Assembly (NCBI GenBank): GCA_030765065.1
Contig: CM060990.1
Coordinates: 217,535,290 to 217,599,289 of the forward strand
DNA length: 64,000 nucleotides
Reading direction: 5' to 3'
Source of the DNA: Deroplatys truncata
Taxonomy: Eukaryota; Arthropoda; Insecta; Mantodea; Mantidae
How positions within the stretch are numbered: the stretch's first letter is position 1; every line of letters begins with the position of its first letter. The notes under the pieces are model-generated. The model did not search any database. It was given only the letters and a program-made list of their open reading frames with translations, and was not told the DNA's origin. Shown here piece after piece: positions 1-64,000 of the stretch. The position numbers were made by a program, and so were the translations under genes.

Positions 1-248
1 GCCTCAGCGGAGTGTTGCTGGAGGAGGTAGAGATTGATGTTGCAGCGAGCAATGTGCGGGGCTCCGGCTTCAGCGAAGTCATGCCTGAGGAGGTTGTTGC
101 TGCAGCGGGCATGTTGCAAGGGCCCGAGCTCAAGCTTCCGCCAAAATGGACCGACGTTGCTCCAGCTGGTGAAGCTCCTGAAATAATAATAATACTAATA
201 ATAATGACAACAATAATAAAAGGAGGGGAAGAAGCTGGGGGGAGGAGG

Positions 249-590
249 AAGAATTGTGGTATAATAAAATACATTGCAAATTAAGTATAATGATTCTCAC
301 CATTCGCATGCGAGTTCGCTGCGCTCATCCTGGCTGCGGGAAGAATGTACGAGGCTGAACCTGTGTCCATCGATCCGTGGAGGTTGCCCGACTCGTCGGC
401 AAAATGTATGAATGGAATGATAGAAGTAACAATAAGAGGATAAAGAAGAAGGAAAGGAGAAGAATTGTTCTGTAATAAAAATGCACTACAGATAATGTGT
501 AAAAATTCTCACTATTTGTATGCGAGTTCGCTGCGCCCATTCTATAATGAAACACACTGCAAATAAAGCAAAAGAATTATCACCACTCAA
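249..590. repeat. Decayed short direct repeats
   Basis: The phrase GCGAGTTCGCTGCGC, preceded by a similar AT-rich stretch ending in ATTCTCAC, occurs at about 310 and about 525. A third partial AT-rich copy starts near 541. The spacing is irregular (about 215 and about 80 bp), so this is an old diverged tandem duplication. The small open frames across positions 1-600 show no recognisable protein and are not called. Confidence 0.45.
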
Positions 591-599
591 ACCCTGGCC

Positions 600-1959
600 T
601 CTAAAAAGGGTCGAGGATTGGAGTGCCTCAGCCATGGTAGGGGTCCAAATTTTCGCTAGTGCCTGGAAGGGTCCGGGAATATTCCGATAAAGCACGCTTA
701 TCGGCGCAGTCGGATCTCTCTGCAATTATCTAAGACTTGCAAGAAATGTTGCTTCTTGCAGGTTCTTATAAGCCTGCTTTAGATCGCCAGACCAGAATTC
801 TGGAAAATAAAGAATTTATGTCTTAAATTTGGCTTATATTACATTAGATAATGTTTTAAAGAAGTTTTATTAGAGAAGTGCTAGTTTAACGCATTGCATT
901 ACAAAGCATGCTTCTGTGTTTAAAGATAAGTATGCACTTATTAAAAATGTTTTGATTATGATAATAAAATAGTTTTTCTTGCTTTCGAATAGAAACATTA
1001 GCATATTCGCGTGACTGGCTTGTTATGAGCTGTCATTTAATTTCATATAACTATCATTTGAGCGGGTAGTAAAGAATAAAGAAAAACTTTGTGCATTTTA
1101 TTAGTCACTGAATAAAAAACAGATGGTTCAAAGCAACTATCTTTAGAAAATGAGATTCTTAATCATATATACTTTTACCGTTATTAGAGGGTAGCTTAAA
1201 AGCATCTATATCACAAACCATGCTTTCTTGTTTCAAGATGAGAATAACGAATTTTCACGTTCTGATGATTAGCAGATGCAACAGATCTTCGTATAGATAC
1301 AATAGCACATTTGCAGTGATATAGTCAGTATTATGATCACGTATTTAGCTCAAAATAATTATCATTACAGAGTAAACTAATGACGAAACCAAACGAAAAG
1401 GAAACACACTATGCATATTACTATCAATATATTTATTGTAAGATGAGGCAGTTACGCGTGATAAAGAAAATATATCTTTTTCAAAAGAATTTCATTTCTT
1501 TCAAAGCTTAAATATATGATATAATCTTGTATATTTATAAACCATCTTACAGTGCATGCAATACAGGACGTATTTTAAAGAAATAGAAAATGAATATCTT
1601 TTAATATTGACCACACATTTTCGCTAATTATAAGTAAGGGCTTACACCGAAGAATAATGTAGTCACAGAGCACAATTCCAAACGCACAGGTCGGATTCTT
1701 GTGAGAGACAGTGAACTTTTTGAATGAATACCATCCCCTCCAGTATAAAAATTATATGCTTGAATGAATTCTATTTTTAAAGATTTATGTTGATTGGTTC
1801 TTGAAATGAAAACCTTTCATTGGCTTGCAACATTTCTTTTCTTTGGGTTACTTTGGAAAGGGGACATAGCCTAGGGCTAGATCATATTCAGACTTGTCCA
1901 AATGTTGAAATCTGTTTTCTCAGAATTGTGCGGGTAAACATTTTTAACTGCTGTGCATT
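600..1959. other. Gene-free AT-rich stretch
   Basis: No coding, RNA or repeat feature is supported here. The sequence is AT-rich with stops in all frames. Confidence 0.5.
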
Positions 1960-2360
1960 CAGCCATAAAAGACACGAATTTCCTATTATGGGGATTTTCG
2001 TGTTTGAACAGGTCTTGTCAAGTATATATGTTTTTCTCTGAAATGTAACGTAAATATTCAATGAATTGAAAACATATTTTTCAAATAATCTTCATTCATC
2101 CCTAAAAGACACGGATTTTCTATTTAGTGGATTTCGTGTTTGTACAGGTCTTCTTAAGAGTAAATATTTGTCTCGGAAACGTAAGATAAACATTGTCAGT
2201 TGAAAATCTATTTTTTCAAAGTAATGTTCATTGATCCATAAAATACATGGATTTTCTATTTAGGAGAGTTTTTCGTGTTTGAACAGGTCTTCTTAAGTAT
2301 ATATATTTTCTCGGAAATGTGAGGTAAACATACCATCAGTTGTGTACAGTAGAAGGTTTT
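1960..2360. repeat. Tandem repeat, about 130-bp units (3 copies)
   Basis: Three consecutive diverged units begin near 1963, 2100 and 2237. Each carries ACACGAATTT or ATGGATTTTC, then TTTCGTGTTTG, CAGGTCTTC, an AT run and TCGGAAATGTGAGG or a variant. A fourth, longer copy lies at 3010-3185. On the minus strand parts read like degraded zinc-finger linkers (HISEK, CNKTFYRSQL), but the 130-bp period does not fit the 84-bp period of C2H2 finger genes. Confidence 0.6.
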
Positions 2361-3009
2361 ATTCCATTTTGTTTTCCAAGTCGATACCTGCGTGGGATGG
2401 TTGAGTGTTTTTAAAATATTAGCGTAAATATTTCTTAGAAAATGCCTTGTTATGCGTTTTCGAGGAATATTCCACACCTTTTCTAGTCATATCCAGTAGA
2501 GCGTTAAATAAATAGTATCTGAAATCTAAGAAATTTGCTTTCTCAAGGAGGCTGTTTGTGTTAAATGTGTGTCTTCTCGGAAATGAAACGGAGGGTGTTG
2601 TAGCGCTTGCAAATAATTCTTGTACTTGACAGGAATTGCTTTTGTAGAAAACCGAGAGTATGCCCTTGTTATCATGTCTAAAGATTGTCACATTTCATTT
2701 TAGGATGCTTTTGTTAAAAATAATGCCTTGTAACCCGCGGTTTATAGGTAGTCGTATGTGGTTGTCCAAACCTGTATGCACCCGTTCGATCAGATATTAT
2801 AGACAAACAAACATCTTTTAAATTATTTAAAATCAAGTCACGCGTGAAACGACATGAACCATCCATCTGCCACCAATATTATTCTTCTAAGAATTTCAGA
2901 GGTTCGCAGTGTGCCTAAACAACTATGGACATGTTGGATCTGGCTTTTCATTTGTTGTGGATATACATCATTATATGAACGACAAAGCGAATGGATTGCT
3001 CTTCTGCCG

Positions 3010-3185
3010 TTTTTCAAATAATGTACATTCATCCATAAAATACATGAATTTTCTAGTTAGGAGAGCTTTCGTGTTTGAACACGTCTTCTTAAGTATATAT
3101 ATTTTTTTCTCGGAAATGTGAGGTAAACATAACCTCAGCTGTGAACGATAGAAGGTCTTATTGCATTTTTTATGTTTTCCAAGTC
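3010..3185. repeat. Dispersed copy of the 130-bp repeat
   Basis: It matches 2220-2390 over its whole length, including CATAAAATACATG, TTCTTAAGTATATATAT, GGAAATGTGAGGTAAACAT and the trailing TTTTCCAAGTCG. It lies about 0.8 kb beyond the three-unit array in the same orientation, so it is a longer-range duplication of the last unit plus flank. Confidence 0.6.
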
Positions 3186-3512
3186 GGAAAGTGGACATGT
3201 TTTAAGGCTAGTGTAAAGAATGATTTGTGTAATCTGTAAATCGCACATGCGTGTGATTTTAAGACGAAATGAAGTGAAGGGGAGAGCGAGAGAGAGAGAA
3301 CAGCGTATTTTTTTGGAAATGTTAAAAGCATATCCTGAGAGGCTTCCAGCTTCGTATGCGGGAGCGTACTTGCCATTCTGAATCTGCTTCCCTCTCTGGC
3401 CTCGATGGTGGGGGTAGGTATACCAGAGGTTTGCCGATATGAGGTGTTCCAGTCGGGGTGAGGACCCCTAGAAGGATCGATGCAAATTTTCATGCTAACG
3501 AAAATATCCATT
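3186..3512. other. Unassigned sequence
   Basis: Contains a short GA-rich run near 3285-3300. No gene or known repeat is recognised. Confidence 0.4.
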
Positions 3513-3975
3513 TTAAATACGTTAGCGTCTTGCGTATTTTTGAAGTAATCTTTTAAGCTATCTCTGCTTTTTAGTCATGCATTTTTCATTAATCTAAGAT
3601 GTGTAATATCGTTATAAGCCTGAAAAGTTACCTCAAAGCAGAATTAGACAAGTGCTATTAATCGTAATAACTATACTCTGGTAATAATCGCTTAGTCAAG
3701 TTTTTCGATTCATCGCCAGCTATCTTTTAATGTCTAATATGTGGTGGAGAGGGTGAAATGTAGATCGAAACTTGTTATTGCCATCTTCGCCAGACAGAAG
3801 CCGGCTGGCGGTTTTTGATTACAAGGGGAAGGATTGCTGGACAGGTTAAAACCAATTCGGTGTGATAGTTATGCATATGCTAACACACATACGGCAACAA
3901 CCAGGTGCGCGAATCAATTAATATAACTTAATTATACTAATCAATCAAATACACGTGACGGAGATACCCACTTCC
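3513..3975 (+). repeat. Diverged fragment related to the giant fold-back element
   Basis: This resembles the module that is present twice in each arm of the 38-60 kb palindrome. Shared landmarks are TTAGTCATGCAT, then a GTAATAT..GTTATAAGCC stretch, ATTAATCGTAATAA, GGTAATAATCGC, ACACATACGGCAAC, AACCAGGTGCGCG and ACTAATCAATCAAA. They occur in the same order as at 58800-59060 and 59580-59800. About 140 bp of unrelated sequence (roughly 3725-3865) interrupts the match. No terminal end of the element is seen, so this is a partial old copy. Confidence 0.65.
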
Positions 3976-4085
3976 TTGCACTCGGGAGAGAGAGAGTTTT
4001 AGAAAAGTATTTGTGTGGGGCGCGTTCTTGCGAGGGTAAGCGGGCTACTTTATCGGCATCAACTCTGTACATCCTACCAAAAGAT

Positions 4086-4290
4086 GCTTAATTGGAACAA
4101 TTGTATTAATCGATCAATGGCACGCGTCAATCGATTTAGGACATTGCTACCGCAAATCCAATTCCTCTAAGGCTTTAGTGATGGGCTTCATCCTTGAAGT
4201 CATTGACGCGCAACAAATATATTAACCTACCAATGGCACGCGACCAGCCATTTAGGGTACGTGATACCGGGAATCCAAGCCACTAGAGGG
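4086..4290. repeat. Direct repeat, period about 117 bp
   Basis: CAATGGCACGCG followed by CCATTTAGG or CGATTTAGG occurs at 4114 and 4231. Similar flanks lie on both sides (TATTAATC / TATTAACC upstream; AATCCAA..CTCTAAGG / AATCCAAG..CTAGAGG downstream). Two diverged units; function unknown. Confidence 0.55.
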
Positions 4291-4489
4291 CTATATAGTC
4301 TTTGTTATCGTTTTATGCGTTTGAAGTCAATGAAACGTGTTGCACAATATACGATAATTATTTGATCGGATCAATAATTTTATTGTTTTTGAACCACCAT
4401 ATTATTCCTACTGGCACTGTTAAAATGTGAGCTGGGCAACCCATTCCAACTAAATATTAAAATATATATTACTTTAATTTGGCGAATAC

Positions 4490-5408
4490 AATTTTCTCTC
4501 TGGTCAACTTTTGCCACCAAAATTTGTGTTCGTATTGTCAGCTCGAAATGCTACACATTTCTTTTCTATTCCTAGCCCTACCAAAGTATCTGGAACAAAT
4601 GGTCGTATAGTTTCAGCACTTTTATTTGGAGTAGTTTCAATTTCGACTATCTTTGTCTGCATAGCGCCAGTTTTAGGGTCAAAATATTGTATTAAAATAG
4701 GAAATACCTTCTGGGAACCATGATTACTGCTGTCGGTACCAACCCTAAAACAAGAAATTTATTCCAGACATTGTATCGTCACGTCAACAGAATATGGTGG
4801 AAGCTTTTGGTTAATGATCACTTTGGTCTTTGTTCTTACGCACGAAACTTTCTTTGCAATATCAGAATAGCTCTATAATTTTGCATTTAGTTTAGAAGCA
4901 CAGTCCATGGATTTGTACGATGCGTGGTGATAAACAACGTGAAATGCAAGTGTTGCCTCTGCGGCTCTAACACAATATGCTGACTGTGTGGGCTGAGCAA
5001 AGAAACCTTTAATATCTGAAGTATCCTCCATTATTCGAAGAATAAGGAAGTGGAAAGTTAACAGTTAATTCAAGTGCTTTTGTTACAAACCGAAATGCCG
5101 AAACAAAACGCAAATTCAATTATGCATTGTCGTTAAGGTAAACACCTTCGATGACCGAAGTGCAAATGGAAGAGTGAGAGTAAAGTATTGCCTCGGAGTG
5201 CAAATGCTGCGTTGCCACATCTCGCGTTCAATGTTGTGATTTGAGTATGCTCTTTGACTAGCTGGTGTAACTATGTTGCCTTAGCGAGTTGCGTTGCGGC
5301 TAAAATGTAGGACATGAGAGACTTTTCAAAAATTCTCCCCGGACGCCGGGAAAATGGTTAAAATATAGGCCATGTCCAGAAATTTCCGGATGTCTGGTAG
5401 TCGTGATG
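4490..5408 (-). pseudogene. hAT transposase relic, N-terminal half
   Basis: Read on the minus strand, the stretch gives pieces typical of the long zinc-finger-associated hAT transposases of animals: AAEATLAFHVVYHHASYKSM, DIAKKVSCVRTKTKVI, GTDSSNHGSQKVFPILIQYF, GAMQTKIVEIETTPNKSAET and FRADNTNTNFGG. GTD and ADN lie where this family has catalytic-core acidic residues. At least two stops interrupt the frame, and the C-terminal half is missing. Upstream on the minus strand, 5320-5408 contains CCGGACGCCGGG and CCAGACATCCGG, which resemble the CCGGAC-rich ends of such elements, so the 5' terminus is probably near 5408. Family assignment is from memory of the conserved blocks. Confidence 0.75.
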
Positions 5409-5455
5409 TAAATGATGGCTGACTTGCTTAAGCTCATTCCGAAGCTTGCTGCTCC

Positions 5456-5540
5456 TATTTGAAATATTAGCTCAGTCGGTAATGCAGGGGATAGTAAGCA
5501 CTATGTAGTAAGTTCAAATTTTGATTACTGTAGTTTTTTC
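5456..5540 (+). repeat. tRNA-derived SINE head (relic)
   Basis: TTAGCTCAGTCGGTAATGC resembles an internal RNA polymerase III A box. AGTTCAAATTTT, about 50 bp later, resembles a degenerate B box. No cloverleaf closure is apparent, so this is a SINE head relic, not a functional tRNA. Confidence 0.5.
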
Positions 5541-5733
5541 TTTTGCTTTTCTTCCGTTTTCGTTTCTAATATGAAATCACACAGCATTTACCTTAAAATT
5601 ATCATTAAACGTTTATGGGTTTTATTGTTAATGTATGCTAAGTTTAACACACACACACACATGCAAATAATAACTTAAGCAAATTTTTCAGAAGTACATT
5701 TCGAAGAAAGGCAATTTAACAAAACCGTGCTCA

Positions 5734-5734
5734 T

Positions 5735-5765
<31 letters not shown>

Positions 5766-5775
5766 AAGAAAGTAA
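5734..5775. repeat. (GA)n microsatellite
   Basis: A perfect run of GA dinucleotides to 5760 passes into (AAAG)n. A short (AC)n lies just upstream near 5649-5660. Confidence 0.9.
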
Positions 5776-7984
5776 GAAAAGGAAACCGAAGCCTAATGCC
5801 ATACCGGCAATGTCTAATTCACCACCTTAGCTTAAAATTATGGACTTAATGCGCTTTAATTCTGAATCCTCAAAATAAAAGCGTAAAATACATTAGGCTT
5901 AAAAGTGATTGTATGTATATTTGCAAACGAATGACGTTCCCACTTCACTAATTATGAATATCCCATGTAATTGACAGAAATGTATTTTTCTTATAAATCA
6001 TACATCCTAATATAAACGCAAAAAACCTACATTTCATGTTGTGTATGTATATGTCTGACTGTATCAGCAACGTTTAAGTTATTTTGGGTTTTACATGAAT
6101 AATGTCTAGTTTGTGAATAATTAGGTAAATCTTTGGAGTGATCTTTAACCTGTAGTAAGTCAAAACAGCAGACGTTACGATAATAAAACTTTATATTAAG
6201 AAGATTCTTCTTTGAATTCTTTATTACATTTTTACTCTAGGTATTTTCTCCATTGTCTGGGTTATTTTATTATGGGGTAACAGTGTCGGTTCCAGACATT
6301 TGCCGTACTGTAGAAAAAAACTATAGATTTATTAAAGCATTGTGATTCACATCAACACTGTGAGCCGATTTTTTTAAAAGTATACCATATTCGCAATTCC
6401 AACTTTATGTTAGCATCTACATTTTTCATACTATTTTTTTACAGATACACACCGTTATGAAAATGGGAACTGTAATAAAGTTGTTACTCCAAAATTTATA
6501 TTATAAAGAAATATACATAGCCATGCATTGTGATAATTAGGTTTTACAATAAATTATATGATAATTTAAAGGATGTTAAATATTAGAATGTTATCAAGAA
6601 TAAATTGAAACTTTTGTTATATAGGAATAACTTATTTGATACAAGAATACTTTAGGTAACGATATGATGTAGTTTGTATTTTATTTAGCTGACTAAAAAT
6701 ATTGCAGCACATGCCAAATAGTGTTGTTAAATTATTGTGATTATTATCATCATCATCTTTATCATCCTAATTAAATAAAGACGTTTAAAAATCTGCAAGC
6801 TATTTCATTTTGCACTTATTGTAACCCTAAGAAACCGACGTGGGCATAATTTATCGTCAGATTAGCACATTTGTTATTGCTAATCTATTATGAATATATG
6901 TGGACATTCGGTCTAAGAACTCCGTAAATTTTAACTAGCTTTCAGAATCTGTAATTGGATTTTAAATATCTCCGAAGGTTTTCGACTTATATCAAATTAA
7001 CCAATACACGGACGTTAGGTACGAATTGGCACCGTGATTGCAATGCTATCTTTTTAACTTTACAGTTTCTCTTTTGTATAACATTAAATAATCAATTCTT
7101 GAAATTATTCGTTTGTATATTAAAGATGCTTCATATAAGTGAAATGATAAGTGTATGTCTTACTACCTTAAACGTGCCTACATACGTCTTTTCCTTGCCG
7201 AGAATCATCTCGTATTTAAACTTGCGCCTTGACTATGTGATTCAAAATGGCGGATTGGTCTGCTTGTATAATACAGCGCTCTAGGTTTAAATGAATGACA
7301 TCATTATTAGCTCAGCTAGCCCAGGGTTGCTCAATCCTGCAGAACATGCTCACTTCCCCTAAACATGTTATTTTCCCCCACCAGTGACCAAGGCAACAAG
7401 AGACAGACCTAGTAGTCAGAGGCGGATGGCACGGAGTAGTAGTACAGACGGCTCCAAATGTTTCCGTTCCAACTGTAGCGGGGTGTCTTATCAAGAGGTT
7501 ATGCCAGGTGCCTTAGCTCATACCTGTTCTACAAGGTTAGGGAATGTAATAGTGCTAAAGAAATATTATTCCAACACATTTCCCTTAGACTTGGTTGTAA
7601 GAATGTAGTAACTGTGAAAAGAAAACAGCAATAACATTACAGCACAGCGACGTAAGCAGTAAACAAACTATTTTTTAGGAATTAGAGGCATCATATCATT
7701 GTATAACAAGCAAATGTTAAAACAAAATGGTTAGTTTTAAATATTCGCTACTTTCTCTACCCATTATCAACTAACATATGTTCTTTATTTTCATGATGAA
7801 GTATGGCTTTTCCTGCATCGTGACAATAATTTAGGCCAAAAATATTTAAAGTTACAGTCTAAGTTACACTTTTCCGTATTTGGTTACATGTAAGATGCCG
7901 TAACGACAAACAGCCGCTTATCTATACCACAACTCTCTATTTTACTGTCTCTAATATTTACCTATAATAAGTAGGGAAAAGTTT
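5776..7984. other. Gene-free AT-rich stretch
   Basis: No supported gene. An open frame of 109 codons at 6955-7284 is hydrophobic and AT-driven, and resembles nothing I recognise. A GC-richer patch at about 7310-7550 stands out in composition but gives no recognisable product on either strand. Confidence 0.45.
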
Positions 7985-8885
7985 GTATTCCACCCAAAAA
8001 TTAAAAAACGAGATTCATCCGAAATACACGTTTCGAGACTCCCTGAATTCAAAGAAAGCATTTTCACTTTCTCTACTACGTAGGTACAGTAAGTAGAGCA
8101 AGCATTGTATTTCGCCCATAAATTCAATAAAGAGATTCACCGGAAATACACGCTTTGAGACCCCCTGAATCCAAAGAAAGCATTTTTACCTTCTCTACTG
8201 CATAGGTACAGGAGGTAGAAAAAGTATCGTATTCCACCCAAAATGCAATAAAGGGATTTACCGGAAATACACGTTTTGAGACTCCCTGAAACTAAATAAA
8301 GCGTTTTGACTTTTCCACTACGTAGCTAAAGGAGGTAGAGAAAGTATTATCTTCCACCCAAAAATTCAATAAAGAGATTCATCATGAATACACCTTTTGA
8401 GACCCCCTGAATCTAAAGTAAACATTTTTACTTTCCCTACTATATAGGTACAGGAGGTAGACAAAGTATTGTATTCTGCCCAAAAATTTAATAAAGAGAT
8501 TCACCGGAAATACATGTTTTGAAACTCCCTGTAAGCAAATAAAGCATTTTTACTTTCTCTACTACGCAGTTACAGTAAGTAGAGCAAGTATTGTATTCCA
8601 CCCAAAAATCCAATAGCGAGATTCACCGGAAATACACGATTTGAGACCCCCGGAAACCATAAAATGCGTTTTTATTTTTCCTACTACGTAGCTGCATTAA
8701 GTAGAGAAAGTATTGTGTTTCACCCAAAAATTAAATAAAGAGATTCACCGGAAATGCATGTTTTGGGACCTGCTGGATCCAAAGTAAGCATTTTTTAGCA
8801 TTACCACGTAGATACAGTAAGTAGAGAAAGTATTATGTTCCAACTAAAAATTCAATGTCGTAATTTCACCAGAAATCAAGTTTGC
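7985..8885. repeat. Satellite-like tandem array, about 121-bp monomers
   Basis: Seven to eight head-to-tail units. The landmark TACAGTAAGTAGAG or a variant recurs at 8085, 8207, 8327, 8449, 8571, 8693 and 8813, giving steps of 120-122 bp. Each unit contains TTCCACCCAAAAATT, AGAGATTCACCGGAAATACA, a GAGACCCCCTGAA-type block and a polypyrimidine-rich TTTCTCTACTACGTAG. Units differ by roughly 10-20 percent, so the array is not freshly expanded. Confidence 0.9.
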
Positions 8886-8923
8886 GATTCCCTGAATCAA
8901 ATGAATTTATTTTTAGAAAAGTC

Positions 8924-8925
<2 letters not shown>

Positions 8926-8963
<38 letters not shown>

Positions 8964-8966
8964 TGT
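8926..8966. repeat. (TG)n microsatellite
   Basis: About 17 perfect GT dinucleotides followed by TTGTGT. It lies between the 121-bp satellite and the left end of the transposon at 8982. Confidence 0.9.
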
Positions 8967-8981
8967 ATCCGCGAACAGCAT

Positions 8982-11447
8982 AATTGAAGACCACAGGGGA
9001 AAAGGGAGGTAAGTCAGTAAATTCGCCAAAATGAGTTAACAACGTATTCTTGTAGCGTGAGTGATGTAGATTGTGCAGACTAAATAGCAAAGCAAAAGGG
9101 GTGTTAGTCAATGAGAAATTTAGTCTTAAAGATTTAACCTACAGAGAAAGAAGGGGGTAAGTCACTTGTTTACAGCGGAAAAGAGAGACAAGCCATTTTA
9201 TAAAAGCAAAAAGCAGCGTTGGAAGTTTAGTGGTGTGTGTGTGGCAATGCTGTCTGCTGTTTAATTATTGGAGCTAGTACATTGTTGTGTTTATTGTGCA
9301 ATATAGCTATTGTGTTATGAGAAACTGTGTTTAAAAGCTAAATTTAATATTTGAATCTAAATACTAATTTGTAGTGATGGAATGTGATGAAGAATCGTGT
9401 GCTCCTTATCAAAATTGCAAGAAGAGGAAAAAACTTAGCCGTATGAAGGATGCTAACAAAAAACTCAGAGCCCAAACACATGAAACTGGAGATCATTGTA
9501 ACTGTAAGTATTGAAGTGCTTTATCATTAGTAATGCACAGCAGCAAAATATATTAATCAGTGACTTCAATATTTTGCAAAGCTGGGAGAAACAAACTTTA
9601 CATTTGGCTGCTCTAATTACATGCCACGATATCAAACAAAGGAGACCAAGTAAAGACGAAGAAGATGGTCTCCTTTGTGAAAAAAGCTTTAAATACAAGG
9701 TAAGAATTACAGATGAGACCAGTGAAAGTTTAAAGGAAATAAATGTATGCCAAAAAGCTTTTAGATCTCTACATGGTATTTCTAAAAAGAGACTTGAAAA
9801 TATCCAGAAATCTCTAAAGAAAAACACACCAATAGGCATAACAAATGTCCTACAGAAACTGAACATCTTGTTTTAGGTCACATCTCATCATTTCAAGGTC
9901 GCAAAAGTCATTATATTAGAAAGAAAACAGAAAAGATATATTTGCCCGAGGAGCTAAGAATTACTAAAATGCATAACATGTATAAAGAAAACTATCCTGA
10001 AAACAAAGTTCATATGAAACCTACCGTACCATTTTTAACACGCAGTTTAACATTTCCTTTAGTTATTCCAGAAGTGACTCCTGTCGCACCTGTGATTAAT
10101 TTGCTGCAAATAAGAAATTGCTTATGTACCGAATCCATACTGCAGATGAAAAGGGGAAAATAGAGCTAGAGAAGGAGATCAGAAAACTAGAAACTCAAAA
10201 CAAACTGCATATTTTGAGAGCTGAAACATTTTATAACCGAAAGAGAGAAGCAAGAAAAAGAAGTAGGAAGAATCATATGACTGAATCTATTTCTATGAAT
10301 TTGCAGAAAAATCTCCCCTGCTCTAATATTACTCCAAATGCCGTTTACTACAAGCGACAGTTAAGCTTGTTTTCTTTCAACATTCACCAATTGTCTAACA
10401 ACAAGACCATTTTCTATGTTTATCCTGAAATATGGGGCAGAGAAGGAGCAAATGAAGTAACATCGTTCGTTAATGAATACATTACACACACACTTAGTCC
10501 AGAAGTCCAACATTTAAATATTTTCTGTGACTCAGCTGGTGGACAAAATAAAAATTACACCCTCTTCCAATATTTGCATTATATTTTTCATGAAAGGAAA
10601 CGTCTGCAGTCAGTTTCTGTCACATTCCCAATAAGAGGGCATTCATATCTGGAATGTGACTAGGATATGGGATTGATAAAAACAAAAACCGTGACTGAAG
10701 TTCCTACAGACTGGATCGGTGTGTTCCAAAGTGCTAGAGCCAAACCTGAACCCTTCAGAGTCATTGAAGTAGATGATGGAATGATCAGAGATTGGGGAGA
10801 TTTCCTTGAGGAGTATTGCTTTAAACAATGCCCCTTTCCAACTAGGCCAATAAGGGAGTTAAAGGTCGAAGCAGGCCATCCTCGCCTCATCATTCACCTA
10901 TAACACTATAATGCAGCATGGATTTCTACAGTTGTGCGTAGGAAGCGATCAGACAGAAGTCTTGTACTACATCTGGACCATCACGAGTTCCTGCATCCTC
11001 CAAGAGCTTATGAAGGACTTCTATCCATAGCGGAAGAAACGTTCAAATATTTTCATGATTTGAAGGTTTTTTGCTCCAGAGAGGCTCAAATGTACTATAC
11101 AAACTTACCACATAAAACTAGGCAGAAGAAAAGAAGATTGACTGTAAAGTAATATGATCATATCTACATGTTAAAAGTTAAAGATTCAATTTTATTGACT
11201 TGCCTCCTTTTTCTGCAGTAAAAGTTGTCATTTGTGGCGGTTTGATTGTAAATTTTGTGTTTTCCTTAACACTAGTTTCTTCGTGTTTCAATACAAGAAT
11301 GAGGAATGTATGCTTATTTTATAATATAAATAACATATAAAGTATTCATCCACGAATAAACGCTATTAGGCTTCAAACTTTAAATTTGATATTGTGTAAA
11401 ATGTGGAAAACATGACTTACCTCCCTTTTCGCCTGGGGTCTTCAATT
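8982..11447 (+). mobile_element. DNA transposon with 35-bp terminal inverted repeats
   Basis: Left end 8982-9016 reads AATTGAAGACCACAGGGGAA followed by AAGGGAGGTAAGTCA. The reverse complement of 11413-11447 matches it with two or three mismatches. The whole element is 2466 bp and contains one gene on the plus strand. Related copies of the end motif lie just inside the left end (near 9141 and 9174: AAGAAGGGGGTAAGTCA and GGAAAAGAGAGACAAGCCA), a subterminal repeat arrangement typical of transposase-binding sites. No clear target-site duplication is visible. The superfamily cannot be fixed from sight. Confidence 0.85.
9377..11152 (+). pseudogene. Transposase (SDSCGGQNKN / DUF7869-like), broken
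   Basis: A chain of open pieces starts at ATG 9377 (MECDEESCAPYQNC). Conserved blocks of a widespread arthropod transposase-like family follow: QSWEKQTLHLAALI, VCQKAFRSLHGISKKRLENI, SHYIRKKTEKIYLPEELRI, a Cys motif SDSCRTCD near 10080, AETFYNRKREARKR, YYKRQL, then FCDSAGGQNKNYTL and PIRGHSYLECD, and a C-terminal block ending near 11152. CDSAGGQNKN and the GHS(Y/F)L..D block carry likely catalytic acidic residues. A GTAAGT at about 9504 may be a donor of a first intron, but no phase-compatible acceptor was found. A frameshift near 9830, a stop plus frameshift around 10050-10115 and a stop near 10664 show that it is dead. The DUF7869 name is from memory. Confidence 0.75.
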
Positions 11448-11902
11448 CAAAAACAAAAAGTTGGTTATAAACCAAACTTAGTGTTTAAGTTCAACTTCTT
11501 ACTGAGATTTTAAAGAAAATCCCCCACTCCGAACTACCGTTTAAATTGGACATTTTTCGAAACTTTTTATTCTTTCAAAAATGGCTCTAAGGATTTAGAT
11601 TAAAATACATATGTTTAAGCTAATTTTAATGATAAATAAAATGTATATTTTTAATTTTCTAGGAATAGTCTGTAAATTCGTCTTTATTGTGAATGACCTT
11701 TGATAACTGGTAAATCGTAAGAGAGAGACAAAATCTTACTGTACAACAAATGTAGATCTTGATAGAGCACAAAATTTATATCAAATAACATTTTTAATTT
11801 TATGTCAAATAACATTTTTATATTTTACCTATTCTGAAATATTCTTTTTTATTAGTTTGAATTTTTGAAACATTTTACTTCTCTCAACTGCAAATAGCTA
11901 TT

Positions 11903-12113
11903 GTTTTTCTTTCCTTGCTCCATTACTTACTTCTTTCCTTCCTTACCTTCTTATTTCTCTTATTTACTTTACTTCCCTTATTTCCCTAACTTCCCTTACG
12001 TCCCATCTGCCCTTCCTTCTTCCCTTACTTCCAACCTTACTTCCTTCCTTACTTCGTTCCTTCATTCCTTATTTCCTTCTTTCCTCCTTTCTTTCATTCG
12101 TACTTTCTTTCCT

Positions 12114-12156
<43 letters not shown>

Positions 12157-12157
12157 C
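11903..12157. repeat. Pyrimidine-rich low-complexity tract ending in (TTTC)n
   Basis: A CT-only mixture of TTCC, CTTA and TTTC motifs becomes a clean (TTTC)n run at about 12105-12156. The long open frame through it is a compositional artefact. Confidence 0.9.
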
Positions 12158-12195
12158 ATGTTCATACAAACAGAACAGAATCTCAAAGCTATCAC

Positions 12196-12724
12196 GTCTG
12201 TGGCTCGCATTCGGGAGGCCGTGGGTTCGATTCCTGTGGCCGACCTTCCTGATCCATGGTTTACGGGGTTTTTCCCGGGTCGCAAGGCGAATGCTCGGAA
12301 GAACCTTCACACACCCGAATTTCCTGTCCCTCCATTTCATTTCTATTCATATTTCCCTTCAGCTTTCATCCGTTGGTTTCTTTCAGGGTTGGAAGTGTCA
12401 GCGATGGCGTTTCGGTGCAGTTTGGCAGGGGAAAAGTATACTCTTTGTGACTCTCTCCGTCCCTCGGCTTTCGGCTGGCTATCGGGGTGTCCTAAACCCT
12501 TTGAAGGACGTTGGACCCCCTCTGTGCGGGTGGGTTCCCCGGTCAGCCCGTCCGTCTGACGAGGAGTCTCTATCTGAAAACTTAGGGACCTTACCACTCC
12601 TAGTTCCGGCCGCCCGACGTCTCCTCTCGCCTCATCCTTCTTCCCGGAGACGTCCCCTTGTGAGGTGTAGGCACAATATCCACTATGTGGATCAGTGCCG
12701 AGTCCCCTCCGTAGCCAAGCAATC
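12196..12724 (+). repeat. Long tRNA-derived SINE (type B), with target duplication
   Basis: The head has GTGGCTCGCATTCGGGAGG and a B box GTGGGTTCGATTCC. A core with TTTCCCGGGTCGCAAGGCGA follows, then a GC-rich 3' domain with AGTTCCGGCCGCCCG. CAAAGCTATCAC flanks it at 12184-12195 and 12725-12736. The paralogous copy B reads CAAAGCATCACGTAG uninterrupted near 13449, which confirms the insertion point. A second copy lies at 14113-14680. Confidence 0.85.
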
Positions 12725-12978
12725 CAAAGCTATCACATAGCGATCAACTTTGAGGGGTTTGGCTATCGCTTTAGCTTAATATGTTCTACTTATACCTAAA
12801 ACGGATTGTGTAAATAAGTGATGAGCGTTTATCTGTATTAACATGAAATAGATGCAAGAATCAGCTTCGTAAGAATAGTTTGTGGAAGAGTGAACAGAGG
12901 AAGTCATGTGAATGCAACACATATTTTATAGCAAAAGCTCCATATGCTTGTATGTTCTGTAAACAACGTAACTCCAGA

Positions 12979-13990
12979 ACGAAAAGGCGGTTAAATACCA
13001 AACTTGATATTTAAGTTCACCACCTTTCAAAGATGTGACACAAAGCTTTTCAAGATAATCTCCCGATCCCCGAACAACCCTTTACATGGAAAAATATTCG
13101 AAATTTGTTATTTTCTCAAAAATAGCTCTAACAAGTTTGATTAAAATACTCTCTGTTTAAGATATTTTCATGACAAACGAAATACATATTTTGAATTTTC
13201 TAGAAAGAGCCTCTCAAGTCTTATTTGTTCTGAATGGCTTTTGCATAACTGGTAAACCGTAAAAGATGGACAAAGTTTTGCTACACAAGAAATGCAGACC
13301 CCGTTAAAGCACGCAGTTTGTCATACATATATTTTATGGGATTAACTATTTCCGAGATATTTTTTGTTATTGGTTTGAATACTTTTTGTAACTGAGAGGT
13401 CGCCATTCGTTTTGTTTTTGTCGCGGTCATACAAATAGCATGGAATTTCAAAGCATCACGTAGTGACATGCTTTTTGAAAATGTGACTATCGCTTTATCT
13501 ACGTATACTACAACGAAATGTGTAAATGTGAGCTGTTTCCTTTGGTATTTAATTAAGGTCTTTTAACCGGATAGGGCATTATGGACGGTGAATGAACGAA
13601 ATGGTTAAAATCATGTTCAAATAGGCCAGAGGTCCCTAGAGCTTAGAGTTATCTGACATTCATTTTCTCAGAATAAGAGGAAACCCAGGAGAAAACTTTA
13701 TCCAGGTAACTCACTCCAACCGAGATTCGAACTCGGGACCTTTTGAATATGAGTCAGACCTCCACACCACAGAGATGGGCTAAATGTGAATTGGAAGCTT
13801 ATCTGGATTATAAGTAGACAAAAAAATCAGATACAGTAAAAATAATTGGTAGAATGGTGAGAAGAGAAAGTTATGTGAATGCAGCACGTTAGATTTTCCT
13901 CGTGGTAATGTAAAGAGCATGGAGTTATAAAGGCACCACATAAAAACCTGACTATCGTTTGAACTACTGCATTCTTATACTTACAACGAT
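12979..13990 (+). repeat. Tandem duplication, copy B
   Basis: The second copy of the unit described at 11455-12955. It lacks the SINE of copy A but carries its own minus-strand SINE at 13532-13780. Without insertions both copies are roughly 0.75-1 kb. Divergence is high enough (many small differences) for the duplication to be old. Confidence 0.8.
13532..13780 (-). repeat. tRNA-derived SINE (type C), with target duplication
   Basis: On the minus strand it has an A-box-like GTGTGGAGGTCTGACTCA and a B box GAGTTCGAATCTCGG. A body with ACCTGGATAAAGTTTTCTCC follows. TAAATGTGA occurs on both sides (13523-13531 and 13781-13789). Copy A of the surrounding duplication lacks this insert. Confidence 0.8.
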
Positions 13991-13998
13991 GTTGGTAA

Positions 13999-14105
13999 TG
14001 GCAGTTCATCTCAATTTACGAGAAGACTCAAGTCGTGTGCAGGACAAGGCTGGAAGGATAGAATAAGATTGAAAAATTCAGTCATAGTCGAGATTTGAAC
14101 TACCG
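13999..14105 (-). repeat. SINE head fragment
   Basis: The minus strand reads GGAAGATCGGTAGTTCAAAT then CTCGACTATGA, a B-box-like block. It abuts, head to head, the plus-strand SINE starting near 14113, whose own head has GGAAGATCCCTAGTTCGC. Confidence 0.45.
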
Positions 14106-14112
14106 ATCTTCC

Positions 14113-14680
14113 AGTTTCCGTCTAGGTGGCACTGCGGTAACGCGTGCGACTCGCATTTGGAAGATCCCTAGTTCGCTTCCCGGCGACGGCCCACTCTGAC
14201 CCATGGTTTTTTTCGGGAGTTTTTCTGGGTCGTCAGGCGAATGCTGATTCTCTCAGCCCCCGAATATCGTTCCATTCCTCATTTCGTTCATTCTTAGCCC
14301 CGTTAGGTCTGTTTCAGGGTTGGAAATGTCGGCGATGGTGTTCCGGAGCGGCGTGGCAGGGAAAAAGGTTGATCCCTGTGGAACCTCATCCGTCTCTCGA
14401 TCTTCGGCTGGTTGCCGGCGTATATGGACCGCCTCTTGGAGGGCGCTGGACCCTCTGTGTGGGGTAGGGTCCCCGGTTTGCCTGCCCAACTGTCGGGGCA
14501 TCTCAATCTGGAAACGTTAGGAACCTTGTCATTGCTGTGCCGTCACTCCAAGTTCCGGCCGCCCGGTGTCCCTCCCTCCCTTCCTCCCTCCCTCCCGGGG
14601 GCAGCCCCTCGAGGGGCACAAGCACAATATCATCATTCACTGGATAGGTGTTGAATCCCCTCCGTTACACATCCCATTCC
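14113..14680 (+). repeat. Long tRNA-derived SINE (type B), second copy
   Basis: Same architecture as 12196-12724. Head GTGGCACTGCGGTAACGCG and CTAGTTCGCTTCCCGG, core TTTTCTGGGTCGTCAGGCGA, GGGTTGGAAATGTCGGCGAT, GTTCCGGCCGCCCGGTGTCC and end GTTGAATCCCCTCCG. The overlapping open frames on both strands are fortuitous GC-rich frames. Confidence 0.8.
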
Positions 14681-14689
14681 ATTGCAGAC

Positions 14690-15223
14690 TAGGGAAGAGA
14701 AGCATTTTAAGAATTCAGAACGTGAATCGTAATACAAAGTATCTAAATCTTTTTGGGGGGATTTCTTCAGATTTGTAATTTGAAAGTAAGTGTACTTTTG
14801 AAAGCAATTTAAGTTTCAGAATAGAATGGTTTCAAATGAACCAATTGCAACAAAAGCACAGCAACCGTTCTGCATTAACATTTTCGGATCACTATTTTGA
14901 AAATGTAGCTAATATGTTACCCTAACCGAATAAAACAGCTATATAGAAACTGCATATTTTGCGCTAAACGTTGTTTCCTCGTATCTATTAACATTTTTTC
15001 CTTTTAGATACAATAGCTGTTATTACTCTACGTCCACTATATTGTTGGCACGGTTTTTCTTCCTTTGTCTTGTGAGTGTGTGAAGGAGGAATTATGTTTA
15101 AAATAAAACAATCTATAGTCTCTTTCGGTAACAAACGCAAAATACATCTCATTTTGGAGAAAACCGAATGTTGCACTTAATTATGCTCAAACTGCTGAAT
15201 ATCAATAATAGTAATTATGAAAC
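14690..15223. other. Gene-free stretch
   Basis: AT-rich; nothing recognisable. Confidence 0.45.
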
Positions 15224-15224
15224 G

Positions 15225-15297
<73 letters not shown>
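15224..15297. repeat. (ATT)n microsatellite
   Basis: About 24 uninterrupted ATT triplets. Confidence 0.95.
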
Positions 15298-15689
15298 GCA
15301 ATAAACGTTAAAACAAGATATACATCATGTGCACCTTGTTTCTTAAGAAAATTACTGAATAATGCATCTTAAACTTCTGAAGCACCCGCATAAACAGTGC
15401 AATATTTGATTTTTAAACAACATATTATGTAAAGAAATGGTTAATTTATTTTGCTTGGATAAATCTAGTAAACAGAAAAGTATTTAGTTTCGTCTTCTTT
15501 CGTCTTAGAGCCAGGTCGTTGAATTATACGAGCATACACAGAAGTAAATGTGACCTTCGAGCTGGCACTTACTATCGGCTATACCCAGGCATGACTAGTC
15601 GAGAAGACATTCCTTCCCTCTCTTCCTCTACACCCCCTAGTCCATCAGAAAACATTTGGAGCCTTCTGTACCATGTCAACAGTGTATAC

Positions 15690-17470
15690 GTTCCACATTG
15701 AATGGGAGGACGAATATTTTTGTATTCGAGATGAAGACGGTAAAGTTAAGTGCCTGATTTATAAGAAGTCTTTATTACGTCTCTCTTCAAAATATTAAGC
15801 GACATTTTCGTAGATACCACCAAAGTGAATATGGCAAACATGTTTTTAAGGTGTGTAATAATCAGCGTTGTTTGTAGATTTTGCATTTCAATTAATTATT
15901 TCAATTGTCTGTAGATGGGTGCTACTAGCATTTAGCATATCTTTGTTTCAGGTGAAGCTAGATCACAAAAGCCGAAAGAAATGAAACCAGCTATTCATTG
16001 TGACCCTAATGTTCAGCGTTGTACTGTTTTCCTATAAACTGGCGGAACTTTTTGGGAAAACTATGAAGCCATTTAGGGAAGGCGAATTTGTCACAAAATA
16101 CTTGCTAGTTGCTGCAAAGGAATTATGTCCTAATTTAGTAGGTTTATTTGCATCAGTCAGTCTCTCTCTACAGTAACGAGGCGCATAAGAGAATTTGGCA
16201 GTGATTTGGAAAAGCAATTAAAGGACAAAATAAGATCACTAACATCTTTTCTCTAGCCCTGGACGAATCGATGGAAAGACCCGACGATGCGCAATTGATT
16301 GAATTTCTTAGGTTAATGAATTGATAATGAATTAAATGTTATGGAAGAAATGTTAGATATAGTGTCCCTTAAAATTACAACTTGTGGAAAAGACATTTTC
16401 AACGCTTTTCATGATGTTGCAAACAAATTTGAGCTTCTATGGGACAAACTCGTGAGTGTTGTGACCGACGGAGCGCCCTCTATGAAAGCACGAGAAAATG
16501 GTTTCATTGGCAGGTTGAGCAAGTTTTTACAGCATAGAAATATTGAATCTGACCTTTTTCCCATGCACTGCATTATCCATAGGGAGGCTTTCTATGCCAA
16601 GTCCGTTACGTTAACAACGTCATGTCAGTTGTTGTGAAATGCGCCAATTACATTAGATCAAGTAGCCTCCGCATAGACAACTTGAAAATCTCCTGCAAGA
16701 GCTGGGAACGGAATTTTCAAAATTACCGTAGTATTGTAATGTCAGGTGGCTCAGTAGGGGACCCATGTTAAGATGCTTCTTTAAACAACAGGTGATTGAT
16801 GAATTTATGAAAATCAAAGTAAGCATCCCAGTTTATATGCTAACAATTGTAATGTCTATACAATTTTGTAGTCTTAAATAAAACTGTGTTTTGTATTATT
16901 GTTTCAGGGAAATTAAGTTTTTGAACTGGCACAAGACGAATGGTTGTGTGACGTGGCGTTTTATTTGATTATTTGGATAAATTCAACGCACGCTTGCAGG
17001 GTACAAATCAAAACATGGTGTGCTTAGTTGACTCCGTGAACACGTTTATGGCACAATTGCGATTGTGGGAAGGACAACTGGTAGTTGCAGATTTATACCA
17101 TTTCCGTTGCTTTCGTATTCATGATAAACGTTATTCTCCTGGAAAAATACATCGAACTTTTGAAGCAACTGCATGACACATTCTCTTCACAGTTTGAGGA
17201 CCTAAAACATTTCAGATCAAAATCCAATTATTTTGCACTCTTTTAAAGTTTCCATGTAGTGAGTCTCCACACGAACTACAAATGCAACTACTTGCATTGC
17301 AGAATTCCAAGACAGTAAAATGTTCTGAGAAAGAAGGGTGGGGATGTTTAAATCTTTGCCCTGCGTTGGATATCCGAGATTACATTTGTTTACATCTAGT
17401 TTAATGGCAGTCTTTGGCTCCACTTATATCTGGAACGAACATTTTCAAAAATGAACTACATTGCCGTTTG
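15690..17470 (+). pseudogene. hAT transposase relic, ZBED5/GTF2IRD2-like
   Basis: The N-terminal part reads YTFHIEWEDEYFCIRDEDGK and then IKRHFRRYHQSEYGKHVF, a decayed BED-type zinc finger (one Cys lost). KLAELFGKTMKPFREGEFVT and CPNLVGLFASVSLSTVTRRI follow, then ALDESMERPDDAQLIEFLR. The hallmark blocks VTDGAPSMKARENGFIGRL and MHCIIHREAFYAKSV lie at 16455-16605. A later block FDYLDKFNARLQGTNQNMVC with MAQLRLWEGQL lies near 16960-17080. Intron-like gaps bounded by GTGTGT..TTTCAG (about 15850-15950) and GTAAGC..TTTCAG (about 16818-16908) suggest a DNA copy that kept introns. Frameshifts and stops are numerous. No terminal repeats were identified. Confidence 0.75.
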
Positions 17471-17654
17471 TGAAAATTGCAATACCAAGAAGGAAACGCA
17501 TGAATTCAATACCACAGGTTAGGTACATGACAAGTAACAAATGATAAACTTTTCAAATCTATACATGACTTTTTTTTAAGTTCCCTTGTTGTACCCAGTT
17601 CATGCTACTGTGTTTTACTGGTTTTCATACTGCTTATTTCCGCAACACACATAC

Positions 17655-17760
17655 ACACACAAACACCCATGCCCGTGACGGGACTCGAGGCCGCGACCCT
17701 CAGCTTTTCGGAGCGCCGGAGCGACCACTCCAGCGACCACGGCTAAGAGGGCCGGCACAT
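17655..17760 (-). repeat. tRNA-derived SINE head fragment
   Basis: The minus strand reads CCGTGGTCGCTGGAGTGGTC (A-box region) and GTCGCGGCCTCGAGTCCC (B-box region), followed by a CA/TG-rich tail. It abuts the 3' end of the Tc1 relic. Confidence 0.6.
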
Positions 17761-19044
17761 TTGAACCTTAATATTCAGTATTTGGTGTGGCCCCCATGCG
17801 CTGAAATTAGAGCTGCTATACGTCGTGGTATTGAATAAAAAGGTTCTGAATACGTTCCTGAGGGATTTCCTTCCACGCAGTTTGTATTCGAGCCCACAAA
17901 TCCGTGACACTGGTTACTGAAGGACCGTGACGCACCAAGTGCCGACCAACCATATCCCAGACATGTTCGATGGCCGACATGTCAGGCGAACGTGCAAGCC
18001 AGGGAAGCAATGGTACCCGTCGCTCTTCGAAGAAGGCTTGTACATTCCTCGCAATATGTGGCCGGGCATTGTCCTGTTGAAATGTGGCCTGTGGAGATGC
18101 CTGAAGCAGGGGGAGTACTTCAGGCTCTACAACCTCCGTTAGGTACCGATTGCTGTTCAAGCTGCCCTCAATTCGTAGGAGGCGAGATCTGTTGTTGTAA
18201 CCAATGGCGCCTCAAACCATCACACCTGGTGTTTGTCCGCTATGCCGCTCTACAATGCAGCCCTCAGGTTGCGCTCACTACGATACCTCCGGACAAGTAT
18301 GTGGTCATCACTGTAGGACACGTTGAAACGGGACTCTTCGAAAAGACTACATTTTACCACTCAGCACCTCAGTGACGGTGTTCACGTGCTCATTGCAGTC
18401 GGAGGAGTTTGTGGTTTCTGGACAATGGAAGCCAACCTAATGGTATGCATTTCAGCCAGTCCATCCTGCAGCAGACGGCGACGAACCATTGATGCAGTCA
18501 AGTTCACACCTGTTGCAGTGCTCCAGCATCGAGCCAACATTGTGGATGAAGCTGTACGGTCCGTTATGGCCATACGGACAAGATGACGGTCATCCCGTGC
18601 TGTGGTCATGTTCCGTGGTCCATTGATCGCTCTTCGCTGTGTACGACCTTCATCTATCCACTGCTTTCACACACGTATCACTGTCGTAGCAGCATGCCCT
18701 GTACGAGACGAAATGTCACGGTATGACAAACCCGCTTCCCGGAGCCCGATCATTCTTCCCCGTTCGAACTCACATGCCGATATGACTCCCTTTGACGTCG
18801 ACGAGGCATACTGGCATTCATTTATTGTTTCCACCTTGTTTGACAGATCTGCACTGACTACACTGGGCGCAACACTGACCTTGTCGGACCGACACGAGAG
18901 GGCTCTGCTCGGTCTACGTGTACTCCATCTCTCTGCAAACCTAATCACTTATTGCTTGCACACTCTTCTACACTTCCACCAAATTTGGAGTTATTTGGGA
19001 TATTCTTTCTTGGTGTTACAATTTTTATAAACGGCGGTGTACAT
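17761..19044 (-). mobile_element. Tc1-like transposon relic (DD34E)
   Basis: About 1.28 kb. The transposase lies on the minus strand between about 18930 and 17775. The helix-turn-helix block RMIGLREAGLSYRDISSRTG is followed by TASSTMLARCWSTATGVNL and VRRRLLQDGLAEMHTIRLA. In the C-terminal half QQDNARPHIARNVQAFFEE and ARSPDMSAIEHVWDMVGR leave 34 residues between the Asp and the Glu, the Tc1 signature. The stretch ends with RRIAALISAHGGHTKY and a stop, reached through a frameshift. The middle (first catalytic Asp region) is frameshifted. The outer terminus near 19044 reads GTGTACACCGCCGTT-like on the minus strand; the other end is not matched, perhaps truncated. Confidence 0.85.
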
Positions 19045-20340
19045 TAAAAGTGAGTATCGCAGCAATATAAATGACAATCACCTTGCTTATCTTTTGAGAC
19101 TGTACACTTCATCTTTTGCACCAGATATTGAAGACCCTTGTAAATCGTAAATCGTACCAAAGAAGTCATCCACAGAAACATCATGTGGGTTAATCAGGAG
19201 TAAAACTATGCATGTGTACGCTCTTGATTTCCTGTATGTAAGAATGACACCGCAGTGCCACCACTGGAACTCAGTAACCACGATAAATGCGTCATTCTGT
19301 CGCAGCGGGTGGAAGGAGGTGATTTCAACCTCCCCTTTCCTGCTTGCACTTGAGCACCGCTAAGCTAGCTCCTTGTCTCAAAGGGGAGGCGCAGAATTAA
19401 CCTTGGATTGCAAGCGCTTCCGACTTCGTAAACAGGTTGATGTACTGCAGCAGTTAAGAATGTTTTTCACTAGGACATTTTGTGCGTTCTTTACACGCGA
19501 GATGGAAGTGAGCACCGGTCAAAGAATTTGAATGGTTGAGTGCTACTTCCGAACTGGAAGCATACATGTGGGAATCTATCGTTACGATATTGGCCACAAT
19601 ATGAATAATTTTCTCCGTTCTTGTCCCGTATTTCATTAAATCCCGAGACAAAACATGATAAAAAGCGAAAACGGTTGTTTTTTATAAACAAAAGGAGAAA
19701 CAATTAAAATATTTAAAATACTTATAAAGGTTCCTTCTGTTGCATTTTATTAACAAGTTAAAGTTGTGTCACTAAAGCCGAGACACTCTACGACAAGGGT
19801 GGCGAAAATTCCTTTCTCTCTCGAGTCATCAAATATGCAACACGCACTACACCACTCAGCAGCACATGGAAAACAAATGAATAGACGGCTAGAAAAGGAG
19901 TTGCGCCTGCGAGTCACACTGCCTCGCGAGTCGCGTTTTCGCCACCACTGCTCTACGATATAAAAGCCGTCCAATTATTTGAGTTACTTATGCTGAGATT
20001 GCGAATTTATGAAACGCAAGCGAAAGAAGTTCCAAATGTAAATACTGGAAAGGTGTGATACAAGTACCATTTCACTACGGTGATGTAGAAACTGTTGACA
20101 TCCATCCCTTCCACTCATCTATCGCTAGTCTTCTGCTAGTGGCGCTGGTGATAAACTCGCTTCAAAGTATTGACGTCATGCGTAGACAACCGACTGGTGG
20201 CAACGGCCGAATAAATCTGCAGATCTCATATAATAAACTCTCTGAGTCTCTAAAAGCCCTAGGGTAAATTGTTTAATAGAACGATAGAAAGACACCTTTA
20301 AATCATATGTTTCATTCAGTTGGAAAATTCATGAGTACAT

Positions 20341-20344
<4 letters not shown>
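19045..20344. other. Gene-free stretch
   Basis: Mixed composition. GC-richer patches at 19290-19440 and 19780-19960 give no recognisable product. Confidence 0.4.

Positions 20345-20395
<51 letters not shown>
20345..20395. repeat. (TA)n(TG)n compound microsatellite
   Basis: A perfect alternating AT run passes directly into alternating GT. Confidence 0.95.
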
Positions 20396-22627
20396 ATTTA
20401 TAGACATCCTATAGCTTTCTGTACATATTTTGTTATTAAACTGTATTTGTAGGTTAGTGATTTATTTACTTGAGGTGAAAAATTATCTATATCGCTTATT
20501 ATCCAAGTTTACGCAGTACACGCCCTGTTTGTTTTGCCCTGCAATCACAGAAGGTCAGCTTCAGCAGAACTAGCCAATTTATCGGCGAAATTATGCGAGG
20601 TAAATAATGCAAACTTGCTGTCTCAAATCACTTGAACATGGTGGATTCCCTCCCCCTATAAAATGGAAAAGGCTGAATTTGACGTTAAAGGCCATCGAAA
20701 GTACTATTACGATTAGGCAGGCAACAGTGGCATTACTCATAAAATTGCTTATAAATTGTAACAATCACTTGCAGTTCAACTTTGTTAATGTATGTGCAGC
20801 AAAATGGAACACAATGGTTGCAATATTTTGGAAACAATAAGATCTGTATGTCTTCACTCACTGAAGTTGACTTACGACTGAAACGTTCACTTTCTACAGT
20901 TTTCAACGCATAATTACGAAAATTCATTCACGTATTAATATGCTTAATAGAAAGCACTTAAAAAGAAAACTCTATGTTTATACGTTCCAAATGTATTATT
21001 GCTTTTTTATTTATCAATGGATATAACAAGTTCTTTGTCTCAGAGATTCATTCCGACTTTCCTGTACATCTACAAAAATGATCTTCAGATGTATATAAAC
21101 AAACAGTATGTTAGATTTTGAAACTATGTAGATAATTTCTCTCATATTTTTAACTTTCGTTTCTATTGGTTCTTTGAAAAGTATCAGAATTACATATATA
21201 CATATATAAATTGTTGTACAAACAATGGATAACATTTAATCATTACTTCTATTACCCAGAAAAAATCTGACTTCTTTGGACATACACTTTTTTCACACAA
21301 GGAACATCTTGTACATAATAACATTTTGAAAAACAATAAACTAGGAAAAGGAAACGAAAATCTAATACCTTTCTTTCAAACCTGTTGCGTAAGTATTTTA
21401 AGATGTGCCTACCTGTTTTTAAAAATGTCGAACATATAAGGCATTATTACTTTCTGATAGAGGAAGAACTGGCCGTTTTCAACTTATGTATCCGTATTAA
21501 TGTTGGTCACCATTCATGTAGCAGTTGTTGCACGGGTCGCTAATCTTGCGGTGTGTTGCTACAGCGGTCGCCAGCACTTACATTGTTGAGTAGCATGTTA
21601 GGTACTGCACTTTTGTTCTGGTGCTCTTTGTCTCAGGGTTCACTACCACAGTTTTATAGGAATTGATCTCAGACGGTAAATTTGGGTAGATCAAATGTTA
21701 CCGTGCAGGATAACGACAGGGGTGCTAAACAAATATAATAAAATAACCACTTCACTATTTCTCTTTTCTGTTTTGTAAAAACTCTCTAAAGAGGTTTTGG
21801 AACAATTCCATAAAATTATTTTAACAACCATTATTAACTCTTTAAGAATAGATCCAAAAATATGTACAGTTTTCCCACATTTATAACACGTAACCTTTAC
21901 TTCCTTTTACGGGGAGTATATTAATTTTATTGAAGTTTCTCAACCAGTTCTGCTTTATGTAAATATTATTTATACGAACACCTATTACTTAGTACAGTAT
22001 AGTGCGTTCCTTTTCCTATGTGTAACATGTATTTTTTATTTTTCCTGTGTGGCGTCCTTTTACTTTTTTGTCATCTTCTTAAAACATTTTTCACCTTCTG
22101 TTTATTCTCCATAGCAACGGAGATTTCCCATTCCTATGTCATTCTTTACTAATGCATTTTACATATTTGTTACAAGGTATAATACTTATCGTTAATGTAG
22201 GGATTTAACATGTTGTGTTTCTTATTATAATGGTTAATTAAATATTTCTTAATTATTATAAATTATGTACGTAAAATAAAATATCAGTTTGTTTGCGTGA
22301 TTTCATAAATTAAAGTTATTTACTTAGTTTTTAATTTAGAGTTTCTTCTTCTTCTTGAATTATTTAGAATTTAAACAAAATTTTCACAATTAAACAATAT
22401 TAAATATAAATATGATATTAATTTCTTTTACACCATTTCCTAAACATTTTAATTAATATCATGCGGTAAAATTCTCGCACCACTTATAAAAACTAAAAAT
22501 GTAGTTTTGGTCTAAATTCCTCAGATTTCAGCCAGAACTCATCTGAACAAGATTTGAGAAAAACTGAAATCAGCATTTCTACTGCATAAGTTACCAGCAA
22601 GTTCGGGTGCAAAAGCAGTGTTATGAC
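20396..22627. other. Gene-free AT-rich stretch
   Basis: No coding, RNA or repeat feature supported. It ends at the left end of the hAT element at 22628. Confidence 0.45.
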
Positions 22628-23414
22628 CGGGTTTAGGATTTTCAGGTGCGCACCTTTTTTCTTAGGGTAAGTTAAAGCTGTGCGGAAAGATATCACAGTG
22701 TAAAATTTCGTTTCTAGTTACGAAAAGAGGCATTTTTTCTCGCAACTTTTTCCCTTTTTTGGGACCTTTAGCCCTTTTTGGCACCTTTATCCCATTTTCC
22801 CCCAACCATGCCCATAATCCCATTTTTCTCCCTTTTTTTATTTGAAGTTTCATTTCAATTTAAGCTTTAACTTTCAATTAACGTCTCCTCAGCTTGCTGT
22901 GTACGTGCAAATAGTAAGCTTACCTCTTTCAGTAAACGCAGTGCGGGAATTGAAAGCACACACGCAACAATGGAAAATAATTGTGTGTTCGACGAAAACC
23001 TCTTTCTCTCGCTTTACCGCTATAAAGTAGCCTGCAATAATGCAATTGACAATGAGTAATTCTATCCCACCAGAATCAGTAGCCTACTGTTCATGAATGT
23101 GAGTTTGTTACTGTGAGAGACGTCATCTGTTTGCAAGAAGGCGAAGGCTGGGCACGCAGAGACGGCAGTAACCTCACCCGCGCAGTTCCGAGAAGTATTA
23201 AGACTGGGTTCTGCTCGAAACTACTAGAAATCGCCGATACTGAAGTTCTAGCATGAATGAGAACATTCTGGTAATTGTCGCGGTGTTATAAGTGAATGTA
23301 GACAGCGAATGGGCGCAAGAGTGAGTTGTGTGACAGTCGCATTGTATTAGCAAGTGAACTAGTGTTAGCTCTATGTTACATTACCACACGAGTGTACTGG
23401 TACTAGATTTTACC

Positions 23415-24855
23415 ATGCCAAAGGTGTCCAGTGCTCCATTTATTGTTCTGTCTGAGGAATTCAAACAAGATTTCATAGACACTGATGGAACTGTAATGCG
23501 ATGTACTATTTGTGATTTAGGAATTTTGTTAGATGAAAAACACCAGCGAGATCGCATCAAACAACACATTTCCAGCTCTAAGCATCAAATGAACATGACT
23601 TTTCAAGCAAATAAATCACGGCAACCTCTATTACGAAATGCGTTTCAACAGAGTTCTTCAAAAAACCAAAATTTGAAGGAATTAAACATTGATTTGTGTG
23701 CAGTTCTTACTCAAGCAGGAATTCCACTCAATAAGGTGAACCATCCAGCCTTCAAGGGATTTCTTGAAAAATACACAAAGATGTCAATGCCCGATGAGAG
23801 TACTTTAAGAAAAAACTAGATTGAGCCTGTTTACCAAGAAACCATAGAAAGAATCAAGGAGAAAGTGTCTGATTGCGATGTGGGAATCATTGTGGATGAA
23901 ACCATAGACTCAATGGAACGATATGTTTTGAACATTTTAGTTTTTCCCTTAGCAGGGGAGAAAGTTAAGCCCATGTTGTTAAAAATGCACGAGCTGCAGA
24001 AAGCTAATGCCAGTACAGTAATGCAATTCATTATGGACTTCTGCCAAAATCTCTGGCCTACTGGTATCGAGTTTGAAAAACTTCTTGTGGTTACGGACCA
24101 GGCTCCATACATGGTTTCAGCTGTTTACCAATTGAAACCTTTATTTTCTAACTTGAAGCATGTGACATGCTTGGTTCATGTCCTTCACAGGGTTTGTGAA
24201 TCCATAAGGAACGAATACGACATCGCAAATCAATTCATCTCTGCCTTGAAGATGATTCTAATGAAAGCTCCGATCCGTGTTGTTTACTACAGGGAAGTCA
24301 CTGGCCTGCCCCTTCCAAATTTCCCCATCATTACTCGCTGGGGATCTTGGATTGAGTGTGCTGCTATGTTGTGTGAGCATTTTGACAAAATTAAGGAGTT
24401 TGTACTTTCTTTGGATCCATCCGACGCAGGTGGAATTTCCAAGACACAGCAACTTCTGTTACCAGAGAAAATACATAATTTTCAGACAGAACTATATTGT
24501 GTCCATAGTTACAAGTACCTGCCTGCAGCTATTAAACGATTGGAAGAGCAAGGTCTGGTAAAGGAAAAACAATGAGATATTTTTACTTCCGTGAGGGAGC
24601 AGCTAGATGGCTGACAAACTTGAATCTAGTCTTCAGAAGAATCCAGACATTGAGGAATTCGCCACATCTGTAGAGTGGCCATTCCGAGTGAATACAAGGC
24701 ATGCCCCACTGGTTTCTGTGCATGCTGAAAGAAGCTTTACCATCTACTAAGACATTCTATTTGGTAATAGAACCAGACTTACTTTTAAAAATGTGGAGAT
24801 GTTTAATGTCTTGAAGTACAACAGCTTCATATTTTTTCCTTCTTTTGATAAGTGA
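23415..24855 (+). pseudogene. hAT transposase, CGGBP1-like, near complete but broken
   Basis: ATG at 23415 (MPKVSSAPF) is the start expected for this family. The BED-like finger has CTICDLG..H..SSSKHQ at about residues 36-60. Next come AGIPLNKVNHPAFKGFLEKY and MPDESTLRKN, then GIIVDETIDSMERYVLNILV (catalytic Asp), LVVTDQAPYMVSA (second Asp), HVTCLVHVLHRVCESI and ITRWGSWIECAAML. The C-terminal dimerisation block is VSVHAERSFTIY..DILFGN and RLTFKNVEMFNVLKYN. An in-frame stop at 23817-23819, a stop at 24573-24575 followed by at least one frame change, and a stop near 24750 inactivate it. Long intact stretches between them indicate moderate age. The family name rests on remembered conserved blocks. 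Confidence 0.88.
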
Positions 24856-24924
24856 TAATTTGATGCACTTGTTTGTAGTTCAATAAATTAGAACAGAGGA
24901 AAGAGAAATCGTTGAATTAGTTAA

Positions 24925-25619
24925 GGGAATGCACAACTGAAATTAGCCCAAAATCTCAAAAAATCTAAAAAACAATGTTCCCAAAAAATTCTCCATTGCT
25001 TGTAGTTTTAGAATCCACTTTTATTTTTGACCTAGCGAACGCTTTAGGATCGTTACGAGACTTTTAAATGCCCTTGCGCGTTTGGTTGCTAGCTGTTTAT
25101 ATTTTTAATACTCGATTTTAAGGAGTTTCTTATTTTCAGCATTTCTGCATATTCAAAATGTTCCACACGATGTAGTTTTCATCCATTCATATTGACATTT
25201 TTTATGCTTATTTCAAAAACCAAAATAAATAAAACTGTCATATATTTTTTCTGTGCAATGAATAGTTTTTGCGCTACTAATTTTTGAAGATAACAATGTA
25301 TACAAAAAAAAACGAAAAAATGCAAATATAAAACTGCAAAACTTTTTTTCTCTTACACTAAGAATGGTAGAAAAAAATATATGACAGATTTGTAGTTCCT
25401 TGACATAAAAGCAACAAGATTTTTTTTTAAAAAATGCATCATGTGTTGCATTTTGCATACACCCATAATTTTATACTTTGAAAATTAATAACTTGAAAAC
25501 TAAGACTATGAATTGAAATTCACAAAACAATTATATCTAAAGAGGACTGACATGTGGTTAAAATTTCAGTCCAATTAAATAGATAGTTTAGAAAATAGCA
25601 ATTTCAGTTGTGCATCCCC
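24925..25619. mobile_element. Nested TTAA-flanked MITE-like element (695 bp)
   Basis: The left end is GGGAATGCACAACTGAAATT and the right end is AATTTCAGTTGTGCATCCCC, near-perfect inverted repeats of 20 bp. TTAA lies on both sides (24921-24924 and 25620-25623). No coding capacity. TTAA duplication with GGG ends fits a non-autonomous Kolobok- or piggyBac-type element; which of the two is undecided. It lies inside the 3' untranslated part of the hAT element and so is younger than it. Confidence 0.85.
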
Positions 25620-25728
25620 TTAAATAAATCCCACCTTATTGTCCCTTTTTTTAACCTGATTTGAGCACCTTTTCCCTTCCTTTTTTCATCTGAAATTTGC
25701 ACCTAAAAATCCTAACCCTGGTTATTAC

Positions 25729-26211
25729 ATTACTCTCTAAGCACGCTGAAGAGATAGGGGAGAGTTTTGGACAAAACGGGGAATCCAGTTGTGTATTATT
25801 ACACAAAAAAAGGCAATTCTGCAACGATCCTTTTTATGTCACTACTTTCATTAGGCATTTATAACGATAAGCAGTAAGTCGTATGTTCATTCGTTAAGAC
25901 GGTTTTCATAGGATTTTTTTCTTTTTGGAAAAGTGTGACTTCCTCCAATTTTATCCAACTGGCATGGAAAAACGTGCATAAAATAAAATACACACCAAAT
26001 AATTTTGATTCGAATAGAATTTCAAATTTATTCCAAGAACTATGCATAAGCATCACAAATAAAGCTGTTGTCATCACTCATGTGTCCAATTTCTGCATGA
26101 CGGACATTGAACCCATACTTCTTTTTTGGCCGATATGGAAAGAAGTTCGTTGTGAGACAAACATACAGTGCCATCTGTTTTTTCTTTTGAGCTAGTTAAA
26201 TCAATTTTAAT
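25729..26211. other. Gene-free stretch
   Basis: AT-rich; no recognisable feature. Confidence 0.4.
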
Positions 26212-26335
26212 ATAGAGTGAACTGAAAAATGCAACACCACAGCCGGGATTGGAGCAAGGTTCTTTTGCTCTCCGTGTGGTTGCTCTAACCATTGAGCTAC
26301 TGTGACAACATGCAGGTGGGACATTGAATTCCCCA
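26212..26335 (-). repeat. SINE (type D), minus copy
   Basis: The minus strand reads GTAGCTCAATGGTTAGAGCA (A box region), CTTGCTCCAATCCCGG (B box), then TTTTTCAGTTCACTCTATAT. It stands head to head with the plus copy at 26377. Confidence 0.7.
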
Positions 26336-26376
26336 ATTGATTCAAATTTTTTTCCCAGACAGACATTCTCCAATTG

Positions 26377-26520
26377 ACACGGAGAGCGGAAGAACTGTGT
26401 TCAAATCCCGGCTGTGGCGTTGAATTTTTCAGTTGACTCTATGTTAAAACGTTGCCAAGACAGGCTAAGGTCTATAACAAAGTATAATTAATTTATGTAT
26501 AATAATAAAAAGTAAAACCT
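26377..26520 (+). repeat. SINE (type D), plus copy
   Basis: It begins within the head (ACACGGAGAGCGGAAGAACT), with GTGTTCAAATCCCGGCTGTG and TTTTTCAGTTGACTCTATGT. The tail TTGCCAAGACAGGCTAAGGT matches the copy at 26655. Confidence 0.7.
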
Positions 26521-26654
26521 TAAAAAAACCGTTTATCTAGCACTGAAGTACTTGCGACAGCAGGACGCCGCTAAGATTGTCATCTCGAGTGAGATGCCTT
26601 AGTGGTCTGTCTGGGAAACAACTTGAGTCATTTGGGGAATTCAATGTCCCACTT

Positions 26655-26820
26655 GCATGTTGTCAAAGTAGCTCAATGGTTAGAGCAACCGCACGGGACA
26701 GCGGAAGGACCGTGTTCATATCCCGACTGTGGCGTTGGATTTTTCAGTTGGCTCTATATTAAAAAGTTGCCAAGACCAGGCTAAGGTCTATAAAAGTATC
26801 ATTAATTTATATATAATGGT
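26655..26820 (+). repeat. SINE (type D), most complete copy
   Basis: GTAGCTCAATGGTTAGAGCA and GTGTTCATATCCCGACTGTG form a recognisable tRNA-like head with A and B boxes. TTTTTCAGTTGGCTCTATAT and TTGCCAAGACCAGGCTAAGG form the body. The sequence just upstream (CTGTCTGGGAAACAA..TTGGGGAATTCAATGTCCCA) is shared with 26310-26370, so duplication may have involved more than the SINE. Confidence 0.75.
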
Positions 26821-26904
26821 AAATAGTTAAATCAAAATCTGTTTGCGATTTGCTTTTGCATTTTGACGTGGATAGTTCATCAAATAGTTTCTTTGCTGTA
26901 TTTG

Positions 26905-27360
26905 TTTCTTTTTGAACACTTTGCTGTTTTTTTATCCGTTGAATTGTTCTTCCGTTCTTGTTTCTTCTGTAGCTTATAATTCACTTTTATATGGAGTGGA
27001 AGTCAAAACTGCAGCTTTCTTACGTCTTCCGCAGCGTTTAGTTGGTTCTTTTTCCTCCACTTGGGGCAGTTTAACTATGTTTGCAGGTGACACGGTAAGT
27101 GATGTAGACTGGCGATCCGCTCTATATGAATTTTCAGCCTCTTCAACTGCAACGGACATATGTAGTTCTGGTTGCTCTTCACACAGTTGGATATAAGCAG
27201 CATTCATTGATGTCATGACAAGGTCTTGTATCTCTGTCGTTTTTGACGCAGCAAACGGATGATCCAGAAACACATCCTGGTCCAGTGGAAATACTCCAGT
27301 GCTTCAGAATCCATTAATTGCAATTTGCATTGATGCAGCTTTAACATAAGTTCTTCCATG
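26905..27360 (-). pseudogene. pogo/Tigger-type transposase relic, C-terminal part
   Basis: The minus strand gives KAASMQIAINGF, a stop, then STGVFPLDQDVFLDHPFAAS, the classic block after the DDE domain in pogo transposases. The downstream RCGRRKKAAVLTSTPYKSEL matches the lysine-rich GRKKGKTAILTDTP type motif of the same family. The catalytic part is absent here. A second, unrelated pogo element lies at 33515-35548. Confidence 0.78.
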
Positions 27361-29114
27361 GAGCTCTGTCACTTTCTGTCCCTTACCGCGCGCCCAGGAT
27401 GTGTCATAACCATTTGTCTAGGTTTCGGCTGTAGTAAGTCCTAGCTAAGTGGAACCTCGAGGGTAACATCAATGGGCTACGGTCTAAGTGTACAATAACG
27501 TGCACAAAAGGTGGCCCATTCCCTTAGATCACAACATTGTTTTTCCCTCCGTAAGGTTTCCACCCTCAGGTAACTAACTTTTGATTCCACCCAGCCGATA
27601 TCAGTTCTTCATGTAACTGACATGAGAAATAATTCAGGCACATAAAAAGAAACAATTAACGATGTGAAATGAAGGGTGGTTCGGATACCACCTCTAATAA
27701 AGAGTTTTGCTACTGTGACGTAAAGTCACTTTGCACAAACCGACGCCATACCGGATGGTACGAGGACGGAGACGTAGCTCAGAGAAGTCATCGGGAGGGT
27801 TATAGGTTGCAGGTAGCTGGAAGCTGTGACGTGTATCCAGGGAGCTAAGCGTGGGTGAGGGGAGGAAAGGTGATCGGATTAGTCATTACACCTTCCGTTC
27901 TTATTGCGTCGGCTGGCTGCCTTGAGCTATAAGAACTCCTATGGGTCCGAAGGAGAGGGGTAATCCTCCAATACGTAATAATATAACACGAGTTCACTTC
28001 CACCAAGATTTATTTCTGATTTGGTTGTCACGGCTTCATGGCCGCGCTCGCCACCACCTCACAATGCCTAATTTCGATCATTTCGCGATGGCTTCCCCCG
28101 CACATGTAAATCTGTTTGAGACCGAATTCTTATTTGTATCCCTCGGGTTACTCTTAACTGTTGCTGACTGTTTACTCTCCCCTGAGGGACTCCCTCGCAT
28201 AGCAAATATATGACACCAATAAAGATACATCCTGTATTGAAGTTCAGTGTTCCATCTTCACGTAGTCTCGGAGACCGACGCAAAAATTGCAAGTTTAACA
28301 GAATACGTTTAAAGGAATGATGGGTATAGAGTCTGGCTAAGCATGTGACGAGGGCTACCCGAGACCGCATCACTTTAAAGAGTGCAGCTCGAACTGACCA
28401 AGTGCTAGCCTCAGCGCTTACGTAAAACATCGTGAACATGAATTGCGTAATTTCTCTATATGATGAACCTGAGCTGATAATGTCCCCCAAAAATCATACC
28501 ACTCAACCCCTACTTATTTAAGCATCCGGGAAATGACTCACAAGAATTCTAAAGCCGATTTCATGGATATACTTAAACAACTCTTGTCCTGAATATCTCG
28601 AACTTTGTAAAATTAGATTTATCACATTCTTGTAAAATACAACTATAACCGTCAAACTAAGTTTAGTACACAAGGAACGGCTAAACCAATAAGACATAAT
28701 TTGACCTTCTAGAAGAAGAGGTGAAAAATTATTTGCATGCGTCATTAAATTGGACAATAGCTACAGGAGATTTCATCAGCGACATGGAGACGAGGGCTAA
28801 AGTTATTGTCACCATCGAACGGCAGTAAGAAAATCGACATTAAGAAACTGGCAGCTTAGCACGAAAATGCAGGCTTTAAGAGCATTAAAAATAAAAAGTT
28901 CTTAACTTTAGTTTTTATTTCTATCTTTTTATAATATTTTTATAATATTTTGGGCCAAAATTCAACGAAGCATTGCCTTATCAGTACTCTGCTAGTAAGA
29001 ACATGGACAACAAACTTGTAATGTTACCTTTCGGCAGTTCGGCTAAATTGGAATTGAGTTTTATTTATGGGCGCTCTTTAACTACTGTGGTCCTTAGCAT
29101 CCCATTCTATATTG
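27361..29114. other. Gene-free stretch
   Basis: Open frames of up to 140 codons exist (for example minus 28068-28490) but resemble nothing and show no supporting codon pattern. No repeat recognised. Confidence 0.4.
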
Positions 29115-29340
29115 AGCGTGAAAGACCGGTAATTTTGCTCAGAGGCCTCTTTATAAGACTTGAGGTTCTTTTACGTGCCGTAAATCTACGACACGGGACC
29201 ACCGGCTTTACTTCCCTTCCGAAGGATGTCATGCTAAGGATTTTTACGCCCGAAAATATCCATCGCCCTCCGCCGGGTTTGAATCCACGACATAGGGAAC
29301 TAGAGGCTAGCATGGTAACCACTACACTACGGAGGACGAC
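29115..29340 (-). repeat. tRNA-derived SINE (type A), copy 1
   Basis: On the minus strand the head is at 29340. It reads TAGTGGTTACCATGCTAGCC (A box) and GTGGATTCAAACCCGGCGGA (B box). A body with TAGATTTACGGCACGTAAAA and GAGCAAAATTACCGGTCTTT follows. A second copy in the same orientation lies at 53670-53893. Confidence 0.85.
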
Positions 29341-30098
29341 AGTTCGGCTATATTTCGTGGGAGGTAAAGTACCTTGTCAATCCAGTCGCTAGAATTATAC
29401 TGGAAGAATAGAGGAGGTTACGCTGGCAGAGGGTGGACCTAGATTTGTCGGTACCAGCAGAAACAGTTGCGTTCCATTTAGGGCCACTTTTTATGCACGT
29501 CAGTATACAATGGGGTGGGATACAGACAATGGCTACATGATGATCACAGGCTATCACAATAAGTTTGAGTCTGTTGGTATGAGTAACATGGCCATCGAGC
29601 AAAAGAATAATAAATAGATCGCTTAGTAGTTTGGTTTGTTAGATCAATGAATTTGTAAAACAAAAGAACGAAATTTTCTTTCTGAATCCAACCACTTTCG
29701 TGGAAATGTGCGAAACTTCCAGGAGATGCATGGTCCAGAAATTTCAGGTTTTCTCGTTTTCTTGGGAAGATAAACATAAGGGGTTGATAATTCCCGGTAG
29801 CTTTCATAGCAACTATAGCAAGTCTCCCCGTTTCTGCAGATTATATTTTCCCAATCTGCCTTTTATCTCTTAGAGCAATTGTTTTTTTTAAACCTTTTAA
29901 GGATCATAGATGCTCCGAACTGGTCAACATTCCATATTCTATCTGGTGTAAACCAATGAGTGTTGTGTGCCTTAGAGAAGAACGTTAAAAAATACTGAAA
30001 ACGATATCTTAATGGAACCAACTGTTCTATCTAGGGATGTGCTTCTGGTGTTCTCAATGAAAGTTCGGAATTTCTCGGAATAATACCAGTATAGGTAT
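29341..30098. other. Gene-free stretch
   Basis: No recognisable gene or repeat up to the mariner insertion. Confidence 0.4.
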
Positions 30099-30100
30099 AC

Positions 30101-31390
30101 GAGGTGTGTTTTTAAAGTAAGTACCGTTTTAATATTTTGGCGCTGCAGTCGCGATTTTGAGCATGCGCAATCACTTCCTCCATTCATTAGAAAGCCAGAC
30201 GCAACTGTGAGCGATTGTCACTTTGCGTTTTCCTATTGTTAGAGTGTTTCGAAATGTTCAAAACAATCGAAAAATCCACCGACTGTGAAGTCAGATCAGT
30301 GATTCGGTTTTTGAATGCGAGAAATGTTATGCCACAAACATTAATCGCCAGCTGTGTGAGTTTTATGGAAAAATAATAATGAGTGATGGAATGGTGAGGA
30401 ACTGGGTTAGACAGTTTAACGAAGGACGTGAAAATGTGCATGATGAGCCGCGGAGCGGCCGACCGTCTGTGATCTCGGATGATTTGGCGCAAGCTGTGGA
30501 AGAAAACATTCGCGAGTACAGATGTTTCGCCATATCGATGTTGTCTTCGCGTTTTCCACAAATTTCAAGGTCAGCCCTCCACAACATTGAGACAGAACGC
30601 TCAAGATCGGTGCCCAAAAATCTTTCTGATGAGCACAAGAACAAGTGATCTGCCGCTGCACTGACTTTTCTCACACGATATGCTGACGAAGGCGATGATT
30701 TTCTAACGCACATCGTTGCAAGTGATGAGACATGGTTGTCTTACATCGCTCCTGAATCAAAGCAACAATCCATAGAGTGGAGGCACACAACATCCCCCGT
30801 GAAGAAGAAATTCAAACAGAGGATATCCGCTCACAAGATCATGTGCGCGGTTTTCTGGGACAGACAAGGTGTTTTGGTGGTTGAATTCTTACCCCGGAAT
30901 GCGACAATCAAGACGTCTATTGTGAGACACTATGAAAGCTCCATCGTGCAATGCAGAACATAAGGCGTGGAATGCTTTTGCATTGAATTCTTTTGGTTCA
31001 TGAAATGCCCGGCTACACACAGCCAAACAAACTCAAGATCTGATTGCATTATTTGGTTGGAAGTAATTCGACCATCCTCCCTACATTCCGGATTTGGCAC
31101 CAAGCGATTTTCAGCTGTTTCTTCATCTAAGAAATTCCTTGGTGGAAAACATTTCAACGACGATGATGTTATGAAACAAGAAGTGCAGACTGTCATCACA
31201 GGGGGCATCATTCTTTGACGAAGGCATACAAAAGCTGGTTTCCCGTTACGACAAGTACCTGAATAATAGCGGTGACTATGTGGAGAAGTAGTGTAAGCTG
31301 TAAGATATTGAACGATAATAAAGTATTTGGAAAATAATTTTCTGTTATTTTTTAAAAAAATTTCGGTGCTTACTTTAAAAACACGCCTCG
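30101..31390 (+). mobile_element. Full-length mariner transposon (decayed)
   Basis: The left end is CGAGGTGTGTTTTTAAAGTA followed by AGTACCG. The reverse complement of the right end is CGAGGCGTGTTTTTAAAGTA followed by AGCACCG. TA dinucleotides flank both ends (30099-30100 and 31391-31392). Length 1290 bp is typical for mariner. The gene is on the plus strand. Confidence 0.95.
30254..31291 (+). pseudogene. mariner transposase, broken
   Basis: It starts MFKTIEKSTDCEVRSVIRFL. The recognisable order is MSDGMVRNWVRQFNEGRENV with HDEPRSGRPS, then WVPHE-like VPKNLSDEHKNK, VASDETWLSYIAPESKQQSI (first catalytic Asp), SAHKIMCAVFWDRQGVLVVE, a degraded VH(D/E)MPGYT in place of VHDNARPHT, and PDLAPSDFQLFLHL (third Asp). 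It ends FFDEGIQKLVSRYDKYLNN. In-frame stops and several frameshifts are present, a short segment before VPKNLSDEH is deleted, and the second catalytic Asp codon reads Glu. It is inactive, while its ends remain nearly identical. Confidence 0.9.
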
Positions 31391-31392
31391 TA

Positions 31393-31839
31393 CCTGCTTT
31401 CCTTTTTTCTGTTGACATTGTGTGGTGGCAATTTGTTCCTCTTCAAAGATCAGATTACGAGATCACTGAAAGACCAAACAGCCTTTTCTCCATTTTCAAA
31501 ACATGAACAATAAGCTCCTTTTCCTGGTGCTTCGGAAAATAGGAAAAAAGGAGTCTTGAATCGCCCAAGCCCTAGCAGGGAGAAATACAACATTAAGAAA
31601 TGAAGTGAATTACTTTACAACAGAGTCATCTAAGTTAATGTAGAACAATAAAGTGATAGCAAGAAAATTACTGAAGTCCCTCTATCCTAGTACTTTCCCA
31701 CCCATTTAAGTAAGATTGGCATCAAACATCGCTTATTTTCAAAGAATAAAGAAGATTTGCGGTAGTAGCTTTGAAGAACGCTGCCACTCTGGGGACTGGA
31801 TTTAAAATATCGTTCTTGGCGCTTACCTTTTTTTTTAAT
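31393..31839. other. Gene-free stretch
   Basis: Nothing recognisable. Confidence 0.4.
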
Positions 31840-32060
31840 TAATGAAATTTCCTCCATATTACATTAAAAATATGGTATAAAACTGAAAGCCCCATACCCT
31901 TTTGACCTGCTTCTTCAATTTCATACGCCTTTTAAAGGTTGTTTGGTAGATACCAAACTTCTTCGAAGCCTTGACGGATCCCATTGCATCCAAAAATAAT
32001 TTCATCATGACTTGCTGCATAACTAGCTCATTTCAGGCTTACCTAGTGGTTGCCCTTTTA
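31840..32060 (-). pseudogene. Possible pogo-type helix-turn-helix relic
   Basis: The minus strand reads MMKLFLDAMGSVKASKKFGI then YQTTFKRRMKLKKQ. This resembles the psq-type DNA-binding helix-turn-helix found at the N-terminus of pogo transposases (KAA..FGVP.STL pattern). It is short and isolated, and no catalytic domain adjoins it. Confidence 0.4.
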
Positions 32061-33514
32061 TATTTGGAACAAGGTATCTTGAATGTAATTTTCGTTTATT
32101 GTTTAATTTTAGAAAATCTTAAACAATGCAAGTATACTTCGAAATTGTAATAAATCTGTTTTATTTATTTTTTATTTATTAATATTTATTACTGAATTGA
32201 AAATAAACATTTTGAGTCAGTTATTTTAAGTACTAGTTGTGTAATTATGTGTACGAAATAAAGTGGTACAGAATTAAGTATCATCTCCAGAGTGTAATAT
32301 ATGCATATATTTAAATGAATAATTTATAATTTTATTATGTGTAAAATAAAGGATGGATAAAATGGGTGTCCTAATTTTGTCAGTTTCTTCAAGTCCTAAT
32401 AAATGCCCTTTAAGGGAACAGTGAAACAAGAAGCTATACAGAGAGCTGTAACATATGACGTGATTTCCAGTTTTGTATATATTTAATTTGGAACAAAGTA
32501 TTTACTTCAAAAGTCCGAGTTAAAAATGAGGCTGCAGGACCGTAAATTTAACTTCCATAATTCCTCCCTGAGCTTTAAATTAATAAAGAAACAGTAGATA
32601 TCAATACAAGACTGGTAAGTACTTTATAACAGGGCTGAGGAAAAGTTTGAAAAGACGAGCCGAATATTCCAAGATACTGTTATAATATTAACAGACACGA
32701 ACTGCTTTTTTTGGATTACATCAAAATGCTATTGATTAACATCTGTTGAAAATGGCTTCTGAAGTACCAAGTCTATGAATTGGCACACATTGAATATTGT
32801 AAGCTGGAACGATTGTGTTATATTATCGTTATGCCAATCAGTTAAATTTTTCTGTTAGTCACTATAAAGTCAATAAGTGTAGAGCAGGCGTAATTACTCA
32901 CTTAATATTTAGGTGCTGGGTAACTTACATCATAGTATTTTAAGGAATGAAACGGAAGTAAGCACATAAATTAGATTTTAAGTTTAACATTTAACTAACA
33001 AATGTTATTATATTTAATACCGGTAATTATAAAGATATGAATATTTTAAGACTCTAATATAAGTACTACCGCATATGGGTAGCAAAGAAGGCTAAAGACT
33101 CAGGTAGGGTGACAGTTCTGAATGCAGTGTAGAAGAAGCAATTTAATGGTACCTCCAATGAGTTCAACTTGACCGACATTATGCTACACTGAAGTACATA
33201 CTGCCAACCTAACAATTGGATTTACTAGTATCAAAATAGTCAGTAAAACCTATTTTTCAAATTTTATTTTGAAACAGCACTTCCCAGCGCTAAATAGCGC
33301 ATACTACTATATTTACTAAATATGAAATTGTGTTTTAAATCCGACAATTAGAAAGCACGAATCACTTTTTAAGATTAAAACAATACAAAATAAATGCACA
33401 CGTGCAACACAACCGTCCCGACACAACCATTCAAACCCTACAGTTTACGTACCTGCAAAATAAGGCCCGTGTCACCAACCTGACAGCTACAATTACCATC
33501 AACTATGGCTGTAT
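32061..33514. other. Gene-free AT-rich stretch
   Basis: No feature supported up to the left end of the pogo element. Confidence 0.45.
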
Positions 33515-35548
33515 AGTAGTGCGGGGCAAAAGTACGCGGCGGGTAAGAGTACGCACAAGGGATATTTATATGAAGACGGCCGTGCAATTGGCAGTACTGT
33601 ATGCTGTTGGAAGAATTACATGGCCGATAGCCTCTCTACATAGTTTCGTTGTGCTGGTGTGTTTCGTCTTTAAACTATGAGGTAAGATTGAAAATCATTC
33701 ATCTTGATGTTATTTTTCGTGGTTTTGGAAACGTGATTGAGCTATTAGGAATGTGGGACAGATATTTTAGCATTATGTCATTTCTCAGACAAATTTCTGT
33801 AATAACGTGTGGTGGCTTGGCCATTGTGTGAAACTGGCCACAGATGGCAGTACGGTCTGGGAAATGTTAAAGACGACAACGGGGCAAGAGTACGAACTGT
33901 GGAGTGGGGCAAAAGTACGCACTAAACAGCATGCGAAGGAATTGGCAGAGCTTTGCAGACTCCTTGACTCTCACTTGTATAGTTTTAACATTGAAGGATT
34001 TGCGTAGAACTGGTATTTTAGTTTGCTGACATTAACAAGGTAATCCATCCATTTAACAAGGACAGCAAATTAGCTGGCAGAGACTGGGCACTAAAATTTA
34101 TGAAACTGCACAAACTATCACTCCGTGTTTCCACCAAAACAAGTCTTGCTCGAGTTATGGGCTTTAATAAAGCTCTAGTTTCTTTGTTTTTTGATAATCT
34201 TGAACAAATGATGGATCAATACAAGTTCTGTCTATCAAGAATGTATAATATGGATGAATCAGAATAAGCACTGTCCCTAGTAAGACTCCTAAGGTTGTAT
34301 CACCTACTGGTAAGAAAGCAGTTGGAACAATTGTTTCTACAGAAAGAGGAAATTTAACAACTGTTGTTTGGCAGTCAGCGCAGTGGAAATTATGTTCCCC
34401 CAGCCATAATATTTGCAAGAAAAAGAGCTAAACAAGAACTCATGCACGGAACTCCACCAGGTTCAATCATGATGTGCTCAGACAGTGACTACATCAACAG
34501 TGAGCTATTTTCTGAGTGGCTGAAGCATTTTCAGAAGCATGTAAGAGGAAGCATGGAGAATCCAATACTTCTGGTGCTAGATAACCACATATCCCATATA
34601 AACTTGGAAGCAATTGTCTACTGCAGACACAATGGTATTCATCTATTATCGATTCCTCCCGATACTTCACATAGGTTGCAGCCCCTTGACAGATCATTTT
34701 TCAAGCCGTTAAAAGATCTATATTCTACAATGTGTGACAAACGGTTACTAAATAACCCAGGACGTGTAATAACACAATTTCAATTGCAGAGGAAAGAAGT
34801 AAGAGAAGTAAAAAATTGGAAGTACTGACTAGCTCACCCTTTAAAAGAAGATTGGAAATGAATCAAGCCTTAAATCATCCAGTCAAGCGTGATGTATCAA
34901 AATATGCACAAAACGATATGAGACCCCAAAGGACCAAATACCATTCAGTCCTACCCAAAGCGTCAACTTCAACTTCAAATGAGAAAATCCACTGTCCAGG
35001 ATGCGACGGGGAGTATGTTGAACCACCAGAAGAGGACTGGATTCAGTGCCAAAAGTGTGCAGAATGGTGGCATGTAGCTTGTTCCACCCATGAGGGAGGC
35101 AGCAAATTTATCTGCGACTATTGTTAAAAATGACAGACAATGAGAATATTTCAATCTTTTCTTTATTCAAATATTTTTATATTTAAGTTATCATCTTATT
35201 CTTAGAATGATGTTCAATATTAGTCAGACTAAGGTCCTTGGTGTATTCTTATAATGTAATAAAGGTTACAGCACCAAGCATTAAAATTAAACATTTGTGT
35301 TTTCTGCGTACTTTTACCCCACCTTATGCGTACTCTTACCCCCATCTATGGGGCAAATGTTCGCATGGGTCACATTTTAATTCAACATTTATAAAACTAT
35401 TTTTCGCATGTAAAAATAGGTTTTAACCACTGTTTTTGATGGACAATAGAATAAAGATTGCATAATAAAAATTTCAGATATACTGGTTGAATAGATACCG
35501 TTGCAGAGGTCTTGAAAGTTTAAGTGCGTACACTTGCCCCACGCTACT
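33515..35548 (+). mobile_element. pogo-like DNA transposon with repeated end motif
   Basis: The left end is AGTAGTGCGGGGCAAAAGTA. The reverse complement of the right end is AGTAGCGTGGGGCAAGTGTA. The motif GGGGCAAAAGTACGC or a variant recurs in subterminal positions near 33523, 33541, 33880 and 33905 on the plus strand. Inverted, it recurs near 35308, 35328 and 35526, with a plus-strand variant near 35352. This is an array that probably binds the transposase. Length is about 2.03 kb. The N-terminal DNA-binding part of the gene is not recognisable, so this copy is internally decayed or deleted. Confidence 0.85.
34110..35127 (+). pseudogene. pogo transposase with C-terminal PHD-like finger, broken
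   Basis: LARVMGFNKALVSLFFDNLE is followed by YNMDES (first catalytic Asp) and, after a stop, the frame of SAQWKLC / GNYVPPAIIFARKR. Then come PILLVLDNHISHINLEAIVY (second Asp) and LLSIPPDTSHRLQPLDRSFF (third acidic position), in the usual pogo spacing. After a frame change the C-terminus reads IHCPGCDGEYVEPPEEDW with CQKCAEWWHVACS and FICDYC, a Cys4-His-Cys3 PHD-like finger found in one pogo lineage of insects. A stop near 34265, frame changes near 34340-34365 and one near 34820 inactivate it. Confidence 0.85.
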
Positions 35549-37734
35549 CTATATTTACCTGGGTACCTTCTAAGAACAGTTACTGGTATTGATGTTTACT
35601 CTACAGACGAAATGTCGCTAAATATAACCAGCGAGCACTATAATGCGGTAAATGTGTCACAGTTGGCTTTTGGTGAATTTCAATAACTTGCATTCTCTAT
35701 AAAATCGACTTCCTGACATGACAAGATGAACGGGAAAGGCATGGGGCAGGGGGTGTGGGGGAGAAAAAAACGCTCATTAGAAAAGTTTTTCTCGGTGAGT
35801 CCCGGACGAATGCATCTTAAGGCTGAAAAATGACAGAGGGTAAACACGATAATGTCGGGCGAGAACTCTAGAGTATTAAGTTACAACAGTGAACAAATTT
35901 TGAAAGAAGTTCATTCGTTTACAAGGGTCTGCTTCAAGGCACCATGTTACATGCCATAGATGTGGACATGAAACTAATGCAGAATTGTGTGCAAAAACTA
36001 TTTACAGCCGTGTATCAACTTTATGAAAGGTATTTTGGATAATAGGATGTCATTCCAATTCGAACCGCGAATATTTTAACACGTGTGAACTACCCTAATC
36101 TAGTGAGCAGTAGACGTGAAGATGTGTATTTCATTACAGTTATTTCTATTGTTTGATTCTTCATTTCCAGCTCTAGATGTTCATTTACTTAGTTAAAAGT
36201 GATTATTTTTTTACCTAGAACATGTACAAATATAACGTGAAACTGGGATAATAAATATATAAGGGATACAACTTTCGCGTTTGCCATAGATACCATTTAC
36301 ATGGCACGTAGAGGATTAAAATCTGCACATGAACTGTGATTTATATTTTTATATTACTTTGGAAACGTTCTAATTTTCTTTATGATTATGCTCTCTGAAC
36401 ATATCACGTGACCTGACCTTTCATCCTTACTCTTAAGAGGTCATCAGATATAGAGATGCCCTTCTGTCAGAGTAGGTAAACAAAATTCAAAGTCTATATC
36501 TCATCTCTTTATTTTCTGCTTAGCAACCACACACTGCTCTGATTGCCTTTATATTTTCATGACTGACTTGACAGAGAACACAAGCCGTACACGCATTTGG
36601 TTCAGATAATGCAATCAAAGTCTGTTACTGTGCTACATTTAGGTACCTTAAGTAATAGAAAATAAACGTAATTTTGAAATGGTCTAACACAAAGGAAAAG
36701 CGTTAGTGTAAGCCCTGAAAACGTCCTTAGCGCAAATAAGCATTCAGAAAGAAAAACATCAAATACTTAGACCATTTATGAATCCTCCTATAATATATAT
36801 TCATAAAATTATTTATATATAAGCCGAAAACATCAAAGGTGCTGCTTGGGTTCATGATTAGATTTGGCGGGAAGTATTTGAAATTTTCAAGTATTGACAG
36901 AATTAATAAAATCTGGGGAGCATTATTGCCCTCTCCCAATTTATTTTACTAAAAATGCGCATAATGTGAAATTATGGATGAATTACAAAAGGCATAAATA
37001 TGAGCTAGTATTTACTATATCTTAGCTAAAAAGTGTAGAATATCGTAAAACTGGGATAGCGGAGTTTAAACAAGGCCAGATAGTTAGCTGCGAACAAAGG
37101 GAAATGTGAGTGATTTGCATGGGGTGTCCATTTTAACGGGCTAAAATATTTTAATGGTCAAAAACTGAATATACCTATAGTTCACTGAGTTTGTTTCTGT
37201 TTGTTTAAAAACTTTGTGCGCTTGTCTACTAAAGTCAAACTTGTTCTTTATTTCAAATATATACTGAAGACTTCTACTATTAGTATAATCAGGATAAACA
37301 TTTGTGGATATCCTATATAACTTAATCCTTCTGACATCCTGAGCTGACTGTGTATATTACCGTCACCAGAACAATAACCATAAAATATAATGGCTGATAA
37401 CCTTAAAAGGTCACAATGTATTTGGTCTAAATATGGACTAAACTAATATGCAGGTAGGCAGACAGGTATGTGTGCTCGCGCTCGCGTGTAGCGCTGCACC
37501 GACTTTATGCAAGGCCCTGTGCGTATCAACAACTTTGCACTGCTGCCATTTACTTTAGGTATAAGCCTGATTTCAATTTCAATTAACATTAGTAGCTGTG
37601 TAAGCCTAAAAGATACATGTGAGTAATATTAAGATTATGTTTATTTATATAAGAATAATAACGGAAATAGGAGTATTAACAGTAGGTATAAAATAATGCC
37701 AATTGTCAATAAATACTAGCATTTTATACTTCAT
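35549..37734. other. Gene-free AT-rich stretch
   Basis: No recognisable gene, RNA or repeat. Confidence 0.45.
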
Positions 37735-38157
37735 GGTTATTTTACTCACCCTAAAGTGCCTTTCTCTGCATTTTTTCGAAGTGAACTCTGTTATGTCTTT
37801 CTATGGACAACACTGCGAGTCTCGACAACCGTTTCTGTGACATTTCGGAGGTAGGTCTTTGTTAATTTCAGTCTTGAGAAACCTCTTTCAGCGGACGCAG
37901 TGGTAATAGTAAGAATAATTCTCAGCAGACATCATTGTCTCACATATGTGCTAACAGCTATTGAATACCCCATATGTGTGAAGCGATTACGGTAAGAACC
38001 ATTTGTTATTCCTTAAATATTTCATAACAATCAACACCATAAACTTGACCATCAGATAAAACATTTTTCAGATTCAGAAAGCACCACAGATGTGTCTGTT
38101 TAGGCATAAGTATCAGATTCTATAAGTCATACATAAACCCAAAGGCTTCAGTGCTTG
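37735..38157 (-). pseudogene. hAT transposase relic, C-terminal part (left fragment)
   Basis: The minus strand yields, from high to low coordinates, KPLGFMYDL, NLKNVLSDGQVYGVDCYEIF and the dimerisation block ITTASAERGFSRLKLTKTYL followed by RNVTETVVETRSVVHRKT. These match the C-terminal end of zinc-finger-associated (ZMYM-like) hAT transposases. Stops are present. The frame is cut at 38157 by the giant fold-back element and resumes beyond 60497. Confidence 0.78.
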
Positions 38158-38299
38158 GGTGAATAGTAGGAAAAGGATGGGGAATCCCGCGCACAAAGGA
38201 TTACCACCAACTCCTCCCCCTTTCTTTGTGCGCTGACCCTTAAAAGCCGCCAGCTCCTCCCCCTTGCTTTGTGCGCTGACCGGAGAAGCCGCCGACGAT

Positions 38300-38600
38300 T
38301 ACCCCTCCTTTTGGCCTACTAGCATGTCGCCTGGCTCTGTGCCGGTGGCCACACCCCTTCCTTTTTGTGCTACTAGTATGCTGCCAGGCTCTGTGCCGCT
38401 GGGCACACTCCTCCCCTCCCCTCCCCTTTGTGGTCTAATCCCGTACGCTTTCTACGTCCCCCTCTTTGAGTGTGCTGTTCTGAATGGTTCCCTGTAGAGT
38501 AGTGGAGGTACGCTGTCTACACCCTCCCCTCTTTGAGTGTGCTGGTCTGAATGGCTCCCTGTAGAGTAGTGGAGGAACGCTGGCCACACCCCCTCCTATG
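38300..38600. repeat. Terminal tandem subrepeats, left arm
   Basis: GC-rich units containing GGCTCTGTGCCG, CCACACCCCTTCC and TACTAGTATG (about 50 bp) occur about twice. Two copies of TGAATGG(T/C)TCCCTGTAGAG with AGTAGTGGAGG follow. Confidence 0.7.
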
Positions 38601-38744
38601 TTTGCTGTAGAGGAATGTGGGTAATATGGTATTGTTCCCGCACGCAGACCACTCTCATCCCTCTCTTGCGGCCTGACTTATACTGCTAACGTCATGGCAT
38701 CGCGCCTCTGAAGGCCTGGACGCGAACACTCGATCGAAGTATCC

Positions 38745-39010
38745 CCGCCGAATGTATCTTGATTAATGTAATTAAACGATGCTCCTCGATCGATGAATAC
38801 GATTAAGTATTTTTGATTGATTAATGTAATTAAGTGTATATGAATTGACTCGCGCGCAGCTGGTCGCCATCGTATATGTGTGCGTGGGTGTTAAGGTGAT
38901 TATTACACATGTATAATTATTACGACTAATAACATTTTATTTAATTCTACTTTTGAGGGTAAATATATTTTGGGTTTATAAGAATATTACGGCACTTAGA
39001 TGAATCCATA
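38745..39010. repeat. Arm module (outer copy), left arm
   Basis: Contains ATTGATTAATGTAATTAAGT, CGCGCGCAGCTGGT, ACGACTAATAACATTTTATT and TTTGGGTTTATAAGAATATT. This is the reverse complement of 59575-59835 and a paralogue of the inner copy at 48420-48690. Confidence 0.75.
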
Positions 39011-39393
39011 GCTGAAAGGACAGAGTTGCCGTAGCAGTCGTTAACGCGTGATAATTTCGCAGAAAACCCGCGCTCAACCCTTCCTCTATGCAGCATCTCA
39101 CGCGAGTGACCGGTCTCTCCCTCGTGGTACAGATCTCCTCCTGCAGATCGCGCGCCCTCTAAGCGAGAGAGCGGAAAGGTGGCTCTTCCGCTGAACGACG
39201 AAGATGGCGGAAATAGACATTTTAAAAATTTAACGAATGCACGGCGACGGCCATGTTGACTCCAAGGAAAGCTAGCATAAATCATTTGAAATGTCCGATA
39301 AGGAACTTCACGTTTCAAGATATTTTTCCAAGGTTTGTTTACACATAGGGGCGGCTCTGAAAAATAAATACTGTTAACATTATAGCTGAATAT

Positions 39394-39906
39394 TGTGACG
39401 TATGCAGAGATTATAGCACATACGTCTCTCTGGTCAACGGAATTCGAGATGGCAGTTAGAGTTTGGGTAGGGGGAACTAGGAATCTTAGGAGGGGATGAG
39501 TTGTTTGGCGTCCCTGACGCTTTAGTAGCGTGGCTTGGTACAAGAGAGTCAGTGGGCAACCTTCAAGCAGCAAGGACGTGGAACTGCCATCTCCGTGTGA
39601 GGCAAGCATGGCGACCTCGCCCGGCAGACATGTGGGCTAAGAATGTAAGATATCCATCTTTATTTATTAAATAACCATCCATCCATTCTCTTGCAGTTTT
39701 AATTATGATAGTGTAGAGCTCCTTCCTTCCCTGTGAGCCATGTAGTGCCCCTTTTTGCCAGTGATTGATAACATTTCTATACTTTCTTTAGCTGCGTCCC
39801 TCGTCGTAGCCTCGCCATGTAATAAGTTGGTTAATTTACCGGTACCCCTTTGCAAGCGAGTAGCTCACCATCATTTTGAGTATTATTTAGAAGAGAGGCT
39901 ACGACA
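39394..39906 (+). repeat. 5' LTR of the gypsy element
   Basis: 513 bp, beginning TGTGACGTATG and ending GGCTACGACA. It matches 47794-48298 with about nine substitutions and two indels (1 and about 7 bp). The sequence just downstream (TTGGTGGAGGGCCGGG) is the likely primer-binding site; the tRNA was not identified. Confidence 0.95.
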
Positions 39907-41075
39907 ATTGGTGGAGGGCCGGGCATAATTTAATTTTTTCTGAGGTTTTAAGTGCAAAATTTTTTTTCTCTGTAAAATGTAACGATTTTTGGTCCTCCAC
40001 GTGGTTGCTAAAATGTGAATCTGTTTCTTGGCTTAAGGGTAAGGATTTCAGTGGTATAATTTGTGGTTTCTGTATTCTAAATTCTTGCTACTTTGCTTTC
40101 TGAAAGTCCCGCGTCTAAATTTTAATTTTGAGTTCATTTTTATATTTTTTCCATTGTCTGTCGGCGTGACGCTAAAACTCCTGACTTCATTTTCCCCTTA
40201 TTTTGGCGTCCTTTCTACTAAATTATATTACTGTGCTAAGTTGTTCGTGCTGGTTGTTTTGAATTATATATTTTTGTGAATTGTGAAAAGTGAATTGTGA
40301 AAAGATTGGGAGATATTTGCAACTTTGATAATGTGCTCGTCACGTGTTGGTGATGTGGTTGGAAATGCTGTTTTCTGTGCTTATTAATAGTAGTTCTGCA
40401 AGCTTGTAATTTTAATTTGCATTGATTGTGATTCCCAGCTCTTTACTATACTTTTGTGGTGTATTTTTCGTGTAACTTTTATGTACGCACGTGTGTTATT
40501 CAATTTCTGCGTGGTCATGCAATTCATCACTAATTCTAGCTTGTGAAGCCAATCTTTTCCAGCACGTGTTCTGTGCGTTTATTTGCGTGTGTGCATATTA
40601 GGTCAGATGCATCTGTTTTAAACAAAAACAAAGAAAGAATTCATTTTGTGTATTGTACACTGATACGTATAAATTTCGAGTGTAGTATATTCTGCTCTCT
40701 TTGAAATAATGTCAGCGTTGGTCACAGTAGGTGTGACGTGTTTTTTTTTAACTTCCATTTCGAGTTTTCTCACTGAAGATATCACTTTGTTATTTTTTTC
40801 TTCCATGTGTACATCCTGTTTTAAAATCTTGGTTTTGTGTCCAAGTGGCTTGCGTGTCATGCCTGTGTAAACAATCTGCTGGTATAATTTTCTGATATTT
40901 CGCCGTGGGCGCTTAATTGTATTATTCCTGGTATTGGTTTTTTTTATCTGGCTATGTTCTGATATTGCTACTTACATTCATGCGATGCTATAAGTGCTTA
41001 GTGTGGTGTAATCTGTATTTGTGATCTTCCATATTCTGTTCATTTACTGGTTGTGTTTATCTTTGTGCTGCCACA

Positions 41076-42134
41076 ATGCCTAAGCGACGTACTACGCAGA
41101 AATCTGATGTGGCGATTGCTCCAGTTAGCGAGCATAGTGAAGTAGAATCTATTTCCAGTACTAGTACACCTGTTGTTACTCAGATATTACCAGTTATGCC
41201 TAATCCGCATGTGTCGGCGAGCACAATGCAGTCAGCTGTGTGTCGCCCGGTCATTGAACCCTCTAACTTTGAGAATTCCAGTAACTTGTCGGCATACGAA
41301 TTGATATAGAATTTTGAAATGGTCACTGCTGCTAATGGCTGGTCTGAGGAAATGAAATTGAAATGCTTTCCATGTTATTTACGAGATACTGCTGCATCAT
41401 GTTTTCAAACTTTTCGCCATCGGCATCCTCACCATGATTGGTTTTCCTTATCTACACAGTTTCTCAATGCATTTCAGATGACAAATCAGAGTGATATTTT
41501 GGAAATGAAACTCAGACAACGGGTACAGTTAGATGATGAAGCTGTTATTAATTACATCTATGATGTGCTATCTTTATGTGATCAAGTAAACCCAGCTATG
41601 TTGCAATTAGAACAAATTAAACGCTTGCTTAAAGGTCTTAAACCTCTTTATGTACAATCTTTACTGCCATTAAATCCTCAAACTGTTGATGAGGTAATAC
41701 AAATCATTCGACGAGTGGACAAGGCACAGTTTTATATGCAGAACCGTGAACATCTAGTGTCAGCTCACTCTCAGGCTGCAGTGGTTACACCACCCTCTGT
41801 TGCATTTAATAATTCTGTTCCTGCTGTCACTTTACCAGCTGCTGCTCAGCTAACTAATACTTCTTCTCTTGGGGACGTACCTATCGCTCCTATGAACCAG
41901 CTGATTGATCGTGTAGAACAGTTATGTAACCGAGTTAACCAGTTTCAGTTACCACGTGCTATACCATCTTCGGAGAGAACTTCACAGCTTCCACGGTCAT
42001 CTGACTTCAACCGGCGGGACTCATCCATCACCTGCTATAGATGCAACAGGCAGGGCCACCTGGCTCGCTTTTGCCGTAGCCGCTTTCCTCAGTCAAAAAA
42101 CGACTGGAGCCGAGCCTCATACGACGAGACATAG
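41076..42134 (+). pseudogene. gag region of the gypsy element
   Basis: Begins MPKRRTTQKSD. It carries a capsid-like segment and, near 42033-42074, a CCHC zinc knuckle CYRCNRQGHLARFC, which marks the nucleocapsid end of Gag. A fossil region, broken. Confidence 0.85.
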
Positions 42135-42199
42135 CAGCATCACCACCGCCCACCAGCATAGCTGCACCTCAACGGGATGTAGCTGCATTATCAGGTCAG

Positions 42200-45100
42200 A
42201 TCTTACAAGTTACTGGTCATATTGCCCAGACAGAGCTCTCCATCTTGCTCGATACAGGAAGCGCAGTGAGTATTGTGAATGCTGCACATGTTCTTGATCA
42301 CTCTACATTGAAACCCATAGAGATGATGCTCCGTACTGCAGGAAATAAGTTACTTGATGCGCCTTACCACACTGTGCTAGATTTTTATATTAATGATGTT
42401 CTTTTTCAGGAGGATGTATTAGTTGTGAAAGATTTGTCTCAGGATTTAATTTTAGGCAATGACTTTTTGCATGCCCATGATGTTATAATTGACTATGCAC
42501 ATAACTTGATAACCCTGAACTCTTCTGAGAATGATGCTTTCAGTATACCAATAACCCTAGCACAAGGTCCTTTTGTTGATATGGCAGTAAATCCTTTGCA
42601 AGATAATGAACGTACATATTCTGGTGTTAAAATGGCAGTTATGAATGGTGTAAAAATTCCACCTCTGTCTACATGTTATATATCAGTTAAGCCTTCGTCA
42701 GCTATTAGTAATGAGTTTATGTTTGAACCTGCTCTTAATATAATGCAAAAGAAGAATCTTTCAATTCCACCGTTGTTGTGTCATTCTGCATCTGAACTTA
42801 CCATACCAGTGCACAATAATACTGCAGTTCCACAAACATTGTTTGCAAATACAGTTTTAGCTAAAGCTTATGATGTTGCACTCGTTCAGAGTAATTCTGT
42901 TTTATCGTCAGATGTTACCCCTCTGCCAGCTCCAAATTGTAATTTTAATGTCAATGGTAAACTGCTGGAAACTCAAAAGGCTGAGTTGCATTCTTTATTA
43001 TTGAAATATAGTGATCTTTTTGCCACCACATTACAAGAACTCGGTAATACTGATGTTGCGGAATTTGATATTAAAGTAACTGACCCTAAACCAATTAAAC
43101 AAAGACCATACAGAGTTCCTCATAAACAAAAGGAAATTATTGCTGAGCAGGTTAAAGAAATGCAAGATGCTGGAATTATTAAGGAATCGCAGTCCTCTTG
43201 GGCTTCTCCTGTGGTACTTGTTAAAAAGAAAGATGGTTCCATGAGATTTTGTGTTGATTATAGAAAATTGAATGCTGTTACAGAAACCACCTCTTTCCCA
43301 TTACCATTGATAGACGATTTGTTAAGTTATTTGGGGGAGGCTAAATAGTTTGTCTCATTAGATTTGCTGTCAGCAAACTTTCAAGTACCTATTGCAGAGA
43401 ATAGCCAGAAATATACTTCTTTTGTTACGTTTCAGGGTCAATATCAATTCACACGCTTGAGTTTTGGGTTGGCGAATGCCCCTAGGTTTTTCAGCTACAT
43501 CGCAGACAAGTTGTTAGGTGATTTGAACTTTAAAAAGGCAATTGCATATTTGGATGATATTGTTGTTTTTGCTAAAACCTTTGAGGAGTTGTTACAAAAT
43601 CTTGAGGCTGTTTTTCAACGTCTGGATCACCATAAGTTTAAGCTCAAAACAGAAAAGTGTTTCTTCGCGATGCAAAAGATCAGGCTCTTAGGCTTTGAGG
43701 TTTCTAAAGATGGTATTTTCCCTGATTCTGATAAAGTTGTTTCCATTCAGAATTTGCCTCGTCCTAAAAATGTTCGAGATGTAAGGAAAGTTTTGGGATC
43801 GTTTAATTTTTACAGGAAATTCATCAAGGACTATGCAAATATTGCTCAACCACTAATTCAGTTGACTAGGAAAAATCAAAGTTTTATTTGGGGATATGAT
43901 CAGCAAACTGCATTTCAAAAGTTGAAGGACTTATTAGTTTCTGCCCCTGTCTTAGCTCACTATACTCCTGGTGCTTATACTGAATTACACTCTGATGCCA
44001 GTGGACTAGGGGTTGCTTCAGTGTTGTATCAAAAGATTGATAATGTGTTGAAACCAGTGGGCTATGCTTCGAGGACATTATCTAAATGTGAACGTAATTA
44101 TAGTGTTCCTGAGTTGGAATTGTTGGCCATCCTGTTTGTACTTACCCAATTTCGCAGTTTTGTTTATGGCTATAAGGTTCATATTGTATCTGATCATCAC
44201 TCCCTCTGTTATTTGAATAATTTAAAAGATTTGACTGGGCGTTTGGCACGTTGGAGTTTGAAATTGCAAGAGTTTGATTACACCATTTCCTATAAATCTG
44301 GTAAGAAACATCATGATGCTGATACTTTATCGAGATTTCCTGTGTTGCAACCTACAGAAAGTGATCTTGAACAGCTTGAAGAACTTCCCACATGTTTACT
44401 ATCTTCAGTTGAAGTTGCAGACCACCAGAAGAAAGATACTGTGTTACTTGAGCTTATCAATGCTCTCCATGATCCTCCGTCGGCCCCTGCTAAGCTTCAG
44501 AGACAAATTTCAAACTATACTCTCAAATCAGGAGTTCTTTATCGCAAAAATGCTGGCTCCACTGGCCCTCTCCATCTGCTGGTTATTCCAGAAGCTCTTA
44601 AACATGAAATTCTATCTTCATGTCATGATGATCCTCTTTCAGGTCATTTGGGATTTTCAAAAACATTTGCCAAAATTCACTCCAGATATTATTGGATTGG
44701 AATGAAGAAAGATATTGAACATTTTGTACGAACCTGTCCCAGCTGTCAAACAAGAAAAGGACCTAGGAATCAAAAACCAGCAGGCTTATTACAACCAATT
44801 CCGGTTACTTCTGTAGGCGAGCGGTAGGGTATTGATTTGCTTGGGCCTCTCCCACGCTCAAATTCTGGACACAAGTATGTTGTCGTTGCGACCGAGTATG
44901 CTTCTCGCTGGGTCGAGTCTGCGTCGCTTCCTTCAGCAACAATTCCTCAATTTGCTAAGTTTATTTTACATAACATCATCTGTAGGCATGGAGCCCCTGC
45001 CGCCTTGTTATCTGATCGTGGCTCAGTTTTCTTAAGTGAAGTGACACAAGAATTGTTGAGATCTTTATCAGTGTCTTCCAGTTTCACTAGTGCTTATCAT

Positions 45101-45667
45101 CCAGCTTGTAATGGACTTATTGAAAGATTTATTCAAACCCTCTTAAATATGCTTAGCCATTTTGTGGACACTAATCAAAAGAATTGGGACTCAATTTTGC
45201 CCTATGTAATTTTTTCCTATAACTCAAGTGTTCAAGAGTCTACTAAATTTTCACCCTTTTTCTTGATATATGGTCGAGAGCCTTCTTTACCTAACCAGGT
45301 TCAGCTGCAAGCTACTTCTAATGAATATTTTGTGAAACAGACTTTGCAAGAGATTCAGAAGGCACGTGAGGTTGCTGTTGCTAACATTACAAAGCAACAA
45401 GTGAAGCAAAAAGAAGCATTTGATGCTAAACATAGAGATGTGGTTTACAACGTAGGTCAATTAGTCAAAGTATTTACTCCTATTAGAAAGAAAGGTAAAT
45501 GTACAAAGTTGCTACATAGATATTTTGGTCCTTTTGAAATTATCCGACAGATCACTCCTGTTACCTACCTTGTTGGTCGACCTCATGCTCCTCGTACCAA
45601 ACATCAGAGTGTTCATGTATCACGCCTTCACCCTTACTATGATCCTGTGGGTCCTTATAGACTGTAA
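42200..45667 (+). pseudogene. pol region of the gypsy element
   Basis: Domains in Ty3/gypsy order: aspartic protease with LLDTGSA near 42250; reverse transcriptase with FCVDYRKLNAV near 43250 and the YLDD box near 43550; RNase H with LHSDASG near 43990 and ADTLSRFP; integrase with an HHCC-type zinc finger at about 44625-44755; and a catalytic core including LLSDRGS and NGLIERF near 45000-45130. The C-terminal part ends near 45667. This domain order places it in Ty3/gypsy and not Ty1/copia. It is broken; the finer lineage is not assigned. Confidence 0.92.
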
Positions 45668-47793
45668 AGTCTGAGTTTTCTGATGCTATTTTTATTGTAT
45701 GCCTTAATGTTGGCATGAAGCATATCTTATATGAAACTAGAAAGTTGCACCATTTTGTGGTAAAAAAAAAAGTACAAGAAAAAACCTATGAGTGTACTTA
45801 ATTTTGTTTGATTTTCAGGATGTTATGTGACAGTATTGTTTTGAGTAATGATGTGATTTTGTTCTGTTGCATTCGATTTGATTTGATTTGATTTTGGGTT
45901 TCATTATGATGCTGTGATCTTTTATTTGCAGAAAATTGTTGCATGAATAGTGTGTGTATGTATGTGTATATTTGAGATATGTGAGATATATGAGTTGATA
46001 TTTGCCTCGGTGGAAGTGCGTAAGAGTAACCCCGATGGTGGTAAAGAGAGGAGAAGAGATGAGACGATGTCAGCTTCGGTGGAAGTGCCAAAGTGTAACC
46101 CCGATATTTGAAGTGTAAATGTGTTGATTTTTCAGGAGGGCTACATGTACCTGGAAAGTTGATTTGAGAGATTTTGCTTATTGGTGTTGCTGAAACGTAT
46201 AGCGTGTGTGATGTATTCACACGAGAGAGTACATGTATTGAAGTGTATAAAATGAGAATAATTTTTTTTGTGTTTATGCAACAAGTTTAGTACCATCTTA
46301 TATAGCAAGTTTTAATACCATCTGTTTTCCAGCGTAATTTTGATTCGGAGGATGTGGATGCAACAGTATAATGTCATGTTATTTGTGTCATTCCTGAAAT
46401 GTTAATGTGATTTCTTTAAGGTTATGCCTATGTCAGATTTTTTGACTTTGCAGCATGTTAAATGAGACACGTCAGTGAAGATGTTTTGTTTTCGCAGTAA
46501 TTACTGTCCAAGAGAAAGTTGAAAGTTGAGATAAAGATGATGATGATGACTGAAGTAATGATGATGATTGAAACACATGATGATGATGATTGAAATACTG
46601 ATGATGATGATTGAGTTGATGAGGACAATAATGAGATGAATAAGATAGTAATGTAGAGGAGAATTGGTGTTAGTGACAGTAGAGTATGATTATTGTAGTT
46701 TGAATATGTACTGTGTATTTATTTTTTTTGAAGTTTGTAGTAATGCATACAGTAGTTTTGAGTAGCTAGTTAAGTGAGTGTTGTGTATAATTTGGGCCAT
46801 GGTCAGTGTGAATGATTCCATTTCATTGTCATGTATGAATGTATTGTAAGTGCACTTATTTTCTCTTCATTAATGGTACCAGCTGGTTAAGAAATAATAT
46901 TGGGATCCCAAATAAATTTATATTTTTCTGTTATGTTAGTGTATGGAAACAATGAATGTTACTGATATAATGTTAATATGTTTTGGTTCTTTTGTGATTC
47001 TGTGTTTGGATTTTAAAGCATTGTGTGTTAAATTTTGGATGGTAACCCCCTGAAAAATTTAGTTTTTATGTCAACACGTAGTCATTTTTCTCTCTCTTTG
47101 CCCCATGTTAACAGAATTTATTGAGTGCAAACCTTCTGAACATTTAAAATATTTTATTGTAAATGACATACTATTTCTTTTATGTGTGATGATTTGTTGG
47201 AGCACCCTTTCTACCTTCTGTGGTTTTTGTTATAGTTATTTTGCTGATGGCGGAGCTCGAGCGGATAAGACGAGCACCTCCACCTTTCACGCCAGAGGTT
47301 CCAGAGACACCACAGGAGAGATGCCGTGCAGCCACTACATTGCAGTGGCATAAGGAGCCACTAATTTGGGGGGCAGTCCAAGCCAGCGACTGCCCATCCC
47401 TTCTTCATCTCCAACGACCTGCAGAATCAAAAACTTTTCAACCAGAATATCATTCGTCGTTGTGGGTGATCTGCAAACTCCACCCACAAACAGTTACGTC
47501 GGACATCAACCCAGGTGCAGTGTAGTGTGCGTGTGACAGAGGCAGCGTGGTGTGTGTGCGTGTGCGGGGTGCTCGAGCATAAGTGCTCTAATGATACATA
47601 TTCCGTAAAGACTCGAGACTCCTATATATATGCCAAGTATAAGTTTTTATGTTTTTGTTTGGGTGATCCATACACATGTATCAATATTTTTTTCCTCTTT
47701 CTCTTTGTATGTCATTTTTGCTCTTGTAATTGTTTTTTGTGTAATATTTGCCTTGTGTCGAAGAGGGCGTCGATCTCGGTGGCCAGGGGGAGA
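45668..47793 (+). other. 3' non-coding region and polypurine tract of the gypsy element
   Basis: About 2.1 kb without a recognisable protein. It contains a (GATGAT)n-like stretch at about 46535-46615 and ends in the purine run GGGGGAGA immediately before the 3' LTR, the usual plus-strand primer position. Confidence 0.7.
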
Positions 47794-48298
47794 TGTGACG
47801 TAGCAGAGTTTATAGCACATACGTCTCTCTGGTCACCGGTATGGCAGTTAGAGTTTGGGTAGGGGGAACTAGGAATCTTAGGAGGGGATGAGTTGTTTGG
47901 CGTCCCTGACGCTTTAGTAGTGTGGCTTGGGACAAGAGAGTAAGTGGGCAACCTTCAAGCAGCAAGGACGTGGAACTGCCATCTCCGTGTGAGGCAAGCA
48001 TGGCGACCTCGCCCGGCAGACATGTGGGCTAAGAATGTAAGATATCCATCTTTATTTATTAAATAACCATCCATCCATTCTCTTGCAGTTTTAATTATGA
48101 TAGTGTAGAGTTCCTTCCTTCCCTGTGAGCCATGTAGTGCCCCTTTTTGCCAGTGATTGATAACATTTCTATACTTTCTTTAGCTGCGTCCCTCGTTGTA
48201 GCCTCGCCATGTAATAACTTGGTTAGTTTACCGGTACCCCTTTGCAAGCGAGTAGCTCACCATCATTTTGAGTATTATTTAGAAGAGAGGCTACGACA
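47794..48298 (+). repeat. 3' LTR of the gypsy element
   Basis: 505 bp, TGTGACGTAGC to GGCTACGACA, preceded by the polypurine tract and followed by the ATAT duplication and the resumed left arm (ATATTACATATG). Confidence 0.95.
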
Positions 48299-48302
48299 AT
48301 AT

Positions 48303-48425
48303 TACATATGTTATTAAAAATAAATGATGGCGGTTACCATTATAGCTGAATAATACATATGTTATTAAAATAAATAAACACGGTTATCATTATAGTTAAA
48401 TATTACATACGTTATTAAAATAAAT
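48303..48425. repeat. Short tandem repeat in the left arm, about 55-bp units
   Basis: ATTACATATGTTATTAAAA-type units, each ending in TTATAGCTGAATA or TTATAGTTAAATA, occur two to three times. The mirror region 59095-59190 has about one unit fewer. Confidence 0.65.
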
Positions 48426-48720
48426 AATGGTCTCGCTGATCGATGAATACAATTAAATAATTTTGATTAATTAATGTAAATAAGTGTATATGAATTGACT
48501 TGCGCATTTGGTTGCCATCCTATGTGTTCGTGTGTTAAGGCGATTATTACGCGTGTATAACTATTACGACTAATAATTCTACTTTTGAAGGAAAATATCT
48601 TTTGGGTTTATACGAACATTGCATCGCTTAGGAGAATGCATGAGTGAAAAGACAGAGTTAGCGTAAATACCTAACACGAGACGTTAACGCGTGATTCTTT
48701 CACTGAAAACCCGAACGCGC
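48420..48720. repeat. Arm module (inner copy), left arm
   Basis: Contains CTCGCTGATCGATGAATACA, GATTAATTAATGTAAATAAG, GACTAATAATTCTACTTTTG and GACGTTAACGCGTGA. Paralogous to 38745-39010 and mirrored at 58800-59100. Confidence 0.75.
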
Positions 48721-49024
48721 GGTCCATGTCCTGTAGGCGCTGACTCAGTGTTGATCTCTTGCACCTGCATGCATGACTTGACCACGTCATCCCTTACCCA
48801 AACACCCCTTCACTCTCTGTGCCTGTCACTGTCTTCCGCGCAATTATTTTCCGCTCTCTCTAGCGGAGAGCGACGAAAGTTCAAGTTAAATATGTTATTA
48901 ATAAATAAAAACTGAACCAAATAAATAATGAAATATGGAGACTATCCTAAACAATACACATTCCTTGTTACTCTGTACCAAACAACTGAAAAGAAGCACA
49001 AATATATCAAGACAGAGGATAAAG

Positions 49025-49820
49025 CACTCCACGTGCATAGGTATGGACCTTAAAACAGTCATTTTCCATAAAGTACCCCACCCGCTCACGCATGCAAGCG
49101 CATAGGTAGGGTCTTTAAAACAGACATTGTCGATATAGTACCACTCTGCCAGCGCAAGCATACGCGTAGACATGGACTTTAAAACAGTCGTTGTCGATAA
49201 AGTATAGCACTGCCAACGCAATCACACGCATAGACATGGACTTTAAAACAGACACTGTCGGTAAAAATACGCATCCATCACACACTCTCTCTCTCTCTCT
49301 CTGTCTCTCTCTATTTCTCTCACTCTCACTCATTTGCAGGCCCAGACTTTAAAACATACATTATAGATAAAGCAGTCCACGTGCATAGGCATGGACTTTA
49401 AAACAGGCATTCTCGATAAAGTATAGCATTGCCAGTGCAAGCACGCGCGTAGGCATGGACTTTAAAACAGACGTTGACGATAAAGTATAGCACTGCCAGC
49501 GTAAGCACACGCGTAGACATGGACTTTAAAACAGGCATTTTAGATAAAATATAGCATTGCCTGCGCAAGCATTCGCAAGGACATGGACATTAAAACACAC
49601 AATGTAGGTAAAAATAAGCATCCAACACACACACTTTCTCTGTCTCTCTCTCCCCTTTGCAGGCATGGACTTTAAAACAGACATTATCGATAAAGTACCA
49701 TAGCCCTCTCTCACATGCAACCGCATAGGTAGGGTCTTTAAAACAGGCATTGTCGGTAAAGTACCGCACTGTCACCGCAAACATCCTCGTAGGCATGGAC
49801 TGTAAAACAGTCATTGCCGA
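49025..49820. repeat. Tandem array of about 65-bp units, left arm
   Basis: About twelve units carry ATGGACTTTAAAACAGACAT, a TCGATAAAGTA motif, a GCACTGCCAGCG-type block and CGCGTAGGC. It is interrupted by (CT)n runs near 49270-49320 and 49630-49660. Open frames through it follow the repeat and are not genes. Confidence 0.85.
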
Positions 49821-51228
49821 TAAAACAAACTCCTCTTTCACGTAAACTCTCCCTCTCACGCACTCCCTCTCTACATTACGGGAACGATTTATATAGCGGT
49901 TTACACACCCTTGAAAAATATATTGTACAAGGTTGAAGGGGGTAAACCCAAGCACTAGCTGACTTAATGGCCGGGATTCCTCAGAAATATAGCATCTAAA
50001 GAGTGTAAACGGATTTTCCCCAAGACCCTGGAAAGTACATCGAGAGAAAACAAGGATAATTTATTTTCATTACTAACGCAAAAATTATATTATCGTCAAA
50101 AAAGCTTATTTGTTTATTCCATTTAAAAAGACTGGTGTTTCACCCGCCACATCTAAAAAAATAATTTCGTCCCCATCACTCGAATGTATACATATCATAA
50201 TTCTATGAGAGGTAACGTGTCTATTCACATTCGAGAGATCACGGCTTCCAATTCCGGTTAGGTGATTTACTGTGCAAAGCAAGCCCTCCCATTAAGAGTT
50301 TTATAAGTTTTGGTGTAATATTTTCCTACGGTGTATGATGTATAGGTCCTGTACGTAAACATTCGTTACATGTACAAAAATTATTATTCCCATAACAAAA
50401 ACGAAAAAGGATTCGTGTAATAGACGCTTAAATGTTTAGATATGCAGCGTCTAAAGTGGTATTGAATACAAGATGGTAATCGAAATCTGAACTCAAACCA
50501 GTAAATACACGGACTTTCAAAACATGCATTATTCTCCTAGTAAACATAGGACGAGAACGTTTTAAACAACCCTCCCTTCGAAAGATATTTTGAATATTCC
50601 AGCAGAGAGATCGAACCATTACGAAGACTTCAAATTATAAATTTCATATTTGTTTAAAAGCTTTTTCTTCATCGGGAATCTTCTAAAAATTCGACGAGTT
50701 ATTCAGTTACACACCCCTTGCAAAAATATTTTGTATACGCTTTGAAGACTGTATACCTGGATGGGGGTCTCGGAAATACCTCAGGCATCCGGCTACCGTC
50801 ATATAGCTCATTTTTTGACCATGTCGGACACTTCTTCATTAAGGAATCTAGTGTGCTTTAAAATGATTCCTCTTCCCCTGACAAACCCGTACTTATCGGA
50901 AAATCCCTCTCATACAGACGGCTGTGTAAATATCATAACTTAATTTTTTGCACGATATCCACAATTAAACTAATTTTTATGGAATGATAAACAAATAAAT
51001 ATGATTTGTAGAGGGTGATTTCAAGAGTATGACATTTTAGAAATAAAATGGGAGAAAGAATTCTAATTAAGCGATCGAATGTATCAGATAGTATTTTCTC
51101 ATTGGGTCTTTGAAGCTAGCCAGTTTTACGGTCTACTTTATAGATGAATGAAATATTTAATGTATGACAGTCTCATTTAACATGGGTAAAAGGTGTATAA
51201 AGGCTGTTTTGATAAAACTTAATCGTGG
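49821..51228. other. Unique-looking arm sequence (left)
   Basis: No tandem structure or gene recognised. It is mirrored almost base for base at about 56335-57690; a 63-codon frame at 50428-50619 translates identically to its mirror at 56897-57088. Confidence 0.7.
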
Positions 51229-51390
51229 TAACGTGTGAGGTTTGAATTGGAGAGGTTGCCGGTTCGATTCCAGGTGACCGCGCTGTCTGATTTTAGAACC
51301 TACATGAAGGTCTACGAATACATAGCCCGCCCATTAACGATTTTTATAAACGAGGGTGTAACCTTACAAGGAAAATTATATCAATAGAAA
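51229..51390 (+). repeat. tRNA-like SINE relic in the left arm
   Basis: GTGGTAACGTGTGAGGTTTG and a B box CCGGTTCGATTCCAGG, with TAGAACCTACATGAAGGTCT downstream. Its mirror is at 56200-56335. Confidence 0.65.
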
Positions 51391-51589
51391 CAATACCTTC
51401 TTTTTAGTTATTTTCACTCTAAAATTATTATTAAATAACACCTGTGAGGTTGGTGCTAGCCTCAGCGTCGCCATTCATATTCATATCATGTTAGAATAAT
51501 ACTTTAATTGCATACAGACGCTTCAAATATAATACTGTAGCGAATATTTTGGTAATACATAGATATAGTGCAAGCCATCCCATTAACGG

Positions 51590-51790
51590 TCTTTATAAGC
51601 AAGGGTTCAGTCGGTAACGTCTGTGACTTGTATTCGAGGTCGTAGGTTCGATCCCCAGCAGCAGACGCTCCTGACTCCTCGTTTCCCTGATTGCTAGGCG
51701 AATGCTGTGAAGGTTCATTACAACCGCGAATTTTTTCCTCCACCCCGTTTCACCGATATTCTCCTTTTATTCAGGCTTTCATCTCTCCGG
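51590..51790 (+). repeat. tRNA-derived SINE in the left arm
   Basis: TCAGTCGGTAACGTCTGTGA (A-box region), GTAGGTTCGATCCCCAGCA (B box) and core CCTGATTGCTAGGCGAATGC. Mirrored at 55600-55795. Confidence 0.75.
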
Positions 51791-52129
51791 CTCTGACTGG
51801 TAATATTTGCTACTGAACGTCGCACTCATGTGATACAGATGCTTTATGAATAAAGAAACGTATATGTATGTAGCTAAAAGGACAGAGATATCGTAGTGTT
51901 TAAAACAGAAATTTTTCGCACCCTCGAGGTAAAATACAGGGAATACCTCAAAACACGCATCCCGAGAAGTTAAGTGTAAAGGTCCAGTATATAGAGTGCT
52001 ATCCTTAAACAGACGCAGCAGGAAGGGAAAGCCATTCGAGTGTATGGTTTTTACTTCTCCTTTTGATGTGACAGCATATACAGCTAGTAATTCCACATTC
52101 TTAAACATATCGACCGCTTACTCTGGTCT

Positions 52130-52980
52130 CGCATTTTTCGCGGTTTTCCCTGGTCCGCATGCGAATGCCTGAGTGGTGTATGCTAGGGCGATTTCCTTTC
52201 ATTCTATATAATTTGAATCTTTACGCTTGCTTCTAGGATCGCTATTTCGATTACCATAGACCACTCGCTCAGACCTGAGATTTTTCGTGGTTTTCCCTGG
52301 TCTGTAGGCGAATGTCTGAGTGGCGTATGCTACCACGTTTTATTTTTATTTCATTCGCATTTTAACACGTGCTTATAAGGACGCTGTTTGGATTACCGTC
52401 GACCACTCTCAAACCAGAGATTTTTCGTGGTTTTCCCTGATCTGTTGGCGAATGCCTGAGAGGCGTATGCTACCACGTTTTCATTTTATTTCATTCGCAT
52501 CTTTAACACAACTTCTAAGGCAGCTGCCTGGATTACCGTAGACCACTCGCTCAGACCGGAGATTTTTGCGTGGTTTTCCCTTGTCTGTAGACGAATGCCT
52601 GAACGGCTTATGCTACCACGTTTTCATTTTATTTTATTCGCATCTTTAACACGTGCTTCTAAGGACGCTGTTTGGATTACCGTCGACCACTCGCTCAGAC
52701 CGGAGATTTTTCGTGGTTTTCCCTTATCTGTTGTGGAATGCCTGAGAGGCGTATGCTACCACGTTTTCATTTTATTTCATTCGCATCTTTAACATGTGCT
52801 TCTCAGGCCCTCTGTTTGGATTACCGTCGGCCACTCGCTCAGACGTGAGATTTTTCGTGGTTTTCTCTGGTCTGTGGCGAATGTCTGAGTGACGTATGCT
52901 ACCACGATTTCCTTTCGTTCTATATAATTTGCATCTTTCATTTCATTCACTTTTTTTGCTTCTAGGTTTCGTTGCGCATG
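52130..52980. repeat. Tandem array of about 142-bp units, inner end of left arm
   Basis: TTTTTCGTGGTTTTCCCTGG or a variant recurs at about 52132, 52281, 52421, 52563, 52707 and 52851. Each is followed by GGCGAATGCCTGAG, ATGCTACCACG, a TTTCATTCGCATCTT stretch and GATTACCGTCGACCACTCG. The GGTCTGTAGGCGAATGCC part resembles the core of the SINEs in this window. Confidence 0.88.
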
Positions 52981-53669
52981 TTGAATGCCTGGTCAAAAGG
53001 ATACTTGTCCCTTCCTCGGTTGACAAACTCACGAATTAAACACCCGTATCTGCGCGACTATACCCGAAGAATACATACATCTTCACAATACTTTACACTT
53101 ACTCTAAGCATCCGAACATGTACGGAGACGTTCGAACACCGCCGAACAATACATTATCGTTGCAATACATTGCTCACTCACTCTAAGCACGCGAAGCTAT
53201 ACGAAGACCTATGAATACATGCAATCACACATAAACACATCTGACCGACTCTCTAAATACTCGAACATGCCGGAAGAAATACGGGCATTTGCTTATCAGA
53301 ACCCACAATCAGATTGGAATGACAGGCTTTAATGTAGATATTTATTTACAACCATAACAAGAGCACATCACATCTAAGAACTGTCTTAGACAGGAACTTT
53401 CTCTTTAAGACACGCTATGTATACTATTTGCTTGTTTAGATTCAATAGAGATTCCAAACTTATACTTCGGAAAAAAAATTGTAGGCAATTTCGGGTGCTC
53501 TTAAAGTTAAGATAATTTTATCGAGGATTGTCTTAAAGGAACGCATGACATGCAACATTTACCAGATAATGCTTCTTACATAGGCTTACAATAGCGAGTT
53601 TGCGACTTCAGATGCATATATCCGACAATCAACTAATTTGTTCACGGTTTTGCTTGAGAAATCGTATTG

Positions 53670-53893
53670 GGCGTGAAAGACTGGTAATTTTGCTCAGAGT
53701 CCTCTATCAGGCTTGAGGTTCTTTTACGTGCCGTAAATCTACGACACGGAACCACCGGCTTTACTTCCGTTCCGAAGGAAGCCATGCTAAGGATATCTAC
53801 GCCCGAAAAAATACATCGCCCTCCGCCGGGTTCGAACCCGCGACCTCGGAAACTAGAGGCTAGCATGGTAACCACTACATCATGGACGACGAC
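53670..53893 (-). repeat. tRNA-derived SINE (type A), copy 2, in the loop
   Basis: Same family and orientation as 29115-29340. It carries TAGTGGTTACCATGCTAGCC, a well-preserved B box GCGGGTTCGAACCCGGCGGA and the body TAGATTTACGGCACGTAAAA. Confidence 0.85.
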
Positions 53894-53929
53894 ACACAGT
53901 TAAGGTCATTTGTGTGTAACACTAACTAA

Positions 53930-54320
53930 TCGAGTGGAATGGCTCAGGTGGTAAGTCTGTGACTTGTATTCGGATCGATGGTACAATCCCAGTAACCCAC
54001 ACCCCCTGATTCTCAGAGGTTTTTTTCTTCGAGATTTTCCGCTCACTAGACGAATGCTGTGAAGGCTCGCTCCACCTCTGAACTTTTCCTCTCATCGCTT
54101 CACCTCCATCCTCATTTTACTTTTTTCATCTTCTTGGTTGTTTCAGGGTTGAAACTAGCGGAGAGGTACTCTCGGCATAAGCAGAGCTTATGCTCTCTGT
54201 AACTTTCATCCATGGAATGAGTGTGGCCCCGAATCGTGAACCTCTCAGGAGATGCGTAAGTCTGTAGTCCTCGGTAGGAGCCATAGATTGCGTCAACTGC
54301 CACCAGGGATTTTTTAACCG
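53930..54320 (+). repeat. tRNA-derived SINE in the loop
   Basis: Head ATGGCTCAGGTGGTAAGTCT with TGACTTGTATTCGGATCGAT, and a degenerate B box GATGGTACAATCCCAG. The core has TCACTAGACGAATGCTGTGA. The first 240 bp follow the same plan as the SINE in the arms at 51590. A 3' domain beginning GTTTCAGGGTTGAAACTAGC echoes the AGGGTTGGAA of type B SINEs. Confidence 0.65.
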
Positions 54321-54357
54321 TGAAAGGTAGAGGCCCTGCCCCCTACCCTTTGACTGT

Positions 54358-54657
54358 CACGTCGTCACGCTACGTCACAACGTCGTCACGCTACGTAGCA
54401 ACGTCCTCACGCCACGTAACAACGTCGTCACGCTACGTAACAACGTCGTCACGCCACGTAACAATGTCGTCACGCCACGCAACAACGTCTTCACGCCACG
54501 TAACAACGTCGTCACGCTACGTAACAACGTCGTCACCCCACGTAACAACGTCGTTACGCTACGTAACAACGTCGTCACGCCACGTAGCAACGTCGACACG
54601 CGACGTAACAACGTCGTCACGCCACGTAGCAACGTCGTCACGCTACGTAACAACGTA
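54358..54657. repeat. 21-bp minisatellite in the loop
   Basis: About 14 head-to-tail units of TCGTCACGCTACGTAACAACG with single-base variants. The period is a multiple of three, so both strands carry repetitive open frames (SSRYVTT and similar), which are artefacts. It occurs on one side only, next to the right arm. Confidence 0.92.
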
Positions 54658-55260
54658 GCCTACAGACCAGGGAAAACCACGAAAAATCTCAGGTCTGAGC
54701 GAGTGGTCGACGGTAATCCAAACAGCTGCCTTAGAAGCACGTGAATGAAATAAAATGAAAACGTGGTAGCATACGCCACTCAGACATTCGCCTACAGACC
54801 AGGAAAAACTACGAAAAATCTCAGGTCTGAGCGAGTGGCCGACGGTAATTCAAATAGATGGCCTTAGAAAAACGTGTTAAACATGCGAATGAAATAAAAT
54901 TAAAGCGTGGCAGAATACGCCACTCAGGCATTCGCCTCCAGACAAGGGAAAACCACGAAAAATCTCCAATCTAAGCGAGTAGTCGACGGTAATCCAAACA
55001 GCTGCCTTAGAAGCACGTGAATGAAATAAAATGAAAACGTGGTAGCATACGCCACTCAGACATTCGCCTACAGACCACGGAAAACCACGAAAAATCTCAG
55101 GTCTGAGCGAGTGGTCGATGGTAATCGAAATAGAGATCCTAGAAGCAAGCGTAAAAGATACAAATTATATAGAATGCAAGGAAATCGCCCTAGCTTACAC
55201 CACTCAGGCATTCGCATGCGGACCAGGGAAAACCGCGAAAAAAATGCGAGACCAGAGTAG
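54657..55260. repeat. Tandem array of about 142-bp units, inner end of right arm
   Basis: Inverted form of the array at 52130-52980. CCACGAAAAATCTC recurs near 54677, 54811, 54950 and 55090, with a diverged unit near 55235. Fewer units than in the left arm. Confidence 0.85.
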
Positions 55261-55599
55261 GCCCTCGATATGTTTAAGAATGTGGAATTACTAGCTGTAT
55301 ATGGTGTCACATCAAAAAGAGAAGTAAAAACCATACACTCGAATGGCTTTCCCTTCCTCCTGCGTCTTTTTAAGGATAGCACTCTATATACAGGCCCTTT
55401 ACACTTAACTTCTCGGGATGCGTGTTTTGAGGTATTCCCTGTATTTTACCTCGAGGGTGCGAAAAATTTCTGTTTTAAACACTACGACATCCCTGTCCTT
55501 TTAGCTACATACATATACGTTTCTTTATTCATAAAGCATCTGTATCACATGAGTGCGATGTTCAGTAGTAAATATTACCAGTCAGAGCCGGAGAGATGA

Positions 55600-55795
55600 A
55601 AGCCTGAGTAAAAGGAGAATATCGGTGAAACGGGGTGGTGGAAAAAATTCGCGGTTTTAATGAACCTTCACAGCATTCGCCTAGCAATCAGGGAAACCAG
55701 GGGTCAGGAGCGTCTGCTGCTGGGGATCGAACCTACGACCTCGAATACAAGTCACAGACGTAACCGACTGAACCCTTGCTTATAAAGACTGTTAC
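55600..55795 (-). repeat. tRNA-derived SINE in the right arm
   Basis: Mirror of 51590-51790. B box complement GGGGATCGAACCTACGACC and core complement GCATTCGCCTAGCAATCAGG. Confidence 0.75.
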
Positions 55796-56199
55796 TGGCT
55801 TGCACTGTATCTATGTATTACAGAAATATTCGCTACAGTATTATATTTGAAGCGTCTGTCTGCAATCAAAGTATTATTCTAACATGATATGAATATGAAT
55901 GGCGACGCTGAGGCTAGCACCAACCTCACAGGTATTATTTAATAATAATTTAAGGGTGAAAATAACTAAAAAGAAGGTATTGTTTCTGTTGATATAATTT
56001 GCCTTGTAAGGTTACACCCTCGCTTATAAAATGCTAAAATTCAATGTTTATTATCATCAAAAACATAAATATTGGCGCTAGTATTATATCTGAAGTGTCC
56101 GTCTGTCACGTATTATTTAATAATAATTTTAGAGTGAAAATAACGAAAAAGAAGGTATTGTTCCTGTTGATATAATTTTCCTTGTAAGGTTACACCCTC

Positions 56200-56335
56200 G
56201 TTTATAAACAATCGTTAATGGGCGGGCTATGTATTCGTAGACCTTCATGTAGGTTCTAAAGTCAGACAGGGCGGTCACAAGGAATCGAAACGGCGACCTC
56301 TCCAATTCAAACCTCACACGTTACCACGATGTAAT
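56200..56335 (-). repeat. tRNA-like SINE relic in the right arm
   Basis: Mirror of 51229-51390; the complement of the B box reads GGAATCGAAACGGCGACC, slightly diverged. Confidence 0.6.
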
Positions 56336-57694
56336 TTTTATCAAAACAGCCTTTAAACACCTTTCACCCATGTTAAATGAGGCTGTCATTCATTAGATAT
56401 TTCATTAATCTATAAAGTAGACCGTAAAACTGGCTAGCTTCAAAGACCCAATGAGAAAAAAACTATCTGATACATTCGATCGCTTAATTTGAATTCTTTC
56501 TCCCATTTTATTACTAAAATGCCATACTCTTCATATCACCCTCTACAAATCATATTTATTTGTTTATCATTCCATAAAAATTAGTTTAATTGTGGATATC
56601 TGTATGAGAGGGATTTCCCGATATGTACGGGTTTTTTAGGGGAAGAGAAATCATTTTAAAGCACAATAGATTCCTTAATTAAGAAGTGTCCGACATGGTC
56701 CTAAATGAGCTATATGCCGGTAGCCGGTCGCCTGAGGAATTTCCGAGACCCCCATCCAGGTATACAGTCTTCAAAGCGTATACAAAATATTTTTGCAAGG
56801 GGTGTGTAACTGAATAACTCGTCGAATTTTTAGAAGATTACCGTTGAAGAAAAAGCTTTTAAACAAACATGAAATTTATTATTTGAAGTCTTCGTAATGG
56901 TTCGATCTCTGTGCTGGAATATTCAAAATATCTTTCGAAGGGAGGGTTGTTTAAAACGTTCTCGTCCTATGTTTACTAGGAGAATAATGCATGTTTTGAA
57001 AGTCCGTGTATTTACTGGTTTGAGTTCAGATTTCGATTACCATCTTGTATTCAATACCACTTTAGACGCTGCATATCTAAACATTTAAGCGTCTATTACA
57101 CGAATCCTTTTTCGTTTTTGTTATGGGAATAATAATTTTTGTACATGTAACGAATGTTTACGTACAGGACCTATACATCATACACCGTAGGAAAATATTA
57201 CACCAAAACTTATAAAACTCTTAATGGGAGGGCTTGCTTTGCACAGTAAATCACCTAACCGGAATTGGAAGCCGTGATCTCTCGAATGTGAATAGACACG
57301 TTACCTCTCATAGAATTATGATATGTATACATTCGAGTGATGGGGACGAAATTATTTTTTTAGATGTGGCGGGTGAAACACCAGTCTTTTTAAATGGAAT
57401 AAACAAATAAGCTTTTTTGACGATAATATAATTTTTGCGTTAGTAATGAAAATAAATTATCCTTGTTTTCTCTCGATGTACTTTCCAGGGTCTTGGGGAA
57501 AATCCGTTTACACTCTTTAGATGCTATATTTCTGAGGAATCCCGGCCATTAAGTCAGCTAGTGCTTGGGTTTACCCCCTTCAACCTTGTACAATATATTT
57601 TTCAAGGGTGTGTAAACCGCTATATAAATCGTTCCCGTAATGTAGAGAGGGAGTGCGTGAGAGGGAGAGTTTACGTGAAAGAGGAGTTTGTTTT

Positions 57695-58500
57695 ATCGGC
57701 AATGACTGTTTTACAGTCCATGCCTACGAGGATGTTTGCGGTGACAGTGCGGTACTTTACCGACAATGCCTGTTTTAAAGACCCTACCTATGCGGTTGCA
57801 TGTGGGAGAGGGCTATGGTACTTTATCGATAATGTCTGTTTTAAGTCCATGCCTGCAAAGGGGAGAGAGAGACAGAGAAAGTGTGTGTGTTGGATGCTTA
57901 TTTTTACCTACATTGTGTGTTTTAATGTCCATGTCCTTGCGAATGCTTGCGCAGGCAATGCTATACTTTATCTAAAATGCCTGTTTTAAAGTCCATGTCT
58001 ACGCGTGTGCTTACGCTGGCAGTGCTATACTTTATCGTCAACGTCTGTTTTAAAGTCCATGCCTACGCGCGTGCTTGCACTGGCAATGCTATACTTTATC
58101 GAGAATGCCTGTTTTAAAGTCCATGCCTATGCACGTGGACTGCTTTATCTATAATGTATGTTTTAAAGTCTGGGCCTGCAAATGAGTGAGAGTGAGAGAA
58201 ATAGAGAGAGACAGAGAGAGAGAGAGAGAGTGTGTGATGGATGCGTATTTTTACCGACAGTGTCTGTTTTAAAGTCCATGTCTATGCGTGTGATTGCGTT
58301 GGCAGTGCTATACTTTATCGACAACGACTGTTTTAAAGTCCATGTCTACGCGTATGCTTGCGCTGGCAGAGTGGTACTATATCGACAATGTCTGTTTTAA
58401 AGACCCTACCTATGCGCTTGCTTGCGTGAGCGGGTGGGGTACTTTATGGAAAATGACTGTTTTAAGGTCCATACCTATGCACGTGGAGTGCTTTATCCTC
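57695..58500. repeat. Tandem array of about 65-bp units, right arm
   Basis: TGTTTTAAAGTCCATG or a variant recurs near 57707, 57772, 57838, 57910, 57981, 58047, 58111, 58158, 58265, 58329, 58394 and 58460. These alternate with TACTTTATCGACAATG and CGCGTGTGCTTGCGCTGGCA. Mirror of 49025-49820, with nearly identical unit order and a (GA)n run near 58200-58230. Confidence 0.88.
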
Positions 58501-58799
58501 TGTCTTGATATATTTGTGCTTCTTTTCAGTTGTTTGGTACAGAGTAACAAGGAATGTGTATTGTTTAGGATAGTCTCCATATTTCATTATTTATTTGGTT
58601 CAGTTTTTATTTATTAATAACATATTTAACTTGAACTTTCGTCGCTCTCCGCTAGAGAGAGCGGAAAATAATTGCACGGAAGACAGTGACAGGCACAGAG
58701 AGTGAAGGGGTGTTTGGGAAAGGGATGACGTGGTCAAGTCATGCATGCAGGTGCAAGAGATCAACACTGAGTCAGCGCCTAAAGGACATGGACCGCGCG

Positions 58800-59100
58800 T
58801 TCGGGTTTTCAGTGAAAGAATCACGCGTTAACGTCTCGTGTTAGGTATTTAGGCTAACTCTGTCTTTTCAGTCATGCATTCACCTAAGCGATGTAATGTT
58901 CGTATAAACCCAAAATATATTTTCCTTTAAAAGTAGAATTAAACAAATGTTATTAGTCGTAATAGTTATACACGCGTAATAATCGCCTTAACACACGAAC
59001 ACATACGATGGCAACCAAATGAGCAAGTCAATTCATATAAACTTATTTACATTAATTAATCAAAATTATTTAATTGTATTCATCGATCAGCGAGACCATT
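58800..59100. repeat. Arm module (inner copy), right arm
   Basis: CAGTCATGCATTCACCTAAG, GTTATTAGTCGTAATAGTTA, ACATACGATGGCAACCA and TTCATCGATCAGCGAGACC. Paralogous to the outer copy at 59575-59835 and to the fragment at 3513-3975. Confidence 0.75.
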
Positions 59101-59574
59101 ATTTATTTTTAATAACGTATGTAATATTTAACTATAATGTTATCCGTATTTGTTTATTTTTAATAACATATGTAATATTCAGCTATAATGTTAACCGTAT
59201 TTATTTTTCAGAGCCGCCCCTATGTGTAAACAAACCTTGGAAAAATATCTTGAAACGTGAAGTTCCTTATCGGACATTTCAAATGACTTATGCTAGCTTT
59301 CCTTGGAGTCAACATGGCCGCCGCCGTGCATTCCTTAAATTTTTAAAATGTCTGCTTCCGCCACCTTCGTCGTTCAGCGGAAGAGCCAGCTTTCCGCTCT
59401 CTCGCCTAGAGGGCGCGCGATCTGCAGAAGTTGAATTGTACCACGAGGGAGGGATGGAAGGGGTGAATGCTAGCTTGCTCGCTGCTCTTGAGGGACCGGT
59501 CACTCGCGTGAGACGCTGCTTAGAAGAAGGGTTGCGCGCGGGTTTTCAACGAAATTATCACGCGTTAACGACTG

Positions 59575-59835
59575 TTACGGCAACTCTGTCCTTTCAGCTA
59601 TGGTTTTATCTAAGTGTTGTAATATTCATATAAACCCAAAATATATTTTCCCTCAAATAAGTATTAAACAAAATGTTATTAATCGTAATAATTATACATG
59701 TGTAATAATCACCTTAACACCCACTTACACATATACGATGGCAACCAGGTGCGCGCGAGTCGATTCGTATACACTTAATTACATTAATCAATCAAAAATA
59801 CTTAATCGTATTCATCGATTGAGGAGCATCGTTTA
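59575..59835. repeat. Arm module (outer copy), right arm
   Basis: TTTCAGCTATGGTTTTATCT, TTATTAATCGTAATAATTAT, ACGATGGCAACCAGGTGCGC and TCATCGATTGAGGAGCATCG. Same order of blocks as the inner copy. Confidence 0.75.
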
Positions 59836-60039
59836 ATTACATTAATGAAGATACATGCGGCGGGGATACTTCGATCGAGTGTTCGCGTCCAGCCCTTCAG
59901 AGGCGCGATGCCATGTCGTTAGCAGTATAAGTCAGGCCGCAAGAGAGGGATGGGAGTGGCCTGCGTGCGAGAATAATACCATATTATGCCACACTCCTCT
60001 ACAGCAAACATAGGAGGGGGTGTGGCCAGCATTCCTCCA

Positions 60040-60350
60040 CTACTCTACAGGGAGCCATTCAGACCAGCGCATTCAAAGAGGGGAGGGTGTAGACAGCGCA
60101 CCTCCACTACTCTACAGTGAGCCATTCAGAACAGGACACTCAAAGGGGGGACGTAGAAAGCGTACGGGGTTAGACCACAAAGGGGTGGGGAGGAGTGTGG
60201 CCAGCGGCACAGAGCCTGGCGGCATACTAGTAGCACACAAAGGAGTGGGTGTGGCCACCGGCACAGAGCCGGGCGGCATACTATTAGCACACAAAGGAAG
60301 GAGTGTGGCCACCGGCACAGAGGCAGGCGACATGCTAGGAGGCCAAAATG
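60040..60350. repeat. Terminal tandem subrepeats, right arm
   Basis: Inverted counterpart of 38300-38600. About four units of the GGCACAGAGCC(T/G)GGCGG type with GCACACAAAGGAGTG, against about two in the left arm. Confidence 0.7.
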
Positions 60351-60497
60351 AGGGGTCGTCCTCGGCGGCTTCTCCGGACAGCGCACAAAGCAAGGGGGAG
60401 GAGCTGGCGGTTTTTAAGGGTCAGCGCACAAAGAAAGGGGGAGGAGTTGGCGATATTCCTTGGTGCGCGGGAGTCTCCATCCTTTTTCTACTGTGAA

Positions 60498-60600
60498 TGC
60501 TTGAAATATATTTTTAAAATTTAACCAAATATCATTTATCATAAAATTGAAATATTCTATTCTGAATCGGCCTTCTTGGATTTTAAAGGCTCAGGGTATA
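60498..60600 (-). pseudogene. hAT transposase relic (right fragment)
   Basis: The minus strand reads RFRIEYFNFMINDIWLNFKN then IFQAF. This is the block that lies directly N-terminal of the FGFMYDL block in the same hAT family. The latter is on the far side of the giant element (38157), on the same strand and in the expected order. This supports one hAT relic split by the giant insertion. Confidence 0.7.
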
Positions 60601-61127
60601 CAGGGTAGGCTCAAGGAACAATTTACCGCTCATAAGGAGGAGCATAGCGGTGCAGGCTGGTTGTATGTGGGTGTATATGTGTATGCTTGGGTGCGTGAGT
60701 GCGCGTACGTATGTGTACTGAGGGCAGGTTTCAGCAACTGGTGTTAAAATACTCTTGTTTGTTAACATGAATTTCAAAGTTTAACATAATGTTAAAACTT
60801 TTGCCTTTCATCAAGCTTTTATAGCAAATTGTAAGCTAACATCTTGTTAACGTCAAAGACAACTGCAAGCAATAGGTTTCGAGAAGGCAGTGACCAAAAT
60901 ACACCGCTTCTGAATACACTCCGATTCACTTGTCTACGTATAGCAGTAGCGCTCTCTGTGTCAGCAGAAAACTAGTTACATTCAGGGGCAATCAAGTGAG
61001 GTAGAATTTGTTTAGTTGTTTGTGATGTTGCTGGTTGTTTGAGATTAGATACGCGATGCCAACTAAATAAATAATTCACCGTTTGAAAAGCATTAATTAC
61101 AGAACTGTTTACTATGTATATAGAGAA

Positions 61128-61345
61128 AAAGCCGACGGTCTTACATTAAAGGATAAGGATGCAGCCTGGCAGAAAATCCGCAAGTAATTTAATTGGAATG
61201 AATGCGTTTCTTCCAGGTCCAGTAAACAAATGCGACAATTTTATGCTAACATAAAGTGCAGCAACAAAAATCTCAGGTGCAAACAGCATTCAGAACGGTT
61301 TAGAATTGTAGTGGGCAATACATTCAAACTAAAATGGACGAACGT
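61128..61345 (+). pseudogene. Myb/SANT-like DNA-binding protein relic of Harbinger
   Basis: DGLTLKDKDAAWQKIRK, an in-frame TAA, then FNWNECVSSRSSKQMRQFYA and NIKCSNKNLR. The pattern of a Trp, FN, RS.KQ and (Y/W)..(I/L)K matches the trihelix/Myb-like protein encoded beside Harbinger transposases. It probably bound the element ends. Confidence 0.65.
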
Positions 61346-61374
61346 GTGTTATCGCTGATTAAGAATCAACTAGA

Positions 61375-61650
61375 CCTGTATAATAATACTGTTTACTTTG
61401 GACATCTTCCGCATTAACTCATAAATGGTAGCTTTGGAAATACCAACATTATCACCTACCATTAAATGAAAAGCGCCAGTAGCATAAAATCTTAGAGCAA
61501 TTATCACTTGTGTGGCATGTTCCTGTTGGTAGTATTTCAAGTATTCTAATCTCTTGTATTTCCCATAAAACCACGCTCATAACTTCTTTGGGCAGCCTGC
61601 ATAGCTTTAAGAATTCCTCCTTTTCTTGTTTTTAAATTTATTATGACGCA
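61375..61650 (-). pseudogene. Harbinger (HARBI1-like) transposase relic, N-terminal part
   Basis: The minus strand gives EEFLKLCRLPKEVM, then after a frame change LEYLKYYQQEHATQVIIALR, FYATGAFHLMVGDNVGISKA and TIYELMRKMSKVNSI. LRFYATG.F..(M/V)GD..G.SK.T is the characteristic N-terminal helix-turn-helix block of HARBI1-like proteins. The catalytic DDE part is absent. Confidence 0.8.
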
Positions 61651-61886
61651 CCATTGCTCTTTCGTTATAAATGGTATTAAAATGCCAAAATGCAGCCAAC
61701 GGGCATCAATAACTTGGTTTGTGCAACCATTTTCCAAATTCTAGCATTTGTTAAATGCCTTAACATAGGAATACGACAATGTTAAGTTAACTCCGAGTTT
61801 AACACATTGTTAAAGCTAACATTATTCAATGAAACAGAGTTTGTGTTAACTTAAGTGTTGAATCAGTAACACAGTGTTAAACTTTA

Positions 61887-64000
61887 GAATTGGTTGGTGA
61901 AATCAGCCTTTGAGTGTTTATTTTATTTTGGTCAGTTGTCCAGGATACTGTATATGATTAGATGTCAACGCTGATTGGCAATACTTTAGTATTCAAATGT
62001 AAATGAATCCGTTTGGTAGATGGCAGCAACTGCTACATGAATAGGTTGTGGGGTGGAAGGAAAAGCGGAAAAGATTTCGAAACTTGGGTACATTACACAA
62101 TATTTTGCGGTTTTCTGAAGCATTACTTTTCTTTAATGCAGAATGACGGGAAGAGAAGACAGTAATAGAAATCTCCTTACATGCTTAGAATAATAAATAT
62201 ATTTTGTGTAAACATAAAAAAATGCCCTCAAATTCTGAAACATTTCTGAAGAATTAACACAACAAAAGTTGAAACAAATGATTGCTGCTGATAAACAGAC
62301 GAACAGTTTGCTACAGTGGAAATGGACAGTTTAAACGTAAACAGTAACCCAACCCATCCGTAAGTACCGGTAATCTCCGTGGGGTCGAACTCGGTTCTTT
62401 TATCGACATAGAGCGCCATACGTATGAGTACCGGTATAGGACTTTACTAGCCCGCGGAAACTAGGCAACTTCTTCCATACGACCTGCTCCACTTTTGCAA
62501 TCTCTGAGGAGGTGATAGTGACGTAATTTGCAGCAAGAGTGAACTACGGCAGAACCAATTTAAAATGAACACCCAGTATACCAACCTGTACTGGATAAAG
62601 TGAATCCTAACTTATTAGTTGCTGCACAACAAGTAGAACTCCGAATTGCATATTAATGGACGAAAGAAAACACTAGAAGAATATTAGAATATTTTTGAGG
62701 ATCACGAAATGTCCAAGAAAAGAAGGAGAAGAGATAAAACGCAGAACGAGAGGCAGTTAAGAATTCTAATATTGCTTCCTCATGCAGAGTAAAAATGAGA
62801 ATCTTGTGATTCTGAGTGTACGAGGATTGCGTAACTCAGTGATCATGTAATTGCAGAGAAGGATGTGCACATTTTTAATTGCTTAATGTATGAAACACCC
62901 TGGGTTTTTTCATTTATTACATTGCACACATATGCAGGTTTTCTGCCTTTATTAGAAACAAGTGTAGTTTCAGGTTCAGTTTGGGGCTTTCTGCTACGTA
63001 CATTTATTATAAGTCATACCAACACCTGTCTATCTTGATATTCTATTGCTAATTATTTCTTGAGGGGTTTTGCTAGTGGAAAATCATAAACCTGGAAGTA
63101 AATTTCAAAGTTAACATTTGCTTTAATGGTGAACTTTTAAAGCATCATGTATGAGCATATTTTGGAATTGATATATATTTAACCCATTACAGCAAATAAA
63201 AATAAAACTTTGATGTGCCCATCAGTTTTCATGAATATCCAAACAGGACAAGTTGATGAAAATTACTCAAATTTGGTGTTTCTTGATTTAAAATTAGGCT
63301 TTAGCCAATACCATGGGTCTTATATCATTTTAAAAATAATTAACCTCTATATGGAGCATGCTTTACGTAATCAAAATGTGTGTATCTTTTTAAACACTTA
63401 CACAGAGCAGGAGCGGAGAAAAGTGTGATTACATTTGGACTCCCTCCGGCGCTTGTCCTGAGTGACTGGCCCTTTGGTTCCCAGTTATACTTTACATGTT
63501 ATTTGGTGGCGAAATACATGTTTCCTATTCCTCTATTCCTGGTACTCGGAGAAGGAAGGCATTTTCATCACTCTTGTCAGAGTGCACATATGATGTATGT
63601 TATCAGGCTTATAACTAATCTTCAATTTGAAATTCTCAACACGGATGGTAACCTATCTTGTAATAAGTAAAACAGCAGCCCTATTTACACTTTCTTCCTT
63701 ATTTTATAGTTTTCTTAACTCCAACTAGGCAAAATGACCGAAATTGTGCTTTTATTTAAATGTGCACAAAAAACGCGATATAAAGCAACGGATAAGAAAA
63801 CACTTGGTCTGAAATTTTGTTTATCCCAGCTCAGTGAACAGAATTTTATAAATAGCCCTATAAACAAACTACGCCTTTAACAGCGGTATAATGATCGCCA
63901 GGTTTACTGATTACTATAGTCGCGAAAATTATATGGTAAATAAGACATGGCAGGTTTTACAGACGGTCTTGAAAGCAATCCTTTCTTTTGGCAATCATCT
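61887..64000. other. Gene-free AT-rich stretch
   Basis: Open frames of up to 96 codons (63380-63670) show nothing recognisable. No repeats identified. Confidence 0.45.

Follow-up and report, generated by a model that had tools for sequence, protein, structure and literature searches.

Most of the known fold-back elements are classed as Mutator-type transposons; the P-type Galileo is one of the exceptions (PMC4079207). Galileo is described with 7-bp flanking sequences and with terminal inverted repeats that reach about 1.26 kb in the longest cases (PMC3573991), and Tetris, a fold-back element of Drosophila virilis, is reported to generate 8-10-bp duplications (PMC4079207). Vertebrate Mavericks, according to PMC8097293, measure 12,723-24,620 bp, generate 6-bp duplications and end in (AGT)2 or (AG)3, with terminal repeats that range from 46 to 1,447 bp and a role for the end repeats in protein-primed replication; a 6-bp duplication is likewise listed for Polinton (PMC10045372). 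The endogenous mavirus-like elements of Cafeteria are Maverick relatives whose truncated copies have reportedly regenerated their terminal inverted repeats (PMC8547959). A literature search by phrase, with Repbase and most subscription literature outside its reach, found no papers on non-autonomous Mavericks or Polintons.

The window analyzed here, 64,000 nucleotides of the genome of the mantis Deroplatys truncata, contains a large palindrome that an earlier note, made from the sequence alone, had placed at 38158-60497. The inverted ends are indeed well defined, but lie exactly at 38165 and 60492, and the span includes an inserted LTR retrotransposon. On either side of the whole element (38165-60492), GTGAAT is repeated directly and perfectly (38159-38164 and 60493-60498); six bp is the only flank length, of 2 to 12 bp tried, that matches on both sides. 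The left end opens with AGTAGG (38165-38170, plus strand) and the right end, read inward, with AGTAGA (60487-60492, minus strand). Without the 8,905-bp retrotransposon the element comes to 13,419 bp, of which each arm accounts for about 5.8 kb and the loop for 1.7 kb.

The left arm (plus strand) is divided into an outer part, which extends as far as the retrotransposon insertion (38165-39393; 93.1% identity with the inverted 59180-60492 across 1222 aligned bases), and a remainder (48299-52938). The right arm (54658-60492, minus strand) runs for 5835 bp with no interruption. Self-alignment recovers all four mirrored sequence pairs that had been claimed: 38165-39394 with 59174-60492 (90-95% identity, in three pieces), 48316-50918 with 56599-59208 (97.8%), 50954-51444 with 56107-56600 (94.5%), and 51342-52731 with 54662-56031 (91.6%). 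With bit scores of up to 4492, these alignments exceed chance. The proposed layout is also present. The left arm begins with a GC-rich terminal block of 43-, 54- and 67-bp subrepeats (38165-38670), followed by the first copy (38782-39030; 80% identity to 48432-48659) of a module that occurs twice per arm; the second copy is at 48432-48667. Further inward are a 64-65-bp array (49035-49824; mirror at 57692-58480), a SINE-like piece (51617-51783; mirror at 55595-55761), whose family also occurs at 53955-54175 and 12194-12370, and a 142-bp array (52133-52915), which in the right arm occupies 54658-55242. Comparison of the 142-bp array with the SINE-like piece gave z values of 3.1-3.7 and scores close to the top one among 200 shuffles, and we do not claim descent. 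The loop (52939-54657, 1719 bp) has no mirror and contains a SINE (53665-53894; 89% identity to 29110-29341) and a 21-bp array of about 14 copies (54359-54656).

The 4.29-Gb host assembly carries a dispersed family of this fold-back element. Ten further loci with paired arms were fetched, nine of which had two mappable ends; with the window, these make ten complete copies. The remaining pair (L027/L028) has a left end that opens with AGTAG and is left out of the complete set because its right end was not found. A 6-bp duplication is exact in seven of the ten complete copies and has one mismatch in the other three, while duplications of 4, 5, 7, 8, 9 or 10 bp are exact in none. When flanks from different copies were paired as a control, exact 6-bp agreement occurred in 2 of 90 combinations and agreement with one mismatch in 4 of 90. 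The flanks of the ten copies share no common 11-mer over 60 bp. AGTAG opens 19 of the 20 ends of these copies (AGTAGT in nine, AGTAG plus a base other than T in ten), although, the copies being related, such counts amount to a single case. The one end without AGT belongs to a copy in which the duplication is still present. Among the other fetched ends, AGTAG appeared directly from the alignment, unshifted, in 17 of 17. Taken by itself, the end motif is weak evidence: roughly 1% of the 6-mers in the window match a published motif at five of six places. The complete relatives span 13.9-21.1 kb in eight of nine cases and 9.6 kb in the ninth (c9), later insertions counted in. Arms and loop are common to nine of the ten relatives along their length, and therefore the palindrome has multiplied as such. 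The search of the host thus yielded nine other complete copies with the same boundaries, bearing out the suggestion of a non-autonomous family; the paired-arm layout recurs in the genome, rather than the arms existing elsewhere only as unrelated single sequences.

These copies also bear on whether the palindrome could be, instead of a mobile element, an inverted duplication of local origin or an error of assembly. About 1.6 kb of the two arms is almost identical, as a collapsed assembly could also produce: 49000-50700 (plus strand) differs from its mirror by 8 mismatches in 1700, with 893 bp identical from position 49712. This stretch is likely a gene-conversion tract, although it could reflect assembly collapse. 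For the palindrome as a whole, an artefact is rejected, and we give a local duplication or artefact almost no credence, because the arms differ by up to 7%, the retrotransposon is confined to one arm, and each of the ten copies is precisely bounded and carries a target duplication, with no 11-mer in common between their flanks. The palindrome is real and the element is confirmed.

The earlier note had seen a resemblance to Foldback/Galileo elements, and its reading is partly supported: the fold-back plan and the non-autonomous family stand, and the Galileo kinship does not. As in Galileo, whose copies with the longest arms are described as non-autonomous (PMC3573991), the arms are long and internally repetitive; as in Tetris (PMC4079207), the arms of a fold-back plan contain tandem repeats, coding capacity is lacking and no helper has been found. 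The variable middle and the lack of a transposase are also shared with both. However, Galileo has 7-bp flanks, arms of up to about 1.26 kb and a P-type transposase (PMC3573991), and Tetris has 8-10-bp duplications (PMC4079207), whereas the duplications here are 6 bp in ten copies, with no exact duplication at 7 bp (as in Galileo and the P superfamily) or at 8, 9 or 10 bp (as in Mutator-type fold-back elements). Kinship with Galileo/Foldback or with Mutator is rejected because the duplication length differs, and we regard it as highly improbable. More weight, though still a low probability, goes to mobilization by a cut-and-paste transposase that makes 6-bp duplications and belongs to a different or undescribed superfamily, the AGTAG ends being coincidental. 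Duplications of this length are known for IS3EU and GingerRoot as well (PMC10045372), and the frames scanned held no helper gene of any kind. The ends do not fit, since those of IS3EU are given as TA..TA and those of GingerRoot as mostly TA..TA, occasionally TG..CA (PMC10045372), against AGTAG here. Dada, described as inserting in small RNA genes and as having no terminal inverted repeats (PMC3706591), is excluded by the 5.8-kb inverted repeats; regarding its targets, the window contains no tRNA or Rfam match. Ginger1 was rejected too; for it, as for Dada, IS3EU and GingerRoot, the mismatch lay in the ends, the terminal repeats or the length of the duplication.

The Maverick/Polinton group is a closer match. 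The 6-bp duplications, AGT-repeat ends, inverted terminal repeats and total size all resemble those described in PMC8097293, with the qualification that the end motif is defined there for vertebrate Mavericks and may not be that of arthropods. At 13.4 kb without the insert, the element falls within the vertebrate size range of 12.7-24.6 kb, as do eight of nine relatives (c9 is outside it). Mavericks carry genes for polymerase, integrase and capsid, and their repeats measure 46-1,447 bp (PMC8097293), whereas this element has arms of 5.8 kb and no such gene in the frames scanned. Specifically, none of the 27 frames of at least 65 aa in the left arm and loop contains a Maverick Pfam domain (protein-primed polymerase, integrase or capsid), and none was found in 14 of the 17 listed frames of at least 170 aa in the relatives. 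Accordingly, we do not file the element as a Maverick and consider it likely to be a dependent derivative; the absence of a visible transposase, as previously remarked, agrees with the frames scanned. Frames across the 21-bp array gave a match to LbR_Ice_bind (36.9 bits; cut-off 30), and DUF948 and others below their cut-offs; because these are translations of a tandem repeat, we take them as spurious. Like the element described here, the Cafeteria mavirus-like elements have terminal inverted repeats and inserted retrotransposons, also within the repeats; by contrast, they are reported to carry viral genes, repeats of 0.2-2.3 kb and duplications mostly of 3-5 bp (PMC8547959). Patterns of the ends and subrepeats had no matches in viral contigs and prokaryote genomes, a comparison that carries little weight for an animal element.

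We therefore interpret 38165-60492 as a copy of a dispersed fold-back family without a detected Maverick gene, whose mobilization probably depends in trans on two proteins of Maverick (Polinton) elements, the protein-primed polymerase and the retrovirus-like integrase. The observations behind this prediction are the common AGTAG ends, the 6-bp duplications in ten copies, the unity of arms and loop in nine of ten relatives, and the greater likeness of arms from the same copy. In the proposed mechanism, the helper polymerase would start at the repeated AGT end and displace one strand, whose 5.8-kb arms would pair with each other to form a long panhandle; once the panhandle had been copied or repaired, hardly any difference would remain between the arms of the new copy, and the helper integrase would insert the linear product, duplicating 6 bp. 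Before the family dispersed, its arms may have been extended from a shorter terminal repeat and have incorporated host DNA, the SINE-like sequence being an example. Symmetric defective adenovirus genomes could serve as a model for such growth; a literature search gave nothing relevant on them, and they are not used as evidence here. After insertion of the copy in the window, the arms would have diverged, the retrotransposon entered the left arm, and about 1.6 kb was later, and likely by gene conversion, re-equalized. More tentatively, and with rather less than even confidence, we suggest that the element is a satellite of a virus-like transposon: DNA that has no genes, is palindromic almost throughout, and exploits the replication, the integration and perhaps also the packaging of Mavericks. 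In this reading its arms are re-copied from each other through the panhandle in every cycle, so that new copies stay near-perfect mirrors.

Such rewriting would make both arms of a copy identical at birth, and the examined copies agree with this. Mean arm identity is 0.956 within copies and 0.925 between copies, and in trees of three arm segments same-copy arms are sisters in 8 of 8 testable pairs (arm positions 620-2000), 10 of 11 (1480-2030) and 7 of 8 (660-1000). The 620-2000 tree retained 18 of 22 arms; the window's left arm, the right arm of c1 and both arms of c10 did not pass the length filter. For c9, neither short-segment tree pairs the arms, and the long-segment tree gives them a support of 0.817. 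Gene conversion after insertion can likewise produce sister arms, and for this step only, conversion alone, without rewriting by mobilization, is a serious possibility that we place a little short of even. The tract in the window copy, where 8 mismatches in 1700 compare with 51 in 1166 and 84 in 1222, is in keeping with it, whereas sister pairing in separate segments of most copies argues against it. If mobilization by Mavericks is correct, virus-like self-synthesizing transposons also have large non-autonomous parasites, and a fold-back family that has many copies and the ends and duplications of Mavericks would be a natural setting in which to test protein-primed replication in animals.

The passenger in the left arm (39394-48298, plus strand, 8905 bp) is a Ty3/gypsy LTR retrotransposon and, as an insertion, lies outside the fold-back element proper. 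It has LTRs at 39394-39907 and 47794-48298, a target duplication of ATAT, and gag, protease, RT/RNase H and integrase domains, each in its own frame. The best named relatives of its pol frame belong to ticks, a butterfly and a pseudoscorpion, at 37-47% identity; names of nematodes and plants appear further down among the 120 matches listed.

All of the mirrored sequence pairs claimed in the earlier note reappear when the window is aligned to its reverse complement, and the mirror similarity begins precisely at 38165 and 60492. Both ends start with AGTAG when read inward (left AGTAGGAAAAGGATGG, right AGTAGAAAAAGGATGG), and GTGAAT flanks the element at left and right. Among the lengths from 2 to 12 that were tried, the flanks are identical at length 6 only; random position pairs in the window agree over six bases with a frequency of 0.0004. 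The right arm spans 5,835 bp, with the left arm as its match, and the 1,719-bp loop holds a SINE (89% identical to 29110-29341), a SINE-like piece and a 21-bp array. The left arm is interrupted by an 8,905-bp insert, a Ty3/gypsy retrotransposon enclosed by direct repeats (LTRs; 39394-39907 and 47794-48298) with 11 mismatches in 505 aligned bases. It encodes gag, protease, RT/RNase H and integrase domains, each in separate frames, its target duplication is ATAT, and the matching site in the right arm is uninterrupted. Minus this passenger, the element measures 13,419 bp.

The assembly, of 4.29 Gb, includes the 707-Mb contig C16 on which the window is found. Across this assembly a 601-bp arm probe finds at least 40 near full-length matches of 91-100% identity, including the window's own two; this count is a lower bound, the best 40 of 1,429 candidates having been scored. 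Inverted pairs spaced 5-22 kb apart are frequent among the matches, and we fetched ten of them with both sides and interiors. Nine have two mapped ends and, with the window, make up ten complete copies; the right end of the tenth pair (L027/L028) was not found. A 6-bp duplication is exact in seven of the ten complete copies and has one mismatch in the other three, while none has an exact duplication of 4, 5, 7, 8, 9 or 10 bp. In a control pairing left and right flanks from different copies, 2 of 90 pairings agreed exactly over 6 bp and 4 of 90 with one mismatch. AGTAG starts 19 of the 20 ends, followed by T (9), G (6) or A (4); the exceptional end has lost AGT but retains its duplication. Apart from that end, the alignment itself sets the start at AGTAG in all 17 fetched ends, and no 11-mer is common to the 60-bp flanks of different copies. 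The earlier note, which had proposed a fold-back element, called for a search for other copies with the same boundaries, and the nine further complete copies do share them. The target duplications show a mild A/T preference at their four middle positions (0.40-0.58 bits, near NATATN; 20 flanks, ten copies). Of the 40 arm-probe matches scored, 33 fall on contig C16 (707 of 4,290 Mb), among them the window's two. Our grouping of these best 40 of 1,429 candidates gives 28 elements, of which C16 holds 21 where 16.5% would be expected (binomial p ~1e-11); this excess may mean that the best matches form a young sub-lineage, that the family spreads locally or that C16 is a sex chromosome.

The unit that spread is the whole palindrome. 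When the window's right arm and loop were divided into 300-bp bins and compared with the ten fetched relatives, nine of them matched all arm bins and almost all loop bins, at 77-97% identity with the outermost bin lowest; the tenth, locus c9, is without the inner arm and loop. The SINE pieces therefore belong to the family and are not private to the window copy. A single SINE-like family occurs in the arms, the loop and at 12.2 kb (51617-51783, 53955-54175 and 12194-12415; alignment z ~17) and thus probably represents host repeats acquired before the fold-back family spread. At 3552-3954 lies a reversed, distant relative (66-79%) of the module found twice per arm, with no element ends near; it is a dispersed repeat or an old relic.

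Arms resemble each other more within a copy than between copies. Same-copy arms group in all eight testable copies in the tree built from positions 620-2000 of the arm (support 0.82-1.0), and they pair in 10 of 11 copies for 1480-2030 and in 7 of 8 for 660-1000, the unpaired copy being c9 both times. Mean arm identity is 0.956 within copies and 0.925 between them (highest between-copy value 0.946). The likeness was therefore made at a copy's birth or equalised afterwards. For the window copy, later equalising is likely, because the arms at 49000-50700 differ at 8 of 1,700 positions, with 893 consecutive identical bases, and are far less diverged than their neighbours (51/1,166 mismatches further inward and 84/1,222 further outward; Fisher p 3e-13 and 5e-24 versus the tract), a pattern that assembly collapse could mimic. 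By divergence, and assuming similar mutation rates, the arms (4.4-6.9%) are oldest, then the retrotransposon (2.2% between its LTRs), then the tract (0.5%).

Vertebrate Mavericks are reported (PMC8097293) to have perfect 6-bp duplications, ends of (AGT)2 or (AG)3, total lengths of 12.7-24.6 kb and terminal repeats of 46-1,447 bp. This size range fits eight of nine relatives, later insertions counted in, with c9 outside. PMC10045372 lists a 6-bp duplication for Polinton; it gives the same length for IS3EU and GingerRoot, but their ends differ from those of our family. The duplications reported for Galileo (7 bp) and Tetris (8-10 bp) differ in length. About 1% of window 6-mers match a published Maverick motif at five of six places, and related copies amount to one case, so the argument needs ends and duplication length jointly.

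Ends, duplication and size are thus Maverick-like, but gene content is not. A Pfam scan of all 27 open frames of at least 65 aa in the window's left arm and loop, plus three long right-arm frames, found no Maverick-like domain; the matches derive from the 21-bp array, LbR_Ice_bind alone exceeding the cut-off, except for one further match, below cut-off, outside it. Nor was a Maverick domain found in 14 of the 17 listed frames of at least 170 aa in the ten relatives, the other three lying, as inspection of their opening residues suggests, in a retrotransposon within locus c10. At this locus (L043 and L044), an LTR retrotransposon other than the window's sits between two arms of that family member and carries a gene resembling an envelope gene (Baculo_F, 53 bits). 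From these sequence features, the family is likely a non-autonomous Maverick derivative, and we do not class it among the Mavericks themselves. Non-autonomous Mavericks or Polintons did not appear under phrases of that kind in the literature searched, although a Repbase entry is possible, and are not described in the available portions of PMC6431247 and PMC4642659.

We predict that Maverick proteins mobilise the family in trans. The end repeats of vertebrate Mavericks are reported (PMC8097293) to take part in protein-primed replication, at its jumping-back step; in our family, a displaced single strand could close into a panhandle via the 5.8-kb arms, within which one arm might template or repair the other. 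Such templating or repair would account for the sister arms. The family might conceivably also be packaged.

Elsewhere, the window contains transposase remnants of the DDE_1 (34358-34825; E 5.7e-18), DUF659 (23820-24572; E 3.4e-7, below cut-off) and DDE_3 (17819-18211; E 2.3e-4, below cut-off) types, and a 122-bp tandem array at 7940-8856, with 7.5 copies and an inverted motif in each unit.
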